This document shows positions 1 to 64,000 of a stretch of 64,000 bases of DNA, in pieces (the first letter of the stretch is position 1; the number at the start of each line of letters is the position of its first letter). Under the pieces are notes generated by a model. The model was not told where the DNA came from and did no database searches. It saw only the letters and a list, made by a program, of their open reading frames with translations. Source of the stretch: Aradus depressus. Taxonomy: Eukaryota > Arthropoda > Insecta > Hemiptera > Aradidae. The DNA lies in assembly GCA_963662175.1 (NCBI GenBank), contig OY759215.1:23859079-23923078 (forward strand). Reading direction: 5' to 3'. The position numbers were made by a program, and so were the translations under genes.

Positions 1-2
1 CA

Positions 3-128
3 ACCCCTATCTACTCGACGTACTGCCTCAAGGGACCCGTGCTCTTCTCAGTGGTATATGGAGTGGTCCTCCTCGGGCCCTTTGAGGCCGGGAGCCCTGC
101 AGTCGTGTCTCCACCGGCTTCCTGGTAG
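3..128 (+). CDS. Exon-like open frame at the window edge (partial)
   Basis: An open frame runs in from the left edge and ends at TAG 126-128, giving 41 codons. Codon use is GC3-rich and codon composition looks coding, unlike the AT-rich surroundings. The product contains a hydrophobic run (VLFSVVYGVVLLGPFE) that could be a membrane segment, followed by a Pro/Ser/Ala-rich end. A GT at 125-126 (CCTG/GTAGAT) could instead be a splice donor, so this may be an internal exon rather than the end of a gene. I do not recognise the protein. It could also be the edge of a retroelement. Confidence 0.35.
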   Translation, partial: TPIYSTYCLKGPVLFSVVYGVVLLGPFEAGSPAVVSPPASW

Positions 129-547
129 ATACACCATTGTCTCTCATCATTGTACAATTTATATAAATGAAACGGATGGGTTAGAACAAGTTTGTTATCA
201 ACTGAGGTCTGACAAGCAGGGACAATGTAGCCAGCTGGCAGTTATGCGGGTAGTCTATACCTGTTTGAGTCACTCATCCAGACCAGGGTCGGCAACCCGG
301 CCTCTATGGGCTCCAGAGAACTTATTGCTTCAAGAAAAAATTATGTATTTATTTGCGAAATAAGGTCCCTACCTTACATTCTGCAAGTATCTGATAAATC
401 TTGTAGCAATTTTTAAATCATAGGGCTTATCTTATTTATTTTGCTCTGTAAAAAGGTTACTGACCTCACAACCTGTCAGAGAACTATCTATGCCCGCCCC
501 CTGGTTACGCTACTTCCTACATATATCTATTTTTAGAAAAGAGTTGT
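129..547. other. Unassigned stretch, no gene seen
   Basis: No coding pattern, tandem structure or match to the repeat families of this window is visible here. Base composition is ordinary for the window. Confidence 0.4.
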
Positions 548-980
548 TAGTCCCATGCCCGGGCTTTAATTACGAGTTCATATCGCCTACTACCAGAGCG
601 CTCTTTTGTCGCTTTGGATGGCTGACACTTATAAAAAGAGACTGGTGAATAAAAAACAGTAAGTTATCTTTAAGAATAGTAGTAGCTAGTACTACTAGGT
701 CATATCGCCTACTACCAGAGCGCTTTTACGTCACTCTGGTGGACATGAGCCCGATTCTACTGTGGGAGTCCTAAATTTTGCCTACACTAAATTTTTATTC
801 ACCTAGGATAGGGATCTTTAACGAGTTCCTGACATCGTACAGGCTCAGGAGCATCGTTTAACGTCCCGTCCGAAGAACGGTGTGCTTAAGTTTATTACTT
901 CCCAGTTATAATAAACTAAGGGCCCACGATCTTGAGATCAGTAGGCAAGCACGCACACCACTGCGCTACTGGCGTCCTCA
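548..980 (-). mobile_element. SINE-A copy with internal duplication
   Basis: Reverse-strand SINE-A. The tail end (GCCCGGGC motif) is at about 558 and the tRNA-like head ends at about 980. The piece catatcgcctactaccagag occurs twice, near 580 and 702, separated by about 100 bp of unrelated sequence, so the copy carries an internal duplication or insertion. It is diverged: the tRNA-like head is shortened, with the B box missing between GGGCCC and ACGATC. Confidence 0.85.
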
Positions 981-1273
981 AGAATAGTAGTTAGAATATG
1001 CCAGTAGCTGGGCAGGAGAGTGGACTCCATTGAGAAGCACGGCCGGAAGTAAGTGCACCGTATGGCTCCAGGTGTTGTGACGTCACTTCCGTTCTCTTCT
1101 ACAATTGTCATCGTCTGGACATTATATGTCCTATTCTTCCATTCAGACATAACTTCCACATTCACACCTCGTCAGACAATAGGAAGTATTCACGCTATAA
1201 TCGGAATCTTGTTGAAAATATCAATACTTCCATAGTTTCTCTAAATATCGTAATGTAGTATGTTTTTCTTGTC

Positions 1274-1435
1274 CTTCCCCAGCTCTCCGAAGTATGGGGG
1301 AAGTTTTGTAATCGGTCAGAAATTAAATGTTGAATTTTCATAGGAAGTTTTCCGACCACCTAATTCCAAAAATAAAAACAAAAAGAAATTCGTATACTCC
1401 CGATAGAATGTATCTACACGAAATTTTATAAAGCA
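1274..1435 (+). repeat. Rep2 head fragment
   Basis: Starts with the Rep2 head hairpin (CTTCCCC, then TCCGAAGTAT, then GGGGGAAG). The conserved words TAATCGGTCAGAAATT and TCCCGATAGAATGTAT follow. It is truncated before the internal units. Confidence 0.7.
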
Positions 1436-2419
1436 TCATGAGACCCGATAACCATTTTAAAGGTTATTTTCTTTTTAGGAGACGAGGAGGGGGGAGCCTT
1501 TTTACTGTGTTCAGGTTTGTGAGGAAGTCTAAAGGAGTGATACTAAACACTGGAGCCTCTTACTTTGAGCTGGTGCTCAGCTATTATATTAGATCCTGTT
1601 TGGTTTCACATTAGATAATGTTTTGTTAGTAGTGGGGAGGTTGTTAAGTCGATATCCCCTCAACTCGACATCCGGTCACTGGCCATCGATCAGACAGCAC
1701 CTATCGAGTCTCCTGTCTCTTCCTCGTCATGCATCATCAACACCCTATTAATAATAATAACTATTTTATTTCCGTTAAACCAATACATAATAGAATACGT
1801 CAAAACAATTTATACATTAAGCTAGCTTATAAATTCTTCTCACTCTTCGTCACTTCTCACGTCACTTTTCCGTCGCTACCGCTAATCCTATTTTGGAAAC
1901 GCTAATGGCCAGAGCAACCGATGCGTAAAAAACAAAACAAAAAAAAAACACCGACATAACGGCATGGCTTATATGCATCGTGATACTTGACCAAGATCGT
2001 TGATATATCTTAGGTACTTACATAAAGTTACTATAACGCAGTTGCTGATCAGAATTTTTATAAAGTTTCAAAAAGCAAACCAGTTTTATTACTTGATTTT
2101 CTCCTGTTAAGTTCCATCACTCAAGTTCTTAAGTATAACCACTGCTTTTTAAAGTCTTAATAATACCTTTTTAAATGTTCTAATGCTTTAATAACAGTTT
2201 CCATGTTCGCTCAATTTTTCAGAATACATATATTATTTTATTTTATTTTTAAAGTATAATATATTTTTTTTTTTTTCAGGTGAGCATTCTCGAATATTAT
2301 GAAGAGTTTTTTTACAAGGTAATTAATAGGTTTATGCCTATTTATATCTATATTTCTTATAATTTATAGAAAATAATTTCCATTGCAATGACAAATTCGA
2401 GTTATTACTTTCTGATAGT
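1436..2419. other. AT-rich stretch with a LINE-Q tail piece and a recursive-splice-like site
   Basis: At about 1745-1845 there is a short copy of the LINE-Q 3' end, reverse strand (ATAATAATAA, then TTTATTTCCGTTAAACCAAT). At 2263-2286 a long T tract runs into CAG/GTGAGC, a joined acceptor and donor. No coding sequence is seen. Confidence 0.45.
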
Positions 2420-2685
2420 ACTTGTAGTATAATCAAGTATTGTAATCGTGCGAAAATCAAGGTCCTCTGAATACGTTTTGACAGTTTTTACGATGATGTC
2501 TGTGTTGTATGTGATTGGAAAGTTCTGAGCTCTCTACGGCAAAAACGATAGTAGGTATGAACTTGATACTTGAAATGAAGGGGTCACTTCAGCTAACTTA
2601 GGTCTGATTAGATTTTGACCGAAATCAGACCGACATTAAGGCCACATTACTCCGGGGCCTAAGTATATTTTACTTCAATTCAAAA
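2420..2685 (+). repeat. Rep3 copy
   Basis: Near full-length Rep3. The head is GTATTGTAATCGTGCGAAAA, the middle has GATGATGTCTGTG, and the 3' end has GCTAACTTAGGTCTGATTAG and CTCCGGGGCCTAAGTATATT. The same order of words is found at 10955-11220 and in reverse at 23088-23375. Confidence 0.75.
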
Positions 2686-2689
2686 CCTC

Positions 2690-3460
2690 ATCAACACCTA
2701 TTAGTTTTCAGACAAATAATTCGTAAAGTAGAAGGGATCAGAGAGGGGAATAACTCAAAAACCCCATAAGAACGACACCCATTAATTCTCAGTGGAATCG
2801 GCCGATGTGAAGAGGGGTATCAGAGAAGGGGCTCAACACAAAACCCCAATAACTGCCAATGTAATGAATGTATCGACATCAAATTTCATATGTACATTGA
2901 AAACCCCATAAGAACGACACCCATTAATTCTCAGTGGAGTCGACCGATGTGAAGAGTGGTATCAGAGAAGGGCTCAACACAAAACCCCAATAACTGCCAT
3001 TGTAATGAATGTACCGACATCAAATTTCATATGTACATTGAAAACCCCATAAGAACGACACCCATTAATTCTCAGTGGAGTCGACCGATGTGAAGAGTGG
3101 TATCAGAGAAGGGGCTCAACACAAAACCCCAATAACTGCCAATGTAATGAATGTATCGACATCAAATTTCATATGTACATTGAAAACCCCATAAGAACGA
3201 CACCCATTAATTCCCAGTGGAATCGGCCGATGCGAAGAAGGGTATCAGAGAAGGGGTTCAACACAAAAACCCCAATAACTGCCGATGTAATGAATGTATC
3301 GACATAACATTTAGTATGAGGATTCAGCACCGCCTCTTAAGTCAACTATTCATTTTTAGCCCAGAGAGTGGATTCGTTTTAGAGGGAGAATGAAAAATTA
3401 ATTGATTAATACTTCCTGGAGAAGTACATTACATTATGGGTGATTCACCGACAATTTTCG
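2690..3460 (+). repeat. Rep2 copy with amplified 142-bp internal units
   Basis: A Rep2 element that lacks the head but keeps the tail (GAGGGAGAATGAAAAATTAA, then GGTGATTCACCGAC). Its internal unit is repeated four times at 2759, 2902, 3043 and 3185, so the period is 141-143 bp. Each unit starts AACCCCATAAGAACGACACC and contains AATAACTGCC and TGTATCGACATCAAATTTCA. Other Rep2 copies have about two units, so this is a local expansion. The middle units are nearly identical, which implies recent duplication. Confidence 0.85.
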
Positions 3461-4019
3461 AGCAATTACTTATGTAATGAGGGAGCTATTGAAGTAATAA
3501 GTACTAGTTATCTTTACTTGCAGGTACTTTCTCCATTGTACTTAGTATAAATATTTTTTTTTGATCTCTGTAAAAGTAGATTTTCTAAAATGAAACCAAG
3601 ATAATGATTCAAAGTATGACTTCTGCGAGCATTCATCAATTAACTTAGACATTTCTCTGACCACTTTAACCACACAAATCTCTCACTTCTAATTAATCAG
3701 AAGAGAGAAGAAAAAAAAAAAAAAACAGAGAGCTAACTAGTGGGAAACATTTATTGTTGTGGTCGTGAAGTAAGAAAAAGTGAGAGAAAGTCAGGGAACT
3801 ATGTTGGTATTTGTTGTGGGACTGATGAAGGGAAATCAATGGTGGGACCTTGTTAGCGGCCCTGGGTAATTAGTTGGAGAGGCTGGCTCAGGGGAACATC
3901 ACCTTGGAATACACAATAATAATAATAATAATATTTATTTACATTCAAATATAATAACATGCTAATTGGATACGTCATACGGTTTTGTACATCACAATAG
4001 CTTATAAATTAATTACATC
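3461..4019. other. Unassigned AT-rich stretch
   Basis: Contains a short LINE-Q tail with an ATA run at 3916-4010 (AATAATAATA, then ATTTATTTACATTC). Otherwise there is no recognisable feature and no coding signal. Confidence 0.4.
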
Positions 4020-4430
4020 ACCGGCAATGTACTTCCCCAGAGCAAATTAATCAATTAACGTATTTGAGTTTTTGAGTTAACCTTCTCTCTAATCCCCCCC
4101 CCTCCCCTTTGAAAAATTTTTCTGAAAATCGATAGGTGATTTCCTTATGGGGTTTTGGTCACACATATAAAATTTCGTGTTAATACATTCATTGTATCAG
4201 CAGTTATTCGAGCTTTTATGTTAAGCCTCTCCCCCTAATCCCTCTGCCCTTTGGTCGATTTTGGCTGAAAAACAATAGGTGTCGTTCTCAGAGGGTTTTG
4301 GATTCACATTTTTTTTTTTTCATTTTTGGTTTTAGGATGTCAGAAAACATGCAATTTTAGTAAAAACTCCTTCTTTTGACAGATTACATAACTTCCCCTA
4401 TACTTCGTTTAAGCTGGGGAAGTAAAAAAA
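4020..4430 (-). repeat. Rep2 copy
   Basis: Reverse-strand Rep2. The tail end is at 4020 (GGCAATGTACTTCCCCAGAG) and the head hairpin at 4393-4426 (TTCCCCTATACTTCG, then AGCTGGGGAAG). Two internal units are present. The open frame read across this area and the next 270 bp has no recognisable product. Confidence 0.8.
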
Positions 4431-5430
4431 TACATTGAGTTTGTCTTATTGAATCTTTTGAAATGATATGCCACACATTGTCTTTTGTTCGATTGGAAGA
4501 GACAGAGACCTTTCGAATGATCTCTCTCACACTCTCTATGTATCTATCTTCTAGCTCCAAGTTCCGATTAGAGAGTTTTCCCTGTCGACTTTCGCTATCT
4601 CCTGTATTTTTCCGGAGTTGTTGAGCCTGAAGATGTAAATTGAGACACCGCTCGACTTTTCCTCTTAATTCCATCTTTTCAATGAAAACCTCCCCCAATC
4701 ATAATTTCTTCGAGATTTATTTAAATGAGATAGCTACACGATATCAGTTCTCGATTCCACAACTTAATTCTTTAAGAGTCTAGTCCTGCCCATCTCCTGT
4801 CATTTAAACTAATACGAGGCCTTATTTAGAAACTTTCTAATTATCCTCTCGAGAGAAAGGTCATTAATTGGCCTCTTCCTTCCTTTTTTTATACTTTTTC
4901 CTGTATTGCCAAAATGCCAACAATGATAAATTAAGATTAAGTGGTAGGCGACTAAATACATTATTTTAGTAGCTCTCCTTAGTTGCTGCTCTAATGCAAT
5001 CCTGAGAGGCCCGATGGATATCCTTGGTTACCGAACATTCTGTTGTATCGATAACACAACGTTACGTTACGCTCCTGATAAATCCATGACAGAGATTTGT
5101 ATTCCAGAGTTCCATTAAAAAAAAAAAAAAATCATTCCTCTTATGCATTAATAGTAATTCCATTTTCTTCAGTGCAACCCAAAAACTGTTGTTACGAGTA
5201 TCATTGTAATTAACAACTATTGTATGTGTAAATATAACAATTTAGTTTTTTTTGAAATATTGTTTATTAAACAAAAAATTTAAACACTACCACTTTCGAC
5301 ATTACATTTTATAACTAAGACAAGTTTGTTGAGTTCGAATCATATATTTAGGAACATCAGATATGTTATGGAGGGGTTGGACTTTCAACTAGCAAATCCC
5401 TGGGAAAGCTTCTCATTTTAATTTTACTAA
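4431..5430. other. Unassigned stretch
   Basis: A reverse-strand open frame of about 100 codons (4384-4698) is partly Rep2. The rest is Lys/Arg/Glu-rich, with no match I recognise. The word TTTGAAATGATATGCCACAC at about 4456 recurs at about 42120 and, diverged, at 42190, so it is another dispersed repeat. Nothing else is seen. Confidence 0.4.
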
Positions 5431-5452
5431 TGTTCTCATGCTGTCAATCATA

Positions 5453-5700
5453 ATTTTGTTAAATGCACACACATCATTTCACGGATATCACATAGAAATT
5501 AGTTTATCTTATTAAAATGTAATAATGTTACCATTATTTTGTTAAATACACACACATCATTTCACTGGTATCACAGAGAAATTAGTTTATCTTATTAGAA
5601 TGTAATAATGTACCATTATTTTGTTAAATACACATACATCATTCCACGGATATTACATAGAAATTAGTTTATCTTATTAGAATATATATCTTATTAGACG
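5453..5700 (+). repeat. 83-bp tandem repeat, three units
   Basis: The units repeat the word CATCATTTCAC at 5472 and 5555, and CATCATTCCAC at 5637. Each continues with AGAAATTAGTTTATCTTATT. A fourth unit lies beyond the SINE at 6085-6175, so the SINE landed inside this array. Confidence 0.8.
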
Positions 5701-5751
5701 TAATTTTCATAATCATATTGTATATTTTAAGTGTATTATATATTTTCTTTA

Positions 5752-6083
5752 GAGGGCGCCGGTAGCTCAGGGATATTACGTGCTTGCCTTCTGAGCTCAA
5801 GATCGTGGGTTCGAAACCCGACCGAGGCCCTTACTTTATTTCATCTGGGAGGTAAAATAAACTTAACCATGCCGTCCTTCGGATTGGACGTTAAGCGATG
5901 GTCCCGAGCCTGTACGATGTCAGATACTCGTTAAAGACCTCTGCCCTAGGTGAATAAAAATTTATGGTAGGCAAAATTTAGGACTTCCATAGTAGAGTCG
6001 GGCCATGTCCACCAGACTGACGAAAGAGCGCGCTGGTAGTAGGCGATATGACCTCGTAGTTAAACCGAGCGTCATAATAACTA
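5752..6083 (+). mobile_element. SINE-A copy inside the 83-bp array
   Basis: Near full-length SINE-A. Box A is TAGCTCAGGGA and box B is GGTTCGAAACC, followed by hairpin H1 (slightly degraded) and the tail CATAATAACTAACT. The 83-bp tandem array lies on both sides, so the insertion is younger than the array. Confidence 0.9.
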
Positions 6084-6206
6084 ACTGTTACCATTATCTC
6101 GTTAAATACACAAACATCATTTCACTAGTATATCACTGTAATTGGTTTATCTTATTAGAATTTAATAATGATAACTTTATTTTTAGCTTTACCACTATTA
6201 TAGAAA

Positions 6207-6462
6207 AAAGTCGTCGGTGAGTCACTGCCAATGTGCTTCCCCAGCACGAATTAATCAATTAAATTTTCGCTCTCCCTCAAAACCATTTGGGCTAAACAAC
6301 AATAGTTGAGTTAAATAGGAACTTCTGAATCCTCAAACTAAATTTTGTGTTGATTCATCATTACATCGGCAGTTGTTTAGGTTCTTTGAGTTGAGCCCCA
6401 CTCCTCGGATCCATCCTGGCTCTCGGAGCCGATTTCGCTGAAAATTAGTAGGCGTCGATTTT
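6207..6462 (-). repeat. Rep2 tail fragment
   Basis: Reverse-strand Rep2 tail. It starts with GTCGGTGAGTCACTGCCAAT and includes TCAATTAAATTTTCGCTCTC and one internal unit. It ends where the Jockey-like 3' end begins. Confidence 0.75.
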
Positions 6463-6469
6463 ATATATT

Positions 6470-6895
6470 TGTATTTATTTATTTTTATATGCTCAAAGAA
6501 TTATTGTCATTTTTTGTTTTCTCAGTCAGGAGTCATAATAGATCCTTTTTGTTTTATTTATTCTAAAATAAGTTTTGACAGTTGTATAAATAATATATAC
6601 ATCAAGCGATTGTGCTTAACATTAAAATATGACATTGTCAATATGTCAAGAGGGGAGAAATCACCCAGTGGAGGATACTCCATAGGCGCTGAGGTTTGTA
6701 ACTAATGACTGTCATTGCTGCTGCTAAGGAGGTCTCTAGGCCATTGGGGAAAATGGCAGAATGTAGGGCTTCGAGTAGAGGATTACTGTGGGAAATACGG
6801 GACGAAATTAATGTCATGAAGGTAATATTGAGGTCAGTATGGAGGAAGATTGGAAGCCTTGACAGAATCTCAAAGTCCATAAGTACACATCTTTG
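6470..6895 (-). pseudogene. Jockey-like LINE, ORF2 C-terminus and 3' UTR (5' truncated)
   Basis: The reverse strand encodes the last part of a Jockey-clade ORF2. A DLNITF motif is followed by ISSRISHSNPLLEALHSAI, which parallels the DLNIPF ... NPL pattern in the independent copy at 57745. The terminal RRLKRxWPRDLL motif is broken by a small deletion, leaving an out-of-frame GLETS. The 3' UTR shares ACTGTATAA and GTCAAGAGGGGAGAAATCAC with copies at 7160, 37190 and 61425. Non-LTR retrotransposons are copied by target-primed reverse transcription, which commonly leaves 5' truncated copies like this one. It makes no functional product. Confidence 0.7.
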
Positions 6896-7159
6896 AGTTG
6901 TATGTAGTTAATTTAGATCTTTGTCTAGTAAGTAATCATCTTGTCAGTTCGTAACGCCTGTTCATTTCTTGTCTTTTCCACGTGATCGCTTGTCGAGTAG
7001 GAGGCCTACTGGACATGGTTTCTTGAAGGAAAAAAAAAGAAAAGGATTATAATTGTAATTAAAAACCAGCAATGCCCAGAGAGGTCTATATCCTTTGGTA
7101 AACCTTTTGTCACTGAAGTCGCTAAATCAAATATCCAAGTATAAAAAATTATTTTCCCT

Positions 7160-7440
7160 TCTTAGTTCCTACAATAATCCTCTAGTCCGTGCTCTCCATT
7201 CTGCCATACTTCCCCAATGACGGCTTAAGCGTCAATGGCCTAGAGACCTCCTTAACAGCAGCAGTGACAGTGATTAGTTTCAAATGAGATGAAATCAGTG
7301 ACTAGAGAGTGTCACCACTGGATGATTTCTCCCCTCTTGACATTGCCATTATCTCTCTATTAGCACATTTGCTTGTTGTATTTATTTTTATACAGTTGTA
7401 AAAAGCAGTTTGTAAAAAAAAGTCCTGTACAAATATATTT
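7160..7440 (+). pseudogene. Jockey-like LINE, ORF2 C-terminus and 3' UTR (5' truncated)
   Basis: The + strand reads NNPLVRALHSAILP, one stop, then RLKRQWPRDLLNSSSDSD and a stop. This is the standard end of a Jockey-type ORF2. It is followed by a 3' UTR matching the reverse of 6470-6760 (TTTCTCCCCTCTTGACATTG). Together with the reverse copy 270 bp upstream it forms a head-to-head inverted pair. Confidence 0.75.
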
Positions 7441-8265
7441 TATTTTTATAATTTTTAATATTAACTACCAATAATTTTTTTGGCTTTTATTCATAAAGAT
7501 GCAACTGTTGCTAGGGGGCAACAACCAGCATCTATGTTGGTAGGTATGGAGACGTTGGCGTGAATGGCATGTGAGAGGAAGGCCACCCAGTGGTAGGTCC
7601 TCGGGACGAAAATTTATATTAATTATAAGGACAAGGGAAAAATAAAAAAATAAATAAATAATAATAATAATAATAATTAAAAAAAAAAATAAATAAATAA
7701 AAAGGAAGTGAAAGACAACTTTGATGGAATGGGTAAGAGAGATGGTAAAACTGAAGGAAAATAATGTAAAAGAATAAAAAAAAAATAAAAATATTAAGAA
7801 CGAATAGGAATTAAGGTGGCAGTAAGTCGCGGTTCCACCTCCTCTTCAACCTTCGTGGGGGGTTTTGTGGTAAGTGTTGTGAAGATAAAGTACGTATTTC
7901 TGGATTTGTATGTGTGTAAAGTTTTCTAAAAAAACGTATGAACTACCAATAATAAAAAAATATTTTATGATTCGTAGCTACTTGATACAATTTATACGTT
8001 ACTTTAAATTTATTTTACATTCTTTGAAGTGCTATAACTTTAGTTTTATTAGTCCTATCTCAAATCTGAAAACATTAGCAATGAGAAATTTAATAAGAGA
8101 CATTTTTTGTTAGTGCAAATTTTTCGATACGACTAACCGTTTTCGGATAAATCAAGGAAACAACTAAAAAAATGGGTTCCAATACGACATATCAGGACGG
8201 TTTTCGGCATATATCTCGAAAACCGGACGACCTGCGAACAATCGTATTGCACATAAAATATAACT
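7441..8265. other. Unassigned AT-rich stretch
   Basis: Contains simple A/T-rich runs (an ATA run at about 7650) and no recognised element. At 8113-8250 a short non-repetitive segment contains no long open frame. Confidence 0.4.
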
Positions 8266-8611
8266 GAGGGCGCCGGTAGCTCAGTGGTATGCGTGCTTGC
8301 CTTCTGAGCTCAAGATCGTGGGTTCGAAACCCGACCGAGGCCTTTTAGTTTATTTTATTTGGGAGGTAAAATAAACTTAAGCACGCCGTCCTTCGGATGG
8401 GACGTTAAGCGATGGTCCCGAGCCTGTACGATGTCAGGTACCTATTCGTTAAAGACCCCTACCCTAGGTGAATAAAAATTTAGGGTAGGCAAAATTTAGG
8501 ACTCCCACAGTAGAGTCGGGCTCATGTCCACCAGAGTGACGAAAGAGCGCTCTGGTAGTAGGCGATATGACCTCGTAGTTAAAGCCCGGGCATGAGTCAT
8601 AAAACCTAACC
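8266..8611 (+). mobile_element. SINE-A, full-length reference copy
   Basis: This 346-bp copy shows the complete element. The head is tRNA-like, with GAGGGCGCC, box A TAGCTCAGTGG at 8278 and box B GGTTCGAAACC at 8323; these are the internal RNA polymerase III promoter of tRNA genes. Hairpin H1 follows (here TTTATTTTAT against GTAAAATAAA). Next come H2 (CGTCC TTCGGATG GGACG), H3 (CTACCCTA against TAGGGTAG) and H4 (CCAGAG against CTCTGG around GCGAAAGAGCG-like sequence). The tail is CATAAAACCTAACC. The head does not fold as a complete tRNA because the acceptor stem has mismatches. Confidence 0.95.
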
Positions 8612-8674
8612 TTTTCAGTTGCCTCTACAACGTTTATTTCAAAATATATTTGATTAGGTGATAAATATAAGCAG

Positions 8675-8795
8675 TTTGTTGTAAAATGTCAGACAGACAT
8701 TATCGCGAAAATGGGCAAAACATGTTCGGGCACCTTGAAACGTGAAAATCCGTTGAAAACTCCGTGTCGGATTTTCGCACTACAGTTATAAGAAA
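8675..8795 (-). repeat. Rep3 head fragment
   Basis: Reverse-strand head of Rep3, with GACAGACATTATCGCGAAAA, CTTGAAACGTGAAAATCCGT and GATTTTCGCACTACAG in order. Confidence 0.7.
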
Positions 8796-9415
8796 ATAAA
8801 ATAATAATAATAATAATTTAAAAAAATATAATTTAGTCAATTTTCTTTTTAAACAATAATTGTGTTACTTACATGTTTGATTACTTAATTATTTTTGTAT
8901 TTAGATTAGATGTAAATATAGATGTGTATCGGTAAGGCGAGACGAGATGAGTATAAAAAGATAATTTTGAAGTTCTAAGTGAGACAAAGGCAGCGTAACA
9001 AACTGTGTTGTGTGGAGTGAATGGAACGAACCGGATGAATGGAAGTCGACCATGAATGAAGACAGTCGGCCCACGGCCTTTTTTTTTGTAGCAATTCATG
9101 CGGTTTGTGTCCGCTACCAGCCAAAACCATAGCGTTTTTCATTTTTATAAATTATTGGAATAATAAAAACAAATTACAAATTTTTTTTCATTTTTTCAGG
9201 AGTTTAGTATCAAAATGAGACAACTTCCGGCTGATGAGTATACTCGTACGTCCGTCCCTCATATCTCTAAAATGAATGGATCAATTTTGATATCATTTTG
9301 TACAGGAAAACAGGAATTTGTATAATTTTTAGAGGTGTGAATGACGTTGACACTTATTCAATATTTAGTCCACATACCCGGTTATGAAATGAATTTGAGA
9401 GGGAAGGAAGGGTGA
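8796..9415. other. Unassigned stretch
   Basis: No recognisable repeat or gene. A short GC-richer segment at 8930-9110 has a reverse open frame of 72 codons with no family resemblance. Confidence 0.4.
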
Positions 9416-9499
9416 ACTGTACAAAAATTATTTATTGTGGCTAATGCCCGGGCTATAACTACGAGGGCATATCGATAACAATAAATAATTTTTGTACAG

Positions 9500-9500
<1 letters not shown>
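9416..9500. repeat. Perfect 23-bp inverted repeat enclosing a SINE-A tail piece
   Basis: The arm at 9416-9438 (ACTGTACAAAAATTATTTAT and on) is the exact reverse complement of 9478-9500. The 39-bp loop holds a reverse-strand SINE-A 3' piece (TGCCCGGGCTATAACTACGA). A TA dinucleotide run follows at 9501-9530. Confidence 0.9.
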
Positions 9501-9533
<33 letters not shown>

Positions 9534-9751
9534 TGGTTCCCGATCATTTTTGCCATTTATCTTCATTCTTCGTTCTTAGGTGGTTGAATTTAATATTTTT
9601 GAATTTTTTTCCCTATTTTCGAAATGAGAGTAGCCAAAATAATCCCAAATTGGTTAGAATATTTCTTAGTGGCAATTTAGTAAAACATTTCTAAATAAGA
9701 ATTTGGGTTAATTTTTCTTAAATATACGTATGTTTAACGGACAGTTGACGC

Positions 9752-9862
9752 GATTTTACTTCCTCAGCCATACGAAGTGCAGGTCAATTCGATGTTGAAT
9801 TTTTAATAGAATTTCATGTTATCCGACCCCCAGAATCCAAAAACGAAAAAAAAAAAAAACTA
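9752..9862 (+). repeat. Rep2 head fragment
   Basis: ACTTCCTCAGCCATACGAAG is followed by TCGATGTTGAATTTT and CCGACCCCCAGAATCCAAAA, in Rep2 order. Confidence 0.7.
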
Positions 9863-10954
9863 CCCGCGGTGATTATCCTACGACTTCTTTCCCTACTAGT
9901 TGTCCTCTTCCCTGAAATGTTTCTCCCTCCTACTACTACCACAGACAGGACTACCCGCAATGCCTACATCTCTCCTCAAATCCAACGAACCACTGATGAA
10001 GTAATTTTCTCCAGACAGTTTAATTATTACTGTTTATTTAAATAAAAGGATAGCTATCCTCCTTTTCCTTGTATTTAATTAATGGTGCTATTTTATTCAT
10101 AAGGCTCGATTTTAAACTGCTTGTTTGAATATTTAAGTGATTCATTTTATTCTAAATAGCTCCGTTTTCTTATTCCATGTGTCTTGAGAGTTCATAATTT
10201 GTCTTCAAGATACATTTTCAATTATGAAATAGTGTCAAGCATCACATCACTTCACTTTTCACTAATGTTAGTTTTAGAAATGACGAACAAATTTAAAAAA
10301 AATTAATCAAATCCATCAAGCCGTTCGTGAGTTATAGCGGTACAACGCACAGACATTTTCAGCTTTATATATATGATATATTTTTATTTATATTATTAGT
10401 TTTAATTTCTACCCTACCTGTTTGTTTTAAAGGAACTATTTTTTTGTATATATACTTTTTTTTAGTATATTTATTGCCATGATTAATCCGCGCTGGGGAA
10501 GTGCATTGGCAGTGATTTACCTACTACTTTTTCCACTATTGTCCAGCATTTTATTTGTTTTTCCATTTATACAAAAATGCGTCCGCAAGGTTGCAACATG
10601 TCTGATGAAAAACAAAAAAATAAAAAAAAGTAATACTTTTTGTATCCCTTGTGTCCCAACACAGAACGCAATTACCTTTAGATCTTCGTTTTTTTTTTTC
10701 CTTTCGACTCTTCTTTTCCTCTGCTAATTATTTCGTTGCGATAATGTCTGCACCGATTTGCCATTCACCACAGATCTTGTCGACCTATTATCTCATCACG
10801 TGACCGACTGTGAAGAACCGTGTCACGGACGATGACGTGACGACCTACTCATAAACCTCCACTCACAGCTTCATCCCAGTACTCAAAAGATCCCTGGATT
10901 ACAAGTAAGAGGCAGGCTTAGTTTCTTGGTGAGGTATACATACTTATAGTATAA
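9863..10954. other. Unassigned stretch with a solo Rep2 tail scrap
   Basis: A Rep2 tail fragment sits at 10486-10520 (GCGCTGGGGAAGTGCATTGG). The remainder shows no coding pattern or repeat I can assign. Confidence 0.4.
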
Positions 10955-11220
10955 GGAAGTATTATATTCGTTGAATTTCACGTTTCAAGCTCCTCTAAAC
11001 AAGTTTTGACCATTTTCAGGATGATGTCTGTCTGACTCTCTGTGTGAATGTGTTTGAAACGTTGTGAGCGCTCAGAAACGATTCTAACAATAATTAACAT
11101 AATAATTTAAATAAAGATGTCACGTGTGCTAACTTAGGTCTGATTAAATTTTGGCCGAAATTGAACGAAAAGCAAGACCATTTTACTCCGGGGTCTAAGT
11201 ATATTTCACAAGATACCACT
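10955..11220 (+). repeat. Rep3 copy
   Basis: ATAGTATAAGGAAGTATTAT, TTTCACGTTTCAAGC, ATGATGTCTGTCTGACTCTC and CTCCGGGGTCTAAGTATATT occur in Rep3 order. Confidence 0.75.
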
Positions 11221-11394
11221 TATATTTATTCTAATCAAAAATGTCTTTAAATAAACATTGTATAGAGTACTATGGGGCACACATTATGTGAAATACATTT
11301 TTTGAATGTCGCAAAAACCGTCAATCCTCGGTTTTAATCAAAAATGTACCTTATTAAATTTCCAAGTGACGAAATGTCCTCATGAGTTATCATG

Positions 11395-11506
11395 TTCTCA
11401 TACACAGACACACAGTTGGACATATTTTTTTTTAATCGTTTTTGGAATCAGGGGGTCGGAAAACATGAAATTTTGTTGAAAACTCAACATCGCATTTCTA
11501 ATGGAT
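11395..11506 (-). repeat. Rep2 head fragment
   Basis: Reverse-strand head, with CATACACAGACACACAGTTG and GGTCGGAAAACATGAAATTT followed by GAAAACTCAACATCG. Confidence 0.65.
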
Positions 11507-11616
11507 AATAATAAATAATAAATGTATTTCCATTAAACCAATATGTGGTATAGGATACGTCAAAAGAATTTATACTTTAAGATAGCTTATAAATTAGATT
11601 TATAATTACTTGAGTC
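11507..11616 (-). repeat. LINE-Q 3' end, left part (split by an insertion)
   Basis: AATAATAAATGTATTTCCAT and ACGTCAAAAGAATTTATACT match the LINE-Q 3' end seen at 30307. The copy resumes at 12148 after the poly(A)-tailed insertion. Confidence 0.75.
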
Positions 11617-12113
11617 ATAGCATTCAGTAATAATTACTGAATGCTATGAATTATTCATAGTTTCTCTTCAAATTACCTGTCCCACTCTATAGCTTAATGA
11701 CCGAAGAATAGCTGATAACGCAGATCCCTCTGGGGGACGGGGGGGTGGCGGGGGCTGGGCCTTGTGCGGGGCCCCTGGGGTATCTCAGTGTGCGGACGGT
11801 GGCTGGGCTGGGGAGCTTGATCGGCTCCGCTGGGATCTCTGGACTGATATAGTCCCGGGCTTGGAGGGTGTGGTCGGTGCCACATACAAGCACACCCTCT
11901 CTAACAGGCCTAGCTACACCGGGACCTAAGCACAATGCCTAAAGAGAGACGCCCAATTGTGCCGTTGCTTGTCCCTGGCCTGGTTGGGACGCTCACTGGG
12001 TGCCCAGGCGTCCTGTGCGGGGTCCCCCCTCCGTTCGCCCCCCGGTTTCTCTGCGGGATCTCTTACTTATTTAAACAGTCAGGCATCAATGACCCTCGTG
12101 GGTTGATATGCCA

Positions 12114-12147
<34 letters not shown>
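11617..12147 (+). mobile_element. Poly(A)-tailed GC-rich retro-insertion with 9-bp target duplication
   Basis: ACTTGAGTC occurs at 11608-11616 and again at 12148-12156, exactly flanking 531 bp that interrupt a LINE-Q copy. The insert ends in about 30 A's, the mark of a reverse-transcribed RNA. Most of it is far more GC-rich than the window (runs such as GGGGGACGGGGGGGTGGCGG near 11730). A perfect hairpin with 15-bp stems and a TAA loop (11616-11648) lies at its 5' end, which could be a template-switch scar. I do not recognise a protein in any frame. The source may be the 3' part of a LINE or another host RNA. Confidence 0.75.
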
Positions 12148-12150
<3 letters not shown>

Positions 12151-12300
12151 TGAGTCTAACACACGTATGATTAGTAATAACAAAACTAGTTATTAAAAAA
12201 GGTAAAATGAAATTAATAAAAACTGAATAAATAAATATGAATATAAAAAAAAATTAATACATAGATACATTTATAATAAGTAGACACATTTTTCAATTTA
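12148..12300 (-). repeat. LINE-Q 3' end, right part
   Basis: ACTTGAGTCTAACACACGTA and TGATTAGTAATAACAAAACT continue the LINE-Q copy interrupted at 11616. Confidence 0.7.
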
Positions 12301-12349
12301 ATAAAAATTAAGATAACTATTTTTCAAAAAACTCTTCGGAAGTGTTTTA

Positions 12350-12395
12350 TCCCAACGATGTTTCGGGACGTTCTTACGTCCCTTCATCAGGTCCC
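12350..12395 (-). ncRNA. Hammerhead-like ribozyme motif, D type, single copy
   Basis: On the reverse strand: CTGATGA (12384-12390), one A, then a perfect 6-bp stem II (GGGACG/CGTCCC, loop TAAGAA, 12365-12382), then GAAA (12361-12364) and ACATCGTT. This is the core order of a hammerhead ribozyme, with the extra nucleotide between CUGAUGA and stem II shared by all copies in the window. Stem III is weak in this copy, so activity is doubtful. Confidence 0.5.
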
Positions 12396-12399
12396 AATG

Positions 12400-13594
12400 T
12401 GCGAGATATAGAAAAGAAAAAAAAAAACATATAACAATATATTTAAAAAAAATTTAAATAAAATAAATATATATTTATATATTAATCAATTATTAATTAA
12501 TTAATTAAAACGTCTAAATAAATGAATAAAAAATATATAAGTGAATAAATAAAAAATTATAAATGAATAAATGAGACAATAAGGTACATTGGACTGACCT
12601 TTAAGGTGTGGAGGAACTCTGCCCAAAAAATAAAAATGAAAGCTTTGTATCAAATAATGTTTTTGGATATGAAACACGATTCTTTATTGTGATTATATTA
12701 TTCTTTTTGAACAGTGAGAATAGAATTTCGTTTCCGTGTAAAGGGTTTGCATACCTTGGTCTATACTTGGGCTCTAACAGGAAGGGATGGATGGTGTGTC
12801 TACTCGTGAGATTGTCCGGAAATTAGAGAATAGTTTCGTGTCCTCTGACTCAACCCAGGTAACCTTTAAGTAGTATATTTATATTCGGTATATTAAAATG
12901 AATAAATGATTCACAGACTAGGATTGTGGATCGGAAATGAGTACCCCTTGGAATAGCTATATAAATCCCATCTCCGCAGATATAGAATGTGAAAACTGTT
13001 GAGTTGTTATCCAATTCCTTTTAAATATATTCCTTAATGTCTTTTATCTTTTCTTTTTTTTAATTCTTGTTTTGTTTGTCTGCGTTGGACCTTCAAACTG
13101 AAAATTAGTCATATGTTTTGGATTTTGAAAATGCCTTCTGTTTTTATCGCCTTCAGGTAGACAACAAATGTCTTGCTTCAGATTCACTTTCTGATCTTAG
13201 ATCCCAACTAAGCCTTCTTTAAGGGATAGCCATAAAAAATTCCACAACACAAATCCTTATCTTAAGGTCTTTCTGGACAGAAACTAATTTCATCCCTCTT
13301 TCATCTGTTCTCCCTTCAGAAAGTATAATTTACACCTTTTTTGGCCTTTGTCTGACTTTTAGTATGAAGGTACTCTGAGGTAGAGAAATATTCCAGGGAG
13401 CTTGATGATGCCGTCTGAGCTGGCTGGGCAATTTTGTTTTAATTGAACTTGTAGAGAAACCATGTCCCGTTTCCTCCTGGTCTATATTATTAGTGTAAAG
13501 CTCATTGAGGATGTTCCATCCGTGGCGGATCTATGGGGTAGTGGTGGGGCTAATTACCCACAATACCTCCTCCCCCAGAAAATAATTTTTTTTT
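12400..13594. other. Unassigned AT-rich stretch
   Basis: Strongly A/T-rich at 12420-12560. An open frame of 72 codons at 12608 shows no family resemblance. No gene or known repeat is recognised. Confidence 0.4.
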
Positions 13595-13865
13595 TACTTC
13601 CTCAGCTATATGAAGTATAGGGGAAGTTATGTAATCGGTAAGAAATTCGATGTTGAGTTTTCACTCGAATTTCATACTTTTCGACCTTCTGATTTCAGAA
13701 ATTAACAAAAAAAATTGTCTTGGGGAATCAGAGGAGGGGATTAAATAACCCTAATAACCGCCGATGTAATGGATGTATCGACACGAAATTTCATATGTTA
13801 TTTATTCAAAACCCAATAAGGATGACACCTATTAATTTCCATTGGAAGAAAACCGTTGACGGCAA
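13595..13865 (+). repeat. Rep2 copy (head plus one unit)
   Basis: ACTTCCTCAGCTATATGAAG and AGGGGAAGTTATGTAATCGG form the head hairpin. One internal unit follows (ACCGCCGATGTAATGGATGT). Confidence 0.8.
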
Positions 13866-14028
13866 CTAATTACTATCAGGGTGACTCATCTGTACAAAAG
13901 TGATTGGTATAAGAAATCGTAATGGCCACATCACATATATTTCTTATTGACTTAGTTTCGCAATACATTTGAATTTCAAAATAACATCTTTAAATTTTAA
14001 AAGTTTAAAAATACCTACGAGTACTTTA
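13866..14028. other. Short unassigned spacer
   Basis: No feature seen between the Rep2 copy and the SINE tail. Confidence 0.4.
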
Positions 14029-14087
14029 GTTAGTTACTATGACTCACGCCCGGGCTTCAACTACATCCATATACCAGAGCGCTCTTT
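14029..14087 (-). mobile_element. SINE-A, tail-side half, split by a palindromic element
   Basis: Reverse-strand SINE-A tail (ATGACTCACGCCCGGGCTTC) up to AGAGCGCTCTTT. The same element resumes at 14944 with AGAGCGCTCTTT repeated, so those 12 bp are a target-site duplication made by the insertion between them. Confidence 0.9.
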
Positions 14088-14160
14088 AATATGAAGATGG
14101 CTGATGTATTGAGAAGTGATTATTTCACAGGTTGTCAAATAAGATGTAGTCTGACCTCTC

Positions 14161-14217
14161 ACAGATTTTTATTAGCTAGCCGGCGTTCGAGGTTGCCCTC
14201 ATCATCAGGCAGTCTGT
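14161..14217 (-). ncRNA. Hammerhead-like ribozyme motif, A1
   Basis: Reading the reverse strand: stem I 5' strand ACAGA, then GC. Core CTGATGA (14202-14208) and one T follow. Stem II is GAGG, loop GCAA, CCTC (14189-14200). Then come GAAC (GAAA in the sister copy), the self-complementary GCCGGC (14179-14184), T and A at the predicted cleavage site, then GC and TCTGT. GC/GC and ACAGA/TCTGT pair to make an interrupted stem I. Stem III would form only between two copies through GCCGGC, as in dimeric hammerhead variants. GAAC in place of GAAA probably weakens it. Confidence 0.6.
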
Positions 14218-14364
14218 TAAAATATATATATATTTTAACAGACTATTAACATCTGTTAACATAATATATAGATTATTATATATTATATATATATATTTTT
14301 TAATTTGAATGAAAATTAAAATATTTTAGTAAATAAAATTTAAATTTGTTTATAATAAAAATAA

Positions 14365-14710
14365 GAGGGCGCTGGTAGCTCAGTGGTATGCGTGCTTGAC
14401 TTCTGAGCTCAAGGTCGTGGGTTCGTAGCCCGACCGAGGCCCTTAGTTTATTTTATCTGGGAGGTAAAATAAACTTAAGCACGCCGTCCTTCGGATGGGA
14501 CGTTAAGCGATGGTCCCGAGCCTGTACGATGTCAGGTACTCGTTAAAGACCCCTACCCTAGATGAATAAAAATTTAGGGTAGGCAAAATTTAGGACTCCC
14601 ACAGTAGAGTCGGGCTCATGTCCACCAGAGTGACAAAAGAGCGCTCTGGTAGTAGGCGATATGACCTCGTAGTTAAAGCCCGGGCATGAGTCATAAAACC
14701 TAACCTAACC
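14365..14710 (+). mobile_element. SINE-A, full length, nested, 12-bp target duplication
   Basis: TAATAAAAATAA occurs at 14353-14364 and 14711-14722, directly bounding 346 bp. Box A is TAGCTCAGTGG and box B is GGTTCGTAGCC (mutated). Hairpin H1 is GTTTATTTTA against TAAAATAAAC, perfect over 10 bp. The tail is CATAAAACCTAACCTAACC. This copy fixes both ends of SINE-A exactly. It lies inside the palindromic hammerhead element and so is the youngest of three nested insertions. Confidence 0.97.
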
Positions 14711-14844
14711 TAATAAAAATAAATAAATAAAACCATCTAAAAACATTAACAATTTAAAATTTCATGGATGGGGACAGATAAGTTATTCCTGTCCCCCATA
14801 TGAGTCACAACTCTCAAGTTTCAAAAAAAAAATATATATTTTAC

Positions 14845-14905
14845 CAGATTGCCTGATGATGAGGACAACCTCGAAAGCCGGCTAGCTTATACTAATAAAA
14901 ATCTG
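14845..14905 (+). ncRNA. Hammerhead-like ribozyme motif, A2
   Basis: CAGAT (14845-14849), T, then GC; core CTGATGA (14853-14859) and one T; stem II GAGG, loop ACAA, CCTC (14861-14872); GAAA (14873-14876). The self-complementary GCCGGC follows (14877-14882), then T, then A14884 as the base before the predicted cleavage. GC (14885-14886) pairs with the 5' GC, and ATCTG (14901-14905) pairs with CAGAT. All core bases of the hammerhead consensus are present. Stem II differs from the sister copy only in its loop, and both halves of stem I still pair. Confidence 0.7.
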
Positions 14906-14943
14906 TGAGAAGTCAGACTACATCTTATTTGACAACCTGTGAA

Positions 14944-15126
14944 AGAGCGCTCTTTCGTCCCTCTAGTGGACATGAGGCCGACTTTACTATGGGAGTCCTA
15001 AATTTTGCCTACTCAAAATTTTTATTCATCTAGGGTAGAGTCTTTATCATTCAGGCTCGGTACCATCGCTTAACGTCCCATCCGAAGGACGGCGTGCTCA
15101 GTTTATTTTACCGCCCAGATAAAATA
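14944..15126 (-). mobile_element. SINE-A, head-side half of the split copy
   Basis: Continues from 14087 after the duplicated AGAGCGCTCTTT. The tRNA-like head is absent: the copy ends within hairpin H1 (CCGCCCAGATAAAATAAATA). Confidence 0.9.
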
Positions 15127-15689
15127 AATAACCATAATCTCCCTATTTAACAAAAAGTAACATATAAATCTTTGAATCTCCTACAGATTGGAGTCGGTCT
15201 TTGACCCCTGAACCCTTTGAACCCTGAAAGTAAGGCAGTGATGAAGAATAGGACGGAGTCCGAGGACCTATTATGCAAAGCTTTATGCCTGTTAGTATCG
15301 TGGAAAGACTGAGACTTATGAAAGCTACGTATATAGCCCTACACTGTAAGTGAGAGTAAACACCAGATAGCCAAATGGCTCCTCATCTTTCAGAGATAGT
15401 CATCTGTGCTTATTTTTTAAGGCAGACCAGTTGATAAGGTAGGCAATAAATAGGCTGAAGGAAAGTTTGCGTATAAATTCTTTTTTTTAAAATAATTTCT
15501 GAAGAATGTCGGTCTTTTTAAGTTGAAAAAAAAATAAATAAATTGTGTTTAAGTTGTATATGGTTAAGTTAGATATCAACATCAAAAGTTGTAATTATTA
15601 TTTTATTTCTGCTTCTTTTTCATTTTTATAATATTTATAAAATAAATATTATTTCAATATTCACTTTTCACTTTTTACGTCATGATATT
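15127..15689. other. Unassigned stretch
   Basis: 15180-15400 is somewhat GC-richer and unique in the window, with no continuous reading frame. 15480-15660 is A/T-rich. Nothing recognised. Confidence 0.4.
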
Positions 15690-15951
15690 GAGGGCGACAA
15701 AAGTCGAGAGGTAGCGTGCAAAATGGGGTTCGAAACCCTGCCAAGGCCTTTATTTGGGGGTGAAAAAACCTTGAACAAGCCGTCCTTCGGATGGAACGTT
15801 AAGCGATGGTTCCGAGCCTGTATGATGTCAGATATTTGTTAAAGACCCCTCCTACACTAGATGAATAGATCTCTCTCAGTTGAGTCGGGGTCATGTTCAC
15901 CAGAGCAACGAAAGTGCACTCTTGTAGTAGGCGATTTGACCTCGTAGTTAT
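15690..15951 (+). mobile_element. SINE-A, diverged B-subfamily copy
   Basis: The head is degraded, but box B GGTTCGAAACC remains. H1 belongs to the GGTTTTTT/AAAAAACC version (GTGAAAAAACCTTGAAC). The core CGTCCTTCGGATGGAACGTT follows. Older than the A-subfamily copies, judging by its many differences. Confidence 0.85.
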
Positions 15952-16020
15952 AGATCAAGAGTATGGGGCACAATGATTACCTAATTATTGAAATTTGACC
16001 ATGATATAAGTTCTATGTTT

Positions 16021-16260
16021 TCTGACTATGGATGCACTGTGATGGATGCTCCTCCCAAGTACCCCCTGCTCCTGACTATACTTCCTCTAATTTATTCTAA
16101 ATAAGGTCTATGTTTTCTGACTATGGATGCACTGTGATGGATGCTCCTCCCAAGTACCCCCTGCTCCTGACTATACTTCCTCTAATTTCTGACTATGGAT
16201 GCACTGTGATGGATGCTCCTCCCAAGTACCCCCTGCTCCTGACTATACTTCCTCTAATTT
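16021..16260 (+). repeat. Tandem triplication, 72-95 bp units
   Basis: TCTGACTATGGATGCACTGT starts at 16021, 16116 and 16188. The 72-bp core is essentially identical in all three. Unit 1 has an extra 23-bp linker. Near identity implies a very recent duplication. The period of 72 keeps the reading frame open through units 2 and 3, but the frame has no recognisable product. Confidence 0.9.
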
Positions 16261-16814
16261 ATTCTGAAGGCCTCCACCCTCTGTTTGTTCTGTACACCAC
16301 TCCCTATAAAACCCCTAAACACTGCTGTTTATTGGGCCTCCATGCCCACGCACTGCCCTTCTTGCCTTCCTGGCTACCTCGGAGCGGTACTCCTCTCCCA
16401 GCCTCACGTATTCACTCAACAAACACTTAACACTCACTCACTGCCCCATTATACTGACTTCTCTTCTTTTTTTTTCTTTGCTTTGTCTGCTTCTTATTTC
16501 TTTTTCTATAATTTTTCCTCCACCCCTGTTATTATGTGATCGTGACTGACAATTTCTGGAATCTATAAATACCAATTAACTACGTCGTGGAATTGTTTAT
16601 CATGACGGTAAATTATTATCTTTAAAATTTTAGTATGCTGTGAAAAAAAAAAAAAAATTTGCGTTAATCCTTAAATTTGTTTTCTAAGGATTTATTTTAA
16701 CTGTGTTATCCATTTTTATTGCATTTTGTTGGTTGGTAAAAATAGTTATTTTTCCAGATGTTTGAAAGAATTCACATTTTTTAACTGTAGTTTTCCAGAT
16801 CTTTGTCTGTCCTT
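16261..16814. other. Unassigned, pyrimidine-rich then AT-rich
   Basis: 16265-16450 is C/T-rich on the + strand and could be a LINE remnant on the reverse strand (a short Arg-rich open frame), but this is not firm. No gene assigned. Confidence 0.3.
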
Positions 16815-16928
16815 GTGACTCATATCGCCCACTAGCAGCGCGCTGAACCCGACTCTACAGTGAGAGTCCTAAAGTTTGGCTACTCAGAGTACCCGACAAA
16901 GCACAAGCTCGGGATCATTTCTTAATGT
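16815..16928 (-). mobile_element. SINE-A, tail-side part, split by an insertion
   Basis: Diverged reverse-strand SINE-A (TGACTCATATCGCCCACTAG, then GAACCCGACTCTACAGTGAG). It stops at CTTAATGT and resumes after CTTAATGT at 17128. Confidence 0.8.
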
Positions 16929-17127
16929 GTTTTTTAAACTTCTCTGGGATGTTGAAATGTAGATTTTTTCTTTTTTTCCGGCATTTCTTCCAGAGGTGTC
17001 TTCTTTTTTTCCCTTTTTAGGCAATATTTCCGGACACACGTCCCTTCTCTTGGTAACTATGAACCTCGTTCAAAAAGAAGACACCTCTGGAAGAAATGCC
17101 GCAAAAAAATTTAAAAAATCAACATTG
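16929..17127. mobile_element. Palindromic hammerhead-related element, E type, 8-bp duplication
   Basis: Flanked by CTTAATGT (16921-16928 and 17128-17135). The arms are inverted: GCATTTCTTCCAGAGGTGTC at 16981 and its complement at 17075-17096. Between them GGACGTGTGTCC could form stem II next to GGAAA, but the CUGAUGA box is lost, so this copy is probably dead. It is the same family as 19172-19396. Like the element at 14088, it landed inside a SINE-A. Confidence 0.7.
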
Positions 17128-17215
17128 CTTAATGTCCCATCCGAAGAACGGCGTGCTCGAGATTTTTTTTATCTCCTGGCAGGCTTATTATTATTATTGA
17201 TTTAGGGGCGAAAAC
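17128..17215 (-). mobile_element. SINE-A, head-side part of the split copy
   Basis: CTTAATGTCCCATCCGAAGA and CGGCGTGCTCGAGATTTTTT continue the copy. It ends in hairpin H1 (B-subfamily). Confidence 0.75.
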
Positions 17216-17224
17216 TTGTGATTA

Positions 17225-17290
17225 TTTGTTTACTATCTTATACTTTTTAGTATAAGAAAATATTGTAATCGCGCGAAAATCCGACAGAAA
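17225..17290 (+). repeat. Rep3 head scrap
   Basis: CTTTTTAGTATAAGAAAATA and TGTAATCGCGCGAAAATCCG match the Rep3 head. Confidence 0.6.
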
Positions 17291-17434
17291 GATTATTTTG
17301 TGATTATCCTTTTATAGTAGATATCTTCATACATTATATTTTTATGATGTGAGTCACTCAACTTCTACTTCTTAAAAATTATATCCCTTTTATCCTGATT
17401 GTTATCATCATTATCATTGTTATGATGCGTTTTA

Positions 17435-17970
17435 CTTCCCCAGCTATACGAAGTATAGGAGAAGTTATGTAGTTTCGGTACGGAGTTTTCAGCGGAACTT
17501 CATGTTTTCCGACCTCCAGAATCCAAATATGAAAAAAACAAAAATGTATTTCTGTTTGTGTGTCTGTGAATAACACCCGATAGAATGTATCGACAGGAAA
17601 TTTTATATGTGTTACCAATACCACATAAGGACATCACCTATCAATTTTCAGCCAAATCGGTCAAAGGGAGGGAAGGGGTAGATTAGGAGAAAGACTTAAC
17701 TCAAAAAATCTAATAACTGCAGTTGTAATGAATGCATCGACACAAAATATACATGTGATTTCAAAACATAAAGACGACACTTTATAATTTTTAGCGGAAT
17801 CGGCAAAAGGGAATGGATGATCAGAGGAGCTCAACTCAAAATCCCTAATAACTGCCGATGTAATCTATCGACATGAAATTTCATTTTGGAAGTCAAAACA
17901 CAATGAGTACATAACCTGTCAAATTTCAAAATTTAGTATGATGATTTAGAAAGCCCTTATGTAAGTCTAT
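17435..17970 (+). repeat. Rep2 copy, near full length
   Basis: The head hairpin (ACTTCCCCAGCTATACGAAG and TATAGGAGAAGT) is followed by TCCGACCTCCAGAATCCAAA, then three internal units (AATAACTGCAGTTGTAATGA and similar). The tail is missing. Confidence 0.85.
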
Positions 17971-17989
17971 TGAATATTATCACGAACGG

Positions 17990-18120
17990 TCGACTAGTTC
18001 TGGAGGGGACTATGAGGCCATACATACCTATAGCCTACTGCCAGTGGGCTCATTCATCGCTCTGGTGGACATGAATGCCCGCCTCCGGTCTAAATTTTGC
18101 CTACCAGATTTATTTAGGAA
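17990..18120 (-). mobile_element. Old SINE-A fragment
   Basis: GAGGCCATACATACCTATAG, TCTGGTGGACATGAATGCCC and AAATTTTGCCTACC follow the SINE-A tail order, with many changes. Confidence 0.65.
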
Positions 18121-18367
18121 ACAGGACTATGAAAAAACATTATATTTTTTGATTTAGTTATTTATTTATTATTATTATTTATTTTTTTTGTATTCCCCCC
18201 GTATTGTATCAGAGACATCACATTTATTTACAGTATTATTTTACTGATTGTAAATATTTAATATAATATATATAAATGAATTAATTATCTGCCCTTTTTC
18301 CTGTCCTTTGAAAGAATATATTATTCGTTAACCGTTTCCTTTTGAAACTCTAATAATAATTATAATT
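18121..18367. other. Unassigned AT-rich spacer
   Basis: T/A-rich with ATT runs. No feature is seen. Confidence 0.4.
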
Positions 18368-18530
18368 GTCGTTGTATTGAATATATCGACATGAAATCTA
18401 GTATGAGGATTCTTTCTTTCGGAAGAGATTTTTAGGATTCGTTTTGGTGAGAGAGCGAAAACTTGATTGATTAAGTCGTACTGGGGAAATACATTGACGA
18501 TGATTGACCGACGACTTTCTCATTCTTTTC
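18368..18530 (+). repeat. Rep2 tail fragment
   Basis: TATATCGACATGAAATCTAG, GAGAGAGCGAAAACTTGATT and GATTGACCGACGACTTTCTC: the last half-unit plus the tail. Confidence 0.7.
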
Positions 18531-18674
18531 TTCATTTCTCAGTTCTGACTTCATGCTGAGGCATATCGGTCAGGTAAAATTTTCGAATATATCAAAATTT
18601 TGCTCACAGTCACATTATTTTAAAGACAAAGCAACTAGAAACACACACAACATTTTCTATTCAGAAGTCCCAAT

Positions 18675-18795
18675 GTATGTAAACTATTAATTTTTAGCCC
18701 AAACGGTCGATTGATTTTGAAGGCAGAGCGAAAATTTAGTTGATTGATTCAAACTGGGAATGTACATTGTCGGTGATTCACCTTCGACTTTTTCT
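18675..18795 (+). repeat. Rep2 tail fragment
   Basis: AGCCCAAACGGTCGATTGAT and GTACATTGTCGGTGATTCAC. A second tail copy in the same orientation as 18368. Confidence 0.7.
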
Positions 18796-18849
18796 TCTCA
18801 ATTTTTTAATTTTATTGTGGTTTATAGTCACTTCCTTACTGTGATGTTT

Positions 18850-20245
18850 TCATTAATGAAATGAAACTTTATTGCGTATAGAGATACAAATCTCATAGTA
18901 AGGGAGTAAGCGGGTTGATTACTAGTTCACACATAAATTTAATACATTTTATATATATAACATAATATATAAAAGTTTATATATCAATACAACTTATAAT
19001 TAAACATAGAAAATATAACAAACTTAATTAAACAAAAAATTAATTTCAGAAGATACAACATTATAAATATGGGCCGAAGTTAAGAAAAGAAAAATACCAA
19101 CTGTTGTGAAATGTGTTATATTGAAATGTATATGGTAAACGAGAGGGCAAATCATAATAAAACTGTTTCTTGTTGGTTAATTCCCGCATTTCTTCCAGAG
19201 GTGTCTTCTCATTCTTTTTTTCGACAATATTTCGGGACTCTTACAAGTCCCTTCTATGAACGACGTTCATAGTGACCGGAAGAAGGGACTTGTAAGAGTC
19301 ACGAAACATTGTCGGAAAAAAGAATAAGAAGACACCTCTGGAAGAAATGCCGGAGTTAACCAACAATGTAACATCCCAGAGAAGTTTAAGAAACACAAAA
19401 CTGTTTCTTCTAAATTTTAAACTATTAGTTACGAAAATAAATATATTATTGATTTTTTCATCATCATCGTCATCAATACTTAACAAATTAATTATTTTAT
19501 CGGAGATTGCATTATAGTGTGAAATATATTTCTTGATTTTGTTTCTGTATTGGTTTAACATTGGAGGAGTTATGAGAAGATGGAGTATGTTATCATTATC
19601 ACTGTTACAAAGTGGACAAACAGAGTCAAGCTGAAATTTAGCCGTAATTGTGAAATAATTCTTTGTTTGCTTATATGGTTCCTCATTTTTAAATAACTTC
19701 CACTATTGCCAAAAGAGCTGAAATTTCTGTAAAAGGTATTGATGTTTCCATTAATGTAGAGTTTCACTGGCCTTTCAAAGCGGTATTATTTTTGACAGAC
19801 TTTTCAACGTTGGGATGCAATGTTGTGACAATAAATCGGTGTGATATCGGTTTAGTAGAACGAGGAGAATAAATATTATTTATTTTTTTATTCCAGTCTG
19901 GAAGGTGAAAGTGAGTTTCTTGACACGGATATCTTCACGAGATATTAAGAACTTGAGAGTTTTTCTGACCTTTTCGCGTTATTATTATTTGAATATACTT
20001 GATAGGGATCTGTGAACAGATAATAACCTCAATTTTGTTTAGTTCAAAGCCGTATTTTCTAATCTTTAACGTTTTGCATACCTTATTTAGGATGTTAGCC
20101 AACTTGGGCGTGCCATCTTCGGAAAATTGGCCAATTCTGCTCAACACCTCATATTGAAAAACAAACAAGAAACTCAATACCTGTACTTCCATGTCTTCAA
20201 AATTAATTTCAGGTTTCTTCATATATTGAACATACGTTGTCACAT
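18850..20245 (-). pseudogene. LINE remnant: RT C-terminal part, zinc motif, 3' UTR (interrupted)
   Basis: The reverse strand, with frameshifts, reads from about 20243 through the end of a reverse transcriptase domain (LNKVCKTL, then KYGFELNKIEVIICSQ, comparable with the GLELN-KTK-M block of LINE RTs). At about 19620 a CPLC zinc-like motif follows with ILHLLI and then RNKIKKYISHY, typical of the C-terminus of several LINE clades. The 3' end is CAATAAAG followed by TTTCATTTCATT at about 18851-18870. A hammerhead palindrome is inserted at 19172-19396. The frame is broken, so it is a dead copy; clade not determined. Confidence 0.75.
19172..19396. mobile_element. Palindromic hammerhead element, E type, 13-bp target duplication
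   Basis: AAAACTGTTTCTT occurs at 19159-19171 and 19397-19409, exactly bounding 225 bp that interrupt the LINE. The arms are inverted copies: GCATTTCTTCCAGAGGTGTC at 19185 and its complement at about 19335-19354. Each arm holds GGGACTTGTAAGAGTC-like stem II sequence next to CGAAA and ATATTGTC or ACATTGTC. The centre is TGAACGACGTTCA, itself a palindrome. The CUGAUGA box has decayed (CGGAAGA in the right arm). No coding capacity. The 13-bp duplication shows it arrived by insertion and did not arise as a local hairpin duplication. Confidence 0.8.
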
Positions 20246-20394
20246 GAAAGATGATTAAACTCAGCTCTGCAATGTTTACACCAACATTATTTTACAATTG
20301 TGATACAGTGAAAATTACTGGCCGTTTTTGCGTTGAGTATTTTTGAAAAATATTTTGATTTTATCCGCTTCAGATTAGACCATAAACTGGTCTT

Positions 20395-20800
20395 ACTTTC
20401 CAAGATATACGAAGTATAGGGGAAGTTATTTAATCAATTTGATGTTGAATTTTCATTTTCTCGGTCCATCTAGTTACAGAAATTTAAAACAATTAAATTC
20501 TGCGTCTTTTTGTGTTTCTGTGAACACGATAACTCCTGATAGAATGTATCTATTGACAAAAAATTGTATCATGTATATCCAGAACCCCGTAAAACACCTG
20601 TTAATTTTCAGCGGAGTTTGCTTGAAGGAAGGGGGATCAGAAGGTCCCAATAACTGCCGAGAATTTATCGTCCACTATTGATTATTATCGTTTATGGAGG
20701 AAGGGGGGGGGGGGGGGGGGCGCTTAACCCTAATGGAATGAATATATCGACACAAAATTTAGTTTGAGGAATCAAATGCCCCCGTATAAGTCAACAATAG
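20395..20800 (+). repeat. Rep2 copy with G homopolymer
   Basis: Head GATATACGAAGTATAGGGGA, middle TCCTGATAGAATGTATC, end ATATCGACACAAAATTTAGT. A run of about 18 G's at 20703-20720 interrupts an internal unit. Confidence 0.75.
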
Positions 20801-21693
20801 ATTTTAAGCCTTTTTGTTCTGTTTTTATTCTCCCAACTATGTGCACCGATGTTCGTATTCTTGTCTTGATTGCCATAGGAAACATAAAGCTAACTTTATC
20901 TGTAAACTGTATTACCCTAGTAGGTATGTTACCTATCTCTAATCGGATATTTCACACGATACCATGCTCATTAAAAACTTAAAAATTCATAGAATAATTT
21001 AACCTTTTCACAAACCACGTTAGAAAATAATACATTTTCTGCTTTAGCGGCTCCACTATAAAAAAAAAAACCAGAATGCATTTAGTATCATTTATGCTAT
21101 AATAAAGATTCTCCTGTTTTGCAATTCCATTTGTTAACTTTTATAAATATTTATCATTATGATAATGTAATTGTCTGTTAATTCTTCAAGGTTTTTTTCT
21201 ATTTTCTTTCCTACAGAAAACTATTTAAAAATCAAATTTGAATTGCCATACCAATTATACATAGTCATAATGTGTAGAGTATTTGAGTTACAAATGGAGA
21301 TATTTTATTGTCCTGAGAGCCATATTCAACAGTATTGTCTGACAATCTCTTCTCGTCTCTTTCCTTTCTTTCTCTTCCATTTTGTTTTGTTGTCCTTTTT
21401 ATAACCATTGAAATTATAGGTGTAACCTCCCATCAACTTAGTAATGTTCTTTTAATCATTCTTGGTAAACCTCTTCATGGCTGCAGTTAAAATTTTTAAT
21501 TATCACTTGTTCTATCCTAAAAAGGAGAATCCTAAATAACATGTGGATTTTCTTTTGTAAGTATATTTAGGATTTATATACCTTATTTGGGTGTTGGGAT
21601 AAAAGCAGTGTGTTTCCCATTATTAAATATTGAAGTAAAAAATTAGGATTTTATTATATATATACCACTGTACATATATAGAGAGTATATTTA
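20801..21693. other. Unassigned AT-rich stretch
   Basis: Two open frames of 72-77 codons (20764, 21171) lack coding composition or family resemblance. Nothing else is seen. Confidence 0.4.
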
Positions 21694-22010
21694 GAGGGCG
21701 CCGGTGTGGTATGCGTGCTTGCCTTCTGATCGTGGGTTCGAAACCCGGCCGAGGCCCCTAGTTTATTTTATCTTGGAGGTAAAATAAACTTAAGTCCTTC
21801 GGATGGGAAGTTAAGCGATGGTCCAGAGCCTGTACGATGTCAGGTACTCGTTAAAGACCCCTGCCCTAGGTGAATCACAATTTAGGGTAGTCAAAATTTA
21901 GGACTCCCATAGTAGAGTCGGGCTCATGTCCACCAGAGTGACGAAAGAGCGCTCTGGTAGTAGGCGATATGACCTCGTAGTTAAAGCCCGGGCATGAGTG
22001 TTAATAACTA
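21694..22010 (+). mobile_element. SINE-A copy with box A deleted
   Basis: Otherwise close to consensus, but it carries three short deletions of 6-8 bp: AGCTCA from box A, the GAGCTCAA region of the anticodon arm, and CACGCCG before H2. Loss of box A should abolish internal pol III transcription. Box B GGTTCGAAACC is intact. The tail is TTAATAACTA. Confidence 0.9.
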
Positions 22011-22029
22011 TATTCATTACATCAGCATT

Positions 22030-22545
22030 TGTATTTGAGTCGAGCCCTCCTTCTCTGATTCTCTCTTCCCTTCGGCCGCTTCCGCGGAAAATTGATTGGT
22101 GCCATCCTATGGGGTTTTGAATTTAAATATAAAATTTCATGACAATACTTTCATTACATCGGCAGTTATTAGGATTTTTGAATTAGGCCTTCCTTTGATC
22201 TCCCCTTCCCTTCTGATTCCTCTGAAAATGAATATGTGTCGTCCTTAAAGGGTTTTGATTATGAAATTTCGTGTCAATACATTAATCAAAAGGGCAGTTA
22301 TTAAAGTTTTTGTGTTGTACCTCCACCCTAATGCCCCCCTTCCCTTTGGCCGCTTTGGCTGAAACAGGATTCTCGATACACATATAAAATTTCGTCTCGG
22401 TACATTCAATCTTTTGAGAGTTATCATACATACACACACAGAGACAGACAATTTTTTTTTCCATTTTTGGAATAAGAGGGAAGACATGAAATTTCTTTGA
22501 AAACTCAACATCGAATTTCTGACCTATTACATAACTAACTGATAA
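22030..22545 (-). repeat. Rep2 copy
   Basis: Reverse-strand internal units (TACATCGGCAGTTATTAGGA and others) and head (AACTCAACATCGAATTTCTG). The tail is truncated. Confidence 0.8.
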
Positions 22546-22727
22546 TTTCTTCTGCCCTCATTTGTGTACGAATAGTCATATTTCCCACATTCCAGTGTAT
22601 ATATTTACGTTTCGAGGGACGAATATATAAAAACTGCATTCGGTAAGTAATCGTAGTGAAACATTTGTTCAGAAACAATGTTATCGATTACCGACTATTT
22701 TCTATTCTTGTCGTTGTTTAGTTTCAG

Positions 22728-22882
22728 GTGAGTTGTTGTTGGGATTGTTTGGGACCGAGTGGATGGTGTGCCTGGCAGGCCACAGTGACATCAGCTCCCC
22801 ATGACCCCTTGACAAGGTCCGCCTGGCTCACCTTGACTACCTCCAGCCACCATTCGTCTACATATATCACTCAGTTTCCTAA
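22728..22882 (+). pseudogene. Exon-like coding segment with one in-frame UGA
   Basis: After an acceptor-like TTTAGTTTCAG, a frame starting GAG at 22730 reads ELLLGLFGTEWMVCLAGHSD and on to a UGA at 22802-22804. It then continues in the same frame, PLDKVRLAHLDYLQPPFVYI and on to TAA at 22880. Codons on both sides of the UGA are strongly coding-like (G-first, GC3-rich) in this AT-rich region. The simplest reading is a decayed exon or retrocopy where CGA became TGA. Read-through of UGA followed by C is a less likely alternative. The protein is not recognised. Confidence 0.35.
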
Positions 22883-23087
22883 TTATACATTCATAATGTA
22901 TATCATTTATTGTGACTTCCACGATAAAAGTGATTTTATAATTATTTCCTTGTGACTTCCCCGTTCTTATCACCTTAGAAATATTGTCTTTAAGTATTAA
23001 CAACTGACCGTTGTCGCATAAATCAATGAAATATCATGTAAAATATGTATTTACGTATTCTCTACAAAGTTTACTTGAAATGTAATT

Positions 23088-23375
23088 ATCTTGTAAAATG
23101 TAATTAGGCCCCGGAGTAAAGTGGTCTCAATTTTAGACCGATTTCGGCCAAAATCTAATCAGAAACTAGCCCATGTGACCTCTTCATTCCGAATTTCAAG
23201 TTCGTAACTACAATCGTTTTTGCGACAGAGCGCTCACAACTTTCCAATCATATATACTCATACACAGACAGACATCATCGCGAAAATGGTCAAAAAGTAT
23301 CTCGGAATTTCGCTTCAATATTACGATACCGCATTTCAATACTTTCTTATACTATCTATACGTATATGAAAATAA
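23088..23375 (-). repeat. Rep3, full reference copy
   Basis: Reverse-strand Rep3: GGCCCCGGAGTAAAGTGGTC at the 3' end, GCGACAGAGCGCTCACAACT, ACAGACAGACATCATCGCGA, and the head at about 23330-23370. Confidence 0.8.
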
Positions 23376-23654
23376 AAATGACAGTTTTAAAGGACTCCCC
23401 AGTACAATCATAGAGAGGAATGTCATGAGGTTGACAAGAGGGCTTTGGAAGCTGGTAGTGGCGAGGGGGTTGTAGGGGGATGATTTGACATCCTCCTCTT
23501 GGCCATTTGTCACGCCCTTTGACCCTTACCTTTTCTTTTCCTTGATCTTTGCTTCAATAATTTCTGAGTTAGAGTGCTCACTAAGTTCCAATCTTCTGAA
23601 ACACAAAGACAGAAAATAGTCAAAACTTATTATGACCTTAAAACGTGAAATTCC
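23376..23654. other. Unassigned spacer
   Basis: No repeat or gene recognised. Confidence 0.35.
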
Positions 23655-23870
23655 TAGCCCCCCAATATATGTATACTGGAAGAAGGGAGATGGGCCAAGA
23701 GGAAGACAACTGGTGCGGTGGCGGGACGATCTGGACAGGTTAGCAGGGAGTCTCTGGCACAGGTCGGCCTCCTGTCCCAGGTGCATGGAATAAAATGGCA
23801 GAGCCAAAGATGGGCCTAGTTTCCAGTTTGTATAGATGTATATTTATTACTATTATTATTGTGAACCTTA
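23655..23870 (+). pseudogene. LINE ORF2 C-terminal remnant with ATT tail
   Basis: One frame reads KKGDGPRGRQLVRWRDDLDR and then LAGSLWHRSA. This is the GRGRPxxRWRDDLxxxxGxxWxxxA block found near the end of many insect LINE ORF2 proteins. A frameshift breaks the following W-x-x-MEEAF region. The 3' end is an ATT-rich run at about 23840-23865. 5' truncated and inactive. Confidence 0.7.
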
Positions 23871-23983
23871 GGAAGCAAATAAAAAGGATATTATTATTAT
23901 TATACTATAGGTATAAGAAAGTAAAAATTAAAATTAAAAATATCAATTGTTGCTATGGTAACGACTATACTTTGTTAGTTAGT

Positions 23984-24246
23984 TATTATCTGGGAGGTAA
24001 AATAAACTTGAGCACGCCGTCCTTCGGATGGGACGTTAAGCGATGGTCCCGAGCCTGTACGATGTCAGGTACTCGTTAAAGACCCCTAACCTAGATGAAT
24101 AAAAAATTTAGGGTAGGCAAAATTTAGGACTCCCACAGTAGAGTCGGGCTCATGTCCACCAGAGTGACGAAAGAGCGCTCTGGTAGTAGGCGATATGACC
24201 TCGTTGTTAAAGCCCGGGCATGAGTCATAAAACCTAACCTAACCTA
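23984..24246 (+). mobile_element. SINE-A, truncated at hairpin H1, 10-bp duplication
   Basis: Starts at TTATCTGGGAGGTAAAATAA, so the tRNA head is missing. It ends in CATAAAACCTAACCTAACC. GTTAGTTAGT flanks it at 23974-23983 and 24247-24256, consistent with a real 5' truncated insertion rather than later erosion. Confidence 0.9.
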
Positions 24247-24249
24247 GTT

Positions 24250-24486
24250 AGTTAGTATGACTCATGCCCGGGCTTTAACTACAAGGTCATATCGCCTACT
24301 ACCAGAGGGCTCTTTCGTCACTCTGGTGGACATGAGCCTTACTCTACTGTGGGAGTCCTAAATTTTGCCTACCCTAAATGTTTATTCACCTAGGGCCGGG
24401 GTCTTTAACGAGTACCTGACATCGTACAGGCTCGGGACCATCGCTTAACGTCCCATCCGAAGGACGGCGTGCTTAAGTTTATTTTA
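24250..24486 (-). mobile_element. SINE-A, truncated at hairpin H1
   Basis: Reverse-strand copy tail-to-tail with the previous one (ATGACTCATGCCCGGGCTTT). It ends at AGTTTATTTTAG, inside the H1 stem; the tRNA head is absent. Confidence 0.9.
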
Positions 24487-25607
24487 GTAGTTTATGCAGA
24501 ATCCCCCCCCCATACATGAAAACACTTAGCACGAACGGAACGGGGTCGAGGCATGCGCAGTGCCAGTTTGTTAGCAAATTTCTCCTTCTTCTTGCCGCAA
24601 TTGCTGAACCATTTATTTGTCTGAGTCTAAAAATTGTGTACTTGCGCAAAAGCAAAGTAAAAAGCAACATAACCTGCCAAGTATGACCTAAAGAGAGGTA
24701 GGATTTTTGACATTTTCATATCTGGATTCAATCCGAACTGAATCCAGTTTCATGAAAACCCTCGATCTGGATCTCGGTTCAAGTCAGTTTGAATCCCATG
24801 AAAACGTAGTAACAGACTGTTATTCAACCTGTTAATATTATAATAATATTTCAGTCTTGATTATTAATTCATGCGCTTCGTCAAACCAGCCAAAATATTA
24901 TCCAACTTGTCCTTCATCCTTCCAAATCTTGTCAATAGGGGATAACAACCAAAACTTTAACCAACGAAATTTTAATCCCCCCTGATGAACATCCTGGATC
25001 CGCCCTTGACTCCTGTCTTTTACATTTTGCGTTACAAGTGCTGTGTAGGCGTCCTTTGAGAAGCTCTCCAGGACGAGACCAAAGGAAGAAGAGGAAGTAC
25101 TAAAAGTGTCTTTTCAAATGTTAATTAGCTCTAGAGTTCAGTTGGATAAAACCCATTTTGCCGCCAGTTAGACACTCTCCCGCCATTTTCTCAACTTGGA
25201 TAAGATAATTGGCGGGCTTCTCTAATGAGACTACTTGCATATTAATTTGTCCCGACTTATCTTTATTGCTAAACAGACATGTTTTCATCACTTAGTTATC
25301 TCATTGTAAAAATGTACACTCACATCAGCCTATAATAACATTTCATTAACTGTTTATTTTTTAGACAAATGAGCTTTTGTGGAAATAGTTCAACCACTAT
25401 TCTTGTTTATATCTTGTCCTAATAAATATAGATACATTAATGCCCTTGTAAGTGAATATATCTTCCTCATATAATTGTTGTTTCTATTATTAAACATTTC
25501 AATAAAAAATGTGTTAAAAATCGAGATAACAGACGTAGTAGGAATAATTGAAATAAATGAGCAATGTGAAAAGATCGTGTTCCTATTTCTCCTTTGCTTC
25601 TCCTTAG
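24487..25607. other. Unassigned stretch
   Basis: Mostly AT-rich with GC-richer patches at 24520-24650 and 25040-25230. No coding frame or repeat is recognised. Confidence 0.35.
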
Positions 25608-25699
25608 ATCAGGTTGAACATATCGCAAGACACAATTGGGGAAAGACAGCCAAACATGAACAGATCACCATGACGACCTCCGTACATCGCTCCAGCTAG
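25608..25699 (+). CDS. Candidate terminal coding exon
   Basis: A strong acceptor (TTTCTCCTTTGCTTCTCCTTAG) ends at 25607. The following 92 bp read QVEHIARHNWGKTAKHEQIT, then MTTSVHRSS and TAG at 25697-25699 when entered in phase 1. The alternative phase 0 also stays open to TGA at 25671-25673. An AATAAA lies about 70 bp downstream (near 25771). No upstream partner exon can be assigned and no family is recognised. It may be chance in a repeat-rich region. Confidence 0.3.
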
Positions 25700-26348
25700 A
25701 CCAGCCTTCATATATATATATATAATCCTAAGACTGTTATTTGGTAATTTGCGGTACCTAAATAATTGTAAATAAAAATAATAATAATAATTATTTAATG
25801 TATTAGGAATTTTGAATTGACAAGACTTCATGTAAGGAGGGGAGGGGTCAAGTTATGGTGATCTGTTCATGTATATATAAATATAAAATATACTCCCATT
25901 AAACTACAGTGATCATATTTTTATATAATCAGCTTTGCCCGAAATCTGCAAAATGTTGCAAAAATACTGTAATACAGTATGGGCCTGTAGGACTAACGAA
26001 CACGATGTTTTTCTAATTATATCATATATTATATATATGAGTATTATATATCGGGGTGACAAGTATAATATTTAAAATATGGGAGTCAAACTCAACTATC
26101 AAACGGAACTAAAGCCATTTTCTCTTAAAAATAATAATAATAATATTTATTTCCGTTATGCTTGTAACTTATAAATTATATACATCGCCTATAATAAACT
26201 GTAGTATAAACTAACACATTCTTGACGATCTGATGATTGGAATTTTTTTTTTTTTTTTTTCAAATAAGCCTGACGGGATTAGGAACTAGCAATTCTGATA
26301 TCAGTTCAACAATGATAAGTTTTTCATAAAGACATTTTTTGGCGGGTT
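25700..26348. other. AT-rich stretch with inverted repeat partner and LINE-Q tail
   Basis: ATGGTGATCTGTTCATG at 25855-25871 is the exact complement of 25655-25671 in the candidate exon. A LINE-Q-like tail with ATA repeats lies at 26130-26220 (AATAATAATAATAATATTTA). Confidence 0.5.
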
Positions 26349-26361
26349 ATTGTGAGGATCC

Positions 26362-26609
26362 AGGACACTTGGCAAGAATGGGGGACCATGATGTGCCAAA
26401 GATGACATTACTGGAGGAAATCCACGGGACCAGACGTGTTGGGAGGCCGAAGCTGCGTTGGAAGGACGGTGTTGCGCATGATGCGAGGATCCTACTTGGA
26501 GTCAGGAACTGGAGCGCAACTGCACAGGACCGAGACGACTGGCGAAGGCTGATCTAGGAGGCCTTGACTCAGAGATGAGTTGTTGCGCCGATGATGATGA
26601 TGATGATGA
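26362..26609 (+). mobile_element. 5' truncated LINE insertion with 13-bp target duplication and GAT tail
   Basis: ATTGTGAGGATCC occurs at 26349-26361 and again at 26610-26622, bounding 248 bp. The insert reads GHLARMGDHDVPKMTLLEEI, then GRPKLRWKDGVAHDARILLG and WSATAQDRDDWRRLI. This is the C-terminal HxxRM ... GRPxxRW ... DRxxWRxL block of LINE ORF2 proteins. It ends in a GAT run at 26591-26609. Truncated 5' end, simple-repeat tail and target duplication are all the marks of target-primed reverse transcription. The coding frame is uninterrupted to its own stop, so the insertion is fairly recent. Confidence 0.9.
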
Positions 26610-26622
26610 TTGTGAGGATCCT

Positions 26623-27184
26623 TAGAGACGGCCTTTTAGAGCATGCCCAGAACTCATTGATTAGCAATTTCATTCCAGACGACCGAAGTTTTCTGCGAGA
26701 AACACCGGGAGCAGGTCATAACTTCCATGTTTCAATATTCATTCAACTTGAGGTCAACAGATGGCCTTGGGTTAGTTGGAGCCCACTCAAATTGTATTCA
26801 GAAAGTTTGTATGGAATCGGTTCTATTTTTAAAATGTATCTTCTCACATGAGACGAAGTACATGGAGAAAAATGTATTCATACTGTCCTTGTCCTTTTAG
26901 GTCGTACGGGAAAGTAAATATCAAAAATATCGTGATTACATGTGATTTATGTGCAATGCCATTTTGTATGAAGAGTATGACTGTGTATGGTCGGGATGTT
27001 GATAGTCAATAGTACTATCGAAATGTCAATCGATATCCGCACTTCTTTTTTGATTGTGAGCTCAAGGAAAATTGGAAAGCGGAGATAAGGGTCAAAGAGA
27101 GTGACAAATGGCCTACAGGTGAATGTCAAATTATCCCCCGACAACTCCTCCCGCATCTCCACCCCCCTCCCTGTCACTTTACTG
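26623..27184. other. Unassigned stretch
   Basis: No repeat match or coding structure is seen. Confidence 0.35.
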
Positions 27185-27265
27185 GGGAGTCCAACTTTTA
27201 AAATCGGACAAAAAATAAGATCATTTAACTTCGGGGCCTAGGTTCATTTTACAAGATACTCTTTA
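27185..27265 (+). repeat. Rep3 3' fragment
   Basis: AAAATCGGACAAAAAATAAG and CTTCGGGGCCTAGGTTCATT match the Rep3 3' end. Confidence 0.6.
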
Positions 27266-27289
27266 TATAAACAAGATTGGAAAATACAA

Positions 27290-27700
27290 TTATTGTTATG
27301 GCTATCTATATATCACCTTCAAACAGCGTGGAGGCAATTATAAAATTTATTCGTTTTTCACTTGCGGTATACTTTGAAGAAGTATCAAAACTTTCTAAAG
27401 GCATCATGAACTTCCTTTGATTTTGGCTGGAGATTTCAAATGTAATTTTGCAGAAGATAGGGCTAAGTCATTGATTAAGTTTTTTTTGACACATTTAAAC
27501 TGAGAATGATTAATGATAGAAAGTTAATACAACAAGAGATTTTCAACACAAACGTGGCACAACAGTAGTTACTTACTATAGACGCTGTGTTTGCAAGATT
27601 TGTAGAAAAAATTGATTCTAAAACTTATTTTTTATACTTTAGTGACCATAAACCAATCATTTCATTTATAGATTTTGAAGAAAATAATGTGCGTGATACT
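27290..27700 (+). pseudogene. Decayed endonuclease/exonuclease/phosphatase (EEP) domain
   Basis: With at least three frameshifts and stops the + strand preserves the order of an EEP nuclease. It reads MAIYISPSNSVEAIIKFI (27298-27352), LPLILAGDFKCNFAEDRAKS (27410-27470; the GDFN catalytic block, here GDFKCN), LRMINDRK (about 27499-27523), then DAVFARFVEKIDSKTYFLYF and SDHKPI (27582-27665; the SDH block with the catalytic His). This arrangement is seen in arthropod retroelement and Helitron/helicase-associated endonucleases. I cannot tell which element it came from, and no RT or helicase is adjacent. It cannot encode an active enzyme. Confidence 0.7.
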
Positions 27701-28734
27701 GAATGTGACGAGTCTATGCCAATAACTTTCATAACAATGATGGAAATAATGAGGCAAACTCTGATCATATGATAAGATTCTGTAATGTTAACTTAGTCTT
27801 ATCTCTTATGCTTTTGGCTGAGGATGGTAGAAATACCGAAAGTACTCCTATGTAAATATAGTTGGTGAAATTAGACAATATCATAAATAAACAAGTTTTA
27901 TTTCTTTCAAGTTCATCTGATCATATGGATGTTGATAGCTAAGATGTCGATAGATTAACTTGATGAATAATAATTATTATTATAAACTACATGACAATGT
28001 ACAATACTGATAAACTTTCTCAAGCAAAATCCCTGGAGAGTGATGAACTGTGCATGTTTCCATGACAAATTGTACACTATACGATAATAACATTTTGTTA
28101 CAACTACTCTCAATATTTCATTCCTGAATACTCTCTTAAGATCGACCACTTTCAACATAATGCTTCTTAAGAGCATACATTCGTCAATTCTATTACTTTT
28201 CCCTAACAAATTTACATAGAAATTTTACAATTTAATAATTTCAATTTGAAATTATTTCCATTTAAAATTACTTAGCCAAAAATTATTTTCAACCAAAAAA
28301 ATCACAGATGAGCTCCGCTTCTGTCGCGCGTCCCGCGACGCACACCGGGTTTTTAATCTGATCAATAGTTTCATGGTATCGATAATAGAGGATAGATAGT
28401 ACTTCAGAATCGACTATAGAATGATAGGATGTGATAGAAGCCGTGCCCAGGTAGTGTTGGCCGGACATGGCTCTATCCGGAAGTGTGGTTCCCCGGATAC
28501 CCTACATCCGTCACACTCCTCTGGAATGTTGAGTAGCTCCCTCCGCTCTCTGCTTACTATCTTAGCCCTCCTATTCATGTTCTTCGCAAGTGCTCACTTG
28601 ACAGTTTAGAGGCCATCTTGCTACTGACCCATCCAATCAAATTGTTTGTTTTTTACCCTAGCAAACGAGTGAATTTGATTGGAGGATGATTTTTAATCTT
28701 CATCGTCTAATGACGATGTCACCTTACGAAAACG
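27701..28734. other. Unassigned stretch with one hydrophobic short frame
   Basis: A 27-codon frame at 28526-28609 (MLSSSLRSLLTILALLFMFF and a short tail) looks like a signal peptide, but it has no clear donor site and no partner exon. GC-richer patches lie at 28310-28350 and 28430-28600. Otherwise AT-rich with no repeat assigned. Confidence 0.3.
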
Positions 28735-28990
28735 TCGTCGGTGAATCACAGACAATGTACTTCCCCAGAACGAATTAATCCACTAAGTTATTGCTTTCCC
28801 AGTGAAACCAATCTGTCGATTCCTTTGAAAATCGATCGGTGTCTTACTCAGGGAGACTTCTGAATCATATTAAATTTTGTGTTGATACATCGACAGTTAT
28901 TAGACTCTTCGAGTTAGGCCCCTCTTCTACTTTTTTCTCTTTAGTTTCCTCTCCAGTGCCATTTTCGGAAAACTGGATTCGAATCATTCT
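28735..28990 (-). repeat. Rep2 tail fragment
   Basis: GTCGGTGAATCACAGACAAT, ACTTCCCCAGAACGAATTAA and one internal half-unit. Confidence 0.75.
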
Positions 28991-29012
28991 AAGGCCTTCA
29001 TTTAGATGCCTA

Positions 29013-29234
29013 GAGGGCCTTGGTAGCTCAGAGGTACTTGCCTATACGATGTCATATGGTCGTTAAAGACCCCTCGGTCTAGTCTAGGTGAATACAAATT
29101 TACGGTAGACAACATTTAGGACTCCCAGAGTAGAGTTGGGCTCAAGTCCACCAGAGTGATGAAAGAGCTCTCTGGTAGTAGGCGACTTGACCTCTTAGTT
29201 AAAGCCCGGACATGAGTCACAATAACTAACTAAC
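29013..29234 (+). mobile_element. SINE-A with a large internal deletion
   Basis: GAGGGCCTTGGTAGCTCAGA is followed directly by TATACGATGTCAT, so the anticodon arm, box B, H1 and H2 are deleted. H3 and H4 are present and the tail is CACAATAACTAACTAAC. Confidence 0.85.
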
Positions 29235-29329
29235 TTTTGAAGAATATTTGTCTACCTTCTTCCTATGCGCCCCGTGAAAAACGATCAGACTGCAGTTGAA
29301 AACATTTTATTACTTCAACACTAAACTTA

Positions 29330-29600
29330 CATCTCCCACAAAGATCCTATCTTCTCCTGCAATCTTATCTACAGGATAGATGCCTTGCTGAGGACCAAGG
29401 AAGTGCTGGATCGGAATGCAACTCCACTGAGGAAGGAGTTACTCAGGACCGCATCCTAGTACCGTTGCTTTACACGATTTACACCTATGACGTGCCGACA
29501 CAAACTGCATTTGCTACGAAGTTCTTGTATAGTTTCCATACATCTATTACTTACTCTTCCCACAGATCAGATTACAATCACAAGTATCCTAGCGTCGACA
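29330..29600 (+). pseudogene. LINE reverse transcriptase fragment (Jockey-like)
   Basis: The frame at about 29428-29530 reads EEGVTQDRILVPLLYTIYTY and then DVPTQTAFATKFLYSFHTSI. It aligns with the GVPQGSVLGPLLYxIYTxDxP block of non-LTR reverse transcriptases. The FADD catalytic pair that should follow is replaced by FLYS, so the copy is dead. The upstream part is frameshifted. Confidence 0.7.
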
Positions 29601-29784
29601 TGTTAAAGAAGAAATAATTGTCGGTGAATCATTTCTAATGTATTTTCTCAGCTGGAATAATATTTGTCATTTTTGTATGCTAAATTTCCACACTTTTTTT
29701 GTCTTGATTAGGCTGATATTCAATAAGTAAGCTATCAATGGACCCACTTACAAAATTACATCTCGATTGATTAATGTGTAGGTA

Positions 29785-29830
29785 GATGGTTGATGTAGCA
29801 AGAAGTGATTATTTCACAGGTTGAATATAA
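29785..29830 (+). repeat. A-type hammerhead element flank scrap
   Basis: GATGGTTGATGTAGCAAGAA and GTGATTATTTCACAGGTTG match the outer arm sequence of the elements at 14088 and 61925. Confidence 0.6.
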
Positions 29831-29832
29831 AA

Positions 29833-30215
29833 AAGTCGGTGAATCACCGACAATGTACATCTCCAGAACTAATTAATCAATTAAGTTTTCGCTCGTCTTA
29901 CAAAAATAATCGATTTATGAATCCTCACACTGAATAATGTGTCGATATACTCACTACATCGGCAGTTATTAGGGTTTTTGGATTGAGCCTCCTCCTGTGA
30001 TCCCTCACTTCCCTATGACAGATTTTGCTGAAACTTAAAAGGTCCTTATGGGTTTTTGAAATTAAATATAAAATTTCATGCAGATACATTCATTACATCG
30101 GCATTAATTAGAGTTTCTGTGTAAAGCCTCTCCCCACTAATCTCCCCTTCAGCCAATTCTAAGGGTTGCAAAACATGAAATTCCGTTGAAAACTCAACAT
30201 CTTTTTTGGGACTGA
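29833..30215 (-). repeat. Rep2 copy
   Basis: Begins with the intact tail hairpin GTCGGTGAATCACCGAC at 29836, then TCAATTAAGTTTTCGCTCGT, and two internal units. Confidence 0.8.
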
Positions 30216-30306
30216 TTTCATAAATTTCCCTATTCTTGGTATAACTATTGTGAACCTCTCAAAAATGTTACTATTATATTGTAGCTGGTTTCGAGGTTGA
30301 TTTCAT

Positions 30307-30610
30307 AATAATAATAATTTTATTTCCATGAAACTAATGCATAGTAATAGGATACGTCAAAAGAATTTATACATTAAGGTAGCTTATAAATTAGATTTAT
30401 AACTACTTGAGTCTAACACACCTATGATTAGTAGTAATAACAAAACTATTAAAAAAAGTAAAATTAAATGTATAGAAACTGAATAAATAAATATTTAAAA
30501 ATATATCAGTAAATTGTCATAGTGTTTCATCCAATCATGTCTTATTGTGTGTTTTTCAATACGTTCCCGGCAATTATCAATACTTATGGCATTTATTACA
30601 CTAACCGTAA
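30307..30610 (-). pseudogene. LINE-Q 3' end, best copy, with ORF C-terminus
   Basis: The reverse strand ends in an ATT-type tail (AATAATAATAATTTT on the + strand, 30306-30318). A 3' UTR with a conserved block (ACGTCAAAAGAATTTATACA) comes before it. Upstream, at about 30500-30600, a short reverse frame reads INAISIDNCRERIEKHTIRH and then DWMKHYDNLL, which looks like an ORF2 C-terminus. Copies of the UTR occur at about 1745, 3916, 11507/12148, 26130, 49055 and 56985. Confidence 0.6.
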
Positions 30611-30888
30611 GATACATACCTACAATTTACATAAGTTGGCAATAATAGTGAATAATCTATTATAAAACAAAATAAGTAAAGACTAAAAAGTAAAAAATAA
30701 AAATAAATAGAAACTTTAAAAAAAACAAATTGGTTGTCTGTAAAGTCGGTTTACGGCCGGTAGGTTGACGTGACTACGTCATAACATCACAGTAGTATAA
30801 TACACAAAAGAAGTGGAAGGAAAATAAAATGGAAACAAGTTCATTGATAATTAACGGCGCCAATCGCCGCCTTCGGTTGTAGGCAGGT

Positions 30889-31257
30889 GAAGATAAATAT
30901 TTTTTCGCACATATTACTCCAATCGGACAACATACTCAATATGACGAGCTTTGAATTATATTTTTAAATGCAATACCATTCAAGGCACCGAAGGACGGCA
31001 TGCTCGGAATTGAAGATAAATATTTTTTCGCACATATTACTCCAATCGGACAACATACTCAATATGACGAGCTTTGAATTATATTTTTAAATGCAATACT
31101 ATTCAAGGCACCGAAGGACGGCATGCTCGGAATTGAAGATAAATATTTTTTCGCACATATTACTCCAATCGGACAACATACTCAATATGACGAGCTTTGA
31201 ATTATATTTTTAAATGCAATACTATTCAAGGCACCGAAGGACGGCATGCTCAAAAGT
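30889..31257 (+). repeat. 123-bp tandem repeat, three units
   Basis: GAAGATAAATATTTTTTCGC starts at 30889, 31012 and 31135. Units are nearly identical. Each ends with ACCGAAGGACGGCATGCTC, closely matching the reverse complement of the SINE-A H2 region, so the unit may have captured a SINE scrap. Confidence 0.9.
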
Positions 31258-31314
31258 GTAGGTAGGCGATTTTTCCATCATAATACTCCAGTTTTAAATA
31301 ATACTGAATACAAT

Positions 31315-31335
31315 GATGATGATGATGATGATAGG
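31315..31335 (+). repeat. GAT microsatellite
   Basis: A short run of GAT at about 31316-31332. Confidence 0.8.
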
Positions 31336-31424
31336 ACATGATAAGGTAGGCTACACGAATGCAGGGTTCGACATGCTTGAACACGCAAGTGCCTGTTCAA
31401 GGTCACAAAATCAGACTGAATTGG

Positions 31425-31660
31425 AGGGAGAACGGAAACTTATTGAGGTTTAGAGGGAGAGCGGAAACTTATTAAGGTTTAGGGAGAGAGCTGAAACTTA
31501 TTGAGGTTTAGAGGGAGAGAGGAAACTTATTGATGTTTAGAGGGAGAGCGGAAACTTATTGAGGTTTAGAGGGAGAGCGGAAACGTAATGAGGTTTAGAG
31601 GGAGAGTGGAAACGTATTGGGGTTTAGAGGGAGAGCGGAAACTTATTGATCTGGGGATGT
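31425..31660 (+). repeat. 29-bp minisatellite derived from the Rep2 tail
   Basis: About eight units of TTGAGGTTTAGAGGGAGAGC plus GGAAACTTA. The array ends in CTGGGGATGTACTATGGTGG and GTGATTCCC, the normal Rep2 3' end. So a 29-bp piece of the Rep2 tail was amplified in place. A G run of about 13 bases follows at 31690. Confidence 0.85.
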
Positions 31661-33323
31661 ACTATGGTGGGTGATTCCCAGCTGTGGAGGGGGGGGGGGG
31701 GGTGATGGTCACGTGGGGTCAAAGGTCATGAGGAGTAATTAATTAGTAATTTTAATAATTTTAGTCACATGACGTCTCCCTCGCTCTCTTGGGGAACGTG
31801 ACATGACGTCACACTTTTTCGAACATGCGGCCCGTCGCATCGATTTATTAGACGTAGTCACGTCAAAAAAACAAAAAACTTTTATTTGAATGAACTAAAA
31901 AGGAATAAATAAGTGATTAATTTTGTTACATATGATATGCTACGTACTTATAAAGTTGAATCTGTATTTATTAATACGTCAAATAATCATTTGAAAAGTA
32001 AAAGATTGTCGCCTGCGAATTACGCTACAGTTTAATACTAAATAATACACAAATAGGCTTGTGAGCGACAAGCTTTTAGTTTTCAAATTAATATTGTTAC
32101 GTATATCCATATATATACCGCTTCAACTTTATAAGAACGTAGCATATCAAATGTAACACAATTAATTACTTATTTATTCCTTTTTAGTTCATTCAAATAA
32201 AAGCTTGTTTTTAAAAAAGTGTTTTTATTTATATAATTATTTATATTGTATTTCCGCATATAAGAAAATCTTCTATTTATTTCTATTGCAATAAATTTCA
32301 TTGCATCTTGGCGTTGCATGAAATTTAAATACGGTATATTTACTTATTTTTAGTACTAATATAAGTGGAGAGCACGACATTAATTGCCGAATGTTACTTT
32401 ATTCTTACTATATAAAGTTTGTTTAGACTTCATATTTCCTGTCATTTCTTCAAACGTTTTTAATATTATTTTATTAATACAAAGTTAAGAGAACTGGTCC
32501 CGGTCACGCCAGACTAGGTTTGGAAACCGACTCTATACAGCCTATCCTTGTGTAGTTACAAGATGTCCGTGATAAATGCCGCCTTCTCAGGGCATTAATT
32601 ATTAAATCATGAACTTTATTAGAAGCCATTAAATAGGATTTGCCTTGAGATGCCACCCTGCTGGCTCCACGGAATCTCCACATTCCTTCCTGCAAGCCGT
32701 CTTTTCGTCTTTACATACCATCTGCATAATACCATCTTGGCTACGTTGGATCCTAATTAATATTTTGACCTTCAAGTTTTGACTTGTTTTTATGTAGTTT
32801 CTGCAACAACCATCAGCTCAACATATCAATTCAAGTGTAGGTACGCGCCAAGATGATAAAAAATATATTGTGATAATAAATATAAAATTATCATTATCAC
32901 ATTTCTTGTAGAAATTGTTTGCTGATCTTCTACTTAATTTTGCTTTCTACAGTAGTTTCCGAAAAGGGCTCTAAAAAAACTATGTAGAAAGTTTATGACA
33001 TGCAATTTTGAAGAAAGTGCACGTATATAAAAACATTTCAATTAACAATGAATTCATTTGGATTCTTCTAAATATATGTATAATTCTGAGATGCCATCAA
33101 ACATAAAAGATCATCATGGCAACCAGCGAAAAACGAAGTTTAAACAGAAAGAATTCACATTGAGAAACAAATCAGATAATATTAACTGTTTGAACCAATA
33201 AATCAATAGTACAAAACGATTTAGAAAGTTTAAAATGTCATAAAAGCAATTCAACATAACCTATAAAAGGCTTATCAGAGAACAAGTTTTAACACTGATT
33301 AAAACGCAAATCAATAAGACATT
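31661..33323. other. Unassigned stretch
   Basis: 31900-32220 contains a loose inverted repeat: ATATGATATGCTACGTACTT near 31930 and its near complement near 32130, with TTTAGTTCATTCAAATAAAA near 32185. A reverse frame at 32504-32695 is not recognised. No gene is assigned. Confidence 0.35.
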
Positions 33324-33503
33324 GTGGCCAAGAGGAGGAGGGGGAAAAAATATAATAATAATAAGGCATCAGGAAGAAAGAAAATTTACGAAGCTTCAAA
33401 AGAAATGTGGAAGAAACATGAAAAAATATGTGATTTCAAGGAACCCGACACCTTTGAGAAAGTACCAATGCGGGACTTTTATTCATTTCCTGACACAATT
33501 CAG
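33324..33503 (+). CDS. Coding-like fragment, Lys-rich, unknown
   Basis: A frame reading GRKKIYEASKEMWKKHEKIC then DFKEPDTFEKVPMRDFYSFP and DTIQ has strongly coding-like codons. A CAG/GTGGCA at 33501-33506 could be a donor. An in-frame TAA lies just upstream (33315-33317) and no good acceptor is seen, so this could be an internal exon with an unseen start or an old retrocopy. No family is recognised. Confidence 0.3.
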
Positions 33504-34624
33504 GTGGCATCCAATTATTTTTTTTATTATTTATTGGTACAAAGTAACGTAGAATCAATTTTCTCATTAAAGTTATTTATTGTTCCTTGGAGCTTAACTC
33601 ACTTTATGTTTTAGACAATTTCCTTTTAGATAAGTAGCTATTAACATTTTTTAGATTAGTAAATTCAGTAAATTATTTTATTATATTTTAAATTCAATTT
33701 GATTCTTTTTTAAATATTTTATTGATTATTAGTTTAAATAATATTAACACCATATTATCTATTATTACATGTGAAGTGGTTGTTCTATGAACTTCAGTAG
33801 ACCACATGATGCTGTCATGCAACTTGCCAAAGTTTCCTTAATCGGAATAGGATCGTGTTTACTGACTTAAAGCACCGCATCAACACCTTATGTGCCTAAT
33901 CCTTTACACACTCCCAAACCTTCTCATCTTGCAATCAATAACCTATCTTAATACCGCAACTGGAATGTGAAGGGATCCAATCGAAAAGAAAGAAATCAAC
34001 CAAACTCAAGAACCACTGAACGACAATTTGTAGCGGAGTGGAGGAAGCGAAAAAATGCCTCCTAACCTCGAGCCTCGGCGGATCTCCGGTGACGATAACA
34101 CCTGGCGCTCCTAACCCGGCATGAACTTTCCAAGTTTCAGCGCACTCCAGAAAGCTACAACCATGGTTTCTCACCGGGAGGACGAAGAGGGTGTTATGGT
34201 CCTAGACCAGGGACGAAAGCACCCAAGAGCTCAGGAGGATGGTTTTAGTGAAACGCCAAGACGAGGTACACCACACTGTTGGGAATGCACGTGCATTCGT
34301 TGAAAGTATTCCCATCGCCCTGCGGAAAAAAAACACTGAACGGATTTGTATGAAACAATATATACCCAAGTTCGGTTTGGCATGTGGTCCCATTTAACAT
34401 TTTGCAAAATTGGATAATTTTTGGTGGAAAGGGAACATTTTATTACAAAATCGGTATAGACAAAAGTTTCCGCTCAACAAAATACAGAAAATGGTAATAG
34501 TCAGATGAACAATAACTAAAGATAGTTTTACATGCGAGGGAGTTTTGTGTAATTGTTTTTGTTGTTTTTGTTTTTTTCTGATGAAATTCTTCAAATGTTC
34601 TATAAATATTTTCTTAATGATTCA
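33504..34624. other. Unassigned stretch
   Basis: AT-rich, then a GC-richer segment at 33950-34320 with short open frames on both strands and no recognisable protein. Confidence 0.35.
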
Positions 34625-34625
34625 A

Positions 34626-34680
34626 AGGGGCCGTCCATAAATTACGTAACACAATTGTTTGACACCCCCTCTTCTCACTT
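34626..34680 (+). mobile_element. Possible DNA-transposon (MITE) end
   Basis: GGGGCCGTCCATAAATTACG followed by TAACAC and a T/C-rich tract with CACCCCCTC resembles a terminal motif commonly met in animal MITE-type repeats. The other end was not located, so this is only a hint. Confidence 0.3.
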
Positions 34681-35464
34681 TTTTGACGGAAAGTAAATGT
34701 TACATTTTCTAAGAATTTCCCTGTCACAAAGTTCGACCCCCAGATTCTGCTTTCTGGATGGCCTCTGGACAATTATCCGATTAGCCATCACTTTGAATCT
34801 TGTACTTCTGTAAAAATGGAAACAGGTTTTCTTAGTCGTTATGCTCTTCACTCTTGTTTGATCCAATGTGTGTTGCCTGAAACAGGTGTTGGACGGAGTG
34901 GAGGAGGCAAGGAAGGGATGAGATTCCGTGTACGTATGTCTAGATTCTCATTTCCCCGACCTGACAGACAATTAGAGGTGACTCTAGACTCTAGACACAA
35001 CTTTAATAGGGTCACGACATGGAGCTGCGAGGCTACGTCAGCCTACAGAACACGGGGAGGGGCCCTTCAGCAAACAGCCAACCGCAACGGCAGGTTATTG
35101 CTATCCAGCTCAGATTGAACCCACTGATCCAACCCACCCATCATATACCTGTGCACCCACCGTCTTCTTATTAGATTACAGATTACATTCTTCAGGGGAT
35201 TAATGTATCACCCCCGATCGTGTATTACTCAGATAGGACCTACGTCAGACCTGTTACTTTAATGGGACCTCTACTAGCTCCTACTTTCGTTCTCTTATCA
35301 CCAATTCAAAGCAGTGAATTGGGTTTCCATCGACTTTTAAAATTATCAAAATTCTCATCATCTTTTATCCCCATTCTTATTTTTTTTGTTGATATCTATC
35401 ACTTCTTGAATTTATACACTTATATAAAAATATTAAGAAATATTATAAATAAATATTTATTTGA
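34681..35464. other. Unassigned stretch
   Basis: 34860-35120 is GC-richer, with an open frame of 100 codons (34816-35118) lacking family resemblance. No repeat is assigned. Confidence 0.35.
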
Positions 35465-35469
35465 AATTT

Positions 35470-36000
35470 GCTAGTGGACATGACCACGTAGTTAAAGCCC
35501 GGGCATGAGTCATCACAATTACTAACTAATTTTCTGACATTTCCTATTTGGGGGATTATACTTTCCTTCTTTCCTCAGGTTCATTGTGACCTTTCATCGT
35601 CCTGAAATATCGTCTAAAAAAAACATTTCTGGAAGCTATAGTTTAGCTTTAGTATATACTAGTATAACTTTTAGTATATAAAACTATAAACGAATATTTA
35701 TACTTTTTTCTCAAACAACGTTACGAATAATTTTATTATTCATCAGGATCTGACTTGAGGACCAGAAACTAAAGCTAAACGTTTATACTTTTATATACTA
35801 AAAGTTATATTAGTATATACTAAAGCTAAACTATAGCTTCCAGAAATGTTTTCTTTTAGACGATATTTCAGGACGATGAAAGGTCACAATGAACCTGAGG
35901 AAAGAAGGAAAGTATAATCCCCCAAATAGGAAGTTCCGAAAATTAGTTAGTAATTGTGATGATGCCCGGGCTTTAACTACATGGTCATGTCCACTAGCAG
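35470..36000. mobile_element. Long palindrome containing SINE-A ends and hammerhead-like cores
   Basis: The left arm (about 35480-35710) and right arm (about 35770-36000) are inverted copies about 220 bp long. Both include a SINE-A tail (AAGCCCGGGCAT side), AATTACTAACTAATTTT, GGGGGATTATACTTTCCTTC, TTCATTGTGACCTTTCATCG and CATTTCTGGAAGC. At the hinge, the reverse strand has CTGATGA (35740-35746) overlapping a 7-bp hairpin (GAATAAT/ATTATTC, 35725-35741), then GTAACGTT. This is the hammerhead order with one core change (GTAA for GAAA). Confidence 0.65.
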
Positions 36001-36180
36001 AGCGCTATTACTTAGCTCTGACGGACTTGAGCCTCGGTGGGAATCATACATTTTGCCTACCCAAGTTTAGTTACCTAAGATCCTTATCCCCTGTCTTTAA
36101 CAAGTACCTGACATCATACATGCTCGGGACCATCGCTTCACGTTCCATTCGGAGGACGGCATGCTCTAGGTTTTGTAGAC
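35943..36180 (-). mobile_element. SINE-A, diverged copy, forms part of the palindrome
   Basis: TGATGCCCGGGCTTTAACTA, AGAGCGCTATTACTTAGCTC, TACCTGACATCATACATGCT and ATGCTCTAGGTTTTGTAGAC; a B-type H1 (GGTTTTG) with a decayed head. Confidence 0.8.
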
Positions 36181-37029
36181 AACCACGCTACCTCTGTGCT
36201 GTTGACAAGTTGTTGAGTAAAATTGCCAGAAAAATTTGAACGAAATGAATCTCCTCGTACAGGTTGGAATTTAGCCAATTAAATTTTTTGTTTCTAATAG
36301 TAAGTTCTAATAATAAAAATGAAAAATATTTTTCTTCCTATTATTAATTCTTCTATTGATAGGCATAACGCATAAACAAATTAGAAAGTAAATGAAAGGC
36401 CATATAAATCAATGAAAGGCACTGCTTTTCATTCTCTAATGTTCTGTAGTTTACACTTAAATAGCTGTCCTCAAAATGTTCTTTGGTTTTGTTTGAAACA
36501 GTTCATGTCGGAGAAAGCTGCCGCAAATAAGTATTTTTAACCCCAGAAATCGACTCTAACGGCGATGTTGTTCTCGTTTACGATCGACTGGTTCTGAACC
36601 CGGCTAAAATGTTGAACAGGTATTCTCATCTTCCAGTGATTCCTTGCCGTAACAGATACTTCCTGGAATTACGGTGTCCTGTAATTGAAGCTTTTCAACT
36701 GCCTTTTCCACACACTTGTTCCGACACTACCCAGTCGACAGTCAGGGACAGTAATTGACCCTTTCATACTGTAACGGTTTCCTGGAAGGATTGTGCCCTG
36801 TGGAATGAAGAACCCCTTACAAGCCAGTTTGTACTGGGTTTAATTGTTTCTTGGAGAAAGAGGAAGGATGCAGAAGAAGAACCTGCACCTAAAACCTTTA
36901 GTTATGAGTTAATGCCTGGGTTCCTAATGTTTTCTGAAAATCAATTTTAATATCTGACGTGTTTCTCAATTTTCAACAACTATAGTATACTCCGCTTAAA
37001 TAATATTTAATATTATGATAACATACACA
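36181..37029. other. Unassigned stretch
   Basis: No repeat family or coding frame is recognised. 36560-36900 is less AT-rich than its surroundings. Confidence 0.4.
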
Positions 37030-37172
37030 AAAAAGTGGTCGGTGGATCACCGGCAATTTACATCCCAAGCACGAATTAATTAACGTTCGCTCACCCTTCA
37101 AAATTATATGGGCTAAAAATCAATACTTGACTTAAATAGGGATGATTTTGATCCTACACTCCTCAAATCTCT
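37030..37172 (-). repeat. Rep2 tail fragment
   Basis: GTCGGTGGATCACCGGCAAT forms the tail hairpin with a compensating G/C pair. AATTAATTAACGTTCGCTCA follows. Confidence 0.75.
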
Positions 37173-37189
37173 TTTTTATTTTTTTTTTA

Positions 37190-37395
37190 TTTTACAAATA
37201 GATATTTACAACTGTATAAAAAATAAATACTAGCAATATGCTAAAAGAGAGATAATGGCAATGTCAAGAGGGGAGAAATCACCCAGTAGTTAGTGACACT
37301 CAATAGTCACTGAGTTACTCTTATTTGTTACTAATCATTGTCACTGTTGCTTCTAAGAAGGTCTCTAGGCCATTGACGCACATTGGGGCGTCTGA
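37190..37395 (-). pseudogene. Jockey-like LINE 3' UTR with A-rich tail (5' truncated)
   Basis: The reverse strand ends in an A-rich tail (T-rich at 37170-37195 on +). It has ACAACTGTATAAAAAATAAA, GTCAAGAGGGGAGAAATCAC, and at about 37350-37385 the end of ORF2 (complement of AGGTCTCTAGGCCATTGACG). It belongs to the same family as 7160. Confidence 0.7.
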
Positions 37396-37771
37396 AAAGT
37401 GTGTTTTGATTCGTTCTTACTAAAATAGCTATAGAGAAAATGTCAGACTTTCGGACCCAACTCCGCGGAATCCTCTTCTTTTGGAAAACACACTTTTATC
37501 TAGCAATCTCAATAGACCGACTTCGACCATATAAGAAGAATGGGTGCCATAGCGTCTAGAAGATTATTGCGGGAACTATCCTTAAATCTCAAACAGAAAT
37601 TTGGAGCCTACTTCCATGCCCGTTTTCGACCTAAGCCAAACCTTCGAGATGCCCATTCAATTATTCCATAAGTTTTCTTTCATCCTTCGCCGATGTCAGT
37701 TATCAGATATTTTGACCTGTTGCTCCTCTTTGTCCAAGTCCTTTGATACCATGTATTGGATGCTGTTTCAG

Positions 37772-37988
37772 ATGGACAACCCCTGCTTCGAGGAGGAGGC
37801 TCGGAAGGGAGTATACACTATAGAGGAGGAGAGCCGTCGGACGCGGGCCCCTCAGCACCACCACTATGACAAGCCCGGAGGGGCCCGCAAGGAAGGGCCC
37901 AAGGTGGCCACTCTCGCTGCTTCCATCCTCCTCGCTACCCTTATTGTCCTCGCTTCCACCGCCGCTCTCGTTTACACACTTAGGACAG
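37772..37988 (+). CDS. Exon A of a candidate type II membrane protein (N-terminus and TM)
   Basis: A 217-bp GC-rich exon lies between TGCTGTTTCAG (AG at 37770-37771) and the donor ACAG/GTAAAC (37989). It starts with ATG directly at the acceptor and encodes 72 codons plus one base (phase 1). Residues 1-44 are charged and probably cytoplasmic: MDNPCFEEEARKGVYTIEEE, then an Arg-rich stretch, HHH and a Lys-rich segment. Residues 45-69 (VATLAASILLATLIVLASTA and five more) are a clear membrane helix. A short N-terminus rich in charge before one helix and no signal peptide suggests a type II topology. The frame stays open upstream of the ATG, so the start is not certain. Exon B at 44773 continues in phase. 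I do not recognise the family. Confidence 0.55.
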
Positions 37989-40067
37989 GTAAACCACATA
38001 TTATTATTTATTTATTTTGAACCTTAACAATTTGGGTTCCATGGTCCCATAGAGACTGATTCAACTATCTCTCACATTTTTCATAAATATCTTCATGTAC
38101 GTCCTGAGAAATAAGACTCCTTCTTCTTCCCGCCTTAAGTGTTCATTGACAGACCCACTTTTCACGGTGGAGCACGGTAAAGAGCTCATTTCACCATGGA
38201 AATCGGCATGTGCCTCCTTCATGTACTCATGTGTTTCCTTATGTCACCAATCTTTAGTCTAAAGAGAATTAAATTCTGATTCTAAATTACGACGAAGCAC
38301 AATCATTTTTAGTTTTAGGAGATACGACCTTCAGGAAAAATAGAAGTTTATTATTAACAACTCTCCTTACACACAATATTAAAGAAAATTCCAAGATGGA
38401 CGGTCGCAACCATAAAAAAAAGACAATTTATATAATAGATTAAAAGTGGAAATAACAACATATAAAATTAATAGATAACTAAAGCAAATCCCGAGTTAAA
38501 AACGCACGTAGATACTCTTAAAAGTATTATGGAAAAATTAAAGAACTAAAAGGAGTTTCATGTTTACTATAATTTGAAGTCATTGAGAATGGGCAAGGCC
38601 CGAAACAGTTTGACAAAAGTTCTTATGAAGAAAAAATAGTAAAAATTAATAAATTGGGAGATAAGACCTTAAAGAAAAACAGAAGGTTATTATTAACAAC
38701 TCTCCTTACGCACAATATCAAAGAATTTTTAGTTTTGTTTCTGAGATACATCATGGAATCTGCTACTTCGGGGCGAATAACCGTTGCAGATGGAGCTCTA
38801 TCAGGCCAACCTGTCATTTCCTGAGATTCCAGTTGGGGCCTAGAATCCACACCAAGATCACTTTTTTTCTCCCCTAACTAGGATTACTGGAGGATATAAT
38901 GTAATAAGAGCATATACTTAATTCCTAAATCCTATGTAAAAAAACTTACAGCGAATACGTTCGCTGGTGATGGAATCTCTCGTCTTAAGACATCTGTTAT
39001 CTTCGGCCAACTGAGGCAAAGTACAGAAAGGGTCAAGGGGAAAGGTGTAACCCTTGTCAGGACCCTTGTCGTTGTTGCAATCTTAGCTCTTAAAAATTGT
39101 GAACCATTTTTGAGCTGGGGAAGTGGATTAGCTGTAATTTACCGATGTCTTTTTTTTATTTATTTGCCTTAAACGAGGACTATGGGCCTGTCATTAGGTG
39201 GAGTTGTAGAGCATATCTGTGGTAAGTGACTCACCTCGCCTTGTCACTAGCTTCTCTGTTTACCTACCTTCCTGCTCTAGTTCTTGTCGTATATCTTTCT
39301 CTTTAATTCTACCTATTATTATTATTATTTTGTTCTATTAAATAGTTAGCCTGTTCCTCCGTTCTTCGACTTAGTTTCCGATTTCTCCTCTCGAAGTATG
39401 TCAACATCATAACATAGAAACTTATTTTCTTATTTTTATACAATCTCTATAAAAACAATAAGAAGAAAGGTTGACAATAAAAATAATAAGTAATACAAAA
39501 TATTTAAAATAAATAATAAGAAGTGAGAAGCAATAAAGGAAGGAATGTTTACAAAGAGTGGTAAATAAATAAATCATAAAAAAAAGAGATGGAAAAAAAA
39601 GTTAAAAAATAAAAAATAATAAGGTAGTATGACTTCCGCACATTGCCATCCACTATTCTCTCATCTAGTGGAAGGTGAGGCCACGAGAGACCAGCACTGT
39701 CCCTTCCATCTCTCTGCCCAAAAACCACTGTCCAGCAGTGGACGACCAAAAACTTTTTCATTTTAAAACAATTTATTCCCGATTTTTTCATCAAGGTACC
39801 AAACCAAAGTACCTACCTAGCTTTTACTCTCATGAAAACATGAAATTTGGTTGAAAACTTAGCATCGAATTTCTGACCGATTACATAACTTACTTTATAC
39901 TTCGTGTAGGCAGAGAAGTAAAAAGCGAAATATTGCTTGCAATCCTGTTAGAATTTATACTTCGTCAATCTATTTGTGAGACCCATAAAAGAAACATTAT
40001 GTAAAATACTGAATTACTACATAGCATTAAGTTTTCCGTCTAATAGTTAGTTAATAGGACTTTAAAT
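37989..40067. other. Intron sequence or unassigned
   Basis: No repeat of the main families until 39108-39150 (solo Rep2 tail, GAGCTGGGGAAGTGGATTAG). A duplicated word occurs at about 38345 and 38685 (TTATTATTAACAACTCTCCT), so 38310-38400 and 38650-38740 are diverged copies of one unit about 340 bp apart. No coding exon is recognised. Confidence 0.45.
39838..39925 (-). repeat. Rep2 head fragment
   Basis: TGAAATTTGGTTGAAAACTT, TCGAATTTCTGACCGATTAC and TATACTTCGTGTAGGCAGAG. Confidence 0.7.
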
Positions 40068-40307
40068 ACTCATATAGCCTACTACCAAAGCGTGGACATG
40101 AACCTGACTCATTCTATGGGAGCCCTAGGTAGGGGTCTTTAACGAGTACCTGATATCGTACAGACTCTCAATGTCCCATCTGAAGGATGACATGCCCCAG
40201 GTTTTTTCACCTCCCAGATAAAAAACCTAAGGGCTTCGGCCGGGTTTCGAACCCGCGAACTTGAGCTCAGTAAGCAAGCAGACTACCTCTGAGCTACCGG
40301 AGCTCTC
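40068..40307 (-). mobile_element. SINE-A, B subfamily, nearly complete
   Basis: The tRNA head is well kept: the complement of box B (GGTTTCGAACC) and of box A (TGAGCTACCGG side). Hairpin H1 is GGTTTTTT against AAAAAACC, perfect over 8 bp, and differs at most paired positions from the A version. The tail part is deleted (AGAGCG runs into GTGGACATG). Confidence 0.9.
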
Positions 40308-41207
40308 TATAAATGATATGTCATTAATAATATGAATTGCTAATGTAAGAAATTTGTTATTGAGGTTTTTTCACATCATATGGGTTGAGATGTTGAGATA
40401 ACCTTACGGGAGGTTATTCTCCAAGAATTTTTAACTCACCAAAGCCACATAATATCAACACAATTTCTGTTTTTTTTTAATTTTTTCCGTAACCTATAAT
40501 GTAATCACCAGATTTATTGGCTATGTGCAAATGTCTCATAATTAGACCAGTTTGTGATTATATGACTTTTCCCTTTAACTGTGTAAAGATGAAGGGTCCA
40601 TCAAGTGTTGAATGTTTTCTTAACAGAACAACTTCCTACTTTCAGATTAGAAAGTAGAGCAGAATTTCGATTTACAATTATTATAAGAAAAAGTTTACAA
40701 TTAAAAACGACTATAATAAGAGAGATATAGGAGTAGGTTTATAGATTTAAAAGAAGTTAAATAAAAGAAAACTGCTGTGGAGAATGGAATAGAAAATGTT
40801 AACATTTATTATTTTTAAATTAAAATTTCTTTTATACTTACATAAACATATTTTTATTTAACAATAAAATGTTTATTATCTTATTATGTTTTGCTCTTTA
40901 AATGCTTCACTAAGAGTTTCATCATGTGGATTGTGGATGTGGATAGAGAGAGGAAGGTGGAAGGTGTTTTCAATTGTCTGTACGGTAAAACCACAGTTAG
41001 AATGTACTCCAGCTAGCAGAGGAGGTACCTTAACCACAATCCCCATGTCTGCACCACTATTTAAAACGGAGCCTGTATAACTAGAGAGAACAGATCAAAC
41101 CATTTTAAGTAGGTGCCCCGGCATAGGCACATTGGGTGTGTACCTAACCATACAATGCTCTCATTTCTGTGGAAGCCCTTTTGCTTAACTACTTTTAATT
41201 AATTTTT
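40308..41207. other. Unassigned stretch
   Basis: 40880-41090 is somewhat GC-richer with an open frame of 64 codons and no recognised product. The rest is AT-rich. Confidence 0.35.
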
Positions 41208-41328
41208 TAACAAGTGCCTGACATCGTACAGATTCGGGACCGCCATTGAAAAGGATGGTGTGCTCAAGGTTTTGTTATCTCTCAAATAAATATACATAAG
41301 GGCTTCAGTTCGAACCCGCAATTTCGAA
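41208..41328 (-). mobile_element. SINE-A fragment, B subfamily
   Basis: AAGTGCCTGACATCGTACAG, GTGTGCTCAAGGTTTTGTTA and AGTTCGAACCCGCAATTTCG; internal part only. Confidence 0.75.
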
Positions 41329-41389
41329 CTGGCTTGTACGATATCCTGAGCCACTGTCGCTTCTTACTCCCTCCCTCTTCTCATGATTA

Positions 41390-41903
41390 CAATAAAACCC
41401 CTCTTTACGGTCACCCCTCTCCGACGGACACCTCTCCTTACGGACAATTTTGCGATGTCCCTAGCCGAAGTATAGGAAAACAATGCATTTTTACCCCCCT
41501 CGCAACGGACTCCCCTCTAACGGACGCGGACAACCAATTTTTCGACATCAAGAGTTAAATTTACCTCAGCTGTGCGGTCACTTACAAAAGAATTCATTTG
41601 AAAAATGTAATTTTGAATGCTTTTTATTATCCGTAGATTTCGCTGTTTGTGAGACAGGCATACATGCCTACTGTTTGGTTTATTAACTTAAAATCTTATA
41701 ATAACTATTATTATGTGTATTTTATCTAATTATCTATTGTTCGTTACCTTTATATGTAGTATTAAACATAAAAGCAATTTAAACGTTTTGTATATGTTAC
41801 CTACATACATATAATGATTTTTTTTTATCTTCCTCAACGGACACCCTTCTGCACGGACAATTTCCTTGGTCCCGTGACTGTCTGTTGCAGAGGGGTTTTA
41901 CTG
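41390..41903. mobile_element. pogo/Tigger-like non-autonomous DNA transposon
   Basis: 514 bp bounded by TA on both sides (41388-41389 and 41904-41905). The left end CAATAAAACCCCTCTTTACG and right end (complement) CAGTAAAACCCCTCTGCAAC form terminal inverted repeats. Subterminal ACGGACACC and ACGGACAAT words occur at both ends. CAGTAAAACC with ACGGAC repeats and a TA target is the signature of pogo/Tigger members of the Tc1/mariner superfamily. No transposase frame is visible, so it needs an enzyme encoded elsewhere. Confidence 0.8.
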
Positions 41904-41922
41904 TATTTAGTTATACCGCCTA

Positions 41923-41964
41923 CTACCAGAGCGACGAAAGAGCGTTCTTTCGTCGCTCTGGTAG
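41923..41964. repeat. Perfect 19-bp hairpin from SINE-A H4
   Basis: CTACCAGAGCGACGAAAGA pairs exactly with its complement after a GCGT loop. It is an extended version of hairpin H4 of SINE-A. A few more SINE words follow (TCTAGGGTAGGGGTCTTA to about 42003). Confidence 0.9.
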
Positions 41965-42003
41965 AGGTAGAGTTACTTTAGTTATCTAGGGTAGGGGTCT
42001 TAT

Positions 42004-42659
42004 AAAAAAATCATTATTCAGTAACTTATTAGTAACTAGCAGGAAAGTTAAAGAATAAAAATCTTCTTCTCTGCCCCCTCCCCTCCCCCACTATAGAAAA
42101 GGATATACATTTTCGAACTCTTTGAAATGATATGCCACACAATGTGATAAGGACTTCCCCCTCCTCTCCCCTTTTGTCGTGGAATCCTTTGTAATGATGT
42201 GCCACACAATGTCATTGTAGAAAAAAAATTGGGGATCCCACTCAAAGAGTCCCCATTTAATTCAAAATTTTCGGATACCACATACTCTATAATCTAAGTT
42301 GGGTCTTGAAATTTGTGAATCTACGTTCTGCCGTTTTCACGTGACGCCCGGACCAACACATAAACTTTCATCTCATTTATATAGATTACAGTTATAATAT
42401 AATAATAATTATAATATAAATGAGATGAAAGTTTATGTGTATATAATATATTATGTGTATATAATATATTATATTTTTTATACAGTTGTAATTATACTTC
42501 GTAAATAAATTTAAAAAAAAAAGAAGCAGATTCACCCGGTGTTGCCTGGGAGTCACTTTGGATCTAATAATCAATTTGGTCATTACCTAAAATCGGATTT
42601 CAAAATGGTAGTCACTCTAATCACTGAGTCGTGGCGCCTTTATGGATAATAATTAACCA
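42004..42659. other. Unassigned, contains a short duplicated motif
   Basis: TTTGAAATGATATGCCACAC at about 42120 and a diverged copy at about 42190 also occur at 4456. An inverted pair of ATAAACTTTCATCTCATTTA (42360) and its complement (42417) surrounds an AT-rich hinge. No gene is recognised. Confidence 0.45.
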
Positions 42660-42663
42660 ATAA

Positions 42664-43062
42664 TTAACGCCCAAAATATTCACCTACCTCTCTCAGGCTC
42701 ATAGTCAGATATACTAACCGCCTAACTACCAAGGACCTCTTTCGAATTATTAGCCACAATAAAGCACTAAAGCTCACTTTCAGGTTAGTAATTTTGAAGA
42801 CGGACACGTGAGGATCCTCTTCTGTCTGCTCACTCTGGAGGGCGTCAGAAGTCCTCCTGCGTTCTCGCTCCATAACTATGCTGACGACTGTTTCTAGGCA
42901 TTGTCTGCTTCGTCGCCTTAGAGATGCACTTCTGTAAATACTGATCAGGATTCCCAACCTCTGGAATATACTCTTTACACGTCTACAGCTAACACCTGCC
43001 ACTGCTCTTAGTGCTTTTCTGCATGCGAAATACCTGTTTTGCATAAGATTTTCCCTAGACAA
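42664..43062 (-). pseudogene. LINE ORF2 remnant (region after the RT domain)
   Basis: A reverse open frame of 132 codons includes YFACRKALRAVAGVSCRRVK and then SIFQRLGILI near its start. This resembles the QKRxIRxIAGVxxRxSCxxLFxxLxIL block that follows the RT domain in many insect LINEs. The remaining 90 residues are Arg/Ser-rich and not recognised. It is probably the longest uninterrupted LINE frame in the window, but it has no start or catalytic domain. Confidence 0.5.
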
Positions 43063-43321
43063 GAAGGCCGTAAGTCATTTTGACTTCGAACTGCCCGAAG
43101 TACACCATCAGCACACCTGGGTTCTCAGTTCCTTAGCACATTATGTAAGAGAGACCCGAGAAAAATCATAGTCTGCAGAAACGACGCTAGTGAACCGAAA
43201 TGGCAAATGATTGGCAGCATGGAAAGAAGCTCAGGAGAATTTACGGTTACTTGCTCAGAGCATCAACATGTTCCCTCCAGCTTAATTTGGTTCCCCTAGA
43301 GCTGGGCAAGTAAAATACCAC
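43063..43321. other. Unassigned spacer
   Basis: No feature recognised. Confidence 0.35.
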
Positions 43322-43910
43322 ATTTCCTGCTACTTCCCGAGCTATTCGAAGTATAGGGGAAGTTATGGAATCGGTTAAAAATTTGAGTTTTCAACGGAGT
43401 TTTATATTTTCCAACCTCTTGATACCAAAAATATCTGTCTCTGTGTGTTTGTGTGTCTGTGAACTCCCGCTATAATGAATCTATCGACACGAAATTATAT
43501 ATGTGTGTCCAAAACCCTCTAAGGACGACACCCATTGATTTTCAGCCAAATGGACCCAAGGAAAAATGGAGATAAGGGAGAGGCTTAACACAAAAACTCT
43601 AATAACTGCCGTTCTAATGAATTAATTGAAACGAAATTTCATATGTTAATTCAAAGCCTTATAAGAACGACATCTATCAATTTTCAGCGGAATCAGACGA
43701 AGTGAAGGGGGCTCATCTCAAAAATCCCAATAACTGCCGATACAATGAATGTATCGACACACAATTTAGTATGGGGATTCAGAAGTCACTATGTAAGTCA
43801 AATATTGAGTTTTAGCCCAAGCAACGATTGACTGGCGAGAGAGCGAAAACTGCAGTAATTGATTAATATGAGCTGGGGAAGTACATATCCGATGATTCAC
43901 CGACATTTGT
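43322..43910 (+). repeat. Rep2, complete reference copy
   Basis: Shows the whole layout. Head hairpin ACTTCCCGAGCTATTCGAAG with ATAGGGGAAGT. Head module ending CCAACCTCTTGATACC. CTGTGTGTTTGTGTGTCTGT. Three internal units keyed by AATAACTGCC, ATGAATGTATCGACACACAA and similar. Final half-unit AGCCCAAGCAACGATTGACT. Tail GCTGGGGAAGTACATATCCG and GATTCACCGAC. Confidence 0.85.
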
Positions 43911-44060
43911 GTGGCGCAGGGACTGAGGTACCGGCTGAGAAGTTGGAACCCCGTCCCCTCGGTATCAGTCCGGGCTACTCGTGCCCCTTTTTGTGGCCTC
44001 GCTCCCTCGTCTATTCAAGTTCATGATGAACTTTGTCCAAAAAATAAATAAATTAAGTAC
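43911..44060 (+). mobile_element. Possible third SINE-like element
   Basis: A GC-richer 120-bp segment directly abuts the Rep2 end. GTGGCGCAGGGACTGAGG and GTTGGAACCCC loosely resemble pol III boxes A and B, and an A-rich end (AAAAAATAAATAAATTAAG) follows. Only one copy is seen here, so this is a weak call. Confidence 0.25.
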
Positions 44061-44319
44061 TTTTTCTATTGGGCAAACGTGTTCCGAAAATATTTTTCGT
44101 AAATAAACCTCAATCAGATCATATTTATTAACCAATCTTTATTTACTTTTTCTTCGAGATGATGAACATATCTAAATTTGTAGTCGTAAGTCTTTGTCTT
44201 CCACTCTTCGTTTGTTTTAATGCAAAAATAAAAAAAGTAATATTTTCATTTCCATGGGAAGTTGAATTTTAAAATCATTATTTTCCTTTTTTTTCGTAAG
44301 TTCGCAAAAATTAAATGTT

Positions 44320-44575
44320 TACCTTTCCAGCTATTCGAAGTATGGGTATTATGTAATCGGTCAGAAATTCGATGATGAGTTTTCAACGGAATTTGAAAAA
44401 TCTTTGAATGGCTTGACTCAAAAATCCCAATATTAATATATCGACACAAATGTTAGTATGAGGATTCAGAAGCCACTGTATAAGTAAAATATTGCCCAAA
44501 CGCTCGATTAGCTTTGGAGGGAGAGCGAAAACATAATTGATTAATTCGTGCTGGGGAAGTGCATGGTCAGTGATT
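44320..44575 (+). repeat. Rep2 copy, internally deleted
   Basis: Head CTTTCCAGCTATTCGAAGTA, then directly one half-unit (ATATCGACACAAATGTTAGT) and tail (GCTGGGGAAGTGCATGGTCA). Confidence 0.8.
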
Positions 44576-44772
44576 CTTTTTTTTCATATCAGAGTACTCA
44601 AAATGTTCCTGAGCATTTCTGCCATTTTATCCAAGTCCGTACATGGGTGGAGGGTTAGTTTTCCATAAATATTTGGCATCTGAAGAAGACTCTCCATTCC
44701 TATTTAAAAATAATTCTTATATTTCTCATTTAATTCCTCTATTTTCATTTTTTGTTTTGTTTTGTTTTTCAG

Positions 44773-44823
44773 TCAATACAAGCTACAAAATTGGTAAAGC
44801 ATCGATGAGCAGCTCGTGGGCCT
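44773..44823 (+). CDS. Exon B of the candidate type II membrane protein
   Basis: A 51-bp internal exon has near-ideal borders. It is preceded by a long T-rich tract ending GTTTTTCAG and followed by the donor GTAAGTACC. It begins in phase 1, as exon A ends in phase 1 (ACA G + TC gives Val), and itself ends in phase 1. It encodes VNTSYKIGKASMSSSWA. NTS is an N-glycosylation sequon, as expected on the extracellular side of a type II protein. Length divisible by three and matching phases support the join across a 6.8-kb intron. A single small exon can still arise by chance. Confidence 0.45.
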
Positions 44824-44899
44824 GTAAGTACCACATTTATTGTAATTATCTACTAATATACTTTTTACGCCAGTTGTTCTAAGGGTATAGCTGGGGATA
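44824..44899. other. Intron start
   Basis: Begins with the GTAAGT donor of exon B and runs into the 31-bp array. Confidence 0.35.
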
Positions 44900-45060
44900 G
44901 AAAGGGGTGTTTGGAGCGTCCACCTCTACCGAAAGGGGTGTTTGGAGCGTCCACCTCTACCGAAAGGGGTGTTTGGAGCGTCCACCTGTACCAAAAGGGG
45001 TGTTTGAAGGGTCCACCTCTACCGAAAGGGGTGTTTGGAGTATCCAAGATTGTCTAATTC
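44900..45060 (+). repeat. 31-bp minisatellite, five units
   Basis: AAAGGGGTGTTTGGAGCGTC plus CACCTCTACCG repeats at 44901, 44932, 44963, 44994 and 45025. Diverged extra units run to about 45110. It lies 77 bp after exon B, in the presumed intron. Confidence 0.9.
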
Positions 45061-45304
45061 CACCTTGACCGAAAAGGCTGTTTGAAGGGTCCACCTTTAT
45101 CGAAACCCTCCTAAAAAGTTCCTAAAAGAAGAACTTTATAATAGTAATAAATATAAATCTCTGAATAAAACAAAATTTTCTTTTTAATTTTGTCTTTTCC
45201 ACAAATGACTGAAATAAGGAACCGGTCTACTTACGTGACCCACATTATCGAAAATAGCCATCAAACAGTCACCAAATTCCTCCATATAAATAAATACAAA
45301 GAAC

Positions 45305-45695
45305 CTGTTTAACTTTTGTATTGTCTAATTCCACAGAAATATATACATAAAGTTCGGGTTACACCAGGGTCAGCACAAAGTTCAAAAGTGAGATTTAGGT
45401 TTGCTAGGTTGTCATATTTATACAATCCTCAGGTTACCTGAGCTTACTTAAGGCTGTGAAAAACACAAATATTTGTAAATTTAATTTAAAGCAGGACTTC
45501 CCCCCTCCCATGGACTTTGCTAGGAGACAGTGTGTCACAGTCTTCGGTAATGTCAGGTAACCTGAGGATTGTATAAATATGATAACCGTATAATAACCAC
45601 AATATTTTAACTTTGTACTGACGATGGCATAATCTAAACCTTATATATACGATATCTTTTTGTTGAATTAGACAATATACATGTTAAACAAGTTC
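45305..45695. mobile_element. Palindromic element, C type, decayed
   Basis: The inner arms are perfect over 30 bp (45412-45441 and 45553-45582, TCATATTTATACAATCCTCA and on). The outer arms share TTGTCTAATTC near 45322 and 45673. The right arm keeps CTGACGATGGCATAATC, the C-type hammerhead core, but GAAA is lost. TATTGTCTA at the outer ends matches the element at 52163. Confidence 0.65.
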
Positions 45696-46286
45696 ATTGT
45701 TTTCATTTAAATAATATTATATTTATATATATAATATTATATAATGTAACCTGAATGAATCCCTGTTACTGAACTTGAGACAGATTGGGGGCCTGTGTCT
45801 AGAGGGCCCTCCCGACGAAGAAGTAAATGCAAATTATAGAGAATGTAATGTAATGTTTGGTTGTTGTAGGGCTGGCTAGTAGGTTGTTTGCGGGCTCAGT
45901 CATCAACCATGGCCAACAAGCTGTCATTTAGCGTTATACTAACTACAGACAACCCTAACGACTGTTCCCTGTTTACAGAACATTTAGCAGTTCATCATGT
46001 CTCGACTAACTCCAACCAACCACTACTCACGTGTGGGGTCTACGTCTATTTTTAGTGTTCCAACATATTTCTCCTTCTGAAAAATTGCCTACTCTGTTCA
46101 TAAAATTGAAAAAGTCAGTTAATGACTATGTTTGGGAAAAAGGATGAAAACATATGAAGAATTTGAATATGAGAGAATCGTGCTGTTTGAGCAGAGCAGA
46201 GCAACTTACCAACTGCCATGGAATCAGGTTGTTGATCTTAGCTCCCACCTCCAAAACATTTCATAGTGTACTAATGTGACGAAAAA
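45696..46286. other. Unassigned stretch
   Basis: A GC-richer patch lies at 45770-46050. No coding frame or repeat is recognised. Confidence 0.35.
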
Positions 46287-46299
46287 TCGAACTGGTATA

Positions 46300-46556
46300 G
46301 GAACCCGACCGATCCCTTTAGTTTATTTTATCTGGGGGGTAAAATAAACTTAAGCACGCCGTCCTTCGGATGGGATGTTAAGCGATGGTCTCGTTAAAGA
46401 CCCCTGCCCAAGGTTAATGAAAACTTAGAGTAGGCAAAATTTAGGACTCCCACAGTAGAGTCGGGCTCATGTCCACCAGAGTGACGAAAGAGCGCTTTGG
46501 TAGTAGGCGATATGACCTCGTAGTTAAAGCCCGGGCATGAGTCATAAAACCTAACC
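46300..46556 (+). mobile_element. SINE-A, 5' truncated, 13-bp target duplication
   Basis: TCGAACTGGTATA occurs at 46287-46299 and 46557-46569. The insert starts inside box B (GGAACCCGACC), so truncation happened on insertion. A further deletion removes CCCGAGCCTGTACGATGTC. The tail is CATAAAACCTAACC. Confidence 0.95.
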
Positions 46557-46569
46557 TCGAACTGGTATA

Positions 46570-47060
46570 CATCGAGCTAAGTTGTGAAGGGAATTGGTGG
46601 GTTTCTCTGTAGAGTGATCATGACTGGCTTTAGCTCTGACGGCGTCTTTACTTCGTTGTCGTGTTATGTTACTGATGTGTCACGAGGTTATAAGCTATTC
46701 TAATATTTCGTTCTGAAGTTTTGTCAACAGTTTTTAACTAATGAGTGAGCCGTAAAATAATTCCATATTTCCAAACTTATTCCTGATTTTCTCTTTGTGA
46801 TTATATTTTAATTACACGACTATCGTATGTATTGCCAAAAAAATAATTATAAATGAATAAATCCCCGATTTGGAGGCAAATTCATATTAGCAAAACACAA
46901 AATTACACAACGTGATGTTATCAGATTATGAATATGTGAATATAGATTTACACATATCCTATTACCATGATAAGGTTTAACGGAAATAACAAAAAAGCGC
47001 AAAAAAAATGAAGTTTTAATTAGAACTAATATTAATATTTCACTTAGAAATAAAAGATGT
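46570..47060. other. Unassigned stretch
   Basis: No feature recognised; AT-rich towards the right. Confidence 0.35.
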
Positions 47061-47083
47061 TGTCTTCCCACCGTTTTTTTTAG

Positions 47084-47125
47084 ACCAGAACCTGTTTTCG
47101 ACGTAACAGCGTCATCATCAGTGGT
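47084..47125 (-). ncRNA. Hammerhead-like ribozyme motif, B1
   Basis: On the reverse strand: ACCA, CTGATGA (47115-47121), one T, then stem II GACG ... CGTC (47100-47113), GAAA (47096-47099), ACAGGT, T, C (predicted cleavage after C at 47088), TGGT. ACCA and TGGT pair as stem I. The second copy at 63817 reads ACCGAT in the stem III position; together they imply an ancestral self-complementary ACCGGT. The surrounding 100 bp (ATAAAAGATGTTGTCTTCCC) is shared with that copy. Confidence 0.65.
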
Positions 47126-47489
47126 GCATCTATCATAGAATAACAAAATATACAAATAATAAAAATTATAAATAACTCTTAAAGCATCAGGGCACAGAGT
47201 AAGAAAATAAAAATTATAAAATTAACTTACCCCACCCACACAGCACAGCGGTTAGAAGACAACTGGCATAGCTCTAAGGGATGGGGATAGCTAGGTTCAC
47301 TCACTCTCTCTACATGCAAAAACCATTCATTCTAATATATACTAGTACTAATATATAGACTCTGATCTCTCCTTCCTAATAAAGAATTACTCAGAAGTCT
47401 ATGACAGTATATTTCATTAACTACAACTTGCTTCTACTCTAAACTCTGATACGACTTGTTTCATGACTATCATTCAATTAATCAATGCC
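47126..47489. other. Flank of the B1 ribozyme copy, then unassigned
   Basis: ACCCACACAGCAC at about 47235 recurs next to the B2 copy, marking the element body. The rest is unassigned. Confidence 0.4.
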
Positions 47490-47965
47490 GCGTTTATGTA
47501 CAGAACCCTTCAATGTGTGACACTTCTCTATTATATTTATTTTTAAATTTATTATACATGAACCAAGTTGATTCATGCCAACAATGGAGAGAGATCTGTG
47601 GAAGCTAACATGGTGTACTCTATTCAAAACCCCCCAAAAAGATGTTGGTTGTTTATGTACAAAACCCTTCAATGTGTGACACTTCTCTATTCTATTTCTT
47701 TTTAAATTCATTAGACATGAACCAAGTTGATTCATGCCAACAATGGAGAGATATCTGTGCAAGCTAACATGGTGTACTCTATTCAAAACCCCCCAAAAAG
47801 GGTGTTGATTGTTTATGTACAGAACCATTCAATGTGTGACACTTCTCTATTCTATTGCTTTTTAAATTCATTAGACATGAACCAAGTTGATTCATGCCAA
47901 CAATGGAGAGATAGCTGGTGTACTCTATTCAAACCCCCCAAAAAGGTGTTGATTGTTTCTGTTGG
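47490..47965 (+). repeat. 160-bp tandem repeat, three units
   Basis: CAATGTGTGACACTTCTCTA at 47511, 47670 and 47830. Each unit also carries ATGAACCAAGTTGATTCATG and CCAACAATGGAGAGA. The last unit is shortened. A reverse open frame crosses it only because the repeat lacks stops in one frame. Confidence 0.9.
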
Positions 47966-48615
47966 ATCCTCCAAAATTCCCCACGTTGTATTCCTCATAT
48001 TGCCTCCCACATTCCCCATATAAATCCTCCTTCCCATTACCTTCCTAACGTATTACATTGGAGCCTTGTCTCCCGCCTCTTCCCACTTGGGACACACAAT
48101 TTATAGCTATCAAACCTTCTATAAAACAACTTTTTCTTATTTCCACTTTTTCTTCTGTTTATTTTTTCATTTTATTGTCTCCTTTTCTCCGGGTTTGTCA
48201 GATAAACAACACGATTCTGAACACCTTATAAATATGTTATTCTGAGGTTGGCACCAACCTTTTTTTCTTATTTCTTTCTTGGTTCACTTCTTCTACACCT
48301 ATTTTCTAGATTTTCACTTTACTTTTATTTTTCATGAAGTTCTCGTGATGTGCATACAAACTAGGTATGGGGTCTAATCAATTCAGCAGTGCGCTGCTAA
48401 ACACTTGCCTGCAAACCGGACTTATCCTTAGATGAAGTCAGACACCAAGGTGCACTGGAAACAAGATGTTGTCTTGATAATTATTCCAGTACAAACATCT
48501 AAATATGTGCATATTTGAATACTTCTTAACTTCTTATCCCTTAATTGGTTCAAGCGATTGTCGCCACACCCTTCCTTCTACACATTTTACCAATATTTGG
48601 AAGGATTGATCAACG
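47966..48615. other. Unassigned stretch
   Basis: Pyrimidine-rich at 48130-48330. No gene or repeat is recognised. Confidence 0.4.
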
Positions 48616-48735
48616 ATGTTACTAGGAAGAGGGGTAGATCAGGCTTGCCAAGGTTTCAGCATTCGTAACTGTTTTTATCGTGGACAAACTGGCCGGAAGT
48701 TGAGGACTAGGAGTGGGGAACATTTGAAGCTTAGC
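48616..48735 (+). pseudogene. Possible GIY-YIG endonuclease remnant (Penelope-like element)
   Basis: The frame reads CQGFSIRNCFYRGQTGRKLR and then TRSGEHLKL. It resembles the second half of GIY-YIG domains in Penelope-like retroelements (the YVGQTGRSLKTRxxEH pattern), where GIY-YIG sits after the reverse transcriptase. Here VGQTG is RGQTG and the first GIY part is missing. Only about 30 residues are alignable, so the assignment is tentative. It matters because Penelope-like elements are the known carriers of the ribozyme type found in this window. Confidence 0.4.
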
Positions 48736-48769
48736 TCCCGAATCTCCCTTTTCCCTGTGGCCGAATTGG

Positions 48770-49054
48770 TTGAATATCAAAGTGGAGAGGAGAGTGATCT
48801 GTAAAAATGTGGTTGGTTCATGAAAGTCCTTTTATGACCACTTTATATATATATATATTACTTTTTCTTTATTTAAAATTGAATAAAAAACGAACAATAA
48901 CAAAAAAAAAAATTAAAATTCCAAAAAATTGCCACCTCTACTAAACCCAGCCGATATTGCTGAAATTTTACAGGCTAAGTCCTCATTAGGTTCTGACTTC
49001 AAATATGAAATATCACGTCGATACATACGTTACGCCCCTTCTGATCACCCCTTC
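48770..49054 (+). repeat. Dispersed repeat shared with 60170-60440
   Basis: GTGATCTGTAAAAATGTGGT, AAAATTGAATAAAAAACGA and TTCTGACTTCAAATATGAAA recur in the same order at 60180-60390. It then joins Rep2 sequence in both places. Confidence 0.75.
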
Positions 49055-49205
49055 ACTTCAATTACAATTCTAGTAAAAAATAAAATTAAATGTAAATACA
49101 TGAATACTATAATAATAATAATATGAATAAAAAGAGTAGATACAATATTTAATTGATATTACGTTATTTTTTATGAAGCTGATAATGTCCATGTTATTTG
49201 GCACA
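49055..49205 (-). repeat. LINE-Q-type 3' UTR piece
   Basis: TTCTAGTAAAAAATAAAATT, ATACATGAATACTATAATAA and GCTGATAATGTCCATGTTAT match 57490-57640. It interrupts the repeat that is continuous at 60440. Confidence 0.6.
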
Positions 49206-49640
49206 TTGTCAGAATTTTATCCTCATTGGGTTTTGACCAAATAGGAAATTTCATGTCGATACATTCAATACATCGGCGGTTATTGGAGTTTTTGAGTTGA
49301 GCCCTCCCTTCCCCTTGGCCGATTCCGCTGAAAAATAAAAAGTGTCGCCCTTATGCGGTTTTTAATTGACATATGAAATTTTGTGTCGATACATATATTA
49401 CAACGGCAGTTATAAGAGTTTTTCTGTTATGCTTCACTCCGTAATCACCCCCTTCTCTTTGGTCAATTCGTCTGAAAATCAATAGGTGTTGTCCTTATGG
49501 AGTTCTAGATGCATATAAAAAATTGCATATCGATACATTAATTCTATCGGGAGTAATCGTGTTATTAGACAAATGTGTACAACGAACAGCAATTTTTTCC
49601 GTTGAAAACTGAGCGATTACATAACTACCCCTATAGCAAA
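49206..49640 (-). repeat. Rep2 copy
   Basis: GATACATTCAATACATCGGC, GATTCCGCTGAAAAATAAAA, AATTCGTCTGAAAATCAATA: three internal units, with a truncated head. Confidence 0.8.
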
Positions 49641-49912
49641 AATAATAAAATAAATTGATGGGAAAGGTTTAAAGTGGAAATTCTGTAAATGTATTGACAT
49701 GTCATCATCTGTTCAATTAAATAACCCTGGAGGGAGAGAATTTCAATTAACAATATTATGCAATTCAGGTAATAGGGAGTCCTAATTTAGGATTTTGTTA
49801 GTTAGTCCTGAGCAAGTAGGGTGAACATGTCAGTAATTAGAACATGGCTTCAAGGAACATAACATGTTATCGTAACATAGCAACGTAGCACTAATTTGAA
49901 AATATAAGTTTA
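49641..49912. other. Unassigned spacer
   Basis: No feature recognised. Confidence 0.35.
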
Positions 49913-49915
49913 GAT

Positions 49916-50258
49916 TGAGGGCGCCGGTAGCTCAGTGGTATGCGTGTTTGCCTTCTGAGCTCAAGAACGTGGGTTCAAAACCCGGCCGAGGCCCTTAGTT
50001 TATTTTATCTGGGAGGTAAAATAAATTTAAGCACGCCGTCCTTCGGATGGGACGTTAAGCGATGGTCCCGAGCCTGTACGATGTCAAGTACTCGTTAAAG
50101 ACCCCTGCCCTAGGTGAATAAAAATTTAGGGTAGACAAAATTTAGGACTCCCACAGTAGAGTCGGGCTAATGTCCACCAGAGTGACGAAAGCTCTGGTAG
50201 TAGGCGATCTGACCTCGTAGTTAAAGCCCGGGCATGAGTCATAAACCCTAACCTAAGT
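49916..50258 (+). mobile_element. SINE-A, full length
   Basis: GAGGGCGCCGGTAGCTCAGT, box B GGTTCAAAACC, perfect H1 loop region with one stem change (TAAAATAAAT), tail CATAAACCCTAACC. TAAGTTTA occurs at 49905 and just after the tail and may be a target duplication. Confidence 0.93.
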
Positions 50259-50296
50259 TTAACAATTGTATTATATAATTTATTATATAATATTAT

Positions 50297-50464
50297 ATTA
50301 CTTTACTTTCCCTGGCGCTATGGTCCTTGTAGAACCTGGGCCTCCGCAACAATCTTGTGCCATTCTACTCTATCCTCGGCCTCCCGTCTCCATCTTCTCA
50401 CACCCATCGTTCTGAGGTCGTCCTCCACGTCGTAAGCGGGGTCTACCTCTTCTTCTTCTATTTA
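50297..50464 (-). mobile_element. 5' truncated LINE, ORF2 C-terminus, with probable 13-bp target duplication
   Basis: The reverse strand reads VDPAYDVEDDLRTMGVRRWR then REAEDRVEWHKIVAEAQVLQ and GP before a stop, an intact C-terminus of an insect LINE ORF2 (DxxxDLRxMGVxxWRxxAEDRxxW). A short 3' UTR follows. TATATAATATTAT at 50284-50296 and 50465-50477 flanks it; the match is exact but AT-rich, so it is slightly less certain than at 26349. Confidence 0.8.
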
Positions 50465-50477
50465 TATATAATATTAT

Positions 50478-51186
50478 TTTGTATTATATAATTATTTATT
50501 ATTATACAATTATATATAATTATTTTGCTTTGTATACAATTTTTCCCAAAGAATATTTTTGATGTGCCTGTGCTGAGAAAAAATTGTTAACAAAAATTGA
50601 AGCCTTCCTCGAATAGGCTGACTGAAATAATTTAAATTCTATTATTCAATATTCAAATTTGATATTACTGCTTCCCGTGTATGTATAATGATTGGTCAAC
50701 ATCGGTGGCTCAGTTAAATTGCAAAACAGCAATTGAAATTGTAAAACAACAATTGAAGCCCTGGGCATTGTTATCAATGTTTTTGTCAGTTATTGTTATC
50801 TCTTCTATTGATCCCCGTCCATGAATATGATTCCATCTTATCCAAACATCAGTTTGATTATCAAACGAACTTAAATTCTTGTTTTACGTCGCAAAACCTG
50901 CCCACCTTCCTGCAGTCATATTGTTATTGGTAACTGAGACTGTCACTAGGAGCGCTTCAGTCGACACCTTGTAATTAAGATGGATGTTATCAGCTCAAGA
51001 GCACAAGTTAAGACAGTTTATAGGCTCTCGTTAGCTGAATATTTCCGTTTGCTAGATAAGTTATCTGTATTTCGTTACAAATATAATAATTTTAATATCA
51101 ATTATTAGGGACAGTTATTTTATACAATATAACAGTTGAAACTAACGAATCACAATGAACATTCAGAATAAGTTGTCTATAAATAA
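50478..51186. other. Unassigned stretch
   Basis: AT-rich first, then ordinary sequence without recognisable coding frames or repeats. Confidence 0.4.
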
Positions 51187-51198
51187 AGAGCGACAGTT

Positions 51199-51526
51199 AC
51201 GGGGCTCCGGTAGCTCTGAGGTAACTTACTGAGATGAAGATCGCGGATTCCAAACCCGGCTTAGATTTTTTATCTGGGAGGTGGAAAAAAAACCTTGAGC
51301 ACGCTGTCCTTCGGATAGAATATTAAGCGATTATCCCGAGTTTGTACAATGTCGGGTATTCGTTAAATAACATTACCCAGTTGAATAGAAATATAGGGTA
51401 GGCAAAACTTAGTACTTCCATAGTAGAATCGGGCTCTTTTCCAGAGCGACGGATAGGCACTCTTGTATGTAGTAGGCGATAAGACCTCGTAGTTAAAGCC
51501 CGGGCTTGAGTCATATTAATTAACTA
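51199..51526 (+). mobile_element. SINE-A, B subfamily, complete, 12-bp duplication
   Basis: AGAGCGACAGTT (51187-51198) and AGAGCGATAGTT (51527-51538) flank it with one mismatch. H1 is TTTTTT/AAAAAA (GATTTTTTATCTGGGAGGTG then GAAAAAAAACC). H4 is mutated (CCAGAGCG then CACTCTTG). The many differences from the consensus suggest an older subfamily. Confidence 0.9.
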
Positions 51527-51852
51527 AGAGCGATAGTTTGTTTGTGTATTTGAGGTAATCTCTGAAACTACTTAACCGATTCTGATAATTCTTTCACCGT
51601 TGGGAAGCTTATTTCTTTCCGGTGGACGTTGGGTTTACATATTCACGCTTTATCAAAATGAAGCTGAGCAGTAATGGTACAAATGAAAAGGAACGGCCTT
51701 TCGGGCGCCATTTATTGCATACGCTGCCAAAACCGTTGAGGTATATTAGAATGATGATAGGAATTGTTGACAATAAGAAGTTCTACAAAGACGTCTGCGA
51801 CAGCATACACATATCTACAACAGATAGCCTCCAATAAGAGTTTTTATCTCTA
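51527..51852. other. Unassigned spacer
   Basis: An open frame at 51622-51837 (71 codons) reads like possible coding, with TNEKERPFGRHLLHTLPKPL, but no family is recognised. It may be a remnant. Confidence 0.3.
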
Positions 51853-52022
51853 TAGGTTAGGTTAGGTTAGGTTTTATGACTCATACCCGGGCTTTAACTA
51901 CGAGGTCATATCGCCTACTACCAGAGCGCTCTTTCGTCACTCTGGTGGACATGAGCCCGACTCTACTGTGGGAGTCCTAAATTTTGCCTACCCTATATTT
52001 TTACCATCGCTTAACGTCCCAT
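51853..52022 (-). mobile_element. SINE-A, internally deleted, long telomere-like tail
   Basis: The reverse-strand tail reads TAGGTTAGGTTAGGTTAGGT on the + strand (four TTAGG units). H4 and H3 follow; the region between H3 and H2 is deleted, and the copy stops at CGTCCCAT. Confidence 0.9.
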
Positions 52023-52262
52023 ATATAAATCTGTAGTTTGGTCTGTCCGTGCGTAACAAGTTGGCGTAAAAACTAATGAATCAATTTGGATGAAATTTCA
52101 TCCGTAGCATCCTTATAAGCTGGATTGTATCATAGGCTGTGTGACGTCTCGAATATTTTAACTTCTAAGTTGAGAAACGCGGACATATTGTGGAAACTTG
52201 TAATAAATAAATAAAACAAACTTATTTTTGAAATATTGTCTATTCCACTAAAGATATATGTA

Positions 52263-52312
52263 CATATATAACTACCGGTTTCGGCTTTATACCATCGTCA
52301 GGTCTAGTTATG
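52263..52312 (-). ncRNA. Hammerhead-like ribozyme motif, C1
   Basis: Mirror image of C2 on the reverse strand, with the same core: CTGACGA, T, GGT-ATAAA-GCC, GAAA, CCGG, T, A. CATA/TATG and AC/GT form stem I. Confidence 0.65.
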
Positions 52313-52321
52313 AACTAAGTT

Positions 52322-52371
52322 CATAACTAGACCTGACGATGGTATAAAGCCGAAACCGGTAGTTATATATG
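52322..52371 (+). ncRNA. Hammerhead-like ribozyme motif, C2
   Basis: CATA (52322-52325) and AC (52331-52332) are the 5' half of stem I. Core CTGACGA (52333-52339) and one T follow. Stem II is GGT, loop ATAAA, GCC. Then GAAA (52352-52355), self-complementary CCGG (52356-52359), T, and A52361 before the predicted cleavage. GT (52362-52363) and TATG (52368-52371) are the 3' half of stem I. All conserved core residues are present. A CCGG-based stem III needs two molecules. Confidence 0.7.
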
Positions 52372-52442
52372 TATATATATCTTTAGTGGAATAGACAATA
52401 TTTCAAAAATAAGTTTGTTTTATTTATTTCGAATATTTTAAC

Positions 52443-53604
52443 GGAAGGGGGAGGACAATATGTAAAATGAATGCAGCGAAACAGAAAATAGCTCTTTAAC
52501 GATTGATTTTTCGAGGTTAATGTATGAAAACAAATATGGATATTTGACGTATCGATATATATAGGTATACGAGTATATTGAGAGGAGAAGGGGGAAGGCA
52601 CTGCTAATACGGGTTTAGAGTTTTGAATTGAACATTTCTTTAGTGAATAATGGAGTTTTCATGCAGAACCTTGTGAAAATAATTCGAAATAATAAAAAAT
52701 TATATTTGTATGTGATTGTTCATATTTTTTTTTACTTTTAAACGTATGTACAACTTTAAGAGGATTAATCTAAATAATCTCTAATCCTTGATAGAGAATA
52801 AATTCGATTTAGTGATTACATTTTTTTAAAACTGCATATCTTACATTTTCCTTCTAAACAAATTTGCCCTATCCGAATCGAGCTACATCCAATCGTTTAT
52901 TGGACTTGGAAGGGATAAAGAAATTGATACATTGTATATTCATGCATTCTATTAGAGGCAGAATACATAAGAAATTACAAACATCACAATTTTTTGTATT
53001 ATTTGTAAAATATTCGAAACTTGTAGATGTACTCCTGAAAAATGTGCTAAGTTGAATGTAGCTCGTTCTGGAAATTAACGCTTCAGTATAACGGTCACCC
53101 TTAATTTATGCCTCGGATTAACTTACCTGGGAAAACGTAATTCGAAGAAACGAAATATCTGGAACAGACTTTCATGGCAGCAGAAACCCTTTTGTCGTTT
53201 TTACTTGCCAATACCTAAGCATGTCTTTCATCATCTTCTCCAAAAATTACTTAATATTTTAACTTTTCATTGAATTTCCGTAGAATAGATTGTTCTTCCG
53301 CTATCACTTTGGCACTGTTTTATATTTAATTTTCAGGAAATTCCATCGTTCGGGTACTTTGATCTTTATAAACGAAGTCTATAGATAAATACATTTTTGC
53401 AATCTGAAGATAACAACTCAAAGCATGCTAAAGAAAATCTACTATCCTATATAATTTAGTTACAAAATTTCCTACTAGAGTGCAGCTTTTTTGCCTTTAG
53501 AACCCAATGTCCTATGTCAAACTATAAGCCTGTTCTAAAATCTCGGGAAAGTTCGTTATCAAGCTGATCAATCATTTTATTGTCCATCTCATCCATTTGT
53601 AAGA
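52443..53604. other. Unassigned stretch
   Basis: No main-family repeat. Open frames at 52864 and 52383 lack recognisable products. Confidence 0.4.
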
Positions 53605-54020
53605 AAAAAATTGTCGGCGAATCACGGGCAATGTACTTCCCCAGAAAGGAATAAATCAATTAACTTTTCGCTCCCCCTACAAAACCAGACGACCGTTTGC
53701 GCTAATATTCAATATTTGACTAACATAGAGGCTTCTAAATCCTCATACTAGATTTTGTGTCGATAAATTCATTACATCGGCAGTTATTAGGGTTTTTGTG
53801 TTAATCCCCCCTTCCCTTTAGTTGATTTGGCTGAAAATCAATAGATGTCGTCGTTGGAGGGTTCTGGATTCATGTATAAAATTTTGTCTTGATACATTCA
53901 TTCTATCGTGAGTTATCGTGTTCACAGACAGACTATTTTTTTTTTTCATATTTGGAATCTGGAGGTTGGAAAACATGAAATGCCGCTGAAAACTCCGCAT
54001 AATGTTGATTTTCCAGCCGG
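53605..54020 (-). repeat. Rep2 copy
   Basis: Tail hairpin GTCGGCGAATCACGGGC, ACTTCCCCAGAAAGGAATAA, two internal units, head AAACATGAAATGCCGCTGAA. Confidence 0.8.
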
Positions 54021-54689
54021 TCCTTTTAGTTAAGCTGTACATTTTCTACCGAAAAAAGTAAAAGATTCAATGGCGGGTAATTTGAGAAAAATACCGTATA
54101 TCGCTCTATGGTGTTGAGCGGCAACTACCGAAAGATACGCAGCCCAGTATTACAGAATATTTTTCCAATACAACCTAAACCTCAACTCCATTGACAATGG
54201 ACCAGGGTTGAGAGGTTCAGGTTTAGGTAAGGTGTTAGTAAGAAAGGGTTAGCCATGGGTGCTCCTGGAACGGAAGTGGGTGCCAGTCGGGTTCCAGGCG
54301 GCTGCCCCTGGTCACCGTGTGTAGGGATACCCGTCCTCAGGACGTTCGGACCGACAAAAAAGAAACTTTGGGGAACAAAGAGCCGGTAATGGGACTAATA
54401 CTAAATGGTCTGTAACATCCTGAGCTCCCGATCCACTTCTTCTCTTGTTAATTGGAGCGATGGACCGAAGCACTGGATTCGATACACACTAACTGCCGCT
54501 GTCTCTTCAACCTACTTCACTCTCTTCGGTTTGGATCGTTGGCTGTGCAGGCTCCTTCCAAACAACCAATAAGTCTTTTACATGTTCTTATCGTTAGAAG
54601 TCAGCAGATTTTACAAAAAATTCCTTTATGATGCAAGAATCTCTTCAATTATTTTATTTTGGGGGTAGATATACGAAAATATAGGTTTT
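54021..54689. other. Unassigned GC-richer stretch
   Basis: 54200-54400 reads like the 5' or intergenic part of a retroelement (GC-rich, with GGTTCCAGGCGGCTGCCCCT), but no frame is recognised. Confidence 0.35.
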
Positions 54690-55400
54690 GAATTCACATA
54701 AGAAATTTTGTGTGTCAATATTTTCATTACAACCGCATTTAGTTATTATGACTCATGCCCGGGCTGTAAATGCGAGGTCATATCGCCTACTACCAGAGCG
54801 CTCTTTCGTCACTCGTGGACATGAGCCCGACTCTATTGTGGGACTCCTAAATTTTGCCTACCCTATATATTTATTCACCTAGGGTAGGGGTCTTTAACGA
54901 GTATCTGACATCGTACAGGCTCGGGGCCATCGATTAACGGCCTATCCGAAGGACGGCGTGCTTAAGTTTATTTTACTCCCAGATAAAATTAACTAAGGTC
55001 CTCGGCCGGGTTTTGAACCCACGATCTTGAGCTTAGAAGGCAATAAGCATACCATTGAGCTACCGGCGCCCTCACAACTGCAGTTATTAGGGGAGGCGCT
55101 AACTGCCGTTATTAGAGTATTTATGTTAAGCCTCTCCCCTAATCCCCCTTCCCTTTGGTCGATTTGACTGAAAAACACTAGTTGTCGTCGTTAGAAGGTT
55201 CTGGATTCACATATAAAATTTCGTGTCGATATTTTATATTCATCTTATCAGGAGTTATCGCGTTCACAGACATAGAGGTACATATTTTTTTTTCTATATA
55301 TTTGGTCGGAAAATATAAAATTTCGTTGAAAACATCGCATCGAAATTTTGACCGATTACATAACTGTCTCTGTACCTCTTATAGCTGAGGAAGTAAAAAG
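54690..55400 (-). repeat. Rep2 copy interrupted by SINE-A
   Basis: TTGTGTGTCAATATTTTCAT precedes the SINE. GCAGTTATTAG resumes at 55081, through TAATCCCCCTTCCCTTTGGT, to the head at 55350-55397 (ATAACTGTCTCTGTACCTCT, AGCTGAGGAAGTA). Confidence 0.8.
54738..55073 (-). mobile_element. SINE-A, full length, inside Rep2
   Basis: Complete reverse copy ending TACCGGCGCCCTC. ACAACCGCA (54729-54737) and ACAACTGCA (55074-55082) flank it with one difference and rebuild the Rep2 unit word ACAACNGCAGTTATTAG. Confidence 0.93.
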
Positions 55401-55439
55401 TGGTGAATCTCTGGCAAATGTGCTCTTCAAGAGCCAATA

Positions 55440-55930
55440 AATCTGATTTCATATTTGATTGAAAATCAATAGATGTCCTTCCCAGGACCCCCCGGTCATG
55501 GTGGCCGTGCGAGCTAGAGCGTAGGGCTTTGGTCGCATGGTCTCACCATGGTTTGCGGGTTGGAATCCCGTCTGGGAGTGAGTTTTATTTCGTAGATAGA
55601 ACTCCCTTCCGGGGCCATGGATGTCGTAAATAACTAGATAACACATTGACATGGCTAAAATGCACCGTACATAAAGCCAAAAAAAAAAAAAATTACCCAG
55701 GAGCTTTTGGATTCTTATATAAAATTTCTTGTCGATTCATTCGTAACATGTAAGACAATACATTCATAAAATGTAAGACAATAAGAGTTATTAAGATTTT
55801 TGACTTCAAATCCCATCCTGTTATCCTCCTTTCTCTTTAGCGGATTATGCTGAAAATCAATAAATGTTGTCCTTATTGAGTTCAGTGCTGGGGAAGTGCA
55901 ATGTCAGTGAGTCAATATTTTCTCACTGAT
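55440..55930 (-). repeat. Rep2 copy interrupted by a second SINE
   Basis: GAAAATCAATAGATGTCCTT lies left of the insertion and AGGAGCTTTTGGATTCTTAT right of it. The internal units run to about 55880. Confidence 0.7.
55488..55692 (+). mobile_element. Second tRNA-derived SINE, poly(A) tail
   Basis: About 205 bp. A tRNA-like head has box A-like GTGGCCGTGCGAGCTAGAGC and box B GGTTGGAATCC. An unrelated body follows (AGAACTCCCTTCCGGGGCCA) and an A run at 55679-55692. CCCAGGA on both sides (55481-55487 and about 55696-55702) is a probable target duplication. It has no sequence in common with SINE-A beyond the pol III boxes, and its poly(A) tail implies a different LINE partner. Confidence 0.7.
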
Positions 55931-56583
55931 TACATAACATCCTCTATATTTCATCTAGCTTGACGAAATAAATAAAAATAAGAGAAACTACACCAATTCT
56001 GTTCAATTGTCCTGTGATTATTCCTCTACTCTTGATATCTATCAAGAGTAATGGCTGCTAAAATTCCATTGGAGGGCTATGTAAATTACTTGATATGGAA
56101 AATGACTGGACTGGGGTTCCATAACCCATTCATTTTTATGAGCCTTGCGCCTATATAACTACCTTTTTTCCCCCTTTTTTGGCCCCACAAATCCTTGGAT
56201 ACAATTTACATACCATATTTACACTATGATAATGATGTGAAATTGTTCTTTTTCAATTGTGTTTATAAGTGGATATGTGTTGGGTGTGTCGACCTGTTGG
56301 TTTAATATCTTGTCTATTTTTATTGCATTTTCTCTTGGTGTGTTATGATATACGATATGGGCCTGTGGGTTTAATCGGGTTTATGAGTACAGACACGCCC
56401 CTACCCATACCCATTTAAGTTATGGGAAAATGGAGCACTTGCTATGAATTCCTTATTAAATTCCGTTAGACCATCATCAAGTTCAACGTACTGACAACCT
56501 TTATAATTATCTCAAGTCTTTCTCTAATTAGTTGGTGAAATTCCAGGTGGATAACAGACAGTTTGACTTTCTCCACTAGTTAA
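55931..56583. other. Unassigned stretch
   Basis: A solo Rep2 tail (GTGCTGGGGAAGTGCAATGT) ends at about 55915. The rest is AT-rich with no recognised feature. 56500-56583 precedes a candidate first exon. Confidence 0.4.
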
Positions 56584-56733
56584 ATGTCTTACGGAGTTTT
56601 AGCTGAAGTTCGAAGTAAACTTGCGACTAGTGCGGTTAAGCTTCGGCCAGAATGTGTTTTGCAGAACATTCTCTCGAATAAGATGTTCCAGAAGTGTGAA
56701 TTTTTTCCCAACGATTCTTTGCGTCGATTTCAG
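56584..56733 (+). CDS. Candidate first coding exon, 50 codons
   Basis: ATG at 56584 (context TTAAATGTC) opens a frame MSYGVLAEVRSKLATSAVKL, then RPECVLQNILSNKMFQKCEF and FPNDSLRRFQ, ending exactly at a CAG/GTAATT donor (phase 0). Codons are coding-like. An alternative acceptor TTTTAG at about 56606-56608 would make it an internal exon entered in phase 1. The next exon is unknown: 61196-61276 is open in phase 0 as well, which would make these two exons partners and compete with the exon A/B model. No family is recognised. Confidence 0.35.
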
Positions 56734-56984
56734 GTAATTTCTTCGTTTATTACATCCTCATAGTTGGAAAAAAAGTGGACATCTCTGGAAGATTTGTCGA
56801 AAATATGGAACATGAAGCATCCTGGAGAAGACTAAGAAGCAAATAGGCCCCAAGAATTGGTTATACTAGACGCTCATCGTTATTTTTTCTTGGACTGAAA
56901 ATTTAACTATTTAAATAAATGTATGAATTATGCAATAAATATGTGCATATATATAATGCAGGTGCCATAAAAACATGATGAACA
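56734..56984. other. Spacer with an E-type scrap
   Basis: GACATCTCTGGAAGATTTGT and CGAAAATATGGAACATGAAG near 56782 resemble a damaged E-type hammerhead arm. Otherwise AT-rich. Confidence 0.4.
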
Positions 56985-57124
56985 TTTTATAATATAATAA
57001 TCATAATATTTATTTCCGTTAAACCAAAACATGGTAATAGGAGCGTCATAAAAATGTATACGTTGAGATAGCTTATAAAATAGACTCATAAACGCTATTA
57101 ACATCGGAGACACATGTGATTAAT
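56985..57124 (-). repeat. LINE-Q 3' end, left part (split by SINE-A)
   Basis: AATAATCATAATATTTATTT, CCGTTAAACCAAAACATGGT and GATAGCTTATAAAATAGACT. It continues after the SINE at 57469 (ACATGTAATTAGTAATAACA). Confidence 0.7.
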
Positions 57125-57468
57125 TAGATAATTATTATGACTCATGCCCGGGCTTTAACTACGAGGTCATATCGCCTAATATCAGAGCGCTCTTTCGTCA
57201 CTCTCTTGTGAACATGAGCCCAACTTTACTGTAGGAATCCTAAATTTTGCCTACCCTATATTTTTATTCCCCTAGAATAGGGGTCTTTAAAAAGTATCTG
57301 ACATCGTATAGGCTCGGGACTATTGCTTAACGTCCCATCCGAAGGACGGCGTGCTTACGTTTATTTTACTTTGTAGATAAAATAAACTAAGGGCCTTAGC
57401 CGGATTTTTAACCCGCGATCTTGAGCTCAGTAAGCAAGCATGCATACCACTTAGCTACCGGCGCCCTC
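57125..57468 (-). mobile_element. SINE-A, full length, inside LINE-Q
   Basis: Complete reverse copy with tail ATTATTATGACTCATGCCCG and head TACCGGCGCCCTC. ACATGT plus ATTA sequence on both sides suggests a target duplication of 10 bp or more with small changes. Confidence 0.92.
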
Positions 57469-57744
57469 ACATGTAATTAGTAATAACAATTTTAGTAAAA
57501 AATAAAATGAAATATAAGTACATGAATACTATAATAACAATATGAATAAATAAAGTAGACAATATTTAATTGATATTATGATATTTTTTATGAAGCTGAT
57601 AATGTACCTACATGTTATTTGGCACATTGTCAGAATTTTATAGTTGATTGTCTTTGGGGGATATAAGTCCTTTTTGTAGCGGGGAAGTTGCGGAGATAGA
57701 TGGAAGTGGGCGTTGGCGCTGTTTTTCTTCCTTCAACTTTTTTC

Positions 57745-58110
57745 TTTCCATTATACTACGCCACATTGCCAATGTACCATTTTACGTTTCCAACCTCACA
57801 TTACACAATGACCTCAACATCCCATTTGTACCTTCTGTTATCAAGACACGATATCAAAATTTTCATGACAAACTCCATCATCACGCCAATCCACTTATAC
57901 AAGAATTATCTACAAACACTCTCCCCACAAATCCACCACGACGCCTCAAGCGGATATGGCAGAGGGACCTGCTCCAGGACTAGCCTGGACTCCTCTTCGG
58001 TCACGTACCTCAGCAGTACAGCCACGCATCTGACACTGCACTATTTATCACAATTGCCAATGGCAAATGTTATTATGCCGTTGTAAATATATAAATAAAT
58101 AAATAAAATA
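57745..58110 (+). pseudogene. Jockey-like LINE 3' end: ORF2 C-terminus, UTR and AAAT tail
   Basis: From about 57745 the frame reads LRHIANVPFYVSNLTLHNDL, NIPFVPSVIKTRYQNFHDKL, HHHANPL and, ending at the stop at about 57981, PRRLKRIWQRDLLQD. This is the canonical Jockey-clade ORF2 end (APWYVSN, DLxIPF, NPL, RRLKRxWPRDL). The frame is intact, so this insertion is younger than those at 6.5-7.4 kb. The 3' UTR ends in AAATAAATAAATAAAAT. The upstream boundary at about 57700-57745 is the truncation point. Confidence 0.85.
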
Positions 58111-58249
58111 AACTTTTTTCATAATGGTCCATTCTCAAATATTAAAAAAAAAAAAATTGTTGTTTGAAAATTTAAATATGTACTTAGCCACATTTTCGTA
58201 GGAGCACATTTCGAGATCACTGAATGAACGCCTGTGAATTCAATAGTTG
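58111..58249. other. Unassigned spacer
   Basis: No feature seen. Confidence 0.4.
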
Positions 58250-59010
58250 ACTTACATAGGGGCTCCTAAATCCTGTCATAACATCCTAAATCCTAATAAC
58301 TGCCGATGTAATGAATTCATCGGCAGTTATTAGGATTTTTGAATTGAGCCACTTCCCCTGAACCCCTACATCTCTTCGGGCGATATCTCTGAATTTGACA
58401 TTATATCCTCATTGGGTTTTGACCAAATATGAAATTTCATGTCGATACATTCAATACATCGGCGGTTATTGGAGTTTTTGAGTTGAGCCCTCCCTTCCCC
58501 TTGGCCGATTCCGCTGAAAATTAATAAGTGTCGCCCTTATACGGTTTTGAATTCACATATAAAATTTTGTGTCGATACATTCATTACAACAGCAGTTTAA
58601 GAGTTTTTCCGTTACGCCTCACCCCTACTCACCCCCTTCTCTTTGGTCAATTCGGCTGAAAATCAATAGGTGTTGTCACTAAGAGGGCTTTGGATTCACA
58701 AGTACAAGTTTATATCGATACATTCATTACAACGGTAGTTTAAGAGTTTTTCCGTTACGCCTCACCCCTAATCACCCTCTTCTCTTTGGTCAATTCGGCT
58801 GAAAATCAATAGGTGTTGTCACTAGAGGGTTTTGGATTCACATGTACAAGTTTATATCGATACATTCATTCTGTCGGGAGTTATCGTGTTCACAGACACA
58901 CATTTGTTTTTATATTTGGAATCTAGAGGTCAGAAAACAAGAAATTCCGTTGAAAACTCCGCATCGAATTTTTGACCGATTACATAACTTCCTCTATATT
59001 TCTCATGGCT
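58250..59010 (-). repeat. Rep2, nearly complete, with duplicated unit
   Basis: At least four internal units. Those at about 58575 and 58725 are nearly identical (CCGTTACGCCTCACCCCTA, TCAATTCGGCTGAAAATCAA, period about 148 bp), showing a recent unit duplication. The head ends at about 58990 (ACTTCCTCTATATTTCTCAT). Confidence 0.85.
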
Positions 59011-60169
59011 TGGTAAGAAAAAAAAACGTATTTTTATTATTAACATATTTGGCTAAGCTTTCTCTAATCGGCATTCAAATAGGACGTATCCTGAAGGGCT
59101 AAACTTTGATGAAAGTCACTTGAGCCGTTCTGGCTGTAGGTCGTCAACGTAGATGAAGAAGAGGGATCGTTGAAAAAGTCACTTTTTGGTTGATATCTTC
59201 AGACTCTGGTAGACGAGTTATTGCGTTTTGAGGTCTGTGAGCATGCCCAATGACAGGCAAAAACAAAATTTCTTCCAGAGAATATTCGCGCTGAGAACGA
59301 GAGAGCCAACACTCCCCAATTGTCTCGTAAATATAAATGCGGGATTCGTATTCCCTACTGAATACAATTTGGCGGCTTTCTATGTGTTAGGCGACACTCA
59401 GGCTCAGTCAGGTGTCGTAAAAATGATACAAAATTTGTTCTTTTAAACCTAAAAAAAAAAAATGATATGAACAGTCGCACTCTGCGGACACCGAATATTT
59501 TTGGTTTCACAGTTTGGTTCACAATTGACTGAAAGTTTTTCATTTTTTTAGACAGTTGAATGTTGAATGAGAGTTGTGATGAGTTTCCGTCTGTTGGATT
59601 GTCGCACTTTTTATTGAATGGGCTCCAGGTTGCTGATGAAGAAATTGTGTATTCTGTGTGAAGTTGATTTGTGATGTCTCATTATATATTCTGTATCGAC
59701 CTGTTGGCACAGATGTACCTGATTGTTCGGACAATAGGCCCTATTTGGAGGGCTCCAATATTTGGACCATCCAACACAGTCGTACCACACATCCAACACA
59801 GTCGTACCACAAATACGAAAACTGGAATACCCTCTTTTTTTCTACTGTTACTTTTCCCGATACTGCAATAATTCCACAGTCCTGTTACGAAACACAATGT
59901 GTTGAAAAAAGTTCTCAGGGAAATAATGTTTTCAAAAGTTTTTTTTATAAAAACAATATGTGATGTGGCCATAACTGGACTTTCTTTTACCAACCACTTA
60001 TTTACAGAACATTCTCCCTCCCAAATTAATTTCGAACTAGTATAACTCAATTATAAGAATGTAATGTTTCTTTGATGAAATCAGCGGTTTTATTTGTTCC
60101 ATTGTACAGTTTAATTCTGAGAGCGACTTTCTTATACCCAGCAATGCCAGTTTAAAATGATTTTGGGAG
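59011..60169. other. Unassigned stretch
   Basis: A 22-bp direct duplication (CATCCAACACAGTCGTACCA) lies at about 59768-59811. Open frames on both strands at 59540-60050 overlap each other and have no recognised product. Confidence 0.4.
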
Positions 60170-60340
60170 TGGGGAGGAGAGTGATCTGTAAAAAAGTGGT
60201 TGGTAAAAGAAAGTCCTTTTATGGCCACTTTACATATATTTTACTTTTTTTTTGTTTAAAATTGAATAAAAAACGACCAATAACAAAAAAAAAATTAAAA
60301 TTCATTGCCATCTCCATTAAATCCCTCCTCCCTTCAGCCG
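60170..60340 (+). repeat. Dispersed repeat shared with 48770-49054
   Basis: GTGATCTGTAAAAAAGTGGT, GTCCTTTTATGGCCACTTTA and AAAATTGAATAAAAAACGAC match 48790-48900. Confidence 0.75.
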
Positions 60341-60970
60341 ATATAGTCCTCATTGGGTTCTGACTTCAAATATGAAATATCACGTCGATACATACCTACG
60401 TTACGTCGACAATTATTGAGGTATTTGGGTTGAGCCCCTTCTGATCACCCCTTCACTTCTGCCGATTCCGCTGAAAATTAATAAGTGTCGTCCTTATAGG
60501 GGTTTGAATTCACATATGAAATTTTGTGTCGATATATTCATTAAAACGGCAGTTATTAGACTTTTGACTCAATGCTCCCCCCTAATCCCCCCTTTCCCTT
60601 GGTCCGATTTAGCTGAAAATCGATAGATGTTGTCTTTATTAGGTTCTGGTTCCAAATATAAAATTTCGTTTTAATACATTCATTTTATCGGCAGTTATTA
60701 AAGTTTTTATTTAAACCTTCCCCTAATTCTCCCCTTCCCTTTGGTCAATTTCGCTGAAAAACAATAGGTGTCATCGCTAGAGAGTTCTGGATTCACATAT
60801 ACATTTTTTTGTCGATACATTTATTCTATTGGGAGTTATCGCGTTCACAGACAGACAGAATTTGTTTTTCATATTTGGAAGAAACATGAAATTACGTTGA
60901 AAATTTCTCTTCGAATTTTTGACCGATTACAAAACTTCCCCAATACTTCGTATACGTGGGAATGTAAAAC
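60341..60970 (-). repeat. Rep2 copy, nearly complete
   Basis: Several units (GATTCCGCTGAAAATTAATA, TTAGCTGAAAATCG, TTTCGCTGAAAAACAATAGG) and head ATACTTCGTATACGTGGGAA. Confidence 0.85.
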
Positions 60971-61195
60971 ACCTTCCTAAAGCGGCTGACTGTAAAGGTG
61001 CATAAAACCAATACTGTTGTTTACAAAACAACAACTGCACAGGAGAAAAAAACCGACTTAATTAATTACTTAAACAAGGATCCTTTTATAACTCCTAACG
61101 TTATTTAATTAAGTAGGACGGTATAAAATTTTATTGTCTGATGAAGGAAGCACTCCAAGGTTTTGTTTTGTGATGTTTTTGTTTTTGTTCTCTAG
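60971..61195. other. Spacer before exon C
   Basis: Contains the long T/G-rich tract (61160-61190) that leads into the exon C acceptor. Confidence 0.4.
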
Positions 61196-61276
61196 TTAAC
61201 CATGAAACCCCAGAGGCTTGGGAGCGTAGAGCCGGTGCGCTGCATCACGATCAATGCGGTCAGCAGGCTCAGAAAT
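61196..61276 (+). CDS. Exon C candidate (extracellular part of the type II protein, or partner of 56584)
   Basis: A GC-rich 81-bp segment (27 codons) lies between a strong acceptor (TTTTTGTTTTTGTTCTCTAG) and the donor AAAT/GTAATT. Entered in phase 1 from exon B, the joining codon is T+TT (Phe) and the exon reads NHETPEAWERRAGALHHDQC then GQQAQK, ending again in phase 1. Entered in phase 0 it reads LTMKPQRLGSVEPVRCITIN and AVSRLRN without a stop, so it could instead follow the exon at 56584. G-first codon bias favours the phase 1 reading slightly. Neither product is recognised. Confidence 0.4.
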
Positions 61277-61424
61277 GTAATTTTTTCAAATTGCAATTTC
61301 ACCAGAAAAATTTATGCACTCTTGAAACATCGCGAAAATCGTATTTTTCTTATATTTTTCTAGTCTCAAACCCTACAAAATTTTATATTCATAACTGTTT
61401 AACAATTTTTTTTTATTTTATTTT
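61277..61424. other. AT-rich spacer
   Basis: No feature beyond the donor at 61277. Confidence 0.35.
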
Positions 61425-61600
61425 ATTTACAAACAGGTATTTACAACTGTATAAAAATAAATGCAACAAGCAAATATGCTAATGGAAAGGTAATGGCAAT
61501 GTCAAAATGTCAAGAGGGGAGAAATCACCCAGTGGTGACACTCTCTAGTCACTGATTTCCTCTCATTTGAAACTAATCACTGTCACTGTCCGTTCGTAAT
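61425..61600 (-). pseudogene. Jockey-like LINE 3' UTR (5' truncated)
   Basis: The reverse strand ends in an A-rich tail (T-rich at 61405-61425 on +). ACAACTGTATAAAAATAAAT, GTCAAGAGGGGAGAAATCAC and CTCATTTGAAACTAATCACT match 7260-7400. Confidence 0.75.
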
Positions 61601-61924
61601 TTCGGTCGATTACAACACCCCTTTCTCGTAGGCGGATTATTGCCCCGAAATGACCTTTGATATGTACCTTACCTTGAGTAAACTGCAGAATATTCGAACT
61701 GTCTGTTGCGTGAAAAGGATGCCTCCAAAGTTCTTCCCGCCAGTCATCCTATACCTGCATCCTCTTAAATTGATTCCCTCCTATGTCTGGTTAACATAAT
61801 ACCGCTATACCTACAAGAAATGTTCTAGTCATTGGGATTTTTTTTTTGCCGAAATTAAATTTTTTACAAAACCTTTTTAGTTTTTTATATGTGCCTCCGA
61901 TGCGTAGGAAAGTGATGAACTAAT
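61601..61924. other. Unassigned stretch
   Basis: No feature recognised. Confidence 0.4.
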
Positions 61925-62350
61925 GAGAAGATGGCTGATGTAGGTAGTGAGAAGTGATTATTTCACAGATTGCAAAATAAAAACATATTCTGACCTCTCA
62001 TAGATTTTATTATTATGTGCTAGCCGGCCTTCGATGTTGCCCTCATTCTAATGTCTAAAATAAATACAGCAACTAATTAGTTTTGTTGAACAATTCATTT
62101 TAGCGCATAGTCAATGTTTTTATGTATTTATTTTAGCCATATCTGGGAGCTGAAAAACCCTTGAGCAATTCGTCCTTCGAGAGATGGTCCCGTGCCTGTA
62201 CGATGACAGGTACTCGTTGAAGACCTCAATCATATGTAAATAAAGATTTAGATCAGACAAAATTATGATTTTTTTGCAGACAACTTGATGATGAGGGAAA
62301 CCTCAAAAGCCGGCTAACATATAATAATAAAATCGATGAGATGTGAGCTT
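61925..62350. mobile_element. Palindromic hammerhead element, A type, decayed, with SINE fragment inside
   Basis: The left arm (GATGGCTGATGTAGGTAGTG, GCTAGCCGGCCTTCGATGTT at about 62020) and right arm (TTGATGATGAGGGAAACCTC at about 62288, AAAAGCCGGCTAACATATAA) are inverted copies of the 14088 family. Cores have mutations: the right arm has TTGATGA and AAAA, and the left lacks CUGAUGA. A SINE-A fragment lies between the arms, as at 14365. Confidence 0.7.
62148..62272 (+). mobile_element. SINE-A fragment, B subfamily
   Basis: ATATCTGGGAGCTGAAAAAC, GATGGTCCCGTGCCTGTACG and AGGTACTCGTTGAAGACCTC. Head and tail are missing. Confidence 0.8.
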
Positions 62351-62391
62351 TTTAAAAAAAAAAATCTGTAACAACAATTAAGATAGTTTGT

Positions 62392-62667
62392 TATTGTGAC
62401 ATGCTAGGGCTTTTAACCACGAGGTTATATCGCCTTCTACCAGAGCGCTCCCGACCCTTTAGTGGAAGTCCTAAATTTTGTCTACCTGAGGTTGATTCAC
62501 CTAGGGTAGGGGTCTTTAACCATTGCTTAATGTCCCATCCGAAAGACGGCGTGCTCAAGGTTTTTTGACCTTCCAGATAAATTACCTAAGAGCCTCGGGC
62601 GGGTTTTGAACCCGCGATCTTGAGCTCAGAATGTAAAGACGCTATCTCTGGGCTACCGGTGCCTTCA
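62392..62667 (-). mobile_element. SINE-A, B subfamily
   Basis: Reverse copy with GACATGCTAGGGCTTTTAAC at the tail, H1 GGTTTTTT against AATTACC (partly paired), complement of box B (GGTTTTGAACC) and head GGCTACCGGTGCCTTC. Confidence 0.88.
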
Positions 62668-63239
62668 ATTGTATATATAATTTATTTTTTATCTTTATAA
62701 TTATATGAAACTAGCAGGCTAAGGTTAGTATCTTCATCTGTCCGCTTAGAAACTCTATAGCTACCAGCGCTCTCCGACAATTAAGATAACAGAATTTTGG
62801 AGCCAAAAAAAAAAATCAAGATTTCCCCATAATGGATTACAAATAGTAGGCAAGGTATTTGCAGGAATAAGAACGACTTGAAGAAAGACCAAAACGAAGA
62901 AATAAAAGAAAGAAAGGTCAAGAAGAGTAGGTATTGTTTAAGGTATCAGAAAGTGGATCAGATAAGTGGTGAGGGAGGACAGTCTCACGATGATGGGGAA
63001 ACAAAAGATAGATCCGTGGAGAGATGAGCCAGGCTAGGGACAGATAGTTGGCCGGAGTCTAATGCAAGGATCACGAGCGTCACGTCCCTTTGGCAGTCTG
63101 TCTGACCAATCTGCAGAATGTGTCTCTTCTCTCTCTGGTAATTACTGGGCCATCGGACACTCAAGAGCACTCCTCAGGTCAGTCTCACACTCTCAGCTAT
63201 CAAGATGTCACAGAGTCGCTCCTCATGTTGAGTCTACCT
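62668..63239. other. Unassigned stretch
   Basis: A scrap of a SINE-A head (TATAGCTACCAGCGCTCTC) is at 62757-62776. The rest is purine-rich (62860-62990) with no gene recognised. Confidence 0.4.
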
Positions 63240-63380
63240 TCTATTGTAACTCTGCAAAAATGCTAGATCGAGTTTCAATGGAATTTCACGTTTCAAGCAT
63301 GAAATTTGAAATAACGATGTTAAATGTGCTAACTTAGATCTAATGAGATTTTGGCCTAAATCAGACGAAAATTAAGAAGT
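63240..63380 (+). repeat. Rep3 3' part
   Basis: TTTCACGTTTCAAGCATGAA, GTGCTAACTTAGATCTAATG and GAGATTTTGGCCTAAATCAG. Confidence 0.7.
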
Positions 63381-63479
63381 TTGTTTTATTTATGAAAATC
63401 GAATAAAATGTGTTGGGAAAACTATTAGAGACGTTTGCTTGATTTGCCGAAAACTGATAGCCCTATCAAAAAATTGACA

Positions 63480-63600
63480 AAGAGGTATCATCACGAAAAT
63501 GGTCAACAAAACGTATTCAGAGGACCTTGAAACGTGAAAATCCGTTGAAACACCAATCTCGAATTTTCGTACGATTATAATACTTCCTTATACTTCCCCC
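63480..63600 (-). repeat. Rep3 head, opposite orientation
   Basis: CATCACGAAAATGGTCAACA, CTTGAAACGTGAAAATCCGT and TAATACTTCCTTATACTTC. With 63240-63380 it makes an inverted Rep3 pair. Confidence 0.7.
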
Positions 63601-63816
63601 CCGCTCATCTTATAGGTAGAAAAACGGGATGATAGGCAAATGCTTGCCATCCTAGATCGGTTCTCACAGCCTTAGCTAAAATGAAACTGGGGGATGGTTG
63701 CATCCAAGTGGCACCACCAACTGAGATTGGATTCATATGTGATAGATAGTAAGAGGTTGCGGGACGAGATTTTTTATAGAAATAAAAGACGTTGTCTTCC
63801 CACTGTTTTACTTTAG

Positions 63817-63858
63817 ACCAGAATCGGTTTTCAACGCAACAGCGTCATCATCAGTGGT
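63817..63858 (-). ncRNA. Hammerhead-like ribozyme motif, B2
   Basis: On the reverse strand: ACCA, CTGATGA (63848-63854), one T, stem II GACGC, loop TGTT, GCGTT (63833-63846, 5 bp with a closing G-T), GAAA, ACCGAT, T, C, TGGT (63817-63820). ACCA/TGGT is stem I. Compared with B1 the stem II closing pair changes from G-C to G-T and the next pairs are kept. Confidence 0.65.
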
Positions 63859-64000
63859 TCATCCTACCCACACAGCACCGCTAACATGACTTTATTACAC
63901 CAACCACGTTTTAACAGATCCCTCCCCCATCCCCCTTCTCAAATTCATCTGAAACTGACATTATTGGATATAAGAAAGTATCCCTCAGTATTACGCTGTA
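63859..64000. other. B2 element flank and window end
   Basis: ACCCACACAGCAC at 63867 is shared with the flank of B1. No gene is seen before the window edge. Confidence 0.4.

Follow-up and report, generated by a model that had tools for sequence, protein, structure and literature searches.

The window (the whole 64-kb stretch of Aradus depressus DNA analysed here) carries motifs with a hammerhead ribozyme core on both strands, lying in insertion units, element 3' ends and fragments, several of them derived from Penelope-like elements (PLEs; Table 1). All six motifs named in the first-pass annotation are present in the sequence with the order of parts described there, and the four cleavage positions it gave (14884 and 52361 on the plus strand, 47088 and 63821 on the minus strand) agree by counting. 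The divergent pairs 14161/14845 and 52263/52322 each represent one insertion, with target-site duplications (TSDs) of 12 and 10 bp, respectively. Among seven further places listed as degraded, 12350 is indeed a type-E copy and 62020/62288 a decayed type-A divergent pair; the other four were judged by eye only, with 45590 (reading CTGACGATGGCATAAT) type-C-like, and 35725 (type-J-like) and 16990 and 19200 (type-E-like palindromes) plausible.

Table 1. Motifs, element remnants and insertion boundaries in the window (., no strand; cleavage bases are the H17 positions; words in parentheses)
Feature	Positions	Strand	Details
Type-E element fragment	12307..12470	-	
Type-E hammerhead-like motif	12357..12390	-	word ACAU, not self-complementary; extra base A (U in the copy at L005:3037)
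Left TSD of type-A PLE insertion	14076..14087	.	12 bp, AGAGCGCTCTTT, inside a SINE; SINE sequence resumes on the right at 14944
Type-A PLE insertion unit, divergent arms	14088..14943	.	minus arm longer, carrying the ORF C-terminal remnant, a SINE nested in the 3' region (14365-14708), the motif and the tail; plus arm begins near 14846
Type-A motif	14177..14208	-	C3 14208, cleavage base A17 14177; GAAC, word CGCCGGCU (first letter mutated)
PLE ORF C-terminus remnant, part of minus arm	14749..14817	-	23 aa, 78% to L065
Type-A motif	14853..14884	+	C3 14853, A17 14884; GAA(AGCCGGCU)A, stem II GAGG/CCUC, extra U
Right TSD of type-A unit	14944..14955	.	12 bp
Type-D element fragment	27796..27915	+	
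Type-D motif	27818..27847	+	GAA(AGUACU)C, stem II GGUA/UACC, extra U
Type-B element 3' end	47045..47187	-	
Type-B motif	47088..47121	-	C3 47121, cleavage 47088; GAA(AACAGGUU)C, decayed; commonest genome form AACCGGUU
PLE GIY-YIG region fragment	48670..48729	+	80% over 20 aa to L065 ORF, E 1e-4
Left TSD of type-C unit	52153..52162	.	10 bp, ATATTTTAAC
Type-C PLE-derived palindromic insertion	52163..52432	.	tail on left (minus) arm
Type-C motif	52273..52301	-	C3 52301, cleavage 52273; GAA(ACCGGU)A, stem II GGU/GCC
Type-C motif, other arm	52333..52361	+	C3 52333, cleavage 52361
Right TSD of type-C unit	52433..52442	.	10 bp
Decayed type-A arm of divergent pair	61921..62046	-	
Decayed type-A arm, partner of 61921..62046	62265..62347	+	
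Type-B element 3' end	63776..63863	-	
Type-B motif	63821..63854	-	C3 63854, cleavage 63821; GAA(AACCGAUU)C, decayed

Motif anatomy and abundance

We scanned the window for an exact CTGANGA followed by zero or one extra nucleotide, a stem II of at least three pairs with at least three Watson-Crick pairs, and GAA. Six places were returned (12390-, 14208-, 14853+, 27818+, 47121- and 63854-), compared with a mean of 0.55 and a maximum of 3 in 40 dinucleotide shuffles. Both type-C motifs were missed since their stem II has only two Watson-Crick pairs, and 27818+ is an additional motif of type D, absent from the earlier six. When an exact self-complementary word was also demanded, two window matches were left (14853 and 27818), against a mean of 0.01 and a maximum of 1 in 100 shuffles. 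Chance matches in AT-rich repetitive DNA do arise under a loose one-mismatch scan (0.63 per shuffled window), but the ~200-fold excess of exact core plus word, together with genome counts more than 1000-fold above those of a reversed pattern, rules out this explanation, which we consider close to impossible.

The canonical hammerhead core (CUGANGA...GAA, A15.1-U16.1 and H at position 17) was found, with parts of it demanded by several of our scans and patterns, and with the word mutated in some window copies. Altogether, 12 motif types could be told apart. Their stems II are unrelated in sequence and each is paired (e.g., GAGG/CCUC, GACGC/GCGUC, GGUA/UACC, GCCC/GGGC and GAUAU/AUAUC), in keeping with the earlier statement that pairing holds where primary sequence differs. 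Stem II sits directly at the core through a G10.1-C11.1 pair: types A–F and the motif of locus L083 all begin G..C after exactly one extra base, with the G-C pair not demanded, and in types G–K this pair was imposed by the search pattern. The evidence for type F and for L083 is one copy each, and that for type K comes from two places. Types C and D have common downstream sequence, and so the motif types are not all independent lineages.

Stem I is short, the pairs adjoining the core numbering two in type A, three in C and E, one to four in D, and four in B and F. Variation without compensation, which would have spoken against an RNA structure, was not seen for stem II, and stem I is less well supported. 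All four bases occur at N7 across copies, and N7 is free in hammerheads. Position 17 holds A, C or U wherever a type was read, with H required there by several of the scans and patterns. An intramolecular stem III is absent, and in its place stands a loopless self-complementary word directly after GAA, seen in 11 of the 12 types and not in type E. The words across types are AGCCGGCU, AACCGGUU, ACCGGU, AGUACU, ACGU, AUAU, AUGCAU and ACUAUAGU. For type B, AACCGGUU occurs in 31 of 42 motifs (loci L001–L030, the window's own copy included), and both words in the window are decayed.

Copies of the motif family number in the tens of thousands. In the 698-Mb genome, the stem-II class CTGANGATGG..CCGAAA gave 22,590 matches (five for the reversed-pattern control) and a second class 10,886 (six for the control); these counts reflect a few large families, not separate events, and core, U and first stem-II pair were all fixed by the search patterns. 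The core lacking the extra base gave 118 matches (12 for the control). The two large classes carry G-C and A-U, respectively, as the second stem-II pair; C-G gave 91 matches (control 4), some of them not of the motif's form, and the mismatch A.G gave 94 (control 3), the patterns being slightly unlike in form (GAAA versus GAA plus H).

Penelope-like elements as carriers

The link to PLEs, a guess in the first-pass annotation, is established for types A and C. The L065 locus holds a PLE with an uninterrupted frame of 859 aa, with an RVT_1 domain at residues 387–563 (1.7e-12) and a C-terminal GIY-YIG domain at 737–813 (1.8e-6), and type-A motifs 2819 bp apart in its two pseudo-LTRs (pLTRs), which are direct repeats. 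Of 20 loci selected for a GIY-YIG domain, an exact core and stem II lie 277–412 nt downstream in the sense orientation in 15 (six of type A and nine of type C, the word intact in 13), compared with 0 of 20 antisense. A sixteenth, L083, departs from the core by a single mismatch, its word being ACTATAGT, and no motif was seen at the remaining four. Types A and C are the only ones for which the pLTR location, tandem copies and a coding PLE at the motif were all observed. The type-B loci L016 and L025 were considered as a complete element (L031) and rejected, the sole open stretch of more than 80 aa falling outside the pair.

These carriers bear on a reading of the motifs as animal retrozymes, which are small non-coding units of ~150–450 bp (the size given in PMC7229834) repeated in tandem, with type I hammerheads and a circular RNA. 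The ribozyme class is identical, and mobilisation of retrozymes by PLEs is proposed in PMC7761336. However, types A and C lie downstream of PLE endonucleases, their carriers being PLEs and not short non-coding repeats, and the tandem spacings are far from the retrozyme range (2819 bp in L065 and 3123 bp in type J). On the evidence of types A, C and J, we have rejected this identity as extremely improbable.

Alternatively, the similarity might reflect something conserved in PLE DNA or coding sequence, such as an AUG at A9-U-G10.1 with its context, and not an RNA structure. The extra U makes the core read AUG, the form with the extra base is by far the commoner (22,590 versus 118 matches), and in an anole PLE the ORF starts at this very AUG (PMC11167929). 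Against this, the stem-II sequences of different types are unrelated yet stay complementary, and the frames opened by the AUG differ by type, several ending within a few codons (MRETSKAG then stop in type A, MV then stop in type C). In L065, the frame that starts at the ribozyme's AUG has 8 codons and closes at UAG, and the 859-aa frame begins later. A purely coding explanation, very improbable in our judgement, is rejected on the complementary stem-II changes and the short, type-specific frames.

The motifs are, very probably, minimal hammerhead ribozymes in the pLTRs of several PLE families, together with their truncated and inverted offspring, a judgement that concerns their identity and not their role. 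Minimal type I hammerheads of PLEs and Terminons were reportedly described by Cervera and de la Pena (2014) and by Lunse, Weinberg and Breaker (2017). The present motifs share with them the core, the missing stem-III hairpin, the PLE pLTR location, the tandem copies and the proposed dimer action, and are a very abundant new case of the published stem-III-less PLE hammerheads.

Insertion geometry

Divergent, two-ended insertions dominate. Same-type neighbours at most 3 kb apart were arranged minus-then-plus in 51 of 55 cases among the matches listed (the first 100 places for each of the two main patterns, all on contig C1, with subtypes pooled by first letter and one mislabelled place that leaves the counts unchanged), eight of the 51 being copies of one ~70-kb tandem repeat. 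A first TSD test on 21 pairs, in which tails were ignored, gave no excess of direct repeats (0.19 observed and 0.19 in the control for repeats of at least 7 bp). In a tail-aware test on 18 divergent pairs with a 52-nt reach, designed after the output of the first had shown a tail on one arm of most pairs, 9 of 18 pairs had a direct repeat 9 bp or more in length, compared with 2.3% of swapped controls; in each of the nine, the distance to one arm end is −4 to 4 nt and that to the other 32–42 nt. Exactly one tail was found in 15 of the 18. Insertions of this PLE kind, with divergent arms, one of them tailed, and short TSDs, were observed for types A–D.

Within pairs on the same contig and among the same listed matches, a subfamily base was common to both arms in all 12 type-J and all 7 type-A comparisons, a pattern compatible with a single source locus or with self-priming, and one that speaks against RNAs having been mixed at random. 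The data suggest that both arms of an insertion derive from one subfamily. In all 15 alignable type-A or type-C loci, the same 15 as in the GIY-YIG-chosen set, the element extends 60–115 nt past the cleavage site, and those templates were therefore probably uncut there.

Possible roles and known systems

Published stem-III-less PLE hammerheads are proposed to act as dimers, and on the strength of this literature and of the self-complementary words we infer the same here. As a single motif lacks stem III, two copies would pair via the word to form a double hammerhead, the partners lying either in adjacent pLTRs of one tandem transcript or on separate transcripts. Cleavage by such a pair would take place after H17, probably with assistance from the protein that the element encodes. 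Dimer co-folding of six types predicted word-to-word pairing for A only; in type B the word paired to the 3' flank instead, and other folds came out for C, D, D2 and F. On balance, we lean towards a role for cutting in the processing of multi-unit transcripts upstream of the ORF. RNAs that became insertions would have escaped cutting at the 3' motif, and the data do suggest that integrated RNAs were uncut there.

Another reading, which we hold to be possible but rather unlikely, is that the fold is kept mainly as a platform for RNA pairing and protein binding (in the start of reverse transcription or template dimerisation), with self-cleavage weak or incidental. The extension of all 15 alignable elements beyond the cleavage site and the dominance of divergent insertions are in its favour, as is the finding that ribozyme-dead RNA of the anole PLE inserts normally in vitro, where the protein cleaves and extends both DNA strands (PMC11167929). 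However, a hammerhead core is needless for mere pairing, and the motifs leave N7 free, as hammerheads do, and have A, C or U at H17, partly by demand of the scans. A further, improbable reading is that the stem-III word is kept to tie together a pair of sister transcripts from a single PLE locus; such a dimer would template both DNA ends, giving head-to-head insertions with one tail, and the ribozyme would be cut or silenced around that time. Processing of multi-unit transcripts remains the role we favour. A genome that combines 12 motif types and matches in the tens of thousands with two-ended insertions and uninterrupted reverse transcriptase-endonuclease elements offers a favourable setting for testing the role of these ribozymes.

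One close comparison is PAc, the Poseidon PLE of Anolis carolinensis, in which a hammerhead also lies at the border of pLTR and ORF, C3 and G8 precede an AUG at the start of stem II, the ends of insertions lie downstream of the cleavage site and both DNA strands are used (PMC11167929). Unlike in L065, the AUG of PAc starts its ORF. The anole ribozyme needs the protein and is dispensable for insertion in vitro, and its cleaved RNA ends were not found in public reads (PMC11167929). The Penelope elements of Adineta vaga have, as described in PMC3846280, direct and inverted pLTRs, mostly head-to-head, an optional tail of ~31 bp on one inverted pLTR and TSDs of 8–10 bp; unlike here, the word "ribozyme" occurs 0 times in the main text of that paper. 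Repeat-type hammerheads of Aedes aegypti and other species are likewise described in PMC3088659 with a palindromic stem III and loop III and with dimers proposed, but there the palindrome comprises a short stem III plus its loop. The text of PMC3088659 also disqualifies hammerhead matches with mispairing adjoining the core.

The expectation that Rfam hammerhead models would recover the window motifs was not borne out, with 0 window matches at the gathering threshold and no hammerhead even at E ≤ 10. Rfam hammerhead models expect an intramolecular stem III. Because Rfam finds no window copy, the extra base before stem II offers a concrete feature for better search models. Separately, several weak miRNA matches in the same search coincide with inverted repeats, those in the SINE and in the type-C palindrome.

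Motif order, types and genome-wide occurrence

All six hammerhead motifs listed in the first-pass annotation were found in the window, the four cleavage positions it predicted (after 14884 and 52361 and, on the reverse strand, 47088 and 63821) were right by counting, and the motifs are real and were interpreted correctly there. The motifs follow one order: after the 5′ stem-I strand come CUGANGA, a single extra base, stem II and GAA, then a short word standing where stem III would be, H17 and the 3′ stem-I strand; in self-complementary words, the first base is A15.1 and the last U16.1. An additional type-D motif, absent from that annotation, obeys the same rule. The window holds six matches to the exact core plus stem II, against 0.55 on average and at most 3 in 40 dinucleotide shuffles; with the exact self-complementary word also demanded, there were two window matches, and exact-core matches in 100 shuffles averaged 0.01.

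Motif types (letters A–K are introduced here)
Type	Stem II	Word	Remark
A	GAGG/CCUC	AGCCGGCU	
B	GACGC/GCGUC	AACCGGUU	
C	GGU/GCC	ACCGGU	
D	GGUA/UACC	AGUACU	
E	GGGACG/CGUCCC		Word not self-complementary (two copies examined)
F	GAAAAU/GUUUUC	ACGU	One copy, locus L014
G	GCA/UGC	ACCGGU	
H	GCC/GGC	AUAU	
I	GCCC/GGGC	AUAU	
J	GAUAU/AUAUC	ACGU	
K	GAACGC/GCGUUC	AUGCAU	Relative one change away among A.G-mismatch matches
Twelfth		ACUAUAGU	Locus L083; C3 altered

The extra base and a G-C first stem-II pair were always present in types A–F and L083, though the scan did not demand them; for types G–K, the search pattern itself demanded both. G-C, A-U and C-G all occur at the second pair, and the third pair is more variable. 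The type-B word, first inferred from two decayed window copies, is intact in 31 of 42 motifs, a set of 42 that includes the window's own copy.

The window spans G000:C2:23859079-23923078 in a genome of 698 Mb and 74 contigs, with retroelements consistent with an animal source. The genome was searched by pattern, with the reversed pattern as control. A G-C second pair gave 22,590 matches (CTGANGATGGN{3,10}CCGAAA; 5 in the control), A-U 10,886 (CTGANGATGAN{4,12}TCGAA..H; 6) and C-G 91 (CTGANGATGCN{3,10}GCGAA..H; 4), some of the last lacking the motif form (e.g., with A-rich-tract endings), while an A.G mismatch gave 94 (3 in the control), many resembling paired-family copies with a single change; these counts are matches within a few large families and not independent events. 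Omission of the extra base (CTGANGAGGN{3,10}CCGAAA) left 118 matches against 12 in the control, many resembling type-C and type-D copies changed from T to G, and the single extra base is therefore close to a rule for the stem-II class searched with CTGANGATGGN. The base is U in types A–D and L083, A in type F, and A (window copy) or U (locus L005) in type E; isolated type-B copies with A also exist (locus L016). As U, it makes A9-U-G10.1 read AUG; a start-codon function cannot fully explain it, because at locus L065 this AUG encodes just MRETSKAG before a stop, the 859-aa frame beginning further downstream.

Carrier elements

The genome contains 1852 candidates for a GIY-YIG endonuclease (EN; PF01541), and all of the 150 scored were above the cut-off (150/150), with open frames of up to 859 aa. 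At L065, RVT_1 and GIY-YIG domains lie within a single uninterrupted frame, type-A motifs occur at 601 and 3420, and, in the stretch examined, identical copies of a 691-bp direct repeat, comprising the EN end and the pseudo-LTR (pLTR), flank the frame on both sides. Circularity was avoided by choosing loci on the endonuclease, with 20 of the 150 matches hand-spread over rows 1–66 and 1.2 kb downstream of each examined. A sense exact core with stem II lay 277–412 nt downstream in 15 of these 20 loci (6 type A, 9 type C), the word being intact in 13 of the 15 (exceptions, L069 and L084), and no exact antisense motif occurred in the 1.2 kb downstream of any (0/20). L083 carries a motif with one mismatch; no motif followed EN in four loci (L066, L072, L077 and L079), where the type-A sequence of L079 stops before the motif and the type-C sequence of L077 is degenerate. 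The Penelope-like element (PLE) reverse transcriptase/EN encoded at type-C loci L051 and L052 is 34–38% identical to that of L065. A PLE carrier is only suggested by insertion geometry for types B and D, and only suggested from the motif alone for types E–K.

We also noted three type-J motifs in direct orientation, spaced exactly 3123 bp (G000:C1:10704408-10710687), probably a tandem PLE array. By eye, types B, C and D have a common stretch like AGTGRAATAGACAAYAT downstream of the motif, before the insertion end, which may be part of a reverse-transcription start signal.

Insertion geometry

Among the first 100 listed matches for each of the CTGANGATGGN and CTGANGATGAN patterns, neighbouring same-type matches up to 3 kb apart were minus-then-plus in 51 of 55 cases, eight of the 51 being copies of one ~70-kb tandem repeat. 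Type-D pairs recur on contig G000:C1 at 135.3, 207.2, 272.0, 349.4, 420.9, 489.3, 554.2 and 689.1 kb (loci L035–L050), and the five whose flanks were compared share them; the arrangement resembles a tandem repeat with ~65–77-kb units close to the contig start.

Our sample of 18 distinct divergent pairs (11 B, 4 C, 2 D, 1 A) had a tail on exactly one arm in 15, on both in 1 and on neither in 2, the type-A pair being counted under neither since scoring covered B, C and D only; judged against L065, its minus arm continues into a tail. Direct repeats of at least 9 bp were present in 9/18 pairs versus 2.3% of swapped left/right combinations, and at 7 bp in 16/18 versus 26.5%. The nine longer repeats lie −4 to 4 nt off one arm end and 32–42 nt off the other, the far side being the tail side in all eight pairs with a scored tail. 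The tail and direct-repeat analysis thus yields two complete insertion units in the window; in that of type A, the minus arm is long and carries an ORF remnant, and the plus arm is short. These insertion units share the architecture described for rotifer Penelope (PMC3846280): pLTRs, an inverted pLTR, a ~31-bp tail on one, an 8–10-bp duplication and a mostly head-to-head arrangement.

Features in the window
Feature	Position	Strand	Remark
Hammerhead motif	14161-14217	−	
Hammerhead motif	14845-14905	+	
Hammerhead motif	47084-47125	−	
Hammerhead motif	52263-52312	−	
Hammerhead motif	52322-52371	+	
Hammerhead motif	63817-63858	−	
Type-D motif	27818	+	CUGAGGA-U-GGUA-gaaa-UACC-GAA-AGUACU-C
Type-A unit	14088-14943		Inside SINE; AGAGCGCTCTTT duplicated at 14076-14087 and 14944-14955
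ORF remnant of type-A unit	14817-14749	−	
Type-C unit	52163-52432		ATATTTTAAC duplicated at 52153-52162 and 52433-52442
tRNA-like SINE	14365-14708, 8266-8612, 49917-50256, 21691-22010, 24247-24486 and others		
SINE inverted pair	24102-24238 / 24247-24383		
~123-144-bp tandem repeat family	2758-3327, 4095-4298, 22058-22424, 49222-49601, 58408-58925, 60345-60880	both	
29-bp tandem repeat	31392-31679		
153-aa open frame	19241-19702	−	Probable LINE remnant

Predicted role and other repeats

The element extends beyond the predicted cleavage site in 15 of 15 alignable type-A or type-C loci, so ribozyme cleavage is not what sets the insertion 3′ end; the extensions of 60–72 nt (8 loci) and 97–115 nt (7 loci) fit ends without and with the tail, respectively. 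The divergent arms share a diagnostic loop base in 12/12 type-J pairs (permutation p 0.0004; one pair spans 7.7 kb) and 7/7 type-A pairs (p 0.08), and by eye they agree in 14 type-C pairs among the matches listed for the CTGANGATGGN pattern and disagree in one type-D pair (2902603/2903578). Both arms of a pair thus mostly belong to a single subfamily, consistent with either self-priming or a pair of transcripts of one locus.

A single motif lacks stem III, and two copies would pair via the word, rebuilding two hammerheads. This dimer mechanism is the one proposed for such variants in three publications (PMC6466107, PMC7761336, PMC3088659) and, reportedly, in primary papers of 2014 and 2017. 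Co-folding of six types predicted word-to-word pairing for type A only. Transcript processing is the most likely role: multi-unit PLE transcripts would be processed, probably together with the element's protein, given that an anole PLE ribozyme cleaved only once protein was added (PMC11167929). The motifs form a large new set within an already known kind of hammerhead motif; their cleavage, dimer action and part in transposition are putative.

Copies and fragments of the tRNA-like SINE number at least twelve in the window, some in tight inverted pairs where Rfam gives weak miRNA matches. The window also holds a tandem repeat family in short arrays with ~123–144-bp spacing. The 29-bp tandem repeat shows seven recurrences of a 114-nt stretch at 29-bp intervals. 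The 153-aa open frame has a weak zf-RVT (zinc-binding reverse-transcriptase) match (E 0.006, below the cut-off).
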